Positions 1-64,000 of a DNA stretch of 64,000 nucleotides are shown here, piece after piece (the stretch's first letter is position 1; every line of letters starts with the position of its first letter). The translations under genes were made by a program, and so were the position numbers. The DNA is from Strobilurus pachycystidiatus. Its lineage: Eukaryota > Basidiomycota > Agaricomycetes > Agaricales > Physalacriaceae. The stretch is taken from contig JAHLMK010000014.1 of the NCBI GenBank assembly GCA_019915135.1, forward strand, positions 992,001-1,056,000. The letters run 5' to 3'. The notes below the pieces were generated by a model that saw nothing but the letters and a program-made list of their open reading frames with translations, was not told where the DNA came from and searched no databases.

Positions 1-148
1 CCGTGACAAATGACGACGGAGTACCGAAGGTCGCCAACCATTTTCCCTGAAAAGCCAATAGCTCGAATAACTCCGAGTCTTAAAGTGCCGCTGAGAGACG
101 TCGCATACTCTAAGCGGACTGGCGGATTTTTGACTTCATCGACGCAAA

Positions 149-767
149 ATGGGTGAGTGGATTTCGTCGTGTGCGATATTCGCTGAAAGCTTGCTTTTTC
201 AATTCACAGACGATACTTCTGAACGCGTGGCTCTGTCGATCTTACTAGATTTACTTATCCGCGATGCCAGACCGGACCAGATCCCAATCATCGAGTCCAT
301 ACTCAAGCTGGTGCCCAGTATTCCATTGTCCGAGCCAATGAGCGACCACAACAGCAATGATGCAGACGAGCATAGCGATTGCTCAACGGATTCGTTTGTA
401 GTGCCTGACGACCATGTGGACTACGAAAGCGATTCGTGTTCTCTTAGCAGTAATTGCGAAGGTACGTTCGACGCTTGCGACTTGCTATTGTTTTAACAAA
501 CGTCCAGAACAACCCGTAACCCGTATGAGAGCCATCTCACATCGTATACACTCCATTACTGAAAATCATTCGTCAGACGTTAAATCTGGTCGCCTTCGAA
601 AACGAGTACTTAACTTCAAACAAAATGAAGAACCTAACTCATCCACAGGCGCTCAAGATGGTGTGTTTGCAATATTGCTTGACTTACACTCACTTACGAA
701 GAGACAGTAACGCTCGGGTTCGCTTTGCTTGATAACGAAGCCGTCGAAGATTCATCTGGTTGGTAGT
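149..767 (+). CDS. Hypothetical acidic/Ser-rich protein, small spliced gene
   Basis: I do not recognise the product. Exon 1 is 149-461, the intron 462-507 (GT-AG, 46 nt, phase 1) and exon 2 starts at 508. The N-terminal ~70 residues look helical (LLDLLIRDARPDQIPII), followed by an acidic Asp/Ser/Glu-rich stretch and then a basic stretch after the intron (KSGRLRKRVLNFKQ). The 3' end is ambiguous: exon 2 can run to a TAA at 708-710, or a second intron (donor near 663, acceptor near 708) leads to a TAG at 765-767. A further reading frame at 803-1006 (67 residues, acidic then basic) could be a last exon of the same gene or chance. A nuclear role is possible from composition, but that is inference only. 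Confidence 0.45.
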
Positions 768-1006
768 TTGTCGATCCTGGGCCTCCTGAACACGACTAAA
801 ACATGAAAAAAATAGGCGATGACTTGACCTCGAGGCAATTGACATTTATCAAGAAAAGACCATTCCGCATCGAATCGGACGAAGATGAAGATTACATGGC
901 GGCGAGCGACTTGTTCTGTGGAAGCTCAGACATCGAAGAAATTGACACTCGTACCGATGTGCATTCAGGTAGTTCACGCGTAAAACGGGCTAGGGTACAG
1001 ATGTAG

Positions 1007-2562
1007 TGTCCTTCGTGGACATATAACGAGTACTGCGATTTTGTTGGAATCCCTCATAATCAGCTGATCCTGAAGTGACCGAAAACTTTCTATTCAGCTG
1101 TTCGAGAGTACTAAGCGTTTTCGTAAGAAGGCATAGACGAGATGTTAGGCGCCGGTATCCCATGGATGTGAATTGTCGATTTCGCTTATTGCTTATTGTC
1201 CGTGTGAGAAATAACAATGGCCGTAAAGGGAGGCTGACAACAGGAAACCAATCATGTATTTAAGAAACAAGCACCGCATCTTTTGACGCCACAGTTTCGC
1301 TCGGTTCTCGTAGGAGGATCGAGTGTGGACAACGTTTTTCGTATTCTTCGTTCCCAATAATTTGATGCTTTTTGATCGCGCTACATAATATCTAGTATTG
1401 AATGTATGAACTAATGAACAATATGAATAGAAGTAATCTTAGCAATCAAAGCCTTCGGTCTGATCAGGAAATGTTACAGGCGAGATCGCAGAGAACGCTC
1501 ACTGAATGATTGTTGACGAACTTGTTGAATTGGTACAACGTAAGTTCGACGAGAACTTGACGTCCTTTTGTCTGTGACAGTAGTTTCTCTTGCGACTGGA
1601 CACTGTCGCGAGGCAAAAGACCTTGGTCTGATTCTGACCAAGGTGCGAAAACATCCTACGTTTTCAATATGGTTTTTGTACGTACGGCGGAGGGAATGGC
1701 TCACTATAAGCTCGTAGTCGGCCCACAACAGAATCTCTGATTGCATGTGTCCCGTCAGACATTGGATACCGTTCAATCCATGTTGAGCAATTATTTCCCT
1801 CAAAGTCAACACCTGTTGATCGCAGATTAATTTTTCGATAGCATCGTTGTCCGCGGACTTTAAACGAATCCATCCAGCAGATGGGAAGTCCGGACGCTAG
1901 TAATGTCAATCAAATAGGACTTCAACTTGTATTATGTACCCACCAAAAGGTGTAACAATACGCTGTTTCCTGCATGTAGTTCTCCGAAACAAAGAACTGT
2001 CGAGCAATTGGGATATGAATCGCGGAAATTCAAGCGACCAGTGCTCGGGTCTCGATCGATTAGGCTGGGCTGAACACGGCATAACATCCGCTCGTCGAGA
2101 GAATAATACTGTTGTATGAGCTTGAAGGCGGACATGATAGGCAATGTAGGGCTGCGAGTACTGGCGCAGCTTGAATAAATACCCAAGTGTGTTTCATTCC
2201 GTTGGATCAGGATTTTTATCTCGATGTTTTCGGAAAGAACCGACCGACGGCGGCGGAGCGATGGATCGCCTGATCGCAGAATGCTGAACGTCAAACACAG
2301 AGCTAAAGCGGCAAATCGTTACGGATTCGTGACTTCCCTATATCCGATGGATTCTTAGGAAAATTGGGGTTGATCGCGATTTGAAAACGAGCAGTCAATT
2401 CTCGTCGGGTCCACAAGGGTGCGATTGATCGTTGAGTCATATTCGATGTAAGCAACGGAGTCGCCATACAATTTTCCTCGTCATAAATGTAGCGGTACAA
2501 CGTGAGCTGAGACGACCGCAATTCTGATTGTCAACTTTCACGGCCTATCCCAGTCTTTCGTC
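1007..2562. other. No supported gene
   Basis: Several short overlapping reading frames exist on both strands, mostly minus, but I could not join them with consistent splice phases and recognise no domain. It may hold exons of a fast-evolving minus-strand gene. Confidence 0.3.
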
Positions 2563-3135
2563 ATGTCGGACGTTGACTTCGACGATTTCACGCCATCTTA
2601 CTTCCCTATGTTAACGCCTGTAGAAGGAGACACATACACGCGCGACGACTTGGAAGCTGTATGCGGTACAATCATCCGGATGGTACGTAGTCGCTTTTTA
2701 CCTTGCACATTTCTTGATTTCCATCAGTCTCCTAGTCCTCTTTTCGAGGGCATCTTTATGGGTGCTCAACTAGAACGCCCTTTTCTCGTTCCTATCGCAC
2801 AGAATCCCGATTTTTCGGACGTACCTGTTCAATTGGATCATTTGGCCGTCGACGACTACGTTCGTCGTACAAAGCCGAGAGAACGGTGCGATTTGAATGC
2901 GCTCCGTTACACTGTGCCTGTTGGATGCAACTGCCGTTTATCACTTTTCTTCGAGGACAATCCTACTCGCATCCAAAACATCGCTGTCGCCCGCCTGATG
3001 CCGCGCTTCGCGAAGATCGTCTATGGGAACATCTTGTTGGTACTCCATGACGCAAAAGATGGGACTCCCGTCGATATTACGCCTTTGGACTTCGACTGGG
3101 TATTGAGTCACGCAATACGGTCAGTTCTGAATTAA
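2563..3135 (+). CDS. Hypothetical protein
   Basis: ATG at 2563 opens a 190-codon frame. An internal GT-AG intron (2683-2727, 45 nt, so in frame whether spliced or not) is likely because it matches local intron length; spliced product 175 aa. The sequence begins with an acidic segment (DVDFDDFTPSYFP) and ends with a globular region containing an FxDNPxR-like stretch and VLHDAKDGTPVDITPLDFDW. I do not recognise a named domain; it resembles in style the lineage-specific orphans common in Agaricomycetes. The next gene (3287) follows 151 bp downstream on the same strand. Confidence 0.55.
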   Translation: MSDVDFDDFTPSYFPMLTPVEGDTYTRDDLEAVCGTIIRMVRSRFLPCTFLDFHQSPSPLFEGIFMGAQLERPFLVPIAQNPDFSDVPVQLDHLAVDDYVRRTKPRERCDLNALRYTVPVGCNCRLSLFFEDNPTRIQNIAVARLMPRFAKIVYGNILLVLHDAKDGTPVDITPLDFDWVLSHAIRSVLN

Positions 3136-3286
3136 ATGTATGGAACCAATCATCTAAATTTGCTGTCGAAGCGTCATTGAGCAGGTCGGTGCCAGGTGCC
3201 CCGGCAATATTCGCGACTTCCACCCTTTCGATCCAAAGACTTCCAGACGTGTTGTCGGAGACCCATCCTGTTTCACCCAAGCTCTA

Positions 3287-4309
3287 ATGACCCGATTCGA
3301 CGATAGTGGCATACCGAAGCTTCAAGTAGCGATGGTAGAGCCCATCGTCTGCAATATTCTTGAATACGTCGATGCCCGAACCCGACTGACGTGCTTACAC
3401 GTGTGTAACATGTGGAGGGCTGCCGGAGGTGGTCTCATCCAGCTCTACTTCAGGCGGCTTCTACGTCTCTACATGCCATATGCGCTGACGGACGATTTTT
3501 CCAAACTGTTGGTTTCAACGCGCTCTGTCGTTTTCGGTACCACGGCGTTAGCTTTGATAGAGTGGGACCGAGATTGGAGCCCTGAGCTGTTGAACGTCAC
3601 GATAGATTTGGAGCACTGGTTTGCTTTGATTGCCTTCGTCTCTGTGTGAATCTCAAAGAACCTTACAGCGGTGTATTCGAACGCTGGTTTCAATCTCATG
3701 GGTTTCAGCGTCTCTCTCACGATGATTATTTTGGTAAACTGGATCTGGAGACCTTCGCCGACGGTCAAAATCAGGTTTGGTGGCATCCAGGACTTCAAGC
3801 CAATCCAACGGTAAATGATACGGCTCTATGAGTTCTTTCACTCATATGCCCAACAGACGTTTGTTGTGATCACCTACTCTTTCAAGCACGGCAAAATGGC
3901 TGCTGTCTTCAACACCAAGACTACGATGCACATGAATTTCTACGCGGACGGAATGCTCGTGATTCCTTATCCTATGTACACATTCCACCACCGCGCGGTG
4001 GCTCGCTATCCGCATGTTATTGGCGCGCGACTCGCAATGTCCGTCGAATCCTTGCGTTTCAGCGTCTCCTATACTACAGCTCTTTGGAAGAAAGCTTGTG
4101 GACACGGATGTCCGCGAATCCGACGGACGATTAGAGGGTTCTCTGGCTGCATTGTCTTTGCGAAAAGTGTAAAATTTGGCAAAGACGGCGCGCCGCACAC
4201 GCTAGCTTGGTTGGGTTGCGAGTTAAGTTACACTTGGGGTTTCCATGGGACTTGCGCAAACAAATATTGTCCCCATTACAAGCCTAAACGCGTAAATAAT
4301 GTCCTCTAA
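3287..4309 (+). CDS. F-box-like orphan protein, three exons
   Basis: Exons 3287-3618, 3669-3810 and 3857-4309; introns of 50 and 46 nt with phases 2 and 0, giving 308 aa. The splice at 3618/3669 removes what otherwise looks like a frameshift. Residues ~16-45 form an F-box-like helix set (VEPIVCNILEYVDARTRL, then CLHVCNMW), where F-box proteins bind Skp1. The rest follows a layout I associate with an agaricomycete-restricted family: a WxxDWxPELLNVTID block, then a globular region with TTMHMNFYADGML and a C-terminal Cys-containing segment (CGHGCP, CANKYCPHYKP). Function unknown; substrate recruitment to an SCF ubiquitin ligase is only an inference from the F-box-like start. Confidence 0.6.
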
Positions 4310-4533
4310 AAATTCCTGATGACCAACTACACTTCTCTGAACGATGACGGACACGAGAAGACGCCGTAAGCATCAGTAGCCCGAACATTAGGTTTTGACG
4401 AAAATCAAGAACGAGATAATGGAATATATAATGAACTTAGCGTACGAGATGGCCTGAAAATGTATTGAAAACAAAGAAGCGGGCGATGGTAGCTCTACGA
4501 CCACTCATACATGATCTAGGCAATCTTTCGAAT

Positions 4534-5240
4534 CTAGACTTTCCCGTAGAAAGTGCTCTGCGAATATACGGCTTCTTTTTTGGCGAGGCGAGTCGATAGA
4601 ATTCCGAGTATCTGTCGAGGATTGAACGAATCGTCGCGCGCGAATAACTGATGACAATACCTCTGTCGGTGGGCTCAATCCTAGTTCATGTGCCCTCTGC
4701 CACCGTTCTAGGCGGGAGGCGCCGACGCAAGGTCCATATTTCGGCCATCTAAGTACCATGTCATAGATTTATGGCTGGCTGGGGTGGTACGCACAAATCG
4801 AAAGCTTTGAGCAGCGTGAGTATATCGTTACTCTCCGGTGATACTGTGGAGCATGTTATCCGTCAAGATTTTGAATTGAAAAGCAACCATACCATTAGGA
4901 GCAATGGCCCCCGTCTGGCTCAGACGTGTCAAAATGTCAATCCAGTGCGGTGCGTTTACATCGATATCTGAATGATATTAACATAGATGGAGTGTCAAAG
5001 CAAAGGAACTCAGGAACCTGACTCATCATTTTCAAGTAAGGCAGCGGGTAACAAAGGTTCTGAATCAGAATCACTGTAGACCTCTATCGGGTGCTTGGAA
5101 CTGTATCCGTCGTTTATTGTTGTTTTGGAAGAAGAGGATTTTCGATGAGCCCGACTTGAGCGTGACTTTTTGACGGGGAATGTAAGAGTGGTTTGACTCG
5201 AATCCAATGCTGCCGCTTTGGTTTTTTTCGGGCGAGCCAT
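4534..5240 (-). CDS. POLD4: DNA polymerase delta small subunit 4 (POLD4/Cdm1 family)
   Basis: Minus strand, five exons (5018-5240, 4893-4967, 4795-4843, 4661-4748, 4534-4611) with introns of 46-50 nt; all phases agree and total 170 aa. The family subunit stabilises the replicative DNA polymerase delta holoenzyme in the nucleus. Seen here: a basic, Ser-rich N-terminus with a degenerate PCNA-binding-like QTTLTF (residues 16-21), a middle HWIDILTRL segment, then the family signature FDLWPKYGPCVGASRLERW (about residues 114-132) followed by RAHELGLSPPTEV. The length fits fungal Cdm1 (about 160-200 aa). Start chosen at ATG 5240, the first ATG before the basic N-terminus. Without splicing only fragments are visible, so automatic ORF callers will miss it. 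Clear housekeeping anchor for the locus. Confidence 0.9.
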
Positions 5241-5800
5241 GATGAAAGTGAGACGGTAAGAAATAAGCGACAATGATCGCTTCGACGAAAATTCGGGGAT
5301 CGGAAGCAACGGGCTATAGAACCGACTCCAGAAATGTTAATCGGTAACTTACCGACCCAAATGAATGGGTGGCGGTGAACATGAGCATAAAGGTCAATTC
5401 AAAGATTCAAACAGGGTCACGCATTGTTAATTGAGAGATTGAGCGATAGAGGTACAAAGTCTGACAGCGACGAAGTTATTGGGAGCAAGTCGGATGATTT
5501 GAGCCGATTACATGGGGATGCCTACGCGCAGTACTGACGAACAATGTCCATCTGTGTCCATCAGCGATCGTCGCAGGGCATGATTTCCGTCAACGTTCGT
5601 CGCGTTCAATCGGTCCGGCATCTTGCTTGGCGTTTACAACCGTAACCAGCCGTCGACGTCCGCTGTCGGTAATGCGTCTATACTCAATCTGGATACGTTG
5701 ATACCAATGCGGCACTTATGTTTACTTCTGGGCGAAAATACTGGTACGATCGAAATTGTCAATCCGGCGCGAATGGTAGATATGTCGCCTTGCGGGTAAA

Positions 5801-6440
5801 TTACTCGGTAAGATAACCTTGAGCCAAAAGCCCTTGTCTTCTGAATTGATCTGACAGTACAGCCTCTGAGAGACTGGCCTGGTCCCCAGGCAAACAAGGT
5901 CTGACGAGGATTGGAATGTACATTTCTGTCAAAACGATAACCATCGTCGGATCATAGGCTGCGCGACTCTGAGCAAAATATGACGCCGTAAATCTGAGTG
6001 TTCGTGAGCTTCTGGAATAACCGAACGAGAATAAAATCATACTCAAACACGGCTTGGTCCATCTGAGGTGTAGATTTCGTCGACGGGGCAGGAGTACCGT
6101 CGGGCGCCAACAAAAATGCGACGAGGTTGCCGTACCACCCATCGTTGCCAGGCATGGTGGATGATAAGATTCGATTACGGGGTAAATCCGCTTTTAACGT
6201 TCCGTGGAAACCTTGATGACGACAAAAAGCTACGACGACAACATCGTCACCCACTTTGATTCGGTCGAAAGCTCCAGCCTTATACCAGAATCCGTGAACG
6301 TAGTGGCGAATGGCGTTAACGGCCGCTAATTCTGGACCTTGATCTTCCGGAACAACCGATTGTAGCACTGGCAAGAAGATTGGCGTGGAGTTCCAGGATC
6401 GAGCGCCGTAACATAATCCTTCAATAGAAGAATAGTGCTA
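5801..6440 (-). CDS. Hypothetical protein, 5' end incomplete
   Basis: Minus strand. A long exon runs from about 6440 (upstream acceptor candidate, phase 0) to a donor near 6050, then the 3' exon to the stop at 5801-5803. The intron joins VFE to FTASYFAQSR in phase 2. The protein includes VVPEDQGPELAAVNAIRHY, then HGFWYKAGAFDRIKVGDDVVVV and a Pro/Thr-rich linker. I recognise no domain. The N-terminal exon and start codon were not found, so the model is partial. It lies upstream of the minus-strand POLD4 gene. Confidence 0.5.
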
Positions 6441-6685
6441 CAATTACTTCAATAAATAACCTGGAAACCATCGAGGTTTCTAGATTAACGCTCACAGGCA
6501 GCTTGTGTGTCTGATCGTTAAAACGAGCATGCATTTCTTGACACTTTTCAGCGATTGACCGGGCGGAGCTTGGGACTAGCATGAGCTCTTCGTGGATGTA
6601 TGAGGGAGAATTGCGGCATTTCGGTCTTCATTGGGCCGATCAATAGATTCGCGATCGCTACAAAGACGGCGACTCTAAGTTTCGA

Positions 6686-7969
6686 ATGCTGGTAATGCCT
6701 CTCATCCTACCCCCTGGAGCGACTGAACTCCCCATTCCTTTGGAATTAACGCTCGGCATCATACTTCTTTTGGAGGATGACCGCGAGACCATGCTATCGC
6801 TCTCTTTGGTCACCCACGACGTCCGCTTCTTGGTTCTACCAAGAGTGTTTAAAAAGATGGTCATCAGCCATAGCGACGATGTCGAAGGTTGGAAGGAACT
6901 TTTCTTGGCCAATCCCAAAATCCTCCCCATGATTCAAAACTTCGAGTTTACTGCGTCACAGCACTGTGAACTGCACCTCGAGGACGACCAGTACGACACC
7001 ATATCTGCTTGGTTGTCATCTGGGACTCGGGCTTTGGACACACTGTCGCTGGACGGCCTATCATATGAGAACTCCGCCATACACCGCGTCGTTGATCTCG
7101 GGGATCGTTTTCGCAAACTTGTGCTCACAGGATGCCATCTTACGGTCTGCACCGTGGAGCTTTTATTTCGCGCTGGAAAATCGTGGGATACCTTCGTCGC
7201 CGATGATACGCGTTTCCATCCCGCAGGCAATATCTTTAAAGACGATTGTCTTACGGACGTCCAGTGCACTCATTTGCGTACGAACAGTGACTTTTTCGTC
7301 GATCTGTGGAACTCGGGTTTATCCCGTTGTTTCGAGATGCTCGCCACTGTCACTTGCTTCACCATCCTTTTGGATCACGATCAATGGGGACTCGGAGAAG
7401 ATATCGGTCATTTTATTCCCCATTGTCGATCGGTGCGCAATCTTTATCTAGAAATGGATGCAGGTACATAGATCTTCCGTCTACTTTCGAATCTTCGCTT
7501 AAAGATTATAGGCACGATGTGCGACTGGAGTCTTGTCAATCTGACGACGATGACACATCTCCGCAGTCTTCACATTTCCGTCTCAGTGGATGACTTAGAT
7601 GACCTTCTAGAGTTTTTGATCAAAGCAAAAAACTCAACTTTGTCGTCTTTGGTCATAATCGTCACAGATCGGGGTTCTTGGCCAGAGATATCTTGGTCAA
7701 AGTTGGATGGAGCCCTACAGGATGCGGACAATCTTCCGGCCTTAGTCGACTTGAAAATTCTCTATGGATACGTGCGTCCAACCTCCGTCCATCAAATCGT
7801 CAATTGGGAGCCATTATCTCCGGAGCACCTGGCGGTATGGGCGGGTGAAATTAGAGACGCACTGCGCAGCTTCAGCAATCGTGCGAAGTTAACGGTCAAG
7901 GCCTCCCCGGGATTATATTTACTCGACGGTAAGGGGTCTTTCGGCACAGTGCGAGGAATCACTCATTGA
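6686..7969 (+). CDS. F-box/LRR-like protein
   Basis: Two exons, 6686-7463 and 7512-7969, joined by a 48-nt phase-1 intron; 411 aa. The N-terminus LPIPLELTLGIILLLEDD, then LSLVTHDVRFLVLPRVFKKM, follows the F-box layout seen in many Agaricomycete proteins, where it would bind Skp1. The remainder has irregular leucine-rich segments (ALDTLSLDGLSYENS, MTHLRSLHISVSVDDLDDLLEFL) expected of an LRR-like substrate-binding half. An in-frame ATG at 6695 is an alternative start. No close family is named with confidence. Confidence 0.65.
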
Positions 7970-8225
7970 ATTTGTAGCTCCTGATTGTTGTCGGTGAGAT
8001 GTTATAGCCACTGCATTCAGTTCGTATAAATGTCATCCGTGTACCCACATATATCTATCATGTCCGCTGTTTTTTACTACCATAACTTGGATGATCAGGA
8101 CGTATCTTGCGTTGAAAGCGAAACAGATGGTGTTTCAACACCTGACCATGACCACTGGATGCCGCCTGAAACCGGCAAGATATTTTGTCACTCGATGAAT
8201 CTGTGTGTATTTTTTTTTGTTGTTA

Positions 8226-9110
8226 ATGACGATACGACTGAAGCAGCATAGGACGTTCCCTCCTTGGAAATGTTATGAGACTTTTGCACATAAAAAGGTA
8301 CCGATTATTCTGCATGTAACGACTGCTCATACAAGAACATCAGGTTCCCGCATGGGAATGCCAGGTGACTGCCTGGATCGTGCGTCAATCGAATGAAACC
8401 CCCGTCAAATTGCCTGCGGAATACACCAGGCATCTCTACACTCGTCTAGATATTACCGGTGTCATGAATACCCCGCATGCCTTTGAACTGGTGACGGTAC
8501 CAGGATGCCCAACAGCGACTGAATATGGCGTCGCTATATCATCGGATTTTTGCGGTAATCCACTTGCACTGATCGTCAAACACAGTCCACTCCTGGGTAG
8601 ATGCATCATCAATATGACGTCTGGAGAAGTGAACGCTGTCGCTCTTCGTGTACGAAACCTCCTTCAGCGCTACATAACAACCATCCCCTCAGTACCAACC
8701 CGGACGCGACCTTCAAATAATCAGGCCTGGTTCAAACGACGAGTTTTGTCTACGGACAAAGTATGTTTCCTCTGTGGACTTGAAATTACGACTAATGTTT
8801 TGCGTAGTATTGTCAACGGTGGTCCTTCCTCGTCAAAATATATCTCAAAACGGGTACACATGGACGTATCGTTCGTGTGCGCTGTGATCATCACTCGACG
8901 CAATGTTCCACTCTGTTCTTTCGCAACTTGGGGTCCATCGCTCGTTACACCCATCAATATACATTGGAACACATCGCCTTTTCTGTCTTTTCTGCGGAGG
9001 ATGGGTACAGCATCGTGATAGTGAAGCACAAATTTGGAATATACGCGAACGTGCTGGACGTTCTAGACGAAGATTTAGGGTTGATCGAAGAAATGCACGC
9101 GCAAGCGTAA
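8226..9110 (+). CDS. Orphan protein, first member of a tandem pair
   Basis: Exons 8226-8297, 8344-8760 and 8808-9110, introns of 46 and 47 nt, all phase 0; 263 aa. Exon 2 is 417 nt, exactly the length of the equivalent exon in the next gene (9483-9899). Shared landmarks in both genes are CQVTAW, the A(E/T)YT...RLD(I/V)T stretch, EYGV(A/V)I and P(L/I)AL(I/V)IKH near mid-protein, VLSTD at the end of exon 2, and V(R/Q)CD(H/R)H in exon 3. Function unknown. The ATG at 8226 is the first that keeps the frame into exon 2; an earlier exon at 8030-8180 cannot be excluded. Confidence 0.6.
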
Positions 9111-9482
9111 ACATGATGATGTTTATGTTTAATAGTAACGGAAAATTGTAATAAAACACCCCTATGATTACACTCCAGCTTCCTGATTCTCTTCTGCCAT
9201 GATACCCTCGGGCAGGGAGTTCCGCTACCCTGTCGTTGGTTCACCGAACACGGATCACGCTCTATGCCCCCACACTGCAGGCGATAGAATCCGCACGGCT
9301 CCCGAGAGCGGGCCTCTGACTTGTTACGAGAGCTCGTGCGTAATTTTTCGATGTCAAATTTAATCCTGAATAACGTGTATGCAAAGCCCTCTGCCTGTTT
9401 GGAGATTCCACCGCACATTAGTTCAATCTCGGGTACATAAGTTTGAATTCGAGCTGCGAATAGAACTCAAAGTAAACCATAG

Positions 9483-10243
9483 CTGCCGCGTTGGAACTGC
9501 CAGGTAACGGCTTGGTGGGTGGGACGATTCCACGAGGGCGGCCTAAAACTGCCGGCAACATACACCAATGTCGAGGCCACGCGACTAGATGTCACGCATG
9601 TCATCCAAGATGTGCTTAGCCTTCATATAATCGCTGTCCCGTCCTGCCCGGACCACGAAGAATATGGTGTCGTTATAGCAGTAACTCCCAGGGGAGAACC
9701 GATCGCTCTGGTCATCAAACATTGCTCAATGCGCAGAAATGTCATCATCAACTTGACTCCTCGAGAAGGAAGAACCATTACATCCATGACGCGCGACCTT
9801 TTGCAGCATCACGGACCTTCACACTGTTCACTGCCTTGCGGAAAAAAATTTAGACTTTCCGGTCGTTGGCAGGAACATCGTGTACTGTCCACTGACGACG
9901 TACGTTTGCTATAATGGATCATAACATTCCATACTCACGCGGTCGTTGTCAGTATGTGGGCACATGGTTGTTTTCCGCGTCCATATTCATGAAGACGCGC
10001 ACAGAATCAGAGATTGTTCGTGTTCAATGCGATCGCCATGCCACATTAGGTTCCAGTTTCAACTTGAAAAGCGAAGTATTCAAGCCTAGATTTGTCCGCG
10101 ACGTAGTGGTGAACGGCTTTGTCTTCTCTTGGTTTACCTGGGATGATGGCAATGGAGCATTGGCGGTGAAACATTCGCTTGACTCTCCAGACTATCTGAT
10201 AGACGTAGAAATTGGTGATGTAAAGGATTTAGAAACGACATAG
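9483..10243 (+). CDS. Orphan protein, second member of a tandem pair (5' exon missing)
   Basis: Exons 9483-9899 (417 nt) and 9953-10243 (53-nt intron, phase 0). Parallel to the gene at 8226: WNCQVTAWWV, LKLPATYT, EEYGVVIAV, PIALVIKHC, VLSTDD, then VRVQCDRHAT. Divergence between the copies is high, so the duplication is old. The first exon was not found: upstream of 9483 there is an acceptor-like sequence ending CATAG, but no convincing coding exon, so either the first exon is short or this copy is degrading. Confidence 0.55.
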
Positions 10244-10287
10244 TATCAGAAACGACATAATATCATTGATCAGCAGACGCGATTTTT

Positions 10288-12227
10288 TCAATGACTCTGG
10301 CCGTAGCAGCGATTCTTCCCCCAGCTGGAATCACCTTGTGCCTGAAAGTTGCGGATTAGCTTAATCGTAACAATCGCGTCTGCGTACTTCAGCTTTTGTT
10401 GAATGTCGAAGCCATCCATGACAAGGATATCGCCCTGATACGAGTCAGTGCCGATGTATCTGTTGGTTTGGATGTCATACATGGCGAAGATTCACTGTCA
10501 AGACGTGCGTATCCGTTTGCTTGCTTCGAAAATACATGCGAGCGTCCGAACCTAGGGACATTCCAGCGACCATCGGACCAATGCCTCGTTCGTCGTCGCT
10601 GTGATACTACGTTGATCGTAATCGGGAAACAACGAATTCGACCAAGAAATCTCACCGCCATGGACTGATGGGATAAATAGCCTACACTTCATAACCGATC
10701 AGCGTTGATTTCAGTGTCATTTGATCAAAACGAACCTCAACAGTTCGTTGAACCGCTTGCGTTTAGTGAAAAGCACGTCACAAGTTCGTTGTATCGTGTC
10801 CATCACGTTCAAGAGAAGTACTGGACATTCGGTCCAAGACAACGTGGAATCGGTGCCACTGACATACTGAAAAAAAAATTACGGATTTGACCAAGACACA
10901 GACAAAAATCTGACCTGGTACGCCTCCCCGGCTGCGGACAATACATGTAGTACGACTTAAAGAATGTGTCTTGTATCGTACCGTTATGGGAAAAATAATT
11001 GGTGAGCATGGTTCCTTCGCCTGCAAAATGGGTTTTTCAAACTGTAAAGTAAGGGGTGACACGCACAACGATGAGATCGAAGGGGTGTGCGTTGGAACAG
11101 GAGACTACCAGCAGTGGCTTGGGAAAGGTATTCATTTAAATAACCATCCGTTAGGGAAAGTACTTCTTGCGTTGGTCGTACAAGGTGAACGGCGCCACTG
11201 CAAAAAAAAATCAGTAAGGATCATTCATCACGTTCGCAACGTACATGACATTGCTAAATGTGAATGAGTGAATCACGTTTCTACCAATGTTGGTCTCGAA
11301 TCGTCGTGAGACTATTGGTGTCAAAGAAAAGTTGACGACGACATTGAAAAGAACTGACCAAATTCAGACATTTTGTAGACAATGGCGCCGTTCAGGCTCT
11401 CGCGGACATCTGTGAAACAATTCTCGACTACCCGAACTTCGGTAAAACAGGTTAAACATTGATGTTTGTGCCAAAGACGTCTGTAATTTTGAGTATATAT
11501 ACGTGCCCGTTCGTGAATCACTCACCTTGCGTTCAAACGGCCACAATTCGTGCAATGGAATCCAGGCAACTTTACTGACGCCGAAACAGGCGGTTCCAAC
11601 TCATTAGCCGGTGGCAACTGAGGCATCGACAGAGCGTGAATGAAGATACGAGAATCGTACTGAAATGAGATCGAAGCCGCGACAAAGAAAGACGAACACT
11701 CCGAATTCAAGCAAACGGGGCCTTCCAGGAAAATGATCGCTTGAGTTTGGCCACAGTCAGGACAACGAAAACAAGCGACCGACGGAACGTGGGGGGAATG
11801 ACGTCTATAAATTGCTTGTTCTTCTTTTGAGATCCACCAAGCATTCTATTAGACTAGGGTTAGAATAAAATGACCGAAGAGTTCAGGCCACGTACTGATG
11901 TGGTCGACAACACAGCCATTAGCTTGTGCATGGTTCCACGGGACGTGTCCTCGTCTGTGTCGATATAAATGAGATGCAAAAACGTAAAATGACGACCTTA
12001 CGCCAGACTCGCACGATCGTGTATGTCCCAAGGTAACAGTACCGGGCATCGTCCGGAAGAGATGGCGGAAAGAACTTATACTGGCGTGAAATGTAGAAGT
12101 TCACACGGTGACGCTCTTGGAATGCGCGCAAAACAGCAACCCCACGGTCACTTGACTCTTTCACGAAGCCCCTGAATCTCCGATTGTAGACGATTGTTAA
12201 CCAAAAATGGGGCAGGGACCTACGCAT
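10288..12227 (-). pseudogene. AlkB-like 2OG-Fe(II) oxygenase-type gene, fragmentary
   Basis: Minus strand. Separate pieces follow, in order, the layout I recognise from an agaricomycete protein family with an AlkB-like C-terminus. They are: FYISRQYKFFPPSLPDDARY then YLGTYTIVRVW (about 12150-12000); a Cys-rich part with CPDCGQTQ, CLNSECS and FHCTNCGRLNAR, then HQCLTCF after an intron (about 11790-11440); LFQRTPLRSH (about 11090) leading after an intron to GTMLTNYFSHN (near 11010); YVSGTDSTLSWTECP (near 10860); and GDILVMDGFDIQ (near 10420), matching the GDVLVM region of the dioxygenase fold. The iron-binding HxD segment was not found, and between about 10780 and 10480 the frames do not connect. 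I therefore call it degenerate or an incomplete model rather than a working enzyme. Confidence 0.5.
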
Positions 12228-12523
12228 GTGTCACCACGACCCGTCCGTTGAAGAAAAACCCATCGCGACTGGAAGAAATAAGACACAGTCGGTTTTAACC
12301 AGAAAAAATGAGGGGGGGGGGAACGTACTCTGTCGCGTACCCGCCCAAGAGCATTCCAAATAAAATGCCATTCGAAATGTACATTCCTGAATGATAAGAC
12401 TTGAAGCGAGACTCGTTTTCGCACAATTCTTGGCGAGTGACACACCATCTCATGATGGTAGTAAAGAGAGTAAATTGTAATACGTAACAAGCAGTACCAA
12501 GATTTGCTGCCCTAGTAATCGAA

Positions 12524-13543
12524 TCAGGGAAGATTGGAATTAAGGTGCCGAACAGAATCCTGGTAACGAGCGACGGCATCACTATGTTGAACTCCGCTTT
12601 CGCGCATTGCTTGCCTTGTGTCAATCATGACCCTCGTCACTTCTTGTAATGTCCAAGCCACCGTCCGGATTCGAAACGTAATCTCTGCAAGTGGGTTACC
12701 CTGAGCGCCGTCTTGAAGGGTGTCTAGCATTTGCAACCCAGAGTCGTAGCGATCAAGCGGACGACTGCCCTCAAATCCTGAAGGTTGCGAACAGGGTGCC
12801 GCGTCCAAGAAACACGTTCTGCAACGAGCATCATCCTCCATCGTAGCAGCTTCGCATGTTCGGAGGTGGCTGATGCATCGATCACACTGAGGGATTTTCA
12901 ATTCGCAATTTAGAAGAAGGAATGATCAGGCCCACCCGCCAAAGACGTCGTCTGCCTTCCCAGGACCAGCGATGTAACGATATTTCTCCCTGATAATGGT
13001 AGCGGCACGCGATGAATCGAGACCATAACCATGGAGGGCACGTCTGGTGAATCCTGCGACGCACGGCGTCCGATTCAGCTTCAAGGCGTGAAACTAAATC
13101 ACGAATGATAGAGTCTGGTATCACTGCGGGAATGCGAGACAAAGAAATGCGCATTATCTGATCGTTTTTAAGAATTATTGATTGAATGGATACGTATTAC
13201 TTACGCGAATGTGAAGTGCGTCCTTTGATATGTCTTCGGGTCCACGAAGAATGTGTTGTCCAGATCTGACGGACCATGTGGTGCCAAAGCGTTCTGTCAA
13301 CACCGAGATCAAGGCATCCTAGCGAACGTGAGACTTCGACAAGGCAAAAAAAAAGGAGCTGACGCGTCTCTGGAGGAACCTATCGGCGTCGTCCGAGCTG
13401 ACACTGCGCAAAGCATAACAGCTCTCAACTTCTGCTATAATCTCGTTGATAACACTCCCAAAAATGGTCTCATGAAGGCCTGGAAGTTGGACTCGCAAAA
13501 AACTTGTGCCAAGGACTGTTCCAGAGAATGAATCAGAGGCCAT
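12524..13543 (-). CDS. Zn2Cys6-like cluster protein, family member 1
   Basis: Minus strand, exons 13364-13543, 13205-13318, 12936-13157 and 12524-12886; introns 45, 47 and 49 nt, all phase 0; 292 aa. Exon 4 begins with CDRCISHLRTC, a 10-residue linker, then CRTCFLDAAPC: the CX2CX6C-X10-CX2CX6C spacing of fungal Zn(II)2Cys6 clusters, though with few basic residues. It is preceded by a Trp-containing segment (LHRWSWEGRRRLWR) that lines up with the same place in the three neighbouring paralogues. A helical tail follows. Its start is 113 bp from the divergent gene at 13657. DNA binding is possible from the cluster, but the cluster sits in the C-terminal half, unlike most Gal4-type factors. Confidence 0.7.
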
Positions 13544-13656
13544 GGTTGTGGTACCGGCAAGACTGTTATACGTGGGAACCGTACCGGGAATCACGGCTTT
13601 GAATGGTGATAGGCCCGGGTGCACAACTGTGATTGACGTTCTGACTGTCGACGTCG

Positions 13657-14482
13657 ATGAGCGCCAATATCGTCGGTCCACCCGGGACGCGGGTACTCGT
13701 GACGCAAAGCGAGCCAGATGATGCGCACTTGAAGGAGATACACGAGTTACTCTGCCAATGGAACGATGCACCGTCAAAAGATATAGAGGTATACTTTGCC
13801 GATGAAGACGACTCAAACTTATTTCATATGGTTAGGACACTCTCTACGAAAAGCTGACCAAAATACCAGGATCATGGTATCCGGTGGATAATAATGATCT
13901 CCTGTGGATGCGGAATTCCGAAACGAGGCTGACTTTGGTACGTCCCTAATTTATAAACTGTCTCACACTGAATTGTCTTAGTTTCAAAACGTCGTTCACC
14001 TATATCGTGGCAACATGAGCCCTCGTCTCGGTTGTGTGTGGACTGATTACCTCTGCCCTTTGTTGAATAAATGTGGTCGCGAGGAACTGGATACGATGAG
14101 ATCGTTTTGCTCTCCGGTTCTGTGGGCTAGCATCATTGGCGAGTCCCTGGGCGTGCCCGATCTGGTAGAAACCACTTTCATCGGTGGCGCGGACGTTTCC
14201 GATTGGGATCTCTTCCCAATTATCAACGAAACAAGTGTATGTCTATTTGCTTGCAATGAAATTTCTTCTTCTGAACGTGTATAGTGTATGGCCTGTGAAG
14301 ATACGAAGAATCTATGTCAATCTACGAGAATGGGGTCGAAACTCAGTTGCAGGACTTGCGCATTGAGCAGCAAACCTTGCGCGTATGCCAGCAGAACACG
14401 CCTGGCGAGGGAACTTAGAGAGAAACTGGAGGATATCAAACAGAAGATTTTAGCTTGTCGCCTCGACATGACTAAACATTAG
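13657..14482 (+). CDS. Zn2Cys6-like cluster protein, family member 2
   Basis: Exons 13657-13788, 13836-13937, 13982-14236 and 14285-14482; introns 47, 44 and 48 nt, all phase 0; 228 aa. Exon 2 (DTLYEKLTKIPGSWYP) corresponds to exon 2 of the divergent neighbour (DALISVLTERFGTTW). Exon 3 ends VSDWDLFPIINETS; exon 4 opens with CMACEDTKNLC, a 10-residue linker and CRTCALSSKPC, then a helical basic tail (LARELREKLEDIKQKIL). The exon boundary immediately before the first cysteine is shared with members 1 and 4. Function unknown; Zn2Cys6-type fold inferred from Cys spacing. Confidence 0.75.
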
Positions 14483-15472
14483 AAGGAGGAATACACAGAG
14501 TTTCTAATAATGATATAAGATTGGACTTGCAACCCTCCAAATAATAAGGGGAAGCGCTACGATTATTAAGACAATGAACCAGAGTGGGCAAAATTACAAG
14601 ATCGGGAGAAGCAGGCCTGTTCCAAGTGCGAGTGGTGCCAGCTTGCACTGCAACGCGGCAGACCTCTAGAACATCGTCGCCGGCTAAGTTCAATCGGGCG
14701 GTCAAAGTTCTCACGACATCAGGCGTAAGTCGAACAAGAGGCCGAGTTGGCGACGGCTTGCATGACAACCCCAACTGGATGCATCGCCTACATGCCACAG
14801 AACCTGTCTGGGTCACATCTTCGCATAGTACTGCGGGCCGAGATGCACAATGAAAGCACTACAACGGTCAACAAAAGCACTTGGTCGTGTGATTTTACCT
14901 ACCAGACCCTCGCGAATGCGTCCAGTCCAACTCCACGCGTGTCGAAGGTGTAACGGCGATTCGGGAAATCGAAACCCGATCAATGCGATCCAAATTCGGG
15001 CAGGGCACTGGAGGCGAATGGCCTCAACTTCTTGCGCCTTCATGCGGTCCAACACATTGAAAATGTACAAGGGCTCGATGACACCAGCAAATGCGGGTAT
15101 ACATGAGATCTGCCAACCGTTAGTCGCGAAAAAATTGCGGATTATTCTTACCATTTCCCGATAATCTTCCGAGCGTCTGATGTCGTCCCAGAAAATGTCC
15201 TGCCCAGCCACGACTGTCCACGAGTTACAATAGAAACTGTCTAACCAATAAAGTAACATATGCTAAAATTGAATTACGGACGAGACACTCCGAATTCCTC
15301 GAACGAGACGTACGCGATCATGAGTAAATTCAGCTTTGGCTTTGCAACTGCTCCCACGAGCGCCATAGGCCGCCCAAACGACCTCGACCAACAATGCTAT
15401 CAGCAGTTGCCGAGGATCGTCGTCCAGGTCGGCTAATACGGAAATGGTCAGTTCCGTGCGGCCGACGAGCAT
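14472..15472 (-). CDS. Zn2Cys6-like cluster protein, family member 3 (diverged, model partial)
   Basis: Minus strand. The main exon (about 15210-14880) carries EVEAIRLQCPARIWIALIGF and HAWSWTGRIREG, aligning with the RIWIHLVF...NWDL region of member 4. After a short phase-1 intron comes LCEDVTQTGSVACRRC followed by IQLGLSC: the second CX2CX6C is intact, while the first is reduced to one cysteine. The N-terminal exon probably begins at ATG 15472 (LVGRTELTISVLADLDDDPR), but the join is unresolved. It is head-to-head with the gene at 15537, and its 3' end overlaps the last codons of member 2 by about 10 bp on the other strand. Confidence 0.5.
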
Positions 15473-15536
15473 CGCGGGGTACGCAAAGAGATTTCTGATG
15501 ATAAATACAGACAAACAATAGAAACGAGCAACCACC

Positions 15537-16959
15537 ATGAGCGAGCAAGCGGGAAAAGAGGTTTGTGTTTACCAAAGATCCAACTCGACACTAACGATTA
15601 ACCAGGATTGGCAAAATGTGAGACACCGAAGTCCGTGCGAAAAAAATCTGACTGACCATATAGTTTCGCGCTTTGTTGTTGGACTTAAGTCGAAGGCCCG
15701 AGGCGGATGCTCTCTTAGAAGGCGACTGGCTGAAGGACCTGCGGAATTTGGCTTTGAAGTTATCACCCGATGACATGGAACGAGCCCGCACCGAAGCTGG
15801 GGAAAGAATCTGGATTCATTTGGTCTTTTTAGGGGTCAGGAAAGACGGACGAAAGATGTCGCGTCAGCTTGACGCGAAACTTCAAATTTCCGGCACAGAT
15901 ATCTCAAACTGGGACCTGTCCCCTTCCGCGCGAGACGAAACGGTAGAATTGTTATTCCTCAGTTGTAGCCGAGCTAATCCCATGCTATCAGTGTGGTACG
16001 TGTCTTGACAAGAGCGTCTGCGAGCACACAACTGTGGTGAAAAAGGCGAAAAAATGTCGCGAGTGTTACCTTCAATCCAAGGCTTGTCGCGCGCCTGACA
16101 AGGACAAGGCATCTGCTCAGTCCGCTCCGCCGACGAAGGCACCTAGAACGAAACCAGGACCCAAAAAAGCTTCTCGCAAAGCATCTTCTCCTTCGCCAAA
16201 ATCACAAGCGACGTCCAAGGCTTCATCTGATGTGGTTGTCGTCATACCCAAATTGCCCAAACCTCGCAAAGTGAAGACAACGACCTCGAACGGTGCGTCT
16301 TCAGAGATAGCTCTGCCAAAATAAAATGCTGAAATGATGTAGATGTAATCGACGATGACATGCAGCCCCTGCAGGATGAAGAAGATGAAGCTATGGGGAC
16401 AATTTCCCTAAAAGCTTTTCCATTCGAGACGATTGGTGACAAGGGCGTTCGCTCTTCGTCGCGTTTGAATTTGAAGCGCGACCACCAAGAGGACGGGTCG
16501 GTGCGCTCTGCGAAACGACTCCGGGCGACCCAGGACAACGATGAGGATGTGATTGACACGATTGACGTTGATGCCATCGCTGAAGACGTCACTATCAAAG
16601 ACTCTGGAACCACCGCGAATTTTGGTTCTGACATCGTCATTGAGGGAAGCCGTCATCACAGGGAGATTGGGATCCAGCACGACGATGGAACCGACCGCCA
16701 GCGGGATGGGTTCTTGGATCTCAAGCTCCTCATGCCCCGGCTTGCAGGTTTGACGAGGATTGACGTCGACGCAGAATATAGAATTCTGTACGACGCCGCC
16801 ATTCAGATGTTGGATGAAGTGCAAAAGCTGCATGCAGATGTCATCGAGCAGAGGCGGATTCAGGGAAGTTTTCAAGATCTGTCTCTCCGCAACCTCGATG
16901 CCATGCGGGACGCGTACGAATCCTTGATGAAAGGTGCTCGTTTTAATATATTGGGATGA
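15537..16959 (+). CDS. Zn2Cys6-like cluster protein, family member 4
   Basis: Five exons: 15537-15560, 15606-15617 (a 12-nt micro-exon), 15664-15942, 15992-16292 and 16343-16959; introns 45-50 nt; phases agree; 410 aa. Exon 3 holds GERIWIHLVFLGV and ISNWDLSPSARDET. Exon 4 opens with CGTCLDKSVC, an 11-residue linker, CRECYLQSKAC and a Lys/Pro/Ser-rich low-complexity region (KPGPKKASRKASSPSPKS). Exon 5 is an acidic then coiled-coil-like extension with a basic RSAKRLR patch that could be a nuclear signal; this extension is absent from members 1-3. Best-preserved and longest of the four paralogues. Confidence 0.75.
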
Positions 16960-18903
16960 GCTAATAACGACGAGGAAATTTTGGACTTTTTTGTATTTGT
17001 TAAATTTCTTGAATTCTATATGCGGTGTGCTTCAGTGTTATTTGGATTTATATCGATTGACAATTGATTGGAGTTGACCACGGTCATCCGCAATCGGCAT
17101 AAATGTGCGAAACCATCAGTGTTCCATCAGTGGCCATCAGTGGTCGTGGGTGTCCATCAGTGTCCATCAGGACTCGTGAGTCGACGCGTCATGCTGATCG
17201 AGGTTTTGCACTTCCCATCCCCCATCGATGAGTCACCATTCTTTTGCTACGATTGTCCTTTCAGGAATCGTCGAGGCAAATCTTAAGCTTGCTCTTGGAC
17301 AAATATCACAACAGAATCACTTAACCCAGTTTTCCAAACGTTCGTACGCATTGGTGCGTAAGATGCGGTTCATTGCGCTTTCTTATCATTTTTTGACTCT
17401 CTGCTCAGAAAAATGAGAGTGATTATGCAAGTGCTGCGACTCTGGTCATTATACACATGAAGGGAACCAAATTGGGTGGGTGCAACACATCTAAGGTGAT
17501 ATGTTGAAACAGTCTGGAAATGTTGCCCCATCACTTCCACTTCGGCGGTTCGATTATGTTGCCTCTAATTGTCTCATATTCGCCTCATTCTTCTGTTGTA
17601 GACCCCATTCGATTGACCCTACCCCTTTTATCGATTCTGGCCCTCATTTTTCATCTTGGTCAACCACATTATGGCACGTCTTGTTCACCACCGTCGTGTT
17701 TCTGACTAGGCCCAATCAATGTCAGTTCATCCCCCTTCATCTCACGTCGTCGATATCATTCCAACTTCTCGGAAAAACTTAAAACGGAAATGCAAATAAT
17801 ATACGAAGCGATAATGGGGCTACGAAATTTAATGTGGAGTTCGGGGGAGAACATGTGAGTGATTATATTCTTACAAAAACTGTGAGCAATGGACTACGAC
17901 AGAAGATATCAACAGTGCCAACTTTCATTTAGGTGCGCAGAGTGTCTGTAAATGACTTTCGCTCGGCATGTTTCGGTACGTATGGCGTAGATGGGATTGA
18001 AAGGAATTACACCTTCGCTTGCGCTTTCGGTGTCAGGTGTGATGCTTGAACCGAGTCTTGCGACTATAACTCGTGAGTCTAATGACAACGACTGGTATTT
18101 TAACATCAATCCGTAGCTGAGGATCATAAAATTATCAAAGGGATCAATCTTAATCGTTGGTGGCGCTCCTACTGTGCTCAGTTGTATTTGAACTCACAAT
18201 TCTTTAGAAGTAGACAGAATCGGCAAGGAGGCACTATGAACAAGTTACGGCGACTGCAATCCCGATTGGCGAACTCGTACCGTGGAATTTAGAGACCCAG
18301 TCGTTGCCCGCGACACTATTGTTCCGTATGAGTACGGTCAAATTATTCAAGATTTAGTTCGAAGACGAACCCAATGCTCGTGGATCGAGGGCAGAAGAAA
18401 CCTGCGAGGTATAACTCGAGGTTAAATGCAAACGAACTAACCTTATCTTAGATCAATCGTTGTCTTCCGACAATACCATGGCAACCCGGAATGATAAAAG
18501 CCCCGGTCCGGCCACCCATGGACCGCGAATTCGTCAAGTTCGTATTCGTGTCCGGCGAAATATCCCGATCAAAATGCGAAGTACGACTGGTTTAGGCGTG
18601 TCGATTTTGTCGAGGACGTTCACTGCAGAACGATTGCGAGGTGCTGAAAAATAGGATTGTCACGATGTCATTGATCTGTAAGCGATGGGAAGCCCAACAG
18701 CATCTAATCACCTCTTACCTTTTACTCTCACCAGCACCTCAAGACCATCCCAAAACATGGGCATACTCCAGTGAGTCATACTCTCTTTCATTCTAAATCT
18801 GTTGACTCAAGATCTCATCAGTAAGATGCACAAGTTCATGATGAGCATTTGCATACCATGGTGAGTGTTGCTCTTTTTTTTTGTCCCTAGCATTCATGAT
18901 TCC
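16960..18903. other. Intergenic stretch with a short CCATCAGTG repeat
   Basis: No gene supported. At 17115-17172 the words CCATCAGTG / GTCCATCAGTG recur about five times, with a related pair near 5545-5565. A pyrimidine-rich tract lies at 17575-17780. Short frames at 18460-18654 and 17909-18127 (minus) have no support. Confidence 0.4.
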
Positions 18904-19471
18904 ATGTCAATCGGCGCATCCAGTGGCGCCGGCCAAGCGAATACGGACGCCCAGTACGAGCTCGACACCATCCAATCGTCATGTGCCGCGGAACGCGTAA
19001 GTTGGGCGCTCGCTTGCGGCAAATTCGTCGAGGAATTCAACCGTCACCGTGCCAGACCATTCGCAGCGCTGGAGATGAGAATGTTGACGGCCGCAAAGGC
19101 GAACGCACCGTCGCAAATATGGTGAGTCAATCCCAGATCCTAGTGTGGCGTGAATTAATGACGGGCGTGGATTCTCGCCACATCAGAACGAACCCGGTAT
19201 TCTCGCCATCAAACCTTCCGATTCCCTCGTCCGAGACTCCGCCGGATACGCGTCCGGAAACGCAGCCAACGTCGGGATGGAAATTGAGGATATGTGTGCT
19301 GGACCAAGTGGCGTACCCGTGAGTCCGATTTCGTTCTGCATGGTTCTCAGAGCCATTCGATGATTCCTACTAACGGGATCTTAGGTCACTTTGACTAGGC
19401 AACGATTGACAAACCGGCGCCGGATTAACTACCGTCATGAATGTGAGGACGACGATTTGGACGTAGCGTAG
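18904..19471 (+). CDS. Small hypothetical protein
   Basis: Exons 18904-18996, 19056-19121, 19187-19318 and 19385-19471, introns 59, 65, 66 nt, all phase 0; 125 aa. Sequence is hydrophilic with Gly/Ala/Asn (ASSGAGQANTDAQYELDT, then NEPGILAIKPSDSLVRD) and a basic C-terminal exon (RQRLTNRRRINY) ending in an acidic tail. Not recognised. Earlier exons may exist around 18830-18866, where there is another ATG and a GTGAGT donor. Confidence 0.5.
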
Positions 19472-19704
19472 CTGTAAATTTCTTCAATGGTGTATTGACT
19501 TGTATTGGGTGATGGGAAATAATGATATGTTGGAAATGCACACCTAAGTAGCAGGCCCTGCCGGACCCGGCCCTACGCCCAGTTATCGCGGAACGCGCTT
19601 GAGCCGCAGCGTGATTGAATGTAGATTCACGTGCATCACGGTCACAGACGCGCTCGCTCTTGACGACGACGTCAGACTTCCTTTACTTCGCCACTCATCC
19701 GAAG

Positions 19705-20929
19705 ATGGGGCAATGGTTCAAGGTTTTCAACCTTGACAAACGTTACGCGGAGGGTGCTGGAGATTTCGGGGAATGGTGGCCTGGGACCCAGGACCCAAAG
19801 TCATGGCGGCTGGGCACCTACCTCATGCCACAGACGATCATCTTCCCCAAGGATCCTCTACAAAATGAAGCGTTGAAGGTGGCAGAGAAAATTGATCCTT
19901 CGAAGTAATTCTTCTTTCCTTACCTCTGTGATTCTGTCACTCGAATGTTCTACTTATAGGAGCGGTATCTGCGACCTTGCCCCGGAGTTGCAACTTGCCA
20001 TCTTCGACGAACTGGATGATGCCGTTGATGTTTTGGCCTTCTCTATGACAGCATGTCACTTCTGGCAGCTGGGTATCGTGTGGTTCAAAGCTCTCTACGC
20101 CTCATTCGCCCGGCGACGCTACGAGTGGGCTGGGGACCGCTTCATTACCCTGGGCGATTATGCTCGGGACTGGCCTGAGGGAGCTTTCACCACGGAAGAG
20201 ATCAAAGAGCTCAAAGAGGTAGATGTGGAGGACGACTATGACCCCGAATCAATATACCATGCCCTCAGCGCAATCAGCGTATCTGAGAGGGATGCACAGA
20301 AATGGCCGTCCTCATACAAGTTCCGGAAGCGCTGCTCGCTGACCGGCGTTGACCACAGCAGATTGATCACTCCCATTCCTGAATCCGTCACCGACTACTC
20401 GAAGAGAGCAGAACGGAGGGATGAGGGTCGGAACAAGAGCATCATCCGACTCTACAAATACGACCTCGAACCCTGGTTCGAAGAACCAAAGGGCTACTTG
20501 GACGTTGATCTCGAGCAACCTTGCATTCTTCGCAATCTCAGCAAGAAGGTATATGTGCGCGCCGACACTTTGGCTCTCGACCCGGACGACGTCGACGGCC
20601 CATACATCAAAGGCATGTCCTTTGTGAGTCTTCTTACGGCGAGAACGGCATGGTCGAGCGACTCGTCGATGAGCATGGCCTACGGCGACCTCAACGAAGA
20701 CTTTCATAGAGGCGTCTGGGCTGGAGATCGTTTCGCTATTGTCAATGCATCAGACGTTGAGGGAGTGGAAGGTTGGACGGATGTCAGTTTCGAGGCAAAG
20801 GAGGAATTGAGTGCCATATGGGAGTCCGAGTATGGGGACGATTGGGAGTATCAACTTCGGCGTGAACGGGTGCATTACCGCCGTTGGCCCACAGGTCGCA
20901 TTCCCGAATGGCGGGGGGTTTCACAGTAA
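19705..20929 (+). CDS. F-box-like protein of the agaricomycete MGQW-type family
   Basis: Exon 1 19705-19904, a 55-nt phase-2 intron (19905-19959), exon 2 19960-20929; 389 aa. It starts MGQWFKVFNLDKR, then has a Trp-rich GDFGEWWPG segment. After the intron comes SGICDLAPELQLAIFDELDD, followed by SMTACHFWQLGIVWFKALY, an F-box-like helix pair. The rest is an acidic, Trp/Tyr-rich globular region. I have seen this layout repeatedly in mushroom genomes, but no function is assigned; a link to SCF ubiquitin ligases is inference. The true start is the ATG at 19705, since upstream in-frame sequence is unlike the family N-terminus. Confidence 0.75.
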
Positions 20930-21308
20930 TGAGATTGGGTGCTACTTATGATGAGTTGAGCACCATTGGAATGACAAAAACAGTTCTCTGGTTCTCTAAG
21001 TAATTCTGAATGTGGACGAAGGAGACACCCAACCGTAACACAGAGATCCAGGTGGTGTCTGGTGGGTCTTCGATGCCATGCGCTATGAGCGATGATTGCA
21101 CACGCAGAGCTTCAGTAGGAGACTTCTGTGACCGAAGCATACATAGGAAGCTTAGGTACTGGATGGCATACTGGTCATGACGATGCGCATCGATTCCAAC
21201 TCTGAACGTTCGGAACACAGAGCGCAACGAGGTAACTTATGCACTTGAAAATCAAGATTATCCAACAGTGCGCCCGCCGAAGATAACAACAGATGGATAT
21301 ATTGGTTT

Positions 21309-22454
21309 CTACACAGACCGATCGTCTTCGTCTTCAGTCGACTCGGGACCTGGCTCGTCCTCGTCTGAATGCGACTGGTGATTCGGATTACGAACGAGAA
21401 GGTCTTCTCCGTCCTCATGAGGCTCATCTACGTCCCATCAGACACTGTTTGAGCTCGTGGTACCAAACCTACCTTTTTCCCGTCTCGAATCCTGGTAGCT
21501 CGTCTCCAGTTCTTCGATGATTCTTTCCTGCATCGCCGTGATCTCTTCCGACGACGAACATGTCTTGTATTGCTCAAAGTACGCTCTGGTGTCGTCAGCA
21601 TTTGGTGGAGGATGGAGTGAGGGAACGCACTTGTTAACATTCCAAAAGGAGCCACCCCATCCAAAACCAGAGAGCAGTTTGGCGGCGTACGAGTCGAAGC
21701 CAGTGATGTAGAAGGCGGCCGCTAGTGCTTCAACACAGTTCAGACGCCATGGTTTGCCATAATTTGTGGGGTTTGTTGCGATGAGATATGGCACTGAAGA
21801 GCAGTTAGCTAAGAGAGGCAAGTGGGGAGCGGCAGTACTAACGTAGACGTTCATGCGGACTAGCGATCTTGTTGAAGGGAACATCGTCCAGCCGCGCCCA
21901 AGAACACTCCACGACGGCTAACCCGCCTTGCTGAATGACCTCCCTGTCAGCTGGAGAGATGATTTGAGTCCCTTTCGGGCTAGATTACTGTTAATTTGCC
22001 CAAGCTGAAGAACTGGCCGCAACCTACGATACAACTATGCCTCTGAATCTTGCCCCAACCTTTAGTTCCTTGATGAGACCCAGTCTAGATAGCTTTTTGC
22101 CTGAACAGCGTCGGGGATCGCAGTGGTCAAAGTCCTATCTTGCCCAGAGCATGAGTCAGGGTGTATATGCCATTGTTGGAGGCGGCCTAACCCACATGGC
22201 GACGGGCACCTCGATTTTGACGTTGTCTTCATCGTCTGAGCCTGCTTCAGTCGCTGTCAAGTTACGGTCGACAAGAGTAGAGTACTGCGCACCTTCATCG
22301 CCGTCGGACACGTCGTCGACGGCACTGTCTGGGCGCACTCAGTCGAGACAACTCGTTCTTTTCGTCTGGTTGCGGGTGTGCCGCCTCTACCGCGTCCCCG
22401 ACCGCCTCTTTTGCCGCGACTGGGCGAAACGTAATCAGAGCCCTTCTTGGCCAT
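21309..22454 (-). CDS. TSR3: 18S rRNA aminocarboxypropyltransferase TSR3
   Basis: Minus strand, six exons: 22391-22454, 22192-22337, 22028-22134, 21843-21979, 21473-21793 and 21309-21427. Introns are 45-57 nt; phases 1,0,2,1,1 all agree; 297 aa. TSR3 transfers an aminocarboxypropyl group from S-adenosylmethionine to a pseudouridine of 18S rRNA in the last cytoplasmic steps of 40S maturation. Family landmarks seen: basic RGGRGRG N-terminus; VPVAMWDFDHCDPRRCSGKK (about residues 65-84); SPKGTQIISPADRE; VVECSWARLDDVPF; YLIATNPTNYGKPWRLNCVE; then AAAFYITGF and GFGWGGSFW. The acidic C-terminal tail (RNPNHQSHSDEDE) is also typical. The weakest join is the first intron, whose acceptor ends GAG. Confidence 0.93.
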
Positions 22455-23619
22455 GGAGCCGAGGTTCGTCTAGCGTTTGAAGTTAAGTATGTTGTGGCCG
22501 AGAGCCAGAGTCGATCTGGCGGCTAACTCCGTCGGCAATCGCTACTCGGAGATACCGGCCCGAATGGCCGGTCTCGACTTTCTCTCCTCCCAACTTACTT
22601 GGGTTATCTCTCTACGATGACCCGATCGACCTGCTAGAGATTTTTCCAGGAAAATTCAAGGAGGAACTCCATGGCGCTTTCACTGGCTTATCTGCGTTCG
22701 AGCGCCACACTGAACTTACCGGAGGTTGGGCCACCGGTGCATAATCATGTTTGATGCCATATGTCGCGCACAAACACGGCATTAAAACCGCTCTTCTTTC
22801 CTTTCAATGGTTCTGGGAGACGTCCGCTATCATCTCCATGGGTGATTCGCCCAATCGGATAGCTCTCAGTACTCCTGCCGTGCAATGTCGTCGGTGCCTA
22901 AAGAGCTCACGCCTGCCTCATATACTCCGAGACTTAGGCTAGAAAGACCCCCGAGGTCTCCTCTCAGCCTAGTCCACTCTATGCCACAGGTCGATATCAT
23001 GGCATCCGTTGGATGCGCTCCCAACGATCAAGCTCGTCTTTACGACATTGATATCACAGGACTTCGGCCTTGTGGCCACTGCTCGTTAGCATGGGCGTAT
23101 CATGATAAAGTGAGGAATTTGGCCTATTTTTGTCACTCGCCACTCGCCACGATACCTTCTTTTAGCTACAGAGTTGTTTCGAGAACGGACGTAGCGCCAT
23201 ACGAGGTCAACGTACGGGCTTTGTCGGGCACTCTGAGATGCTTCCTCACTCTTCCTGCTGAAATTGATGACGCCTCTCACGCTTGATCAGCGCATCAGAC
23301 ACTAAGAAGAAAAATGCTAATCGTCACGGACAGATAATCGATGCACGACTTAGCTATGCTGCATCTATTTCAGAACCGCCTCGTCCTCTTCCAATACAAA
23401 GGGTACATATACTCACGTCCCACGAAGAAACTGAAACTTTCACAGGTGACTTGAACTCTCGAACTGCGGTCGGTCGCAATCAGTCAGTCCTTCGGATATG
23501 TGATGGTCGCCTGATTTGCGCCAGCTTTTTTGGAAGCTTTTCCGCCATCACGCCAACAGTGATCATGTGCATGAGACAATAAAAGCTGCATTGCGCGCTT
23601 CCGACTTTCGTTGTCTATC
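22455..23619. other. Intergenic region with possible coding remnants
   Basis: A plus-strand frame ending at 22744 reads like protein (LYDDPIDLLEIFPGKFKEEL, then GAFTGLSAFERHTEL), but I found no start or upstream exon. A 133-codon frame at 22885-23286 contains CGHCSLAWAYHD but is unsupported otherwise. These may be exons of a decayed gene. Confidence 0.3.
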
Positions 23620-24893
23620 ATGAAGGACCTCGCACCGGACTTGGCTGCTCTTGTCGGCTTGTGGTGTACTACCTTGCTCTATGGTGAGATTTTCTCCTCT
23701 TGATTGCCGTATACACGCTGAGAAGGAACAACCTAGGCGTCAAGTATGTGCCTTTCCATCTGCTCGCCGTGTTTTAACTTCTGGTCCCCAGCCTTGTACT
23801 GTATTTCTGCTGCATTCACGTCCTCGTAAGAAGAGGTACGCAGGCGTCATGGTATGTGCTCCTCTATCTTGTCTATCGCTCGCTGATGTGGCGCCTTTGC
23901 AGGATTCTTCTGACGTGTACTACAGCCCAGTTCATTCTTTCTACCGTCCATGTTGCCTCGGGACTACGTGCTCTAATTGAGGGCTTCATCTGGAACAACA
24001 CAGCCCCTGGGGAGACCATTTTGTATTGGCTCAATCAATCCCTTCCGGTCCATGTTCTGCAGGAGGCGGCGACCATCACGAATGTGCGTACAACATCTAT
24101 ATGTTCTAGAACTGAGTTCGAGCTGCTGACGACCCATACGCAGTGTTTGCTCGGCGACATCATCTTGATTTGGCGGCTATACATTCTTTGGGAGAAAAGA
24201 ATTTTGATCTGCGTGCCTCCCATCTTGATGACCACTGCGTTCGGAGGTAAATTGCCGAATACATTCTTTGTGCCTCGCGGAATGCTCACATTGTTTCCCA
24301 TAGTGTGCGGTTACATTTCAATTTGGCATCTCTCCAGACTCGTCATCGAACAATCATCCATCGACGACCTCCTCGACTGGCTCAAGACCACCTATTCCCT
24401 CAGCCTCGCAACCCAGGTCGGGGTCGCACTGCTCATCGCGTCTCGCATCTGGTGGGTATCCCGCTTCGCCCGCCAGAACAGATTCAGGTCGGGCACCAAC
24501 AGCGCCGCCATATACATGAAGATAATCTGGACCATCGTCGAATCCGGTGCCATCTACGCTCTCAACGCGACCCTCCTCCTAGCTTTCTTCGACAATCAAA
24601 AGCAGGCGGGCACGATTTTGGGAGACTCTATCGGACAAATAAGTGTTCGTCCACCTTCTTTCATTCTCATGAGCTCGACTGAGATCGCACTTCAGGCCAT
24701 CGTTCCCACCCTTATCATCGTCCGCGTTGGACTGGGGTTGACCCACGGCCACACTGCTTCTAGTCCAAATCCGAGTAACCCTGTCGCAACACCGCTACAG
24801 ATTTCGGTCGATCAGTCTCAGTCCATATCGTATAGTGGGGGACTCAGAAGCCAGGATTCGTGGGAGATGAAGTCGAAGAATACGTCCGTGTAG
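23620..24893 (+). CDS. Seven-helix membrane protein (serpentine receptor-like, agaricomycete family)
   Basis: Six exons: 23620-23683, 23737-23743 (a 7-nt micro-exon), 23792-23851, 23903-24083, 24144-24246 and 24304-24893. Introns are 48-60 nt, all phases agree, 334 aa. About seven hydrophobic helices are visible, beginning with ALVGLWCTTLLYGVNLVLYF and including ILLTCTTAQFILSTVHVASG, LLGDIILIWRLYILW, IWTIVESGAIYALNATLLLA and IVPTLIIVRVGLGL. The cytoplasmic tail is Ser/Gln-rich. This layout, including the YGV(N) micro-exon and the IIVRVGLGL end, is that of a large family in mushroom genomes with no assigned ligand. Plasma membrane location is likely; receptor function is inference. Confidence 0.85.
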
Positions 24894-25451
24894 CTGTAGC
24901 GCTCTCGAGGAGCCACTATATAATCCTACGTGTAACCTGATACCAGAAGCTCGAGATGCCAGTGTACGTGTGTACTATGTATTTGTTTCTCACTAGCGGC
25001 AAGACCTCGGTACATACCAGGCTCATTGACAGGTCTGAGAAGAACACACCTATAGACTAGGTGCCTGTCTGGAATAATCTCCTTTTGCTCTGTCGTTCGG
25101 TCATTTTGAGATGGAATCTGTATAGTTGTTGGCACAATTTACAACCAGTCAACCTGATGTGAGAGCGCAGGGCGGTCAAATGATCGGCGGTCCGCCTCAA
25201 ATCAATCCCGCTCGTCGGCGACTGCGGAATCTCAATTCTATTTCCAGATTGTCAGGTATGATTAGCGAAAGAAGATGCGGCTGAGGTATGGCATCCATTC
25301 GCTTTTCTGTTGTTGGCGAGGTGTCTAGAATTTGGCGTTCATTGGCGCGAAGCTGTCACAATCCTAGGGCGCTCCGAGTCCGCCAGAACGTCGTGATGCA
25401 GTAAATCTTTCGTGTTCAAGATATGTATACAAATCCAAACCCTAACCCTAA
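24894..25451. other. Intergenic; short telomere-like word at the 3' border
   Basis: No gene supported. A CCCTAACCCTAA stretch (about 25440-25451), two telomere-type units, abuts the stop codon of the minus-strand MIF-like gene. It is too short to call an interstitial telomere. Confidence 0.4.
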
Positions 25452-26124
25452 TTACGCGCCTGCCAGCTTGCTGATGTGCTCCGCATAGACCACTGCAGTT
25501 GTCGTACCCTTGAGTCTGGACAGAGCAGTCAGTCAATAGTACTCTAAGTTGAACGAGAGCAGCATCAACGCACCCCATGTTCGCCCAGCCGGGATCGTGG
25601 AATGTACTTCGGATCCCGTCAGCATAGGCCGGGAGTCAGTGTGGAAATTTGGAAGCTCACATACATATAGCCTCGATCTGCCCTGAGCCCCAATTTCTCC
25701 GACAGGAAGGCGGACAACTTCGCGCTGAGCACTTTGTTGTTCTCTGGTGTGAGATCTCCAAGGCTTGTCTGAGAGGTAATTGAGCAAGAAAGATGATGAG
25801 AAGCTGCTCCTGATGCGACCGACTCACAACGAACAGCGTGAACGAAGGCTCTAAGGATCCCGCAAAAGCCATGCCGGGAGTGGGAGTTACGATGATGGAG
25901 AAAGCAGCCTCGGGTTTCTGCAATATCTGGGCACCGGCCTACTAGAATGAGCCAACTATGCACCGGATTAGCGATTTCAAACGCGCCTTGGTGAATTCCA
26001 ATATGAAGGCATTCAAGTCAGAGATCTATGAACAGAGGTTCGGTCCATTCAGCCTGAGGTGCACAGACTCGGAGACGATGGTTGAACGTACAGCAGCGTT
26101 CGTCTTCAGCTCAAGTATAGGCAT
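25452..26124 (-). CDS. MIF-like tautomerase
   Basis: Minus strand, six exons: 26092-26124, 25987-26025, 25828-25938, 25665-25768, 25574-25606 and 25452-25515; 127 aa, matching the ~115-125 aa of the macrophage migration inhibitory factor family. Seen: MPILELKTN (Pro just after Met, the catalytic base of the family once Met is removed), KPEAAFSIIV, GMAFAGSLEPSF, LTPENNKVLSAKLSAFLSEK, LGLRADRGYITFHDPG and MGLKGTTTAVVY. Known members show phenylpyruvate/dopachrome tautomerase activity; the role in fungi is not settled. Phases 0,0,0,2,2 agree. The second intron (25939-25986, 48 nt) must use a GC donor to keep frame, so it is a GC-AG intron. Confidence 0.88.
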
Positions 26125-26550
26125 TTTGTAGGGGAACTGATTGGCTGTGATTCTGTATGCGGTATTTATAGTGGGCGACACGATCAACCAGAGGCGCGTC
26201 AGCAGCTGAGTAGTAATACTACGTTTAGTCAGATCGTCGTTGCTGATTCATGCAAGTACTTTTTCATCTGTTAGTAAGGACCAAGCCCTCCTTATGGGTA
26301 ACTGTAGGATCTACCGGCATTCGGCCTGAAGCGCTCAAATCCTACCATCCCCATGACTCTGAGATAGGCTTGGCCAGCCGAGCTGTCATACCTTTGTTCT
26401 ATAGGGACAACAATCTGTCGACTAACTTAGCTACAGACACAGTCATAGCTACGGGTCAAATCAGTATGACGTTCGACAACTGAAGCAAAGCAAAAGACGT
26501 ACAAACCACCACATACGAAACACAGGTCTGGAATAGGCGGAAACCGAACG

Positions 26551-27580
26551 TCATCTTTCTCGAGGAAACTGCGCAGTCCTGAATCCTAAAGAACCATCCT
26601 CGAAGAACGTCGCGGAATACGAAAAGGCGAATGTGTTACTCGGCACCCCGATGAGGCTTCTCCATATGAAGAAACGAATCTGGAGGGCAGTCATCGCGTA
26701 CGTAGGACAATGGCAACGATATCGCAGAATGACCATCTCCATCCATGAAGTGACCTCTGCATGGTTAGCTCTGTAAAGCTCGGTGTAGAATTCTACTTCG
26801 CGAATGTTCGGCCACGACGGTAAGAGATCAAGGAAAGCAACCTAGCGCCATATCGTGAGCAACATCCGAGACTCAAAAGAGAGCAATTTGATTACTGACG
26901 ACAGCATCGTTGTCAGCATGGTTTCTGGGATGACAGAAAACGAGCCTGGGATCGAGGGTCAACCCGATAAAGGTAAGACGATTACACTGGACGAGGGAAG
27001 GCAGTATGTCCATACTCAGACACCACGACCACGATTCGCAGCAACATGAGAAAATAGCCAAATGCGCAAGCGACTCCCGATGCTTTCTCAAAATCGTTAT
27101 CATATGCTTCAATACGGTTTGCGATGCCATGCGAGGGGAACAGAGAGCAGAGCTGATAGACAGTGTTAACGCGCGCAAGCCGGAGTATGACTCGAGGTAG
27201 TTGATCAAATCTGGGTTGTTATAGTAGGTGTGCACCGCTATACGTTCCAGGAGCACACTGGCCGAAGACAGACCCGCCCATAGTGTTGATGGCGTGTGCG
27301 AGTTTTGATCAAGCCCGCTCCTGAGCGAACGGCACAACAAAGGAAGGTCCGGAGCAGAACCGACAGGATGTCCGTGGGGCGTAAATTCAAGTTCCCTCAG
27401 GGTGTGGAAACTCCCCTGGGCCATGAGCAGGACCTCCTCTCCGATAAGCTGGCTATCATGAACAAGAAGCTTGGCGAGGTTTCGAAATGGCGGGAGGAAG
27501 AGTGCGCTATCTCTATCATACGGAGCGGAGTCGTGGACGACAACCTCGGTGATCAAACAAGACGAAATGAGGTGCCGCAA
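26551..27580 (-). CDS. LRR/F-box-like protein, 5' end incomplete
   Basis: Minus strand. The large exon (from about 27600 to about 26920) encodes leucine-rich segments: FLPPFRNLAKLLVHDSQLIG, SFHTLRELEFTPHGHP, YSGLRALTLSISSAL and CNRLTFIGLTLDPR. The 3' exon (about 26835-26551) continues AFLDLLPSWPNIREVEFYTE and ends at TGA 26551-26553. An intron of about 61 nt joins them in phase 0. The layout is that of F-box-associated LRR-like proteins of Agaricomycetes, but the N-terminal exon with the F-box was not located, so the start is unknown. Confidence 0.55.
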
Positions 27581-27699
27581 CAGTGGTTTGTTGATTGGGT
27601 TGGACTGGAGGATGCAATCGAGTCTAGGCGGATGTTAGTCTTGATTCTATGGGAGATATAATGGGGAATAATTCAAACCGACAAGGACTCACTTTTCAG

Positions 27700-27850
27700 A
27701 GAACTTTTTACGAGCACTCGACTTTCAGTAGCACTTTTTGTTGTACTTTTGCGCCGCACTTTTCTTGTACTTTTTTGGCGCACTACTTCAGCGTACTTTT
27801 CATCTCACTTTGAAGCACAGTTTCATTTCGCCTTTTCAGACTCTCCGGAT
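27700..27850. repeat. CACTTTT-type imperfect repeat
   Basis: The words (G/T)CACTTTT and GTACTTTT recur about eight times over 150 bp upstream of the minus-strand LRR-like gene and beyond the 3' end of the dioxygenase-like gene. Confidence 0.5.
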
Positions 27851-30635
27851 AAAGTCTATATTCGGCAGGCCGGTCGGTCACAAACATACCAAAAAGGATA
27901 TTTAGATTAATATTTTACAGAACCTGTAAATCAAGGCGAGAAATACGTCTTGGGATCCCATCCATTCGCATCCTTCACCCAGGAGTTGAGGTCTTGATCG
28001 CTGTGGAAGACCAGAGATGCCCTTCGTCCAACAAATGGCATATTGAGATGAGTAACATCGCACGAGCGAAATATAACCGCATCGCCTGTCTGCATCCGGA
28101 TGACCACGCCTGGCTCAACAACTACCAGATCCCCACCCTTCCCCTCTATGATAGTCATCGAGAGACAGATGACATGATCCTTGTGATCTCGATGAGCGCG
28201 AGTAGCCACGTTGAGATTGATGACCAAGCCGGTGAAAGGATAGAGTGGCGGTGTGGCGGACGCAGGAAGGGTATGGTATTGCACATCGAGGATAGTGCAC
28301 GTGTGATTAGGGAGTAGCTCGCGTAACTGTAGAGGATCAGCCAATGAACCACTGAGCAGAGAAAGAAGGGCGCTCAGACCTTCTCGCTCAACCATGCTGT
28401 TATGGGCTCGATAGCCGCGACGAATGTTTGAGTGCGTTCATCTTTCCCTTCAGCAGCAAGACGCGGGATATACTGAGAGGGATCAGTGCGCTTCTGACCA
28501 GGCCGTCCTAGTGCCCACGCGTCACCCTCTACTGGCGCCTCATGACCCTATGTTTCATTAGATCAGATAGCAAACAGAGAAATTTACATACCCTTGTCGC
28601 AAACCGGTTGTAGTATGAGCAATGTGAAGCCATACCTCTCAGATCTGTGGTCTCCTCCTCTGAGCCATACGTCTTGACAAGTTTTGGGTACGAGGCATCG
28701 AGCAATGGTATAAGAGCGTCCCGCAAATGCTGAGGAAGAGGCGGGAGGGCGATCACCAGAGGAAGTCCATCGCCATCCATCACATGGAGAAAGTCGGTAC
28801 TGAACAAATACGTGAATGGTTGAGTGTATTTCCTGAAGGTGAGACTTACTCTTGGACTAATTTTCTTCGATCCATAATCACATAATCCCATGGATCCTTC
28901 CGATAACCGCCACTCAGCTGTTTCTTCATCTAGGCCCGGATCGTCTGAATCACAATGACAATGATTAAGAATGCACATACCAGAGCTCTAAACTCGTCGA
29001 GGCTCTCCGGCTCATCGGCGAAGGATGCCATTAAGCGAATAGCCTGTGTGAACGACTTGATTTCCGGCCGCTTAGCACCACCGAGCTTGAATCTGTTGTG
29101 GCGATCCTGGGGATTATAATCAGTGGCGATCTTGATGTCATTCTCTCGGAGACTGTGTGAGAGAGCGATGAGAATGTTCATCCAGTCTATATCAACGTCG
29201 CTTTTTGATGTGACTATTTCAGTAGAATAGTCTTGATTACCGTGTCCGTGACCGACTGTGTTATTGAAGAACTCGTAGCCGCTGAGTCCTCGGAGATTGT
29301 GAGAGAGAAGAGAGTTACTGGAGCCATCAGAGGATATTTGGTGAACGGGAGACACTGTCAGTTCATCGTCGTCTGGTATATAGATATCCCAGATGGCCGT
29401 ATTCCGCTGACCAGGCAAGAAGGTACTAGAGAGATTGGTCACTAAGGCGCCATACATGGTCTGAACAAACACATACCGCGTTCCAATCTGCTCAAAGAAG
29501 TGATCCGATGTTTTCCAATCAGTTAAAAGAGCGTCTACGGGCAGACCCTGATGTTGAGTGCTCGAGGGCCAAATGGATCCCAAGCTGACGTGAACAACTT
29601 TGCGAAGGTTATTGATTGCTGGCTTGAAGAACGCCAACACCAACTCTGATGTTGCCTCTCCTGGTACATATCAGAAAGGCACAGACCATAGTAGATACCC
29701 ATACCTTTAGCGGGAGCACGAAAAAAACGCGTAGCAGTCTGGATTTCCCCGTATGTGGCGTCTTCCAGGATTCCAGTTTCTCGAGCGCGCAGGGCCAAGA
29801 GGATGAAGAAGATACCCCCACCTCGTGCCCACATAATCCAACACTTTCCGACGCGCTGAAAATATGTCAGGCGATTGAACCGTCCCGGTCGCCCTTCCTT
29901 CTCCCAAATCTCCCTTGCCGTGAGCGTTCTTCTAGAACACAAATGAGCAAGTGGATGATATTAAATGAAATGAAAGATATACCCGTCTTTCTTTGGATAG
30001 AACTCCAACTTGTGACACAGAGCAATAGATCCTAGAATGCGGCGAAAACCGGCAGAGGCTTCGTCAATCTCTGCTTGTTCCAGACGAGCAAGAATTCCCC
30101 GGAGACTCTGATCGCGCGTATTCTCAGAGATCCCAGATTCAGGATTCCCAATAAGTACCTGAGACCACCAATTGTCGAGGTGCGTAGTCTCCAAGACATG
30201 AAGACACTTCCCTGCCAATCGAACAAGACAGCGCGAAAGTTTATCCGAGAGCCGGGAGGCGTGCGGGGTTGCAAAACGTTGGTATGGCCCAGAAGAACGC
30301 CGTTGGTTGGGTGGTATGGTGGTGGTGGATGGATTGGCGGCGCCATCTGTGTTTGCCTCTTCTCGGTCTGTGTTTGTGTCTCTCCCGTCTGCGCCCTCTG
30401 GACCAGTCATCTCCACATCACCATCATCAGCCGTCCGCATGGCCGTACGAGCAGGTGGTAGTCCGCCTTGGCCACGGTTGCATGAGCTACCTCTTCTCGG
30501 ACGGCGGTTAGCCTGTCTCTCCGCCGTTCGACCGACTCGTTCTTCAGCCTCCGGACTTTGTTCAACATGCGCCGTATGCCGTTCTCTTTCCTCTTTACTC
30601 CAACGCCAACCCTCACAAAGACGTTTCATCTGACG

Positions 30636-30640
30636 TCCCC
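30636..30640. repeat. Target-site duplication, left copy
   Basis: TCCCC directly before the 5' LTR; the same five bases follow the 3' LTR at 36625-36629. Confidence 0.9.
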
Positions 30641-31059
30641 TGTCATGACTTGACTGCGCCACCGACGCCTAGCCGATCGAAGGCGACGCCTGCGCGAGCG
30701 GGAGCAACGATATCGCGCCCATCGTCGGGATCTATCCGACGGCCGTCCGACGGTAGCACATGGTGGCGGAGCTCGGCCGACGGGAAAGCGGGATCGGGCG
30801 GGATAGGGCGCGCTCCCGACCAATCACGGGCGGGATGGCGCGATGACTCGTGCGATGACTCGGGAATGAGTCAGAGGGGCGCACCCGCGCCCATCGGGCG
30901 TCGGGCGTCGGGAACTGTATAAAAGAGTCAGTAGTCAGTAGAGTAGTTCTTCAGAGAACCGTTGTCTTTCCCCCGGGATTCAATACACCACCCTTCACAC
31001 CGCTCTCCAGTCGTTGCCTCGTGCGCCCTCGCTATAGACGAATAGGCCCGACGCTGACA
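30641..31059 (+). repeat. 5' LTR of chromovirus
   Basis: 419 bp, TGTCA...TGACA. Contains a TATA box TATAAAAG at 30918-30925. The likely RNA start is about 30953, where AGAGAACCGT begins, 35 nt after the TATA start. Confidence 0.95.
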
Positions 31060-31061
31060 AT

Positions 31062-31071
31062 ACGGTTCTCT
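31062..31071 (+). other. Self-priming primer binding site (Tf1-like)
   Basis: ACGGTTCTCT starts 2 nt after the 5' LTR and is the exact 10-nt complement of AGAGAACCGT at 30953-30962 in the LTR, where the RNA 5' end is expected from the TATA position. No TGG of a tRNA-type primer site is present. Tf1/sushi elements prime reverse transcription with their own RNA 5' end in this way. Confidence 0.75.
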
Positions 31072-31094
31072 CCCCTTTCGACGACCCAACGACT

Positions 31095-32195
31095 ATGAGC
31101 ACCGAAGACGCCCCCATGGCCCCGGCCACCGAGCCCACCAACGAGCAGAGAGAGCTGCATAGCATGTTCAGTGGCATAGGGACGGCCCTCGACAATCTGA
31201 ACCAGCGCATCACTACCATTGCGCAGGACGAAATCAACAGGAGCCACGAGGTGGCGAACCTCCACGCTCAACTTCTTCAGCGTATCAGCGAGCTCAGCGG
31301 CGTCCAGCTGGCCGCGTCCCAAGCACAGGCGCAAGCCGCGCAACATCGCGCATCCAAGGCGCGCTTCGGGACCCCGGCCAAGTTTAGCGGGAAGTCGGAC
31401 GGCATCGAGCCGTTCTTCTCCCAACTCCACATCCTCTTCGCCTCCGAACCTCGAGCCTACGAGACCGCGCGCAACAGAGTGTTCGCCGCGCTATCGTACA
31501 TGACCGAGGGGCCCGCTGTTATCAAATGGGCCAGCACGCAGACCGCCCTCTACGAGAAAGGAGAGGAGCCATACCTGACTTATACGGACTTCAAGGACGC
31601 CTTGAAAAGAGCCTTCGGAGGGACCAACTCGAAGACGATCGCCCAGGAGGAGATCAAGAAATTGAAACAGAAGAAAGGACAGGACGCCCAGTCCTTCTTC
31701 ATCGACTTCGAAGAGTACAAAGCCGACACAGGTTTCAACGACAATGCCCTCATCTCCCTCCTACGCCACCAGCTGGACTCCTCTCTGGTTGAACGCATCA
31801 CCGAAATGGAGAATATCCCCGAGACCTACGATGCGTACAAGAAGTTCGCCACTCGATTCGACGCTAATCGAGGCACGGCCCCCACCCAGGGATACAAGAA
31901 CCCTACCCCCTTCGTTTCCAAAAACTTCCCGCGTCCTAGTACTACGACAGTAATCAACAATCCCCCAGCCACCGGAATCACCTACGGAGGAAAAGGCGAA
32001 CCCATGAGCATTGACAGAACGCGAGGCGCGGCCTCGTTAAAATGCTACAACTGCGGGAAATCCGGGCACTTCGCGAGGAATTGCACGGAGAGACGCGAAT
32101 CCGTCAAGGGACTCGTAGAAGGTCTTAGCAACGAAGAACGAGAGGATCTCGCTCAGACGCTGCAGGAGCAGGGTTTTGGCGCGGGACTGGAGTGA
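31095..32195 (+). CDS. gag: Gag of chromovirus
   Basis: 366 aa. N-terminal helical region (Met1 from ATG 31095, 35 nt after the LTR), a capsid-like core around ARFGTPAKFSGKSDGIEPFF and YTDFKDALKRAFGGTN, and one zinc knuckle CYNCGKSGHFARNC (CX2CX4HX4C) near residue 317, expected to package the RNA in virus-like particles. It ends with QGFGAGLE then TGA at 32193-32195. Pol lies in the -1 frame and overlaps the Gag end. Confidence 0.95.
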   Translation: MSTEDAPMAPATEPTNEQRELHSMFSGIGTALDNLNQRITTIAQDEINRSHEVANLHAQLLQRISELSGVQLAASQAQAQAAQHRASKARFGTPAKFSGKSDGIEPFFSQLHILFASEPRAYETARNRVFAALSYMTEGPAVIKWASTQTALYEKGEEPYLTYTDFKDALKRAFGGTNSKTIAQEEIKKLKQKKGQDAQSFFIDFEEYKADTGFNDNALISLLRHQLDSSLVERITEMENIPETYDAYKKFATRFDANRGTAPTQGYKNPTPFVSKNFPRPSTTTVINNPPATGITYGGKGEPMSIDRTRGAASLKCYNCGKSGHFARNCTERRESVKGLVEGLSNEEREDLAQTLQEQGFGAGLE

Positions 32196-32215
32196 AGAGC
32201 GAGTCTTCCAGTCCC
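32171..32215 (+). promoter_or_regulatory. -1 ribosomal frameshift signal, gag-pol
   Basis: Slippery heptamer GGGTTTT at 32171-32177, read in Gag as GGT TTT. Then a 5-nt spacer and a perfect 9-bp stem (GGGACTGGA 32183-32191 with TCCAGTCCC 32207-32215, 15-nt loop). The -1 frame is open from here into Pol, which has no ATG at its start. Confidence 0.8.
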
Positions 32216-35200
32216 CCTTCCTCGGGTCCATGGACCAATCGATTCAGTAGTCTACTTGTTGAAGCCAGTGACAGTAGTAACGAACAATCCGATCCCATGG
32301 ACTTCGACGAACCAAAACCCTCGCGTGAAAGAAAGAACAAAATAGCCAAAAAGGGAAGTTCGCGGATCAAACCCATCAAGCATGTCCGCGGGACCCTCCC
32401 TTTCATCTGGCACGAAATGCAGGTTAACCCCCGCCAAGCTCTCAAAGTACTCCGGAAATACGCTCGGACTGATAGGGAGTCCGAGGTCACCCAGGAGGCG
32501 GTCCAGGACATCTTGGGCCTGGACTCCCGCCACGCCCAAGCAGCTATCCAGGAATTCCGACAACCTCGTCGTTGGATTCGATCTACACGCCCGGGGCGCT
32601 GTATGAAAATCCCCATCACCCTCAAATTCCTGAATAGTGGCAAGGCCCTCACTGTGGTCGCCCTCATCGACTCCGGAGCTACCGGAGCCTATGTCAATCG
32701 AGACTTCGCCGAAAACGAAGGAATGGACACCCAACGACTGCCACGCCCCATCGCGGTGTCCAACGTCGACGGAACCCCCAACAATAACGGGCCAATAGAG
32801 CAGATCGTGGATCTGCGGGTCGTAACCGACAACGAACACGAAGATGTTTTCACGTTCGCAGTGACTAACACCGGCGACGTCGACATTATCCTGGGATACG
32901 AATGGCTGAAAAAGCATAATCCCGAGGTCGACTGGGTCAAGGGAACCCTGGCGTTCACGAGGTGTCCGCCAGAGTGTCAACGACGCCAGGCTCGCCGCGT
33001 ATGGCGAGAAGAAGATGAAGAAGATCTCGAGGAGGGAGATCGAATTCTAGTCGTGAAGATGTGGGACGTCCCGCAGAATCGATACAGGCAAAGAAAGTTC
33101 GACGCGGAGCGAATCCGCGCTTTCGCCACTAAATCGACCCAGTTAGCGGGGGACCAAGCAAAAGCTAAGGGCGAGGCGCCCTTAGAAGAACTCGTTCCCC
33201 CGCAATATTTAGAGGAATTCCGACGGGTGTTCGAGAAAACCGAGTTCGATCGGTTGCCGGAGCGTAGGAAGTGGGACCACGCTATCGAACTCAAACCCGA
33301 CGCAACGGAGTTCAAGGGGAAGATATACCCCCTCGCCCCCTCCGAACAGGTGGAACTCGACAAGTTCATCGAAGAACACCTCCAGTCAGGGAGAATCCGC
33401 GTCTCCAAATCCCCCTACGCCTCTCCATTCTTCTTCGTCAAGAAGAAAGACGGGCGCCTTCGCCCCATCCAAGACTATCGCCAGCTCAACACCATGACGG
33501 TGAAGAACTCGTACCCCCTTCCCCTCCTGTCCGACGTCCTTCACAAACTACGAAACGCGAAGCTGTTTTCTAAACTGGACGTTCGGTGGGGATACAACAA
33601 TGTCCGCATCGTCGAAGGCGACGAACATAAAGCCGCCTTCATCACCAACCGAGGACTCTTTGAGCCTCTAGTCATGTTCTTTGGACTAACGAATAGTCCG
33701 GCGACATTCCAGACCATGATGAACGACCTGTTCCACGATTTGATCTTGCGCGGCAAGGTGATCGTATACATGGACGACATCCTGGTGTTCACCGAGGGCA
33801 TCGATGAACATCGACAGGTTATGAAGGAGGTCCTACGCATCCTTCAAGACAACAATCTCAGCGTACAAGGATCCAAATGCGATTTCGAGAAATCAGAAGT
33901 GGAGTACTTGGGACTGATTGTGGGGAACGGACAGTTCCGTATGGATCCTGTCAAAGTCGAGGGTGTTAGGGCGTGGCCCACACCCAGAACCGTCAAAGAG
34001 GTCCAATCCTTCCTCGGATTCGCCAACTTCTACCGGCGGTTCATCGAGGGGTTTGCACAGGTAGCAAAGCCCCTCCACTCCCTCTCGAAGAAGGATATCC
34101 CCTGGAGATGGGGAGACGCGGAGGAGGAAGCCTTCGCGGATCTGAAGGAACGAATCACTTCGGAACCCATCCTGCACTTCCCAACACAAACGGGTCGCTA
34201 CCGCATCGAGGTGGACGCATCGGAATTCGCAACGGGCGGCGTCTTAAGCCAGGAGCAAGACGGCAAGACGGTCCCCATCGCATTCATGTCCAAATCACTG
34301 AGTCCCGCGGAGCGAAACTACGACATACACGACAAGGAGATGTTGGCCATCATGAGAGCCCTGGCCGACTGGAGGCATTACGTTCTCGGAGCACCGGAAC
34401 CAACCCTCATCCTGACGGATCACAAGAACCTCGAAGTTTTCATGCAGGCCAAGAAGCTTAATCGCCGCCAGGCACGGTGGTCACTCGATCTGGCGGAATA
34501 CAACTTCACACTGGTTCACCGCCCGGGGGCGCAGAACAAAAAGGCCGATCTCTTGTCGAGACGACAAGGACATGAGAGGGGGGCGGACGACAACCGCGAC
34601 ACCGTATTACTCAAAAAGGAATATCTCAGCCGCATCTTCGCCACGCCGATCTCGATCGACGATTATAACCATATTCGGGCAATGGATGAAGTCACGATCG
34701 CCACCGAAGGGAACGACTTTATGGACCGAATAATCGCCGCGAAGGACGAGTGGGAGGAGAAAGTGAAGAAGATGGTCGGGAAGACCGTAGAAGATAAAGG
34801 AGGATACCTTACCAAAGAAGGACTACTCTATGTCCCGGCCAACCGCACACTACGCCAACGAATCATGCGGCAACATCACGACACCGCAATAGCGGGCCAC
34901 CCTGGACGATTCCGAACCACGGAGTTAGTGCTACGAAACTATTGGTGGCCCGGACTATACGCAGACGTGGCGCGTTATTGTAACGGATGCCTCGACTGTC
35001 AGAGGACCAAATCGTCCCGACAACTCAAAGTCGGACAACTGCAACCTAACGAGATCCCCTCGGCGCCCTGGCAGCATATCAGCGTCGACCTAATCGTCGA
35101 ACTCCCCGAGTCCCTCGGATACGACTCCATCATGGTAGTGGTCGACCGATTTACGAAGATGGCAAGGTTCATGCCCACCACCACTCACATTACGGGAGAA

Positions 35201-36487
35201 GGAGCAGCGAGGCTGTTCCAGGACCACGTCTGGAAGGACTTCGGATTCCCGATAAGTGTCATCAGTGATCGAGGAGGCCAATTCGTGGGCCAGTTCACCA
35301 CGGCACTATACCAAGGACTTGGCGTCAAACAGCGAGCATCCACCGCGTACCATCCACAGACAGACGGACAGACGGAACGTATCAATCAGGAACTGGAACA
35401 GTACCTCCGCGTCTTCACCAATCACCAACAAAACGACTGGGCATCCTGGCTGTCCCAAGCGGAATTCTCTTATAACGACAAAGCCAGCTCGTCTACGAAG
35501 AAATCCCCCTTCCAACTGATGTATGGCATCAACCCGCTTCGAGGCACGGAACCCCGCACCGCCACCCGGAACGAGAGTGCGGACGAGTTCGTCACTCGCC
35601 TGGACAGGGCTCGGGAGGAAGCTCGCGCCGCCCTGACGGCCGCCGCCGCCACTATGAAGAGGTTTTACGACGAGAAACGACGACCGGATCCGGACTACAA
35701 AGTCGGGGACAAAGTACTTCTCGAGACCACCAATCTCAAGATCGATCGTCCCTCTATGAAACTCGCCGATAAACGATACGGGCCTTTCAAAGTCCTGAAG
35801 AAGATCGGTAAGGCATCGTATCGCATTCAACTCCCTGCCTCGTTCAAGATACACAATGTCTTCAACACGGTTTACCTCCGACCCTACATCGAAGGATTCC
35901 CTCACCAGACCTATACGCGACCCGATCCCGTCATCGTGGATGACGAGGAACAATGGGAAGTCGAGAAAATCGTGGGGCACAAGAAGTTCCGTGGACGGAC
36001 CCAATACCTCCTCAAATGGAAAGGATACCCCCTAGAGGAGAACACTTGGACGTACGAAGCGGATATTCAAGCACCGGCCCTTCTCCGGGCTTATAAGAAG
36101 AGCGAAGGGATCGTAGCCGACGTTCTACCAGCAGGGAGTCAGTCCCGATCGCAGCGTCGCGCTAAGATTCGCGCCATGGGGACATGCGCCTTGAAGAGGG
36201 GATATTGTCATGACTTGACTGCGCCACCGACGCCTAGCCGATCGAAGGCGACGCCTGCGCGAGCGGGAGCAACGATATCGCGCCCATCGTCGGGATCTAT
36301 CCGACGGCCGTCCGACGGTAGCACATGGTGGAGGAGCTCGGCCGACGGGAAAGCGGGATCGGGCGGGATAGGGCGCGCTCCCGACCAATCACGGGCGGGA
36401 TGGCGCGATGACTCGTGCGATGACTCGGGAATGAGTCAGAGGGGCGCACCCGCGCCCATCGGGCGTCGGGCGTCGGGAACTGTATAA
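32192..36487 (+). CDS. pol: Pol polyprotein of chromovirus
   Basis: 1,431 codons from 32192; expressed from the -1 shift at 32171. Approximate domain order by residue: protease DSGA (~159), reverse transcriptase with YMDD (~526), RNase H (VDAS ~674, DHKNL ~750), integrase zinc finger H-H-C-C (~893-930), integrase core with D (SVDL ~966), D (SDRG ~1026) and E (TERI ~1062), a GPF module, then a chromodomain (WEVEKIVGHKKF, then YLLKWKGYPLEENTW, ~1251-1300) that in this group directs integration to marked chromatin. The frame has no stop before the 3' LTR and continues ~94 codons into it, ending with TAA inside the LTR TATA box (36483-36490). No catalytic residue appears missing, so it looks functional. 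Confidence 0.95.
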   Translation: MKSESSSPPSSGPWTNRFSSLLVEASDSSNEQSDPMDFDEPKPSRERKNKIAKKGSSRIKPIKHVRGTLPFIWHEMQVNPRQALKVLRKYARTDRESEVTQEAVQDILGLDSRHAQAAIQEFRQPRRWIRSTRPGRCMKIPITLKFLNSGKALTVVALIDSGATGAYVNRDFAENEGMDTQRLPRPIAVSNVDGTPNNNGPIEQIVDLRVVTDNEHEDVFTFAVTNTGDVDIILGYEWLKKHNPEVDWVKGTLAFTRCPPECQRRQARRVWREEDEEDLEEGDRILVVKMWDVPQNRYRQRKFDAERIRAFATKSTQLAGDQAKAKGEAPLEELVPPQYLEEFRRVFEKTEFDRLPERRKWDHAIELKPDATEFKGKIYPLAPSEQVELDKFIEEHLQSGRIRVSKSPYASPFFFVKKKDGRLRPIQDYRQLNTMTVKNSYPLPLLSDVLHKLRNAKLFSKLDVRWGYNNVRIVEGDEHKAAFITNRGLFEPLVMFFGLTNSPATFQTMMNDLFHDLILRGKVIVYMDDILVFTEGIDEHRQVMKEVLRILQDNNLSVQGSKCDFEKSEVEYLGLIVGNGQFRMDPVKVEGVRAWPTPRTVKEVQSFLGFANFYRRFIEGFAQVAKPLHSLSKKDIPWRWGDAEEEAFADLKERITSEPILHFPTQTGRYRIEVDASEFATGGVLSQEQDGKTVPIAFMSKSLSPAERNYDIHDKEMLAIMRALADWRHYVLGAPEPTLILTDHKNLEVFMQAKKLNRRQARWSLDLAEYNFTLVHRPGAQNKKADLLSRRQGHERGADDNRDTVLLKKEYLSRIFATPISIDDYNHIRAMDEVTIATEGNDFMDRIIAAKDEWEEKVKKMVGKTVEDKGGYLTKEGLLYVPANRTLRQRIMRQHHDTAIAGHPGRFRTTELVLRNYWWPGLYADVARYCNGCLDCQRTKSSRQLKVGQLQPNEIPSAPWQHISVDLIVELPESLGYDSIMVVVDRFTKMARFMPTTTHITGEGAARLFQDHVWKDFGFPISVISDRGGQFVGQFTTALYQGLGVKQRASTAYHPQTDGQTERINQELEQYLRVFTNHQQNDWASWLSQAEFSYNDKASSSTKKSPFQLMYGINPLRGTEPRTATRNESADEFVTRLDRAREEARAALTAAAATMKRFYDEKRRPDPDYKVGDKVLLETTNLKIDRPSMKLADKRYGPFKVLKKIGKASYRIQLPASFKIHNVFNTVYLRPYIEGFPHQTYTRPDPVIVDDEEQWEVEKIVGHKKFRGRTQYLLKWKGYPLEENTWTYEADIQAPALLRAYKKSEGIVADVLPAGSQSRSQRRAKIRAMGTCALKRGYCHDLTAPPTPSRSKATPARAGATISRPSSGSIRRPSDGSTWWRSSADGKAGSGGIGRAPDQSRAGWRDDSCDDSGMSQRGAPAPIGRRASGTV

Positions 36488-36624
36488 AAGAGTCAGTAGT
36501 CAGTAGAGTAGTTCTTCAGAGAACCGTTGTCTTTCCCCCGGGATTCAATACACCACCCTTCACACCGCTCTCCAGTCGTTGCCTCGTGCGCCCTCGCTAT
36601 AGACGAATAGGCCCGACGCTGACA
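36206..36624 (+). repeat. 3' LTR of chromovirus
   Basis: 419 bp, same ends as the 5' LTR, one base difference seen. Its first ~280 bp are also the C-terminal coding end of Pol. Confidence 0.95.
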
Positions 36625-36629
36625 TCCCC
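36625..36629. repeat. Target-site duplication, right copy
   Basis: TCCCC directly after the 3' LTR. Confidence 0.9.
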
Positions 36630-38653
36630 CCTCTTCAAGAATGCGATCCGATTCCTCAGGGTCGGAATCGTCAGACTCTTCAGGAGAACGGGCAATCCTG
36701 GGTGGAGACAAACTCGCCAGAAGCTGCTCTTCAAGCGTCATTGAGTCCCAGTCCAGGCCTGAGTCAGAGTGAGAGGCTCCAGAGTCGGTGTCAATGTGCG
36801 TGGGGGACTCGACTCGCATGGGTGATCCTGAATCTGTAGTGGACTGATGATGAAAGGCGGTAGCCAGGTCGATAGGAGAAGCAGGAGACTGAGAACGTGC
36901 TCGAGAAGGAGAGCCGGAATGAGAGGCAGGGCCATATTCTGCTGAAGTTGTGGCCGCGGAGGCAGAATCTAAAGAGTGCGCGACCGGACGCGCGCCCGGA
37001 CGCGTGGGTGTGTTCAATGGTGAAGGCAGAGCGGCATTGGATATTTCTAGCGCGCGTAAACGTGCTGAACTCAGGCAGAAATGGCAGGCAGAAAGACTCA
37101 CCTTCAAAGCTCAAGATGCGCTGCCAATTCTGCAGACATGGTGTCAAAGGCTGTTCAGATGCTTTCAGCAGTGCGTAGAGTTGGCGTCTCGAAAGCTCGT
37201 CCGGGTGAGGCAGTTGAGTTTGGTGCTCGCCCGTCATGAGGATCCGAGAAGATGGTGGGAAGTGGACAAGTTCATGAATTTAGAGTTCAGACTCCGTGAG
37301 GGCTTCATTTCGCTTCATTTCGCTGCACAACGTACTCATTTCATTCAAAGTTCAATGGAAAAACCGGTTACAGAAAATGCTACGTTATGTATAGTAAATC
37401 TCTAGTATGTGTAGGTAGGGATGGATTGTATAGTAAGTTGAACATTCAAAGGAAAGTTTGACAACCGTCTACGACGGCGTATCCGTTGGTGAACGGTCCT
37501 CGTCACAGTGCCAGGTCGACGCACTGCTCCACGCTCAGGTCAAGCAGCGTCGCGGGATCTGTGAGCTCGAACGAAGACCAAGCTATCAATTCGGTCGTCC
37601 TCGTAGGGCGTCAGCTCCAATGTCAGACTGAGCCCGGTGGTGGGCGCGACACCCTGGTGCAGCACCGGATGGGCGCAGGAGGAGTGGACTGTAAGAGGTT
37701 TGGAGGTGGTGCGAAGACAGCCGTGGTGGCCGGCGAACGAGATGGTGGTCGGCGAACGAGGTGGTGGTCGGCGAACGAGGTGACGCGGCTCGCGTCGATG
37801 TCGATGTCCATCCAGTGGACTGGGAGGCAGACAAAGGAGCGACGATGCCCCGGTGGAACTGAGGAGAGAGGTGCACGTCGCGCCGTGCAACGAGAGCCGA
37901 GAGAGGTGGTGGTGGTGCAGAGGAGTGTGGCAGTAGAGAGAACTGTCAATCTTGAGCAGGACGGTCCTATCCAGAGTGCACGCCGTTGTTCGGCGTTGCT
38001 GTACGAGGGCACTAAGCTGACGCGCTGTCTCGTTCTCTTATACGGGGCGCCGGTCAGATCAGCGCCATCGGGCGGCGTGGGCGGACTTACCAACGAGCTT
38101 CTCACCCGTTGGCAATGATGCGGTGGAAGCTAGAGCCGGCGTATCCGAAGCCATTCTGGCCAGTGGCGAGCTCGCTGTCTTAGGCACAATGTCGTCATGG
38201 AGCTTGAAGACGATGCGGCGGCCTGGTCGTCAGATGCCGGCGGGCGATGCGGGGAAAAGGCGGGGAAATGTGGGGCCAGGGCCGGGTGAGGCGGGTACTT
38301 GTGTCAGTTGGGTTGCTGTCCTTGAGAAGTGCGAGTGAGACAAGATGAAGATGAAGAAAGGTTTAATCAACGCACTTTGAATTGGCAGCACAACGTGCGC
38401 CGTCTCTCGCGGTGCATGCGCGGCCGCGTCCGTTCTCCCGTTCCGCGTGGGATGGTGGTAACTAACGCCCGGCTGGGCCGCTAGCCTCCATGCTCAGAGG
38501 GTGCGCCCCGGTGGTTTGGCGTTCTTGCAGGTGGTGGGAGGAGAGAAGGTGCAACAAACACCTGGGCAACACAGCCAAACATGACCTGTTGATGGTCACG
38601 TCCTCTGCTCTCTCTTTCAACGCGACCGCGTCCACCCTCGCTCGTGCTGTCGT

Positions 38654-38682
38654 GGGAACTTGGCTCTCAGAGCCAAGTTCCC
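38654..38682. repeat. Palindrome, 14-bp arms
   Basis: GGGAACTTGGCTCT, one central base, then its exact reverse complement. Confidence 0.85.
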
Positions 38683-38885
38683 GCGCCCTCATCCCTCCTC
38701 TGCTCAGCATCACTACCGCCTGCGCGCGCCCTGCGACCCGGCGCCGCCGCCATCTGATAACATCAGCAAGGTTACCTCCAAGCACCAGGCCCCGTCTTTG
38801 TGCCTATGCCTGGCTCAGGCAGTCGACGCGCTCTCTTCAGCGCTGCACGTCTCCATCCCGGCACGTCTCGCCCTCCGCGCCCACC

Positions 38886-38889
38886 GCGC
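38886..38889. repeat. Probable 4-bp target-site duplication (GCGC), left copy
   Basis: GCGC precedes the 5' LTR; GCGC also follows the 3' LTR (63609-63612). A 5-bp match does not hold (CGCGC against GCGCC). Confidence 0.55.
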
Positions 38890-40720
38890 TGACACGCTTT
38901 ATGCGCGCCTGAGCCTAGAAACCGAGAATTTTGCGATTTCTAGATAAGACTCGAAGCCGAAATGCACGATACATCTAACGAGAGACCATAAGATTGCCAG
39001 TGATAATACGGAGACCTCATTAGGGCAAGAATGAGCCTCCAGGAGAAATTCATCTTCGAATATCACCATCCAAAGTGCCCACTTGATTTATCAAGTCAAC
39101 ATCACGTACACATTCTTAAAGAGGACTCGTCTAAGAAACGAACTCGAGTTCCAAGTAATTCGGACTCGACTTTGTCAGTGTTGTTCATAGACGATTAGGG
39201 TTCGATTAGCTCACTTCCTGCTGATGAGTAGAATGGGGTTAAGCTACAGAATGGTCTAGGTCAGCATAAATGGGGATGAAAGCCCAGTAATGTTATCACA
39301 AGATACAACTATCCCCTTGGAATTCTAAGTCTAGAACCCACGATAGCACAAAATCGAGTAACAGCCGAGCTATTCGAAGAAGCCAATAAAGATAAAGATG
39401 ATCAAGTGTTCTTCATGAATAATCCGCAGTATGCCAAGAGTGTTAAGAATCAAGAAGCCAAGCTTCTTCAGATCTCAGGTGATTAAATCTGACCTGAAAT
39501 CAGTAGAGATTGGAACAAGCAGACAGATTGCGAACAACAAGTCAACGATCTACCATGGATCTTAGAGTGGATTCTTAAGCGAAATGAAGCTCTAGACTCA
39601 ATCAGATAATCGAGACTGAATTGGTGACGCAATCTGAAGAATCCGAGTCGCAAAGAAGCATTCAGAACAATTAAGAGCCAAGAGAAGATGAACCCCATGT
39701 GATAGATTCGACCGATAGCACGCAAGGATGTTGCAATCCGAGCTTGAAATTAGTCAACGTGGATCAACTCTAGAGGGTTCGTCATGAATAAACTGGCATA
39801 ATAAGGAAATGGAAGCGCCTAGACTGGTGTCTACAGCGCGGAAATTAACTCCAAGTGGCTATTAGTTAGTAAGTTAAGATTAGTGTACAGTAGGGACCAG
39901 TTTGTATAAAAGAAGCGTCGATACAGTATAGTAGTTTAGTTTAGTGACCCGCAGCCACGAGCCCACAAAGCTCTACTGTAGTAATCTATCTCTGTACAAA
40001 ATCGAATTCGATTTGCACGCACCCAAAGAAACTCGAATTCGAGTCAAACCTAAGAACCAAAGAACAAACCTAACGCACTAAGAGCAAGGGTTTAGAACAA
40101 AAGTGAACTTAATCGAAGAGCAAAGTTCCTTGAATTCAACGTACTAGAGGCGGTGTTTCTGAGCATAGTATCTCCCTAGAGACACTACAGAGACTTTGCA
40201 GTCTGAGCCAGCCTTTCCCTAGAGAGGACCGTTCAGTCGCGAAAAGCGTTAACCAGCATAACCTCTTGCGAGTTCAAGTGCAATTCGAGCACGATTTGGT
40301 CTAAAACCCACGCAAAACACTCAAACTCAAAGAATAAGCTCCTACCGAGGTTATAAGAAACATACCAAGTGTGGCAGTAGACTATCGTGTTCTTGATACA
40401 ACCCCTCCAGCGCGAGGATTGTGAAAGTCGCATAGTTTAAGTTCAGTCAGAGGCTTGTGTATTGTTCCCTGAAAACCAGACGATTTGTCAATCGGTCAAA
40501 ATCCCTACCACCCCCTTCAAACTCGCACTTTGTGCACACCTACGTTTCTGTTACGCAAGAACCTTGTTTTTCAAGTGTAGTGTTGTAGTAAATCAAGCTC
40601 GATTTTCTATTGCAAAACCCAATATTCCAAAACCGCAGAAACTTTACTCTCATTCGGAGTATTAAGAGTTGTGTTGTTTGTTAGGTGTGATTCTACGCCT
40701 CTAAAATAACGTGCACATCA
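38890..40720 (+). repeat. 5' LTR of giant element
   Basis: 1,831 bp, TG...CA ends. TATAAAAG at 39905-39912 in the context TTTGTATAAAAGA, like the LTR of the smaller element. Contains TCGA-rich palindromes such as ATCGAATTCGAT at about 40008. Confidence 0.95.
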
Positions 40721-41016
40721 ACTTTTTGGAGCCCACCGCGAGGGGGGTCCTATATTTTGATCAACCAAATCGGTGGTCTTTATATCCAAAAACGTCTAAG
40801 AAAGGCAGACAGTCTGCTAAATACACCCGAAGTCAACTAGACGCAAACCCGGAAACACCACCGGTTGCTAGTGGATCTCGAATTGCTCCTGAAGAATCTG
40901 AACTACAAAGTGTCCAAGTAGGAACTAGAAGTTTAAGAAAGAACAGACCACGGGTAGGAGCCCTATTCAACGATCAACCAGAAAAAGTACGGGAAAAAAG
41001 TTCGCAGGTTAGCTGA
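40711..41016 (+). CDS. Short ORF upstream of gag
   Basis: 101 codons overlapping the LTR end; basic, Ser-rich, no domain. The gag frame is itself open from about 41000 to its ATG at 41162 (with a plausible EHPPPIRRRLAPRKSYSDLE stretch), in a different frame from this ORF. They may be one ancestral N-terminal Gag extension separated by an indel or shift near the A6 run at 40994-40999. Confidence 0.35.
   Translation: MHINFLEPTARGVLYFDQPNRWSLYPKTSKKGRQSAKYTRSQLDANPETPPVASGSRIAPEESELQSVQVGTRSLRKNRPRVGALFNDQPEKVREKSSQVS
40727..40744 (+). other. Candidate tRNA primer binding site
   Basis: TGGAGCCCACCGCGAGG begins 6 nt after the 5' LTR. TGG pairs with the CCA end of a tRNA whose acceptor 3' strand would read GGTGGGCT. 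The tRNA identity is unknown to me, and none of the element's own three tRNA-like units matches it. Confidence 0.55.
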
Positions 41017-41161
41017 ACATCCCCCGCCAATTCGAAGAAGATTAGCTCCTAGAAAGAGTTATTCTGATCTTGAACAATCCGAACTCGAATTTCTACTTTT
41101 AAGCCGAGCCTTAGAAAACTACCAAGATCTTTTAAACATTCCTACGTTTATACCTCCAAGA

Positions 41162-42544
41162 ATGACTACTGTTCGAGCGCTAGTCATCGATGAATTTCCT
41201 TCTCTGAAGTGGAGAGAAGACATAAAAGACAAAAAGATACCCAAGTATGGCACCAGCAATGCGCCAAACTTCAATGGAAAATCGGAAAACATAGCCGATT
41301 TTCTAAGGGTGATTGAACAAATCATTGGCGAGTCTGGTATTACGGATGAAGGCACGATGATTGAAATCGCGTGTAACTTTGTGCCAGAAACCATTCGAGA
41401 CCAATGGTTAAATATGCCTACTTTCATTAGAGGAGAGTGGAAAGAATTCAAGTTGGCTTTGTTGTCTAGCTATAACAGAGGCAAAGATGACACCAAGTAT
41501 TCTCTAGACAATCTAGAGGATGCTATTGTCAAATTCGAAAAACGGCCTGTTGACCACAAAGACAGGTGGAATGTTTTTCAAAGAGAAGTACTGCACATAT
41601 TGCGGTACTTAGTTAAGAAGGGTGAAATCACGGACAAGAAAGCCGTGGAAAGAATCCAAGACTGTGTAACAAATGCAGTTTGGGCCAGTACTACTGGTCA
41701 TTTAAGAACCAACAAACCGGCAGCAACAACGGTGTTGGATTGGTACAACAACATCACCAATGTTGTAGGCGCTATTACCAGCGTGTTGGAAGAAACGGCA
41801 GTCTATAGGACCAAAGGGTCCCACAAGACAGAAACCGGTACTTCAAGAGTCAAGACTGAAGATTTGACGGATACCAATAGTGCACTCAATGCACTAAGGG
41901 ATATCCTGATACAATCAGAAAAAGCTAGAGAAAAAGATCGAGTAGAGATGGCGCGCGAGAAGGAAGAAAATCAAAAGAATCATCAACGATTCCTTGATAC
42001 AATCAACGCTTCCTTGTTGAATGCGAGAACAATGAATTACCAAGATACCAATTCGATCTCGAATTTTGTTCAATCGGCACCTATCACTGTTCAACCGCCT
42101 ATGGGTACGAACAGATCCAACCAGATACCCTATACGGGAGGGAACACTGCAAATCCGACTCGAATTTTGCAGAACCCTAACCGTCTGGTACCAGCTGGTC
42201 AAACTACGTCGTATTCACAACCCGGGCGCTGCTTTTTCTGTGAAGAACCTGGTCATATGCGTGATCAGTGTAAGAAAAGATTTGACTTGCAAACGGAAGG
42301 TTGGCTAGTGATTACGGAAGCCAACTGGGACTTTTTCAACAATGGCCTTCCGATTTTAAGAAAGGAAAGGGCTGGTGGAAAGTCACCTTTGCAACAGGTT
42401 CTTAAGTACAAAGAAGATAGTCTTCGAGAAGTTAAAGCGCAAACCACTATTGGGCAAACGGATGACTTCGCACCAGAAGACATGCGTTTGGATACCTCGT
42501 ATGCAAATACTATGGTACCTCACAATCAAGGGGGTTTCAACTGA
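41162..42544 (+). CDS. gag: Gag of giant element
   Basis: 460 aa from ATG 41162. Capsid-like core includes KYGTSNAPNFNGKSENIADF and FIRGEWKEFKLALLSSY. A charged coiled-coil-like region follows (about residues 255-290), then a single zinc knuckle CFFCEEPGHMRDQC (CX2CX4HX4C, about residues 358-371). It ends QGGFN then TGA at 42542-42544. Expected to form the particle and bind element RNA. Confidence 0.9.
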   Translation: MTTVRALVIDEFPSLKWREDIKDKKIPKYGTSNAPNFNGKSENIADFLRVIEQIIGESGITDEGTMIEIACNFVPETIRDQWLNMPTFIRGEWKEFKLALLSSYNRGKDDTKYSLDNLEDAIVKFEKRPVDHKDRWNVFQREVLHILRYLVKKGEITDKKAVERIQDCVTNAVWASTTGHLRTNKPAATTVLDWYNNITNVVGAITSVLEETAVYRTKGSHKTETGTSRVKTEDLTDTNSALNALRDILIQSEKAREKDRVEMAREKEENQKNHQRFLDTINASLLNARTMNYQDTNSISNFVQSAPITVQPPMGTNRSNQIPYTGGNTANPTRILQNPNRLVPAGQTTSYSQPGRCFFCEEPGHMRDQCKKRFDLQTEGWLVITEANWDFFNNGLPILRKERAGGKSPLQQVLKYKEDSLREVKAQTTIGQTDDFAPEDMRLDTSYANTMVPHNQGGFN

Positions 42545-42588
42545 GCTTGATGAAGGAAGAAGATACAGTATCTTTACCGGAAAGCTCA
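42532..42588 (+). promoter_or_regulatory. -1 frameshift signal, gag-protease
   Basis: Heptamer GGGTTTC at 42532-42538, read in Gag as GGT TTC, one sense codon before the TGA. The protease frame (-1) is open from 42466. A 7-bp stem TGAGCTT (42542-42548) with AAGCTCA (42582-42588) follows after 3 nt, with an inner AAGATA/TATCTT hairpin. Confidence 0.7.
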
Positions 42589-43689
42589 TACGCTGTTAAT
42601 ACTCGAAGTCAGAATAAGAATCAGAACGGTTTACAATTTGAAACCGAAATGCCTAAGACTACAGTACCGACTAAGACGGTATGGCCAAGACAGAGGGTCA
42701 CGGTAGAAATACCAAAGCGACCTACTACAACAGTTCAACCTAAGCAAGTTAGCTTTGAAGATAAAGGTGAAGAAGACAGTTCATCTGACGAAGAGTCAGA
42801 AGGTGGGGAAGTTGAAAAGCAAGTAAAAGACGCTGCTAATCAACCAGAACCGAAAATCGAACTCGATTTACCTAAATCTTCCACGGTAGATTCAACTCTA
42901 CCTAAAATAGAAAAGTTCAAGTCGTACAAAAGAAAATCGGAAATCGATTTGCTTCTTGAAGAAAATCCTCAATGGAAAGAAGCTTGGAAGGAACTTTTAC
43001 CAGAGAAGTTACTTGCAACTAACATTGAGTGGCGAAAGAACCTAGAGAAATTGTTAAAGACAAGGAATGTTAAGACTACCTCTAAGCATGTCTATTCGAT
43101 TTCACAAATCGAGTCTGAAGAGGTCCCTAAAGGGTCAATAGTCGTACAAGATCCTATAGAACAATTTTTCAACACGACGCAATTTCAAGGACCATACCAT
43201 GTCTCTAAGTTGTACATGGCACCAGAAAGTGTAGACCTCAGAACCCTATGGTTAAGAATCAACCATGGAAATCGAAAAGAGTGTCTCCTAGACGGGGGAT
43301 CACAGATTGCCTCGATGTCTCTCAAGACAGCATTTGAGCTCGGTTTAGCGTACGACCCAAGTTTTAAGATCACTATGGAAAGTGCAGATAAAGGAAGAAC
43401 GGTAACATTAGGCTTAGCGCGAAATGTACCGGTAAACTGTGAAGGAATCGTGTATTACCTTCAGTTTCACATTCTACAAGATCCTGCCTATGACATTCTA
43501 CTGGGTAGACCGTTTGAGACTGTGTCTCAAGCAAGCCTACAAACGTCGGCGGCCGGTCTAACCACAGTAACTGTTGTAGACCCAGGGAATGGCCAAAGAA
43601 TGACTTTACCCACTTATGCAAGGGGTCAGATACCAAGTCATCAAACTAAGGCTGAACCCGTGGGTTTTCACCCAAACTCGAGGACTTGA
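42547..43689 (+). CDS. Protease polyprotein segment of giant element
   Basis: About 380 codons in the -1 frame relative to gag. An acidic/basic linker is followed by an aspartic protease domain: CLLDGGSQIASM (catalytic D of the DGG/DSG motif, about residue 257) and YDILLGRPF near its end. An ATG at 42550 follows the gag stop by 5 nt, so reinitiation is an alternative to frameshifting, but the slippery heptamer in correct phase favours a -1 shift. Stop TGA 43687-43689. Confidence 0.85.
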   Translation: MMKEEDTVSLPESSYAVNTRSQNKNQNGLQFETEMPKTTVPTKTVWPRQRVTVEIPKRPTTTVQPKQVSFEDKGEEDSSSDEESEGGEVEKQVKDAANQPEPKIELDLPKSSTVDSTLPKIEKFKSYKRKSEIDLLLEENPQWKEAWKELLPEKLLATNIEWRKNLEKLLKTRNVKTTSKHVYSISQIESEEVPKGSIVVQDPIEQFFNTTQFQGPYHVSKLYMAPESVDLRTLWLRINHGNRKECLLDGGSQIASMSLKTAFELGLAYDPSFKITMESADKGRTVTLGLARNVPVNCEGIVYYLQFHILQDPAYDILLGRPFETVSQASLQTSAAGLTTVTVVDPGNGQRMTLPTYARGQIPSHQTKAEPVGFHPNSRT

Positions 43690-46600
43690 ACGAATATCAA
43701 GGAGAGTTGGCATTGGTGATTGAAAAGGGTCTGAATGGTGAAATCAAGATTAAGCAAACGTATGTTCCAAATGGTGGGCAGGACACGTTTGACCCAGAAG
43801 CAATAACTAGTCTGTACCTTCGAAAATCCTCGGATAGAGTGAATCAACTAGTAAAACCAATTCGAAATCAGTATCGATTTATAAAACAAGGAGTGGAACC
43901 GTTCATGGTAACACCACCTAGTAAATCGAATTCGATTTTCCCTACTAAAGAAGTATTTGGTTTTAAGAAGTTGTTCGATATTCGAAAAGAGAAATTCGAC
44001 TTGGATTTGCCAGAAATCAAAGCCATGTCTACCATGGACATGTTTTATGGCGTACCTAATGGACTAGAAGAAGTGTTCAGTAATTTCAAGGTATCAATGC
44101 CTATAGATTATGTTGGACAAGCAAGAAAGGAATTCCTTTCGAATATCAAGGAAGAAAGAAGTAGTCGGGGAGTATTTGCTACGAAGAAATATAAACCCGT
44201 ACACTTGAAGACCAAGGCTCACTTAGGAACCTTACCAGAAGAATTTCGGATTCAACGACATATTGTAGGAGATCCCTTAAAAGATATGCCTCAGTTATCG
44301 GAAAATCCGCCCGAATTTGTACCAACTGGACGCTATACAGCGGAACGTAGGGAACAGATTCAAGATGACCATACTGGAGATTTCCTATGGCCGGAAGAAC
44401 GGAAACTGTTGGACCATTTTATGTGTCTACAGAATGAAGGATTTGCTTGGGATGAAACAGAAAAGGGGAAATTCAGAGAGGATTTCTTCCCGCCTGTTGA
44501 TATGCCAGTAATACCTCATACTCCTTGGGTGTTAAAGAACATACCTATACCGCCAGGAATCTATGAAGAAGTATGCAAGATCATAAAACACAAAATCGAT
44601 TCGGGAGTATACGAGCCTTCGAACTCGTCGTATAGAAGTCGATGGTTTTGTGTTGTCAAGAAAGATGGAAAGAAACTGAGATTAGTCCATAGTCTGGAAC
44701 CGTTGAACGCGGTTACCATTGCTCACTCAGGTCTACCTCCAGCCACTGAAGAATTAGCAGAGGCTTTTGCGGGTTTGTCTTGCGGAGGGACATTAGATTT
44801 GTATGTAGGATACGATGAAAGAATGTTGGCCACTAGCAGTCGCGATATGACTACATTTTCTACACCGTATGGAGCATTAAGACTAAGAACCTTGCCTATG
44901 GGATGGACCAATTCGGTTCCGATTTTCCATGACGATGTAACTTACATCTTAAGAGACGAGATACCAGCTTTTACACGACCTTATATTGACGATGTGCCAG
45001 TAAAAGGACCAAGTAGCAGGTATCAACAAGCAGATGGTACTTACGAAACCCTCAAATCGAACCCGAAAATCCGCCGGTTCATTTGGGAACACTTTTGTAA
45101 CATGAATCGTATTGTCCAGCGTATGAAATATGCTGGAGGTACTTTTTCAGGTTTGAAAGCGGTTATCTGTGCTGAAGAAATCACTGTAGTTGGACATGTA
45201 TGTACATACTATGGAAGAAAACCAGCGGAAGAAAGAGTAAAGGTCATTTCAGACTGGCCCGCTTGTCAATCGCTTACTGAAGTACGATCGTTCTTAGGAA
45301 CGGCTGGAATCTTTAGGGCGTTTGTTAAGGATTACTCTAAGAAAGCTCGACCGTTGACTTATTTGACTAAGAAGATCATACCCTTTAAGTGGGGAGATGA
45401 AGAACAAGCAAGTATGGACGAGTTAAAAAGAGCAATAGAGACTTGCCCCATGTTAAAACCTTTAAGATATGACTGGGATACTCCAATCATTCTATCTGTG
45501 GATACTTCATATCAAGCAGTAGGGTTTTATCTGTCGCAATTCGATCCCGAAGAACCTAAGAAGCAGTACTTTGCGAAATTCATGTCGATTACCTTGAATG
45601 AGCGAGAAGCTAGATATTCGCAAGCGAAAAGAGAATTGTTTGGCTTGTATCGGGCTTTGATGCACTGCAAATATTACTTGCTAGGATGTCGAAAGCTGAA
45701 AATCGAAGTGGATGCCAAATACATTAAAGGAATGTTGTCGAACGTTGACTCATTGGCGAATGCTAATTTACAACGTTGGGCAGAAGAAATTTTGATGTAT
45801 CACTTTACCTTAGTACATGTGCCAGGTAAAGTACATGGTCCAGACGGTTTAAGCAGAAGACCCAGTTCAGAACTAGATATACAAGTTCCTAGACCAGATA
45901 TTGATGAAGAAGAAGATGTTCTTCATATGTTTGAGTACGAAGAACCTGAAGACATAGAACTGAAAGATAAACCGGAACCGTTCGATTCATTCAAAGATTT
46001 GATTGATAATCGAAAAGGTTTTGCTCAGACAATTGTAAATTCGAGCTCGGTTTTCTGGCCTGGCAAGTATAAAGAACAAAGAGACTTAGCTCTTAGCGGA
46101 GCAGTTTCGATTGAAGAACTAGAAGGATGGCTAGCAATGGATGAATTCCCAGCGTTACCTCGCAGTAAACGAGAAACTAACTGGGAGCTTCTTTTGCCTT
46201 ATATGCAAGATTATATACTTGATCCTGAGAAGGAATTTGTGTCGCTAACGGAATCAGAAGTAACCCAATTACAAGAGTGGAGCAAAGATTTCTTTATCCG
46301 ACATGAAAAGCTATATAAGAAAGATAAGGATGGAGCACATAAGAGAGTAATACAAAAATCGAGTCGATTTGCTATTGTAAAACGACTGCATGACTCGAAT
46401 GGACATAAAGGCCAATACTCAGTGCTTCAGCTAGTCAAGAAGAGATTTTGGTGGCCTGGATTGGACACTGATATCAAATGGTATACGAAGACTTGCATAC
46501 TATGCCAGAAGAGACAAAAGACCCTTATAAGGACCGAACCTGTGATTACTTCAACACCTGGTATATTTGAGCGAGCCTATATTGACACGTTTCGAATGCC

Positions 46601-47570
46601 AAAATCGGGTTCGAGTTCCTCAAAGGTTGATAAATACAAAGACTATAACGCAGTAACCGTAGCAAGGTGTGGACTCACTGGATGGCCAGAAGCTCGAGCG
46701 TTGAAGGTAGAAAACTCAGAAACGCTAGGTGAATGGATATTCGAAGACATACTATGCAGATGGGGTTGTCTTAAGGAAATCGTAACCGATAATGGTCCAG
46801 CGATCCTAAAAGCTATACGTTATATTGAAGACAAGTATGGTATAAAGGGTATTGCAATCACGCCGTACAACAAGACGGCTAACGGAAAAGTAGAAAGAGG
46901 ACATTGGGATATCAGACAGTCACTATTCAAAGTTTGCAAAGGCAATCCTGAACAATGGCCGCAATTCCTCCATGAAATTCTTTGGGCTGAAAGAATCACA
47001 GTCAAAAGATCCATAGGAACGTCCCCCTTTTACGCTGTAACAGGTTGCGATCCCATTCTACCATTAGATTTGGAAGAAGTAACTTGGTTAGTGGATACAC
47101 CAGATAAAATCGTATCGACATCCGATTTACTAGCTTATCGAGCAAAACAGCTCATCAAGCACAAGGAAGATGTAAAAGAAATGAAGAAGCGAGTTACCCT
47201 CAACAAGAAGAAAGCAGCTTCGAAATTCATGGATGATTTTGTCAATAGCATTCCTCGTTATCAATTCGATACTGGAGATTTGGTATTGGTAAGAAACACT
47301 AGAATTGAGAAGGAAATGAACGCAAAGTTCAAAGAAAGGTTCATGGGACCATATGCTGTAGTGGCAAGAACTACTGCAAATAATTACATCTTGTGCGAAC
47401 TAGATGGCACTGTATTGAAAGACAAAATCGCTCAATTTAGGGTCATACCGTTCTACTCAAGAAAAGAACCTATTTTCTTGGGGTATAAATTCTTTGAAGC
47501 ACTTAAGAGAATCAAGGAAGGCGCTAAGAAAATAGTAGATGACTTGTCAAAGATGGGTAGAAAAGATTAA
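43656..47570 (+). CDS. pol: Pol of giant element (RT, RNase H, integrase)
   Basis: Open from 43656; 1,294 codons counted from 43686. Reverse transcriptase includes SSYRSRWFCVVKKDGKKLRL and the catalytic RPYIDDVPV (~residue 433). RNase H begins LSVDTSYQAVG (~604) and includes GPDGLSRR. Integrase has a zinc finger (H-x-H then CILC, ~900-945), core residues D (AYIDTFR ~966), D (TDNGP ~1035) and E (VERGHW ~1069), then a GPY-type module (FMGPYAVV). No chromodomain. The first ATG is some 70 codons in, consistent with frameshift expression. Frame and catalytic residues look intact. Confidence 0.92.
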   Translation, partial: TRGFSPKLEDLNEYQGELALVIEKGLNGEIKIKQTYVPNGGQDTFDPEAITSLYLRKSSDRVNQLVKPIRNQYRFIKQGVEPFMVTPPSKSNSIFPTKEVFGFKKLFDIRKEKFDLDLPEIKAMSTMDMFYGVPNGLEEVFSNFKVSMPIDYVGQARKEFLSNIKEERSSRGVFATKKYKPVHLKTKAHLGTLPEEFRIQRHIVGDPLKDMPQLSENPPEFVPTGRYTAERREQIQDDHTGDFLWPEERKLLDHFMCLQNEGFAWDETEKGKFREDFFPPVDMPVIPHTPWVLKNIPIPPGIYEEVCKIIKHKIDSGVYEPSNSSYRSRWFCVVKKDGKKLRLVHSLEPLNAVTIAHSGLPPATEELAEAFAGLSCGGTLDLYVGYDERMLATSSRDMTTFSTPYGALRLRTLPMGWTNSVPIFHDDVTYILRDEIPAFTRPYIDDVPVKGPSSRYQQADGTYETLKSNPKIRRFIWEHFCNMNRIVQRMKYAGGTFSGLKAVICAEEITVVGHVCTYYGRKPAEERVKVISDWPACQSLTEVRSFLGTAGIFRAFVKDYSKKARPLTYLTKKIIPFKWGDEEQASMDELKRAIETCPMLKPLRYDWDTPIILSVDTSYQAVGFYLSQFDPEEPKKQYFAKFMSITLNEREARYSQAKRELFGLYRALMHCKYYLLGCRKLKIEVDAKYIKGMLSNVDSLANANLQRWAEEILMYHFTLVHVPGKVHGPDGLSRRPSSELDIQVPRPDIDEEEDVLHMFEYEEPEDIELKDKPEPFDSFKDLIDNRKGFAQTIVNSSSVFWPGKYKEQRDLALSGAVSIEELEGWLAMDEFPALPRSKRETNWELLLPYMQDYILDPEKEFVSLTESEVTQLQEWSKDFFIRHEKLYKKDKDGAHKRVIQKSSRFAIVKRLHDSNGHKGQYSVLQLVKKRFWWPGLDTDIKWYTKTCILCQKRQKTLIRTEPVITSTPGIFERAYIDTFRMPKSGSSSSKVDKYKDYNAVTVARCGLTGWPEARALKVENSETLGEWIFEDILCRWGCLKEIVTDNGPAILKAIRYIEDKYGIKGIAITPYNKTANGKVERGHWDIRQSLFKVCKGNPEQWPQFLHEILWAERITVKRSIGTSPFYAVTGCDPILPLDLEEVTWLVDTPDKIVSTSDLLAYRAKQLIKHKEDVKEMKKRVTLNKKKAASKFMDDFVNSIPRYQFDTGDLVLVRNTRIEKEMNAKFKERFMGPYAVVARTTANNYILCELDGTVLKDKIAQFRVIPFYSRKEPIFLGYKFFEALKRIKEGAKKIVDDLSKMGRKD
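43662..43710 (+). promoter_or_regulatory. -1 frameshift signal, protease-pol
   Basis: Heptamer GGGTTTT at 43662-43668, read as GGT TTT in the protease frame, 18 nt before its stop. Pol (-1) is open from 43656 and has no ATG near its start. CCAAACTC (43672-43679) can pair with GAGTTGG (43704-43710) with one bulge. Confidence 0.75.
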
Positions 47571-47738
47571 GAAAGCAATTCGAATTCAATATTGCTAAGA
47601 AGTCAAGAGTAGTGTAATCGGTCAGTGCTTGAGAAATTCGAGCTCGAATATGAAAATCAATTCGAGATCGAATAACTCTACAAACAGTGGTACCGTATGC
47701 TACTAAGATAAAAAGACGACTTTAAGTCGGGGGCCCAA

Positions 47739-47818
47739 TGGTCATATTGGGAATCGAACCCAAGTCCCCCCTAGAATTCTAAGAGAATAGGGGGATGCGA
47801 CCATTACACCATATGACC
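47739..47818 (-). tRNA. tRNA-like unit 1 (Glu-like)
   Basis: Minus strand, 80 nt. Acceptor arms GGTCATA / TATGACC pair fully, then A. D-arm TGGTGTAATGG and T-arm GGTTCGATTCC fit Pol III A- and B-boxes. The anticodon arm is lengthened (CCCCCTA with TAGGGGG, 14-nt loop), as if about 7-9 nt were inserted; a CTC or TCT anticodon is possible. A T5 terminator lies 25-29 nt downstream (47710-47714). Confidence 0.55.
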
Positions 47819-47905
47819 TTAAAGTACAAGAAGGATTGGTGAATCCCCTGAGCCAAAATTCCATCGAAAAAGAAAAAGATCAGATGCCGAAGCCGCAAAC
47901 TAAAG

Positions 47906-47995
47906 TGGCGTCACTTGGATTTGAACCAAGATCCCTCCTGGCAACACTGAAGCCCGGAATACTCGAGGAGGATGTTACCATTACACCATGATGCC
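47906..47995 (-). tRNA. tRNA-like unit 2 (Gly-like)
   Basis: Minus strand, 90 nt. Acceptor GGCATCA / TGACGCC has one mismatch; D-arm TGGTGTAATGGTAACAT; T-arm CTTGGTTCAAATCCAAG. TTGCCA before GGAGG looks like a Gly GCC anticodon loop, with about 18 extra nt on its 5' side. T5 runs lie 29-39 nt downstream (47867-47877). Confidence 0.5.
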
Positions 47996-48128
47996 TTAAG
48001 AATTTATGAAATGTCCGAGACCACAATGCTCCAGATATTACATGAAATCATAAGGTCCTGAGGATATTCGAACTCGAATAGGTGGTGCTGAATTTCGATT
48101 AAAAAGGCGAAGACACAGTCAACTTATA

Positions 48129-48201
48129 GGGACATAAGTGGATTCGAACCAACTGAAATCTATCACAATAGATAGATGTGTTACCACTACACAATATGGC
48201 C
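48129..48201 (-). tRNA. tRNA-like unit 3 (Gln-like, degenerate)
   Basis: Minus strand, 73 nt, the canonical length. Acceptor GGCCATA / TATGTCC with one mismatch; D-arm GTGTAGTGGTAACAC; B-box GGTTCGAATCC. The anticodon stem pairs (ATCTATC/GATAGAT) but the loop is not 7 nt, and the T-stem has a mismatch. A T5 run follows at 48101-48105. Confidence 0.45.
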
Positions 48202-48697
48202 GGTGGAAGATCATAAAACCACAGAGTCCCATGGAATTGTGAAGAAAAACAAAAAGTGGTATATGGACGTTTGTGGGTCCCAGATAAGAAAGAAAATCAA
48301 CATAGATTAAATTCATGTTGAATTCGAGAGGTAATCAGACGACCAAATCAAAGTTGATTTGGTGAAAGTTGATTAAAGAGTAAGACTAGATGGTGCGGAC
48401 ACCATCAAAAGAAAATAGAGGGGATATATATGGTGTATTAAACAGGAAAATTACAATAAATTTTTCGGATCTACTAGATCTGATGCGCCAAAAACCCCAA
48501 AATGAATAAATCTGGACCTCAGATCGGCTTAGGAACCGATACTGGTACCAGAGTAAGTAAGAAGCGCGAAGACAAACGTGCGTGGCGGACCTGATTACCA
48601 AATTGGGAAAGATTCAGGAACGTTGGCGCAGGGCGCACAGCAAAGATCAGCGTTTTCCAGAGTAAAAGAAAAATCGGAGTCGAAAATCGACTCATAA

Positions 48698-48748
48698 GAA
48701 GTTGTGCTCGTCGGGTGCTCGGATTTATCGTTCAGAGGGGTATATAGG
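48698..48748 (+). promoter_or_regulatory. Promoter module of cargo gene A
   Basis: GAAGTTGT, then CGTCGGGTGCTCGGA (48698-48723), then TATATAGG at 48741, about 99 nt before the ATG. Nearly the same block precedes cargo gene B. Confidence 0.65.
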
Positions 48749-48839
48749 AAAGGACACCGAACTCGATTTGCTTCCTTTCCGTCCCCATATTTACGATTAC
48801 CCGGGCTAGCTTGGGCCACTTCGAACTCGAGTTTCATCA

Positions 48840-51040
48840 ATGCCTCAACCTATTGCATCCACGTCGACCTATGATTCGCAGCGAACTATCCCTACACAGT
48901 CAAGTGGGCAAGGTAGAGCTGAAAGAATAAAGGATCTGGGCAAACGAATGGGAAGATTGAGCGTTGAAGAAGTAAGTCAAATCGAGAAGATACGAATAAG
49001 ACTTGACTCGATTTTAGTCGCAACCAGCTGGTCAGCACAAAGAGTCGAGAAAAGGAAAAGAAAAGGCTCGAGTAAGAAATTCGAGCATGACTTTTCATTA
49101 GGCTAATCACTGTGACAATAGACAGTTGACGCAGCGATGGAACCAGAGACAAGGGACAGTTCGCATGAAAACGAGGTAGGTAGAAAATCGAAGTTCGATT
49201 TTCTACTTAGTTAACATTTCGAACTAAGACCCCGCTTATGGCTCTAATGCCAATCGAAAAGTTCTGGACCAACCCAAAGAACAATGGAGAGCTTCATGCC
49301 TATGCGTTCTCGAGCCAAGTCGACTATCGGTGGAAACTCAACCTAAGTCTACTAGAACGACAGGAATTCATACGAGGCAACATGGACAAGATCAAGGAAA
49401 TCCTTATTCGAAAAGGTATCGATAACCGCGATCTACATGTGGCTAAGTCTTGGTGTTACCTGGTAACGGCAGTGATAGTCGACCCAGTGTTCCAGAAAGC
49501 AGACCCGAATAGCCGTTGGTGGCGCCTAGCCGGTCTAGATTCGTTGATGGCCAAAGCTGTCAATGGTGCCTTGGAGAAAGGGAAGGGTTCCAATCGACCT
49601 ATCCCCGCCGTCGAAACACCGCCAACAAAGTTCCTGTACTTCGGCAATACAAATCTTCCCAGCAAGTACCGCATTCGACCTTCACATGACGTGTGTGGGG
49701 ACATTGTGCTTGGAAAGCGGCGGATTTACGAAGTAGCCATGGAGCACTTCAACCAGCAGATCCCCCCGCATAACCACTTCGACGTATTCTTTTGGACATC
49801 GCTACAGCAGGCGGTAACATTCGAGAAAATCGAAATCGAAAATTCGTTTTACTACGTGCTGGACAAGGCGATATCCGAAGGTCTGAAGAAGATGTTCAAC
49901 AGAGAACCGACAACCTCGGGACTTAGAGAGTTCTTCGACTTTGACGCAAGACAGGATCTTAACATAGAACCTTTCACACGTCGACCCGAAGACCAGGATT
50001 GGCACCTGGTAATTGAATCAATCTCGTACCGGAGAGAAATGTATAAAGTCCCGAAGATGCGAAAAAGAGAAGAACCTGCGCCCGTGCCCAAAACCTTGCA
50101 AAAGGACCAGGCGAAGGCAATGGTAGAAGCTCCAACAAGGAAGATGAAAGAGGTAAGAAAATCGAATTCGAAGTTCTATTCGAGCTAGATTTAATTGGTC
50201 GATTTAGAAGACCACAAAGAAAGCCAACGCTAGAAAGAGCGAGTTGGAAAAGACCAAGAAGAGAGTAAGTAGAAATTCGATTTCGAATTTCTATAAACTA
50301 ACTTACACTCGAAGAAATATAACGAACTGTCGTTCATTACTGAACCCAGAACGTTAGAAGAAGAGGAAGAAGACCGTGGGCCGCCACCACCAAAGAAGGT
50401 CAAGCAACAGTACAAGAGCAAATCGAGCTCGAAAACTGTTCCGCCCGCGCGTCCTCCAACCCCTCCACCAGTAGCCTCATCATCCAGAGTCCAACTCCCT
50501 GCGAAGCTCGACTTGGGACCAGTATTGGGTATGGAGACTGACGACGACTCTCATCGAACTCAGGATCCACCTAAGCAGAAGAGTCCAAAGAAGTCGAAGG
50601 TGAACGAACCCAAGGCCACGAAAATCGACAGTACTGGGGCAGTGTACACTAACAAGGAGGTTCAAGAACGAATTGACACCCTCAATTCGTGCTCGAATTG
50701 CTTGAAGGGTCACAGGGAATGTACTTGGGTTGCGGTTAACGAGCAACTTTGGGAACCCCAGGCGGCCAAAGTCAAGATTCGAATTTCTTGCGACACTTGC
50801 CATGACCGTCGAGTAATGTGCCAACCACCCGATGTCGATGGTGGTTTCTTCTATCACCAAGCCAAGAAGATACCCGCCTTCGAAAAGATGAAGGATACGT
50901 TGGAAAGCAAGGGTACCGAGCTGAGGGATGCTGAAAGACGCATCAAGGATTTGGAAGAAGAGCTGCAGAAGGAGAAAGAGGCCAAGAAGAAGTTAGAAAA
51001 GAAGTTGGCTAAGGATAAGAAGAAGAGAGCAAGAGAGTAA
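48840..51040 (+). CDS. Cargo gene A: protein with Zn2Cys6-like pair and coiled-coil tail
   Basis: Sense strand, five exons: 48840-49071, 49126-49175, 49229-50152, 50208-50264 and 50315-51040; introns 50-55 nt; phases 1,0,0,0; 662 aa. The central globular region (about residues 95-330, PIEKFWTNPKNNGELHAYAF onward) is not recognised. Next comes a Lys/Pro-rich linker (RGPPPPKKVKQQYK), then CSNCLKGHREC, a 22-residue gap and CDTCHDRRVMC, two CX2CX6C motifs like fungal Zn2Cys6 halves. A charged helical C-terminus (LEEELQKEKEAKKKLEKK) follows. The Cys pair plus basic coiled-coil tail is shared with cargo gene B. A nuclear, nucleic-acid-binding role is plausible but inferred. Confidence 0.8.
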
Positions 51041-52078
51041 ATCGAATTCGATTTGACATTACCAGTCGGATTACTTTGACTTACTATTGGGACTTGAACT
51101 TTTTCTTACCCCTAGTTGAAATTCATATACGATTTTCTTGAACTAGACAGACTTAGGGTGCAGTAAGCCTCGAATAAGCCAAAAACAAAACGTTCTCGGT
51201 TTGCTTAGCACTATAAGAAAGAAGGGTTCGAATAGCTATGAAAAGATAGAAAATCGAAGAAATTTCGAAAAACGAGTACAAACGAAGTCAAAAATCAAGA
51301 AATACTGTAACGCTTTATTGTGTGGTCGGTTTGACTTGAGCTTAGTTGGAAAGTTGTTCGAAATCAAAAATAAGCCCCTCAGTTTTTTCGCACGAAGCCT
51401 GGGGAGCGCCGTACGCAGAGATATTAAAGAAGTGACCTTAAAAGGCCCATAGAAGGTTTCCTGCCAAGATACGGACTGTTTCGAAGCTCACAACACTCCT
51501 TCGTGGAGCCAATCGGTCAATTTGGGGCCAAACGGAGTATTTTGCCTTTTCTGGCGCGGAAAATGATCCAATCGACGATCGGACTTCAGATTTGGAATCC
51601 TGGCATCGATATCTACCAGAATCACTTTTCAAAGTGAAAAACGGTCTATTCCTTACTGTCGGTCTAATGGGGTAAAGAAAGTTTAAAATCGATGGGGGCC
51701 AATTCGAGTTTGATTTGACCTGGGTACATTTGGACAAGTAAGAAACATAAGGGTCATAGAAAAGAAAAGCTTCAGAGCCTAGTAAAGCACTAAGGAATTG
51801 GCAAAATACGCTGTAAGATTAGAGAATTGAAGAAAATCATACTCGATTTTCTTAGCTATCACCAGAGAAAGTTACCAAGAAAAAGAAGAAATATTCAAGC
51901 TCGAATATCAAGATAATCAGCCTAGAAATAAAGGGGCAAAATCAAGTGCTTAAGAAGGGTCAGGAAGCGCTGGAGATGAGATCTATGACCTAAATAGGCA
52001 AGAATCTAGATCGTTCGAAGGCGCTGATCCATAAACGTGTGCAACTGCGCATGTCGGACTTAGAAATTCGAGTCAGAA
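51041..52078. other. Spacer between cargo genes A and B
   Basis: No gene supported on either strand. AT-rich with scattered TTCGA/TCGAA words. Confidence 0.5.
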
Positions 52079-52130
52079 GAAGTTGTCACCGTCGGGTACT
52101 CGGAAAGCGATAATCGGTGTCGTATAAAAG
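52079..52130 (+). promoter_or_regulatory. Promoter module of cargo gene B
   Basis: GAAGTTGT, then CGTCGGGTACTCGGA (52079-52104) and TATAAAAG at 52123-52130; the ATG is 118 nt further on. A run of C (about 52150-52161) lies in the leader. Confidence 0.7.
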
Positions 52131-52247
52131 CTGGGTCTTCGAGTCTGAAAAACTCTTTCCCCCCCCCCCCCACGACGCTTACCACTCGCACTACGACCCT
52201 CGATTTCGATTTCCACCTTTTTCGACCTCGAATTTCTTCCCACCACC

Positions 52248-53706
52248 ATGCCCATGAAAGACATCGTAGCCGCTATGGACCAGACTCAAAACAAGGGACA
52301 GCTTAGGGTTGGCGGAGTCAACATCACGAAGGGCCATAACTTCTTGTTCTTGGGCCGGAAACATGTGGACCCCCTCATTTATGTCCCCGTCTTCTCCACA
52401 CAAGCCACTGCAGCTCAGTTGTGGTACTTCCCGGATTCGTTGCGCAAGCTAGCGCCCAAACACCATTTCTACGAATTCGCGGCTCGATATGCTAGCACCA
52501 TCAATCCGCTCGACTTCCAACTGGAATTCGAGATCGAAAAGGTCGATGCCCTGCTTTTCGAAGCCTACGTGCTATGGTTCGTTTGGACGCTTGCACAAGG
52601 AGAACCGGAGCGGGAAGATGAAATCGACATTGAGTGGATGGTTCAAGAATACGAGGTTTTGCTGAGCTCGGTAAAGATTCAAGTATAGACAAGATTCGGA
52701 CTGAAGCTAATAAAACCTTCTAGCCGCAACTTGTCTTGAAACAGATGCGAGAAATCGCAGAAGAAAAAGAGTGGTCTCTGGAACGGCCTACAGTGTTCAA
52801 TGAAGAGGTAAGTAAAGAAATTCGAACGCGAATTCCTTACTTAACAAAGATAAGATTTTCTTTGACGATGAAGAAGACGAGTCCGCCTCAGAAACGGACA
52901 GTGAAGATCAAGAATCGGAGTTGACAACCAGAAACTCGACCCCGAAATCCTCCACACCCCTTTCCACGCCCAAGCCTAGACCTCGACCCACTCCGTTGAA
53001 GTCTGCCGAAGCGAAGGCAAGGATGGAGAAAGAAAAAGGGAAGCCAGCTAGAGCTGAGACACCGGTAAGAAAATCGACTTTGAATATCTTCAATTTGAAT
53101 GAGATTTTCTTATGCCCTGTCCAGCGCACCCCCATAGCTTCTACTTCCAAGCAAGCGTTGGAACCCGAACCAGGAAATTCGCCTTCGAATTCCCTGCCAA
53201 CGCCCAAGGCCCTTTCTCATTCCCCTCAGCCAGCGCCTAAACAAATTCGAAAGCGAAAACGTGCCGCGACCCCAGTAGAGGAGGAAGAGGAAGCGCCAGA
53301 GCCCAAGAAACCGAAGACCAATTCGAAGCCGAAATCCTCCACTAGCCGCCCGTCCAAAGCGGACAAGCACGGCAAAGTGTTGGACAACAAGGCGATGCAG
53401 AAGAAGATCAACGTGGATCGCAAGTGTCTCACCTGCGAGCAGCGAGGGCAAGAGTGCACTTGGGAGTATATGCTGAATCAGCGGGACCACCCAGACACCG
53501 TCAAGACGAAGACTTGTGTATCTTGCGACCGTTGCCGGGTCAAAAGGTACACTTGTTCACCGCCCAAGCGCCGCTACGATTACTTCAAGCACAAATCCAA
53601 GAAGGATGTCGAATTGGACAAGGCGGCTGAAGAGTTGACGAAGGCAAAGGAAGAGATCGACAAGCTGAAGAAGAAGTTGAAGAAGGCGAAGAAAGCGAAG
53701 GAGTGA
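52248..53706 (+). CDS. Cargo gene B: protein with Zn2Cys6-like pair and Lys-rich tail
   Basis: Sense strand, four exons: 52248-52670, 52724-52807, 52855-53064 and 53125-53706; introns 47-60 nt, all phase 0; 432 aa. The N-terminal ~140 residues are a globular unknown (FLFLGRKHVDPLIYVPVF, LFEAYVLWFVWTLA). An acidic segment (DDEEDESASETDSED), a Pro/Ser/Thr-rich linker and a basic KRKRAA patch follow, then CLTCEQRGQEC, about 20 residues, CDRCRVKRYTC and a Lys-rich coiled coil to the end. The last ~110 residues match the design of gene A's C-terminus (CTW after the first motif, PP after the second), so A and B are probably paralogues at least in this part. Confidence 0.82.
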
Positions 53707-53938
53707 TTCGAGCTCGATTTTCTAAAATAGACAATCGGACTAGTTTTACTTACTGGACTTTAACTTTTTCTTTTACAAACACGCATTTCTTGTAGACTTT
53801 AAAAATTTTACTTGACGCTTCTAACGCTTTGAAGAACGAAAAAGATTAAGATGCAAATAAGAAATTCAAGATCGAATTGTAGAAACTTGATGTTAATAAA
53901 AGACATGTTGAATTTCAACGATTCGGTACGAACAATTC

Positions 53939-53953
53939 AAAGTTAAAGGGAGA
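53939..53953 (+). other. Second copy of the polypurine tract
   Basis: AAAGTTAAAGGGAGA, identical to the 15 nt directly before the 3' LTR (61763-61777). It could be a central priming site or mark an older element end. Confidence 0.6.
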
Positions 53954-54308
53954 CATATAAGAAATGTAACTACTCCCTCCAATGTGGCTCTATACAAAAG
54001 TGTCGAAACAAAGGACTGTTACCTCTATTATACAGCCTAGTATAAAAAGTATAAAGTTGTTCAGGCAACAAGGAAGCTACAACGTGTTGTAAGAGGCGAA
54101 TGTCCGCAGCAGAGGCAGTTGACCAAGTAATTTCCCAAAAACGTTTAGGTATATTGGGAAAATCCTGGTCGATAAGCCTGTTAAGAAAGAAGTCAGAAAT
54201 TCGAATTCGAGTTTCTAACAAATGCTTACGTGGGATATATAGGGCCTGCAGCATTAAGACCTTGGCGAAGAGTAGAGCATCTGGAAACACCATATGGAAT
54301 CGAAGTAA

Positions 54309-57300
54309 TTTAAAGAGATCAAAAGCCTCTCAAAGGTTGTCAAGCTCCGAAGCAGCCAAAATGCTTGACACAAAGGTTAAGTGAGACATGTGTTTCAAAG
54401 CACTATGAGACACTTTTCATAGCTTATTCAGAGCTTTCTGAGTCTTATAAAGTCAGTGAATCCATGAACCTTTGTGTCAAGCTCTTATGTGGTGCTCCAG
54501 TAGTGCCTTTGTAATGCTTTTCAAGCCTCGTGAAATACGTGTGTCTATGAACCTTCTAGTAAAGCTCTTCAAGAGTGCTCTCATACAGCTCATCAAATCA
54601 CAACAAAGTTCATATAAGAACAGCATAGACTTTCAAAACACTTAGCAAACCGTTCACGGGACACCGCAAGCAACTAAAAAGCACTGATAGCAATCGATCG
54701 ACAAAGAGACAATTTTGATCTACAAATGAATGATCGACAAAACACTGAATTATCTCCAAATAATACATGGTGTACAACGTAGTACTAGGTATATAAGTAG
54801 GTAGTCCTCCCCCTTGCTCTGCAGGCCGACCACAGTAAACGTGTCTAACAGAATCAGTCGTTGGGCTGGCCCAAACTCCATCCTCGGGCTTGGTGTGGCG
54901 CGTGATGATCCTGGTCGTCGTGGGTGATTGTTGTAATGAGCCTCGTCCTAGCCCGTCGTGATGGTCCTCGTCCTGGTCGGTGGCATGGGTCTGGGCTTGC
55001 GCGATATGCTCAGGCTTATGTCTTGCTTGTCCTCGGTTGTCGTGCTCGTGTGAGTTCCTCGTCCTCGTTCGTCGTGCTCATCTCGGTCACACTGCTCGTT
55101 CTTACTCATACTCGTTCGCATCCTGGTGTGTTGCGCTCGCCTTCGTATGTTGGAGTCCTCGTCCTCGTGCGTGGCGCTCGTCCTCGTGAGTTGGACTCGT
55201 CATGCATCAGCGTCGGTTCCTTGTCCGTTAGCATCGTGCTGCTCGTCTTGCTGCTCAGTCGTCGCATGTCGTAGTCGTCCGTTGTGTATCCTCCGTGGTG
55301 GTAGCCATACCCGCTAGGTCAATCCCATCACATGCTATGGTGACTGAGTTGTAAGTTGATAGAACTTGAGATGAAAGGAGCACGCACCCGGACGGGAACG
55401 CCATACTGCTGGCATTTGTATGAGGCGACGTCGTCAAGTGGTGTGCGCTAGGCATCACCACCAGTGGTGGATAGCTGGGCGCTAGGCCTCAGCAGAGATA
55501 GACGACTGTGCGCTGGGCGTCAGTCATCGTTGGGTATTGCGGGCGGAGGGATGGTGGTGGAAGAGAATGAAGGAGGAAACGGAACGATCGACAAATTTAA
55601 ACCAACCGGCACGTGAGGCTGACGTGGCCTCAAGTGCCGGCGGCATGCGGACTTGGGAGATTTTTTGAAGGTGGTGGGAGTGCGAGGGCAGTATGTAGGT
55701 AGAAAGAAAAAAATAAAAGAGAGTAATTGAAAGAACGCACCAGCTGTGCGGCCGTCTGCCCGCCCTCCCACCTCCGCCTTTGCTCATCCCGCCTCCTCCT
55801 CTGTCTCCGCCTCTGCACGTGCTCCCTCAACCCCACCTGCCCGTGCCCGAACCCAGCGCCGTGGCACCCCAGGAAATCACGTCTGGGGGCCACTACAGTG
55901 TCGTCGTCGTCCTGCGCCTGGAATGCAGCGTCGGCGTCGACGGCTTACGCGCTGAAAGAGTTCCGAACGTCATCCATGGCTGTCGGTAGCCGTGGAGACG
56001 TTGGCGAAGGTCCAGAGGCGATGAGGAGAGGGCCAGAGAGAGAACAGAGACCCCAGACATAAGTCTGGGGCTGGATGGCACGTCGTCGTAGACGTGCCAT
56101 CGTCGTAAGAAGCAAGCGAAGACGAGCCAAAGCTCGCGATCACGATCCGGCAAACGCCGGATCGTGAACGGAACGTCTTCGACGTCGCTCGGAACGACGA
56201 CGACGGTCCCGGATCAGCGTCGGAACCGTCGGAAGACGCAACTACATTGCGTGTGGACGATATACAAGCAAGTTTGGACACTTGCGTATAGCGAGAGGCG
56301 GGAACTCACCTTACGTGGTGAGTTCCCCATTCACAGTCTGACCGGACGTGCTCTGCAGCCCGCTGCCATGCGCCGGCTTGCCTGAATTCACTCAGAATAA
56401 ACTTTACACATTATATCCTTCCTCTCGAGCTTGAAATCGGGGCAGCCGCTGCCCATCTCAGCTTGCGTTGAACGTCAGAATCACTCGAACGTCGAGTTCG
56501 AGTGACCTACACTACACGGTAAGTCTTTTCCCTTCCACTTTTTGTGAACTTGCACGATAGCTTGGTACATATCACAGGACCGTGCACGCTGATTTTCAGC
56601 CTCCCCCGACGACGCGCTCCGCCGCTATCGTCGACGCCGTTCGCCAGATTTGGCGCCGGCGACACGGTCCGCAAATCCGACCACTGTTCGGATTCGCTGA
56701 CTTGCCCTTACTCCACCACCATCGACTCGCGAACACGCCCATCGACTCGCGAACACGCCCGCGAACAGGCCCACGACGCCCAACGACGACTGGAACTCTG
56801 GATGCCGACCGCAGGGCGCGGTACCTCGGCCTCTGCCACAGACATGAAGGAGGAAGACGTCGCGTAAGCCCCCGTCAAGCGGGCAGCACTACTCTGAGCA
56901 CGTCGAGCAGCGTCCTGCTCGACGACTTCGATGCGGAGCCACCCAGCCGTGCCGGCGAGCACGAATTAGGCGCGGGGGCGGGGATTATGGGCATCCGGTG
57001 CGTATCTCTTCCCATTCTTTTATCTTGCATATCTTATTCAATTGACGTCGACGGCAGCGACGCCGTCGACGTCCCATTATTCTACTGACTATTTTTTCAG
57101 ACCGGACATACCTCGCAGCAGCCGCGAATGCGGCGCCACTACCTCCCAAGCACATTCGACACCGTGCACGCACCACTACTCCCGACCGATAAGGCACGCA
57201 AACCCCCGTCAGGCGGGCAGCTGGCGGTTCGACATCGAGGACGTCGAGCAGCGTCCTGCTCGACGACAACGACGACAATGTGCCCCATGCCGTGCCGGCG

Positions 57301-58633
57301 AGCACGCTTCAAGAGCAGGGGCGGGGACTTTTGGCGCCAGGTGCGTATATTTTAATTATTGCTCATTTTCGCGATTCGCCCGACGTCGGCGGCGCTCGAG
57401 GTGCCGTCGACGTCCCATGTATCTATGTACTGACCAATTCCCAGGCTGGTTACCACACGCCGGCGATTGCCTCAGGCTCGTGGCCTTCGCCTTCGACTCC
57501 GTCCTCGATTGCACAGCGTGCCGCCCTCTGCCTCAGCATACACCTGCCATCCCATCCCTCCTGCCCCACCTACCTCCGACGCACTTGCACTCGCACTCTG
57601 CGCTGTGTGGCCGCTACGGCCGCCATACAGCGCGGATGCGAGGGCGCGCCATCATGTCGGGCTCGGCGCGGGCCGCACACTTGTGCAGCTCGCCGCCACC
57701 CAACACGAATACGGCCGAACCCCTCCTTCCCTTCCGCCTCCATGAACCTCCATATCCCTCATGATCCGGTCATTTGGCGCACGGGCCCTGGTCTGTGCGC
57801 AACATGTCATCGCATTTATACCCCCGGCAACTCGGAGCCCGTCCTGTTTGACCACCACCACCACCCGTTGCCGCCGCACCTAGCACATTCCCGGTCCGTT
57901 TCGCGATGCCGCTGTTGCAAACACAGAAGTCCGCCGGAAAACGTGCCAGACAACAAGAGGCCGAGAGGCGATACGAGACGGCACATGCCGAAGAACGATG
58001 CGAGAAGAAGCGCGCCGCGGCTCAACGGTTGTGTCAGTGTTTTCTTGTCCGTGTATCATACTCATTATAGTTAGTCGCCGCAAGAGTATGTCTGCAACAG
58101 AGCGAGAAGAACTCCGTGCTCGGCAACGTGATTATGCAGCCAAGTACCGTGCAAAACATCGCGGGCACCTGCGAGGTCAAGGTGGTGTCCAACGCTTCCA
58201 GTATGTACTTTTTTCTTCAACTCAAAAATTTACTTATCTATTCCTCACAGTCTCAACCCCAATGCTCTACCTCGTCAAGGAAAGCTACAGTATCCTGAAC
58301 AATACACGGAGCGGCACTTTATGCGTCATGAGGTCCTGAACAAGACCAAGATCATACGCCGACAAGAACTTAAGGAGGGCACGGCAATTCATTGATGAGG
58401 ATGTGAACTTTCTATCAGATACTTTCATGTAGCTAGAAGTATTTGCAAGGACTTATATATGAGTGATGAGAAAGCTCATGAATTGATACGTTCTGAAGTG
58501 AATGGAGAATATACACTTGTTTGATAGTATTTTCAGATGTGTTCAAGTACTTCAAGCTAGTTGTACAGGTGATGTCTGCTTCGATACACTTTGAAGTGCT
58601 TTGAGCAGTTATAAGTACTTTGACAGCTTTAAA
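54309..58633. mobile_element. Nested 4.3-kb insertion of unknown class
   Basis: TTTAAA occurs at both borders (54309-54314 and 58628-58633), a candidate TTAA- or TTTAAA-type duplication. Ends are AGAGATCAAA and, inverted, AGCTGTCAAA (7 of 10 bases shared). The interior is GC-rich and unlike the AT-rich host element. It holds a 16-bp inverted repeat near the left end (54363-54378 and 54467-54482), CCTCGTCCTCG-type low complexity (54915-55250) and plus-strand exon-like pieces. No transposase was recognised, so it may be a non-autonomous element or captured host DNA. Confidence 0.55.
56544..58400 (+). other. Exon-like pieces inside the nested insertion
   Basis: Several GT-AG introns can be drawn. 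A block with CCCCCGTCA(A/G)GCGGGCAG, the hairpin GTCGAGCAG/CTGCTCGAC and GTGCGTAT occurs twice (about 56866-57006 and 57203-57348). A last region (57900-58200) encodes basic helical sequence such as ARQRDYAAKYRAKHRGHLRG. Frames cannot be joined confidently; probably a decaying gene. Confidence 0.35.
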
Positions 58634-59917
58634 ACCACTGTTTCTGATATATGTGCTTATGAATACTTGGATCCCATAAGGCGTTTCCTGATGAGAAACT
58701 GAACTCGCGATCCCGAAATAGTCCTTGACTACCAGGCATAGGGTCAAGAACCCGGTCTTCATAGAACCGTGGAATCCAAGTAATCAGCTCGCGAATGTAC
58801 ACTGGAATGCCTCGCGTGGAGGGAGGGATGCTGCGCATCCATTCGACGTCCTCGGGTGACATTATGGTGTTCAAGTACCGAGGCAATGATTGTTCGGTAG
58901 AAAAGAACGCGGTTTCCTATGAAGTGATAAGAAAATCGATCTCGAATTTCTAAGCCAAGAAAAATAACATACCAAAGATCGCATGGTAACCGCTAGGAAC
59001 TTCTCTCGAAATTCACCAAATGACAAGTGAATAATCGACTCGGGTAAGATATGGGGAAGAGTAACCCCGTCCAATCCTCGAAGCGGTTCCTCGTGAAAGA
59101 AGGACATCACAAGATGCCAACAGAGAATGTACATAGACAAAAAGCTATTTTCCACACCACGAGCAGTAACGGGGGCAACATGTCGCCATAAGTTACTGTA
59201 GCGTCGCTAGGAGGATAGTCAGAGAAATTCGAACAAGGAATGCTAGCTCGATTTTCTCACCAGCACATACACCATATACCGCAAGGTAGGAACGTCCAAG
59301 TTACCGTGGTGTCCACCAAAGAAAAGATGACGATCCGTATGGAAAGCCGTCTCTCGATGATCCACGTCGCCCAAGCTACCGTCGGGCTCTCGTTCCACCA
59401 TCACAAAGTCGCGGTGTACGCTATAAAGATCCAGAGCGGACGCAACCGCTAATTCAGCCTCGAGAAACACGGCAACATCGTCGGGAATAATGGCGAAGCT
59501 GGAGTGAAGATTGCGGAACCTAAGTTCGCAGAGAAAAGGGAAATTCATCTGAGTCATGGTGATGAATGTCCACCACTCGAAAAGATCAAATTTATAAGAA
59601 TCGAGAAGAAAGGTACCAAACCGATTAAGAAAAGAACCAAGACCTAAGTAAAGAAACCAATAGGAGATAATCAAACCCGAATTTCTCGGGTCCGATTATC
59701 GAATCCAAGATCAAGAGTAAGAATGTCTATATGCAGACCGACAGATAATAATACATGCGCGAGTAGACTAAAAAGATAAAGGTCCGTCGCGTAAGCCCCA
59801 AGCCTCCGGTACACTAGTCACAGTTCAAGCCAAGATTTCCGACTAGTTACTTTGTAAAGAACAAGTCATCAATTACTTATGCTAAGAAGTATCAATGATG
59901 ACTTGGCTCCCGATGAT

Positions 59918-61518
59918 CTAAGGGACCAAAGAATCAGTCGCGGCCAGGTACAGGTCCCTCGTGCGCAGGAAGGTTTGAACCTCCCCGTGAGCCCTGTTCA
60001 TGGTCAAGGACAACTCGTGGCGATAGCCGTGTTCCGCGGCTACCATCGACGCGGAAAGAGCCAAGTCCGCGGGAAGCGCAGCCAAGATCTGCATTCTGCG
60101 AACAATGGCAGAACTGGCACCTTGGTAAGCGTTGACCAACTGAGCGGCTGTCAAGAAAACAAATTCGAGTTAGATACACCCAAAATCGAAATCGAATTTG
60201 TTACTCACTAGAAGACAACTGATCAATGAGGACGGGTTCGATGTTAAACCCAGCGGGTTTAAGAGCCTTGGCCATCCTCTTGGATTCAGGAAGAGCAACA
60301 GTGGCCTTGCGCTTGGGAGCCGTCTCCAACTGAGCAGTAGGAATGGATCCCGACGTCGCCACAGCCTTGTGATACAAGGAAGAATTAGTATCCAGGCCGG
60401 GTACTTCACAATAGTAAAGATATTTTACCGAGCGAGCAGACTATATAGAAGTCAAAAATCGAGCTCGAAAAGCTAAAGAGCCAATAACTCACGGCTTCAG
60501 AGGCTGTAGAAGCGGGAGGTGTAGCAACCTCGACCACTTCTTCATCGCTATCCTCTTCGTCGGAAGACTCCACGGAGAGCTGTTTAAGAAAAGCAGCCAG
60601 ATCAGCCTCGTAATCTAGACCGAAAAGGCATCAGAAGCTTACTTCGGAGTCGGAAGAGTTTACTTCACCCATTTCTGAATGATCATCAGCCCATTGGAAG
60701 CCATTAGTAAAAGAAGATTTACTAATGTCGCCAGAGGCAAATCGAATAGGATCGTCCAGAACGGTGGAAGAAGAAGAAGCCTTCTATAACATAAGACATA
60801 AGAAATTCGAACTCGAAACACAGAAAATCGAAATACGAACCAGAACCTTGAGCTTGTTCTTACCCTTGGGTTCGGGAGATTTAGCCTTCTCCTTACCCTT
60901 GGAAGAGGAAGCCTCGATGAGTTTCTTCCATTTGGGATGGAGGGGATGGATCGAAGGAAGGCTGGCAGCTTCCGCCGCGATAGTACCCTTCTTGGTGCAA
61001 GTCATGACGAACGCGTTAAGCACGTTGGCCAGGTTAACGGTATGCAAGTGAGGGCTGACACCCAACTCGGAAACCGCCAAACCTAAGAACGAGCGAAGAT
61101 TGCAGGAAAACGTGGCGAGCTTCTCGGGATAGATGCAACCGGAGACGTTGTCCTTGGGAAGGTTCGCTCCCTTATAAAGATTTTAGAAAATCGAGCACGA
61201 ATTCATAAGAAGAGAAAATCGACTCACAAGAACCTTGATGATGACCATGTCCAAAGACGCGGCCTTATCCTTGGCGGAAGCCTTGGAGCGGTCCATGTAC
61301 TCGACCGATTTAAGGACCAAGGGACAGAGGCTGTTGTAAAGCGTCAAGACGGCGGGAACCAAACCCGTAGCAGGCGGATCCCAATATTTAATATGGATGA
61401 AGAGCGCTTTGCCATCAGCGAGGCGACGTTCAACTAGCTCGGGAACGGTGTCGGGAGCCTCATCAGGGATAAGGTTGACGATTCCGGTCCACGATTTCTT
61501 GGAAACAAGAGAAGGCAT
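59918..61518 (-). CDS. Cargo gene D, antisense, hypothetical protein
   Basis: Minus strand. Exons 61228-61518, 60841-61170, 60669-60783, 60493-60614, an optional 12-nt micro-exon 60429-60440, 60209-60365 and 59918-60147; all phases agree; 414 aa (418 with the micro-exon). The N-terminal ~210 residues form a globular unknown (SWTGIVNLIPDEAPDTVPEL, IYPEKLATFSCNLRSFLGL, HTVNLANVLNAFVMTCTKKG). Then a Lys/Ser-rich linker, an acidic segment (SSDEEDSDEEVVEV), a basic KRKA patch and a helical C-terminus (ALPADLALSASMVAAEHGY). Divided like genes A and B into globular, low-complexity and helical parts but without cysteines. The start is 260 bp inside the 3' LTR. Confidence 0.75.
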
Positions 61519-61762
61519 TGTGAGAAGTGTAGAAGAATTTCGAGGGTGAAATGGTTAGCAGGTGCTGGGGCAAATTGACCAGAAACCGCCGACTATTTAA
61601 CCAAGTTGCAAAGATAACACGAAGACCCAGCGAGCGCTTTGTTCGCGCCAACTGGAGTTGGGATTGCATCCGTGCAGACAAAACCCGAAGAGAGAACCAG
61701 AAAAATAAGCGAAATGAATTATGGTTCAGGGTGAAGATCTTGATGTTGCGGACAACATATCG

Positions 61763-61777
61763 AAAGTTAAAGGGAGA
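61763..61777 (+). other. Polypurine tract
   Basis: AAAGTTAAAGGGAGA ends directly at the first base of the 3' LTR, the normal position for plus-strand priming. Confidence 0.8.
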
Positions 61778-63608
61778 TGACACGCTTTATGCGCGCCTGA
61801 GCCTAGAAACCGAGAATTTTGCGATTTCTAGATAAGACTCGAAGCCGAAATGCACGATACATCTAACGAGAGACCATAAGATTGCCAGTGATAATACGGA
61901 GACCTCATTAGGGCAAGAATGAGCCTCCAGGAGAAATTCATCTTCGAATATCACCATCCAAAGTGCCCACTTGATTTATCAAGTCAACATCACGTACACA
62001 TTCTTAAAGAGGACTCGTCTAAGAAACGAACTCGAGTTCCAAGTAATTCGGACTCGACTTTGTCAGTGTTGTTCATAGACGATTAGGGTTCGATTAGCTC
62101 ACTTCCTGCTGATGAGTAGAATGGGGTTAAGCTACAGAATGGTCTAGGTCAGCATAAATGGGGATGAAAGCCCAGTAATGTTATCACAAGATACAACTAT
62201 CCCCTTGGAATTCTAAGTCTAGAACCCACGATAGCACAAAATCGAGTAACAGCCGAGCTATTCGAAGAAGCCAATAAAGATAAAGATGATCAAGTGTTCT
62301 TCATGAATAATCCGCAGTATGCCAAGAGTGTTAAGAATCAAGAAGCCAAGCTTCTTCAGATCTCAGGTGATTAAATCTGACCTGAAATCAGTAGAGATTG
62401 GAACAAGCAGACAGATTGCGAACAACAAGTCAACGATCTACCATGGATCTTAGAGTGGATTCTTAAGCGAAATGAAGCTCTAGACTCAATCAGATAATCG
62501 AGACTGAATTGGTGACGCAATCTGAAGAATCCGAGTCGCAAAGAAGCATTCAGAACAATTAAGAGCCAAGAGAAGATGAACCCCATGTGATAGATTCGAC
62601 CGATAGCACGCAAGGATGTTGCAATCCGAGCTTGAAATTAGTCAACGTGGATCAACTCTAGAGGGTTCGTCATGAATAAACTGGCATAATAAGGAAATGG
62701 AAGCGCCTAGACTGGTGTCTACAGCGCGGAAATTAACTCCAAGTGGCTATTAGTTAGTAAGTTAAGATTAGTGTACAGTAGGGACCAGTTTGTATAAAAG
62801 AAGCGTCGATACAGTATAGTAGTTTAGTTTAGTGACCCGCAGCCACGAGCCCACAAAGCTCTACTGTAGTAATCTATCTCTGTACAAAATCGAATTCGAT
62901 TTGCACGCACCCAAAGAAACTCGAATTCGAGTCAAACCTAAGAACCAAAGAACAAACCTAACGCACTAAGAGCAAGGGTTTAGAACAAAAGTGAACTTAA
63001 TCGAAGAGCAAAGTTCCTTGAATTCAACGTACTAGAGGCGGTGTTTCTGAGCATAGTATCTCCCTAGAGACACTACAGAGACTTTGCAGTCTGAGCCAGC
63101 CTTTCCCTAGAGAGGACCGTTCAGTCGCGAAAAGCGTTAACCAGCATAACCTCTTGCGAGTTCAAGTGCAATTCGAGCACGATTTGGTCTAAAACCCACG
63201 CAAAACACTCAAACTCAAAGAATAAGCTCCTACCGAGGTTATAAGAAACATACCAAGTGTGGCAGTAGACTATCGTGTTCTTGATACAACCCCTCCAGCG
63301 CGAGGATTGTGAAAGTCGCATAGTTTAAGTTCAGTCAGAGGCTTGTGTATTGTTCCCTGAAAACCAGACGATTTGTCAATCGGTCAAAATCCCTACCACC
63401 CCCTTCAAACTCGCACTTTGTGCACACCTACGTTTCTGTTACGCAAGAACCTTGTTTTTCAAGTGTAGTGTTGTAGTAAATCAAGCTCGATTTTCTATTG
63501 CAAAACCCAATATTCCAAAACCGCAGAAACTTTACTCTCATTCGGAGTATTAAGAGTTGTGTTGTTTGTTAGGTGTGATTCTACGCCTCTAAAATAACGT
63601 GCACATCA
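61778..63608 (+). repeat. 3' LTR of giant element
   Basis: 1,831 bp, same ends and length as the 5' LTR; no difference seen. Confidence 0.95.
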
Positions 63609-64000
63609 GCGCCCCGCGCCCGACCCACTCAATGTTCCTCAGCCATCCCAACATTCTCATCAGCACCTGCCCTCTCCACTATCCCTCACTCACTCAGTGT
63701 GTTGAGGTCACTGTCAGGCCTAGAAACAGCGCGTCTCGCCCACTCGCCCGCCGTCTCGCCCGCTCATCCGCCGTCTCGCCCGCTCATCCGCCGTCTCGCC
63801 CGCTCGCCCGCCGTTGCGCTGTCACACCCATCCACCTACCATCCACCTACCACGCCCGCTGCACGCCGCCTCCTCCAAACACGAACGTCTCCATGATCAC
63901 GCATGACTCCACCCACCGTAGCATATTCGCCCATCGCACGCGTTGCACCCAATGCCGTGTGCCTACATCTCTCACACGTCTCTCTCTGGTGGCGCGCCAG
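63609..64000. other. GC-rich flank with tandem repeat
   Basis: Continues the GC-rich target region. The 20-bp unit CGTCTCGCCCGCTCATCCGC is repeated about four times, imperfectly, between 63730 and 63813, followed by ATCCACCTACC twice. No gene supported. Confidence 0.6.

Follow-up and report, generated by a model that had tools for sequence, protein, structure and literature searches.

The described systems closest to the element analyzed here come from plants and animals. First, Retand and Grande, Ty3/Gypsy retrotransposons of plants, have a long region between pol and the 3' LTR that contains family-specific repeats and conserved antisense ORFs, whose products are often predicted to bind DNA; Grande also has an antisense promoter of its own (PMC11963269, PMC7264820). 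In Retand this region measures 2.9-6.6 kb, compared with about 10 kb in the fungal element, and nearly always contains antisense TRP28 (PMC11963269, PMC7264820). Both papers describe the plant antisense ORFs as being of unknown function (PMC7264820, PMC11963269), and the main text of the Retand paper uses neither the word intron nor the word tRNA (PMC11963269). Second, VANDAL21 of Arabidopsis, with its protein VANC21, is similar in its element-encoded accessory proteins and in its short family-specific motifs, which are dense in introns and spacers, rare elsewhere and different between related families; VANDALs are DNA transposons, VANC contains DUF1985/DUF287, and the motif arrays run in one orientation (PMC5735166, PMC10398659). 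Third, Ogre of plants, Burro of a planarian and Terminons of rotifers are also retroelements that exceed 10 kb by far and code for more than the usual proteins. In Ogre, which has 1-2 extra ORFs, the LTRs account for much of the length; Burro has additional domains with links to apoptosis and ubiquitination; Terminons belong to the Penelope-like elements; and the passages of PMC6431247 that deal with the three describe no comparable gene set. Finally, bdelloid LTR elements with ORF3 have extra ORFs past pol that are common to several families and are expressed through spliced messages; their ORF3s are of env-like, esterase or exonuclease types, and the sole 'antisense' in the main text refers to small RNAs (PMC5408684).

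Here, we analyzed a 64,000-nucleotide stretch of Strobilurus pachycystidiatus DNA (the window), in which a sequence-only reading had recognized a 24.7-kb LTR retroelement with additional genes (Table 1). Self-alignment of the two LTRs gave 1831/1831 identities and no gap, which bore out the proposed equal 1,831-bp LTRs at a constant offset of 22,888 bp. The direct LTRs with TG..CA ends (TGACAC...ACATCA), the 4-bp GCGC duplication on either side of the element, the putative primer binding site after the 5' LTR and the polypurine tract before the 3' LTR are all those of an LTR retrotransposon. The 13-mer AGCCCACCGCGAG of the primer site occurred 138 times in the genome, compared with 4 times for the reversed control. 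The gag, protease-like and pol frames were indeed present inside the LTRs, and RNase H (residues 579-715) and integrase H2C2 (900-955) of pol exceeded their Pfam cut-offs; Pfam RVT_1 was unmatched in pol, the reverse transcriptase (RT) being recognized by its YIDD motif alone. The order protease - RT - RNase H - integrase, with the protease-like frame below cut-off, is that of Ty3/Gypsy elements.

Table 1. Features of the element and their positions in the window
Feature	Position	Strand	Details
5' LTR	38890..40720	+	1831 bp; preceded by GCGC target duplication at 38886-38889
Putative primer binding site	40727..40747	+	TGG AGCCCACCGCGAG..., starts six bases past 5' LTR
gag frame (stop to stop)	40958..42544	+	zinc-knuckle-like motif, under Pfam cut-off
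Aspartyl protease-like frame	42466..43689	+	protease match under Pfam cut-off
pol	43656..47570	+	RT (YIDD motif), RNase H and zinc-binding domain of integrase, in Ty3/Gypsy order
tRNA-like unit 1	47739..47818	-	44.7 bits; both box patterns (A, B); T5 24 nt downstream
tRNA-like unit 2	47906..47995	-	43.2 bits; anticodon arm with long insert; both box patterns (A, B); T5 28 nt downstream
tRNA-like unit 3	48129..48201	-	41.0 bits; matches the pattern of the B box but not that of the A box; T5 23 nt downstream
Gene A	48840..51040	+	648 aa, 5 introns; C-X2-C-X6-C...C-X2-C-X6-C domain and coiled coil; TATATA at 48741
Gene B	52248..53706	+	432 aa, 3 introns; TATAAA at 52123
15-base copy of polypurine tract region	53939..53953	+	between genes B and D
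Nested insert	54278..58693		4416 bp, foreign to element; 2-bp AG duplication at flanks; ends CATC(T/A)GGAAAC inverted
Gene D	58694..59557 (start 59557)	-	2 introns; final residues changed here by nested insert, intact copies exist
Gene C	59918..61518 (start 61518)	-	415 aa, 6 introns
Polypurine tract	61763..61777	+	AAAGGGAGA tract, abuts 3' LTR
3' LTR	61778..63608	+	same sequence as 5' LTR; followed by GCGC target duplication at 63609-63612

The size of 24.7 kb had to be rejected as the true size of the element, since it is inflated by the nested insert. The terminal inverted repeats of this insert are imperfect, a second, near-identical copy lies at 2840329-2844744 of contig C3, and the flanks of the insert are directly joined in 17 other places in the genome. 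The insert site was read through uninterrupted at 11 of 21 family loci; the other 10 were missed by the search strings (seven by both and three by one). Thus, of the roughly 14 kb of extra sequence originally claimed, about 10 kb belongs to the element, the remainder being the later insert, and a normal copy measures about 20.35 kb.

Copies in the same genome showed that the cargo moves with the element. Fifteen LTR pairs could be formed from 40 scored LTR matches (out of 62 candidates); 12 of them were spaced 18.45-18.98 kb and none was closer, so no pair surrounded gag-pol only. The whole C/D block was covered by 22 of 25 matches, which agrees with one mobile unit whose cargo is a real gene set common to copies, and six of the 12 LTR pairs tested had no difference, in line with the proposed recent movement of the whole unit. 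An assembly artefact, or unrelated genes enclosed by two LTRs by chance, is scarcely credible. Copies lie at or close to the start of contigs C21, C22, C26 and C30, the 5' flank is common to C21 and C22, and flanks were mismatched in three of the 12 LTR pairs, so that some contig ends are doubtful. However, the 4-bp target duplications matched in the other nine pairs, and the same element order recurred in about 20 places on many contigs, a recurrence that rules out such an origin.

The extra part was said to hold two sense and two antisense spliced genes, and the exon-intron models, which were built by hand, uphold this; an AT-rich TATA-like box is present for every one of genes A-D. The models of C and D are further backed by silent changes exceeding replacement changes per site across copies. 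Purifying selection is strong on gene C and moderate on gene D: pN/pS was 0.03-0.20 for C in all seven of the most divergent copies and 0.08-0.36 for D in six of the seven, with 0.78 for D in copy L046 (copy L045, with 515 gap columns in its alignment, was left out of this set). Like the antisense ORFs of Retand/Tat elements, C and D lie between pol and the 3' LTR; a Pfam scan for the TRP28 domain (PF04195) found no match in either. The main exon of gene A was free of stops in 17 of 20 rows, and its exons matched copies as separate pieces with sense-strand introns retained, so the genomic RNA must escape splicing.

Genes A and B encode Cys-cluster, coiled-coil proteins that probably bind DNA. 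The C-terminal type of B is that of A (30%, E 1e-15). The spacing of Zn2Cys6 domains is CX2CX6CX5-12CX2CX6-8C, with six Cys; the pattern found here has a longer middle loop, and Pfam Zn_clus gave E 0.58 on A. No family attained its cut-off in a Pfam scan of A-D, in which the VANC domains DUF1985/DUF287 also had no match, and nothing reliable came from NCBIfam for single exons of A, B and the sense gene of a sister family (family 2) or from PDB sequences for the C-terminal exons of A and B. The structure model of the Cys domain was poor apart from the coiled coil (pLDDT 35-63), and the main exon of A, folded without alignment, gave a pLDDT of 36. The DNA binding is thus predicted from the Cys pattern and the coiled coil.

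Introns and promoter-like boxes of their own make these genes resemble cellular genes, as would be expected if they were host genes captured as passengers (gene transduction). Such an origin appears very improbable and is disfavoured by the genome searches: among the matches listed, those of A all lay in copies of the element's own family (family 1) or their B genes, and those of C (101 of 208 candidates scored) in element copies or multicopy sister families. The selection on C and D across copies also argues against it, as does the recurrence of the module in a family with a pol 31% different. In this family 2 (pol 68-69% identical to that of family 1), homologues of C and D have the same strand and order (E 3e-9 and 2e-9), and a sense Cys-rich gene is present, although A and B could not be aligned with its protein by BLAST (best E 0.06). 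The common layout despite the divergence of pol indicates that the accessory module is old; it has long been kept after pol in sister families. Both copies of an 11.8-kb class of family 2 contained pol and the sense gene with no room for C/D, so that C/D are dispensable, at least with helpers. In family 4, nine of 15 copies among the matches listed had antisense C, 1.96-2.01 kb from the sense gene.

The three Pol III-like units in the original description were confirmed as matches to a tRNA model, all on the minus strand and above its cut-off of 29 bits. We considered them as the element's own primer and rejected this, since their 3' ends, compared by eye, mismatch the primer site; they are not an obvious primer.

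The most distinctive property of the noncoding DNA is a family-specific motif. In the 6,745 bp of noncoding DNA of family 1 we found 17 TCGA-N2-TCGA palindromes (TCGANNTCGA) compared with 0.14 in shuffles, whereas the counts were 6 vs 0.2 in coding sequence and 3 vs 1.84 in host flank. TCGA was present in 13 of 16 introns (2.5 expected from base shuffles), and among the first 50 sites of TTCGANNTCGAA in the genome, 29 lay inside four copies of family 1 (307 per Mb vs 2.9). Family 2 had no TCGANNTCGA in 2,981 bp of noncoding DNA and another motif instead, AAGGTC (18 vs 2.2 expected, strands 9:9); enrichment was weak in family 4 (972 bp examined), and no clear motif was seen in 2,701 bp of family 3. 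Thus, the motif pattern of VANDAL/VANC recurs strongly in family 1, with a different motif in family 2 and weakly in family 4. The intron motif sites changed more than other sites (0.048 vs 0.034), with C and G the fastest-changing bases of TCGA; T/A of TCGA changed at 0/265 vs 3/370 for bases beside other CpGs, a difference that is not convincing. CpG changes in older copies were C>T or G>A in 28/28 cases inside TCGA and 24/25 elsewhere, the respective rates being 4.8 and 2.8 times that of non-CpG sites; such near-exclusive changes are as expected of methylated DNA.

Taken together, the data describe an LTR retrotransposon of Ty3/Gypsy type, about 20.35 kb in length, which has long kept an accessory module. 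By analogy with VANC, we give a probability of roughly 40% to the reading that this module counters silencing via the family's own motif. A and/or B would bind TCGA-N2-TCGA in introns, spacers and LTRs of their own family and, with C and D, might hold off CpG methylation or heterochromatin in a VANC-like manner, so that element chromatin stays open. tRNA genes can have a barrier role, and the tRNA-like units may separate gag-pol from the module as barriers that involve Pol III or TFIIIC. Independent internal promoters would allow the regulators to be made even with gag-pol silent, and unspliced genomic RNA made from the LTR would bring the introns along. Preservation of the module, selection on C and D, the layout in sister families, the motif and the methylation footprint speak for this reading; against it count the poor Cys domain model and the lack of Pfam families for A-D, motif sites that are not clearly conserved, the D value of L046, family 2 copies lacking C/D, the absence of a clear motif in family 3, and the failed alignment of A and B with the family 2 sense protein.

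Alternatively, the selected accessory genes could act in the replication cycle rather than on chromatin (protection of unspliced genomic RNA or its export from the nucleus, particle structure, packaging), the palindromes being RNA hairpins that retain introns. This is unlikely in our view, though the need to avoid splicing of retained sense-strand introns favors it, as does CERV of Cer1, an LTR element protein required for genomic RNA export (PMC10309623). The predicted folds of several introns are also far more stable than those of shuffled sequence and include part of the 5' splice site in their pairing (z -4.4 for A intron 3, -4.6 for A intron 5 and -3.2 for B intron 2; mean -1.5, n=16), but z was above -1 in seven of the 16, and palindromes occur in introns of antisense genes, in spacers and in LTRs too. 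Furthermore, AAGGTC of family 2 is non-palindromic, without fixed inverted spacing and equal on both strands, which fits a DNA signal better than an RNA hairpin.

The module might instead aid the element along a different regulatory route. Tat/Tax are activators, and HBZ exerts antisense control; by this model A/B would activate LTR transcription and C/D act as HBZ-like antisense controllers, with silencing unaffected. Two palindromes lie inside the LTR, HTLV has antisense genes, and a regulatory role has been proposed for Retand (PMC11963269). We regard this route as rather unlikely, since most palindromes are found well away from the LTR promoter, within introns and spacers, like VANC targets and unlike promoter operators.

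A broader version of the anti-silencing reading is possible but somewhat doubtful: a fungal LTR lineage with its own sequence-specific anti-silencing, convergent with VANDAL/VANC, in which each family would have spread its motif across the introns, spacers and LTRs of its copies for element proteins to read, motif and protein would change together between sister families, and one family would have tRNA-like barriers. This would mean, if true, that sequence-specific anti-silencing evolved on two occasions, once in DNA transposons of plants and once in retrotransposons of fungi, and fungi would then offer a simple system for testing how selfish elements remodel their chromatin. Anti-silencing aside, spliced sense and antisense genes kept through reverse transcription raise the question of how genomic RNA evades splicing, and the role of antisense genes in a retroelement is testable here because one genome has sister families with and without the antisense pair.

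The cargo is not without parallel among large LTR elements, as first thought, since plant Retand has antisense extra ORFs. In contrast with VANDALs, the fungal element has LTRs and a Cys-cluster protein, its motifs are palindromes, and motif binding and demethylation are putative here. It differs from Retand in its multi-intron genes, two in sense and two in antisense orientation, and in its three tRNA-like units, which, together with the family-specific noncoding motif, go beyond the parallels described in the parts of the cited sources that concern such elements.

The best-supported core of our reading is that the window copy belongs to a lineage of LTR retrotransposons in which pol is followed by an accessory module under selection. 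The sequence-only reading had proposed equal LTRs, and alignment of the two bore this out (1831 bases identical, gap-free). The LTRs start with TGACAC and end with ACATCA, GCGC lies on either side of the element, a primer-site-like sequence (TGGAGCCCACCGCGAG) is found 3' of the 5' LTR, and a purine tract (AAAGGGAGA) precedes the 3' LTR. The coding frames (gag, protease-like and pol) follow the Ty3/Gypsy order. A profile search gave no Pfam match for the RT core of pol, yet a YIDD motif was present within the frame; thus, the pol of this family (family 1) is divergent. After pol, the tRNA models had three minus-strand matches (44.7, 43.2 and 41.0 bits; cut-off 29), each showing the B box pattern and followed by T5 at a distance of 23-28 nt, and two fitting the A box pattern. 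An exact copy of the polypurine tract region, located between accessory genes B and D, may mark the end of an older element or a second site where the plus strand starts. Elsewhere in the window, 419-bp repeats (99.8% alike) of a second, small LTR element enclose a chromodomain Ty3/Gypsy pol.

Features of the window copy and its surroundings
Feature	Position	Orientation	Size
Small LTR element	30641-36624		
Family 1 copy	38890-63608		
Accessory gene A		sense	648 aa
Accessory gene B		sense	432 aa
Site of additional bases in other copies	51503/51504		
Duplicate of polypurine tract region	53939-53953		15 bases
Nested insert	54278-58693		4416 bp
Accessory gene C		antisense	415 aa
Accessory gene D		antisense	

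The host assembly (51.8 Mb, 61 contigs; window on contig C14) was searched for family 1 LTRs; 40 of 62 candidates were scored, and 30 of these 40 were paired by hand into 15 pairs. Among these, 12 pairs were spaced at 18.45-18.98 kb, three were longer (the window copy, 30.8 kb on C1 and 24.5 kb on C9) and none was closer than 18.45 kb; a possible pair on C18 (42 kb) was left out of the count. Within LTR pairs, substitutions numbered 0-3 and gap columns 0-2, with zero difference in 6 of 12, and 9 of 12 had matching target duplications. CG was central in all 31 host-side 4-mers (e.g., GCGC, GCGT, ACGC, GCGG and CCGT) from about 18 insertion sites of LTR loci L001-L030, against 7.2% of positions in the window flank; family 1 therefore seems to prefer NCGN for integration. 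One locus (C26:249279-251109) was a solo LTR with ACGC on either side, as expected from LTR recombination. Contigs C21 and C22 both begin close to copies that have a common 5' flank, and some ends of contigs may therefore be duplicated by the assembly.

The module recurs across the genome. The region of C and D was full in 22 of 25 matches (95-100% identity), that of A and B was nearly whole at 16 places (97-100%), with damaged copies besides, and pol was of full length without stops in 10 of 18 family 1 rows. Many other copies had roughly 60-240 additional bases at one site, varying in length by copy and holding short repeats of adjoining sequence in both orientations. The window copy itself carries a nested insert, with inverted ends and a 2-bp AG duplication, of which a near-identical copy lies at C3:2840329-2844744. 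Both insert flanks adjoin each other at 17 other genome places, and an exact-string test found the uninterrupted site in 11 of 21 family 1 loci (L032-L052), the remainder having neither string in the tested orientation (7) or one string only (3). The insert alters the final residues of D, whose usual end was seen in 12 of 13 loci tried. Partial relatives of the insert occur elsewhere; the one ORF tested had no Pfam match.

Selection was analyzed in the seven copies with the greatest divergence (L046-L052, 95.5-98.6% identity), with pN/pS as the ratio of computed rates. All seven gave a ratio of 0.03-0.20 for C, and six gave 0.08-0.36 for D, rows that are non-independent because of the common ancestry of the copies; the exception for D was L046 (pN 0.014, pS 0.018). 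Silent and replacement changes in C numbered 26 and 3 in L050, 35.8 and 12.2 in L051, and 36 and 23 in L052, and those in D of L051 were 13.5 and 11.5. Stops appeared in 3 of 21 rows (L047 in C, L048 in D, and L052 with one in each). Gene A, assessed by open frames only, had a stop-free main exon in 17 of 20 rows. An AT-rich TATA-like match lay 39-125 bases 5' of the ATG in each of the four genes, that of C (TTAAATA) being the loosest. The products of A and B have in common a C-terminal Cys-rich domain with a coiled coil (30% identity, E 1e-15), whose coiled coil blocks had pLDDT 78-93 in a structure model. Its Cys spacing resembles that of Zn2Cys6 except for a longer loop, but a Pfam search returned no profile at cut-off. 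The two products have the look of DNA-binding dimers.

Sister families in the same genome had related modules. Between families, C and D could still be recognised, with silent changes close to saturation (pS 0.63-0.88, pN 0.32-0.49). Family 2 pol was 68-69% identical to that of family 1 (18 rows; 36 of 459 candidates scored). In one family 2 copy (L056, 3' half), a sense gene (~600 aa) whose Cys pattern is similar was followed by homologues of D and C in antisense (E 2e-9 and 3e-9, respectively), a purine tract and the LTR, with no tRNA match in that half. With 40 of 206 family 2 LTR candidates scored and 13 neighbouring pairs formed by hand, five were spaced at 14.70-14.74 kb and the others at 10.2-19.1 kb; in two pairs, spaced at 11.8 kb, the sense gene ends just ~0.72 kb from the LTR, and these copies hence are without C and D. 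The family 4 sense protein was 41-45% identical to that of family 2 (15 copies in the sense-protein search), with antisense C 1.96-2.01 kb away in at least 9 of 15 copies (paired by hand). Family 3 had C at 54-55% in three places among the matches listed. The primer-site 13-mer occurred 138 times in the genome (reversed control, 4), also 5' of genes in families 2 and 4 (e.g., C10:745773 and C1:1072702), so families 1, 2 and 4 seem to use a common primer.

Family 1 noncoding DNA (6,745 bp) contained 17 occurrences of TCGANNTCGA versus 0.14 expected (50 dinucleotide shuffles, max 2); counts were 6 versus 0.2 in its coding DNA and 3 versus 1.84 in the host flank (38,889 bp). TCGA was present in 13 of 16 introns (expected 2.5; base shuffles, max 8 in 2000). 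Genome-wide, TTCGANNTCGAA had 280 sites (reversed control, 100), and 29 of the first 50 fell within four copies of family 1, a density of 307 per Mb versus 2.9 per Mb elsewhere. The family 1 palindrome was absent from hand-chosen stretches of family 2 noncoding DNA (2,981 bp), where AAGGTC was the top motif (18 versus 2.2 expected). In family 4, CTAAGG, apparently akin to AAGGTC, occurred 6 times versus 0.5 expected (972 bp, 401 partly coding) and was matched in none of 300 shuffles; enrichment sought in family 3 noncoding DNA gave nothing clear. The family 1 motif is specific to its family and mainly noncoding. Hairpin formation is an alternative account of the palindromes in some introns.

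Binding of the motif would predict its conservation. Motif positions had changed more often than other positions in introns (28 of 585 versus 89 of 2627) and about as often in spacers (3 of 210 versus 73 of 4103). The T and A of TCGA had changed at 0 of 265, versus 3 of 370 for bases beside other CpGs, and in LTRs at 1 of 1020 (other bases, 125 of 49340), which falls short of proof. The C and G of TCGA were the fastest-changing bases, and 52 of 53 CpG changes were C>T or G>A. With the window copy, which is younger, taken to represent the ancestral state, this is a sign of CpG methylation. Family 1 copies look methylated.

Any function of the module is an inference, drawn from the DNA-binding look of A and B, the family-specific noncoding motif, the methylated look and the VANC21 parallel. 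Among possible functions, we put the greatest weight on anti-silencing or chromatin control; RNA-level roles and LTR activation by the module are rivals with smaller weights. In a literature search by title and start of abstract, with most subscription journals outside its scope, we found no comparable gene set in a fungal LTR element among the papers listed. In a 2011 survey of fungal LTR elements, the main text lacks the words "antisense" and "intron", but complex elements are described as having gained extra domains via multiple insertions (PMC3248453). The closest working parallel to the family 1 module and motif is VANC21 and VANDAL21, in which VANC21 is reported to bind a motif that is specific to the family and lies in noncoding parts of the transposon (PMC5735166).
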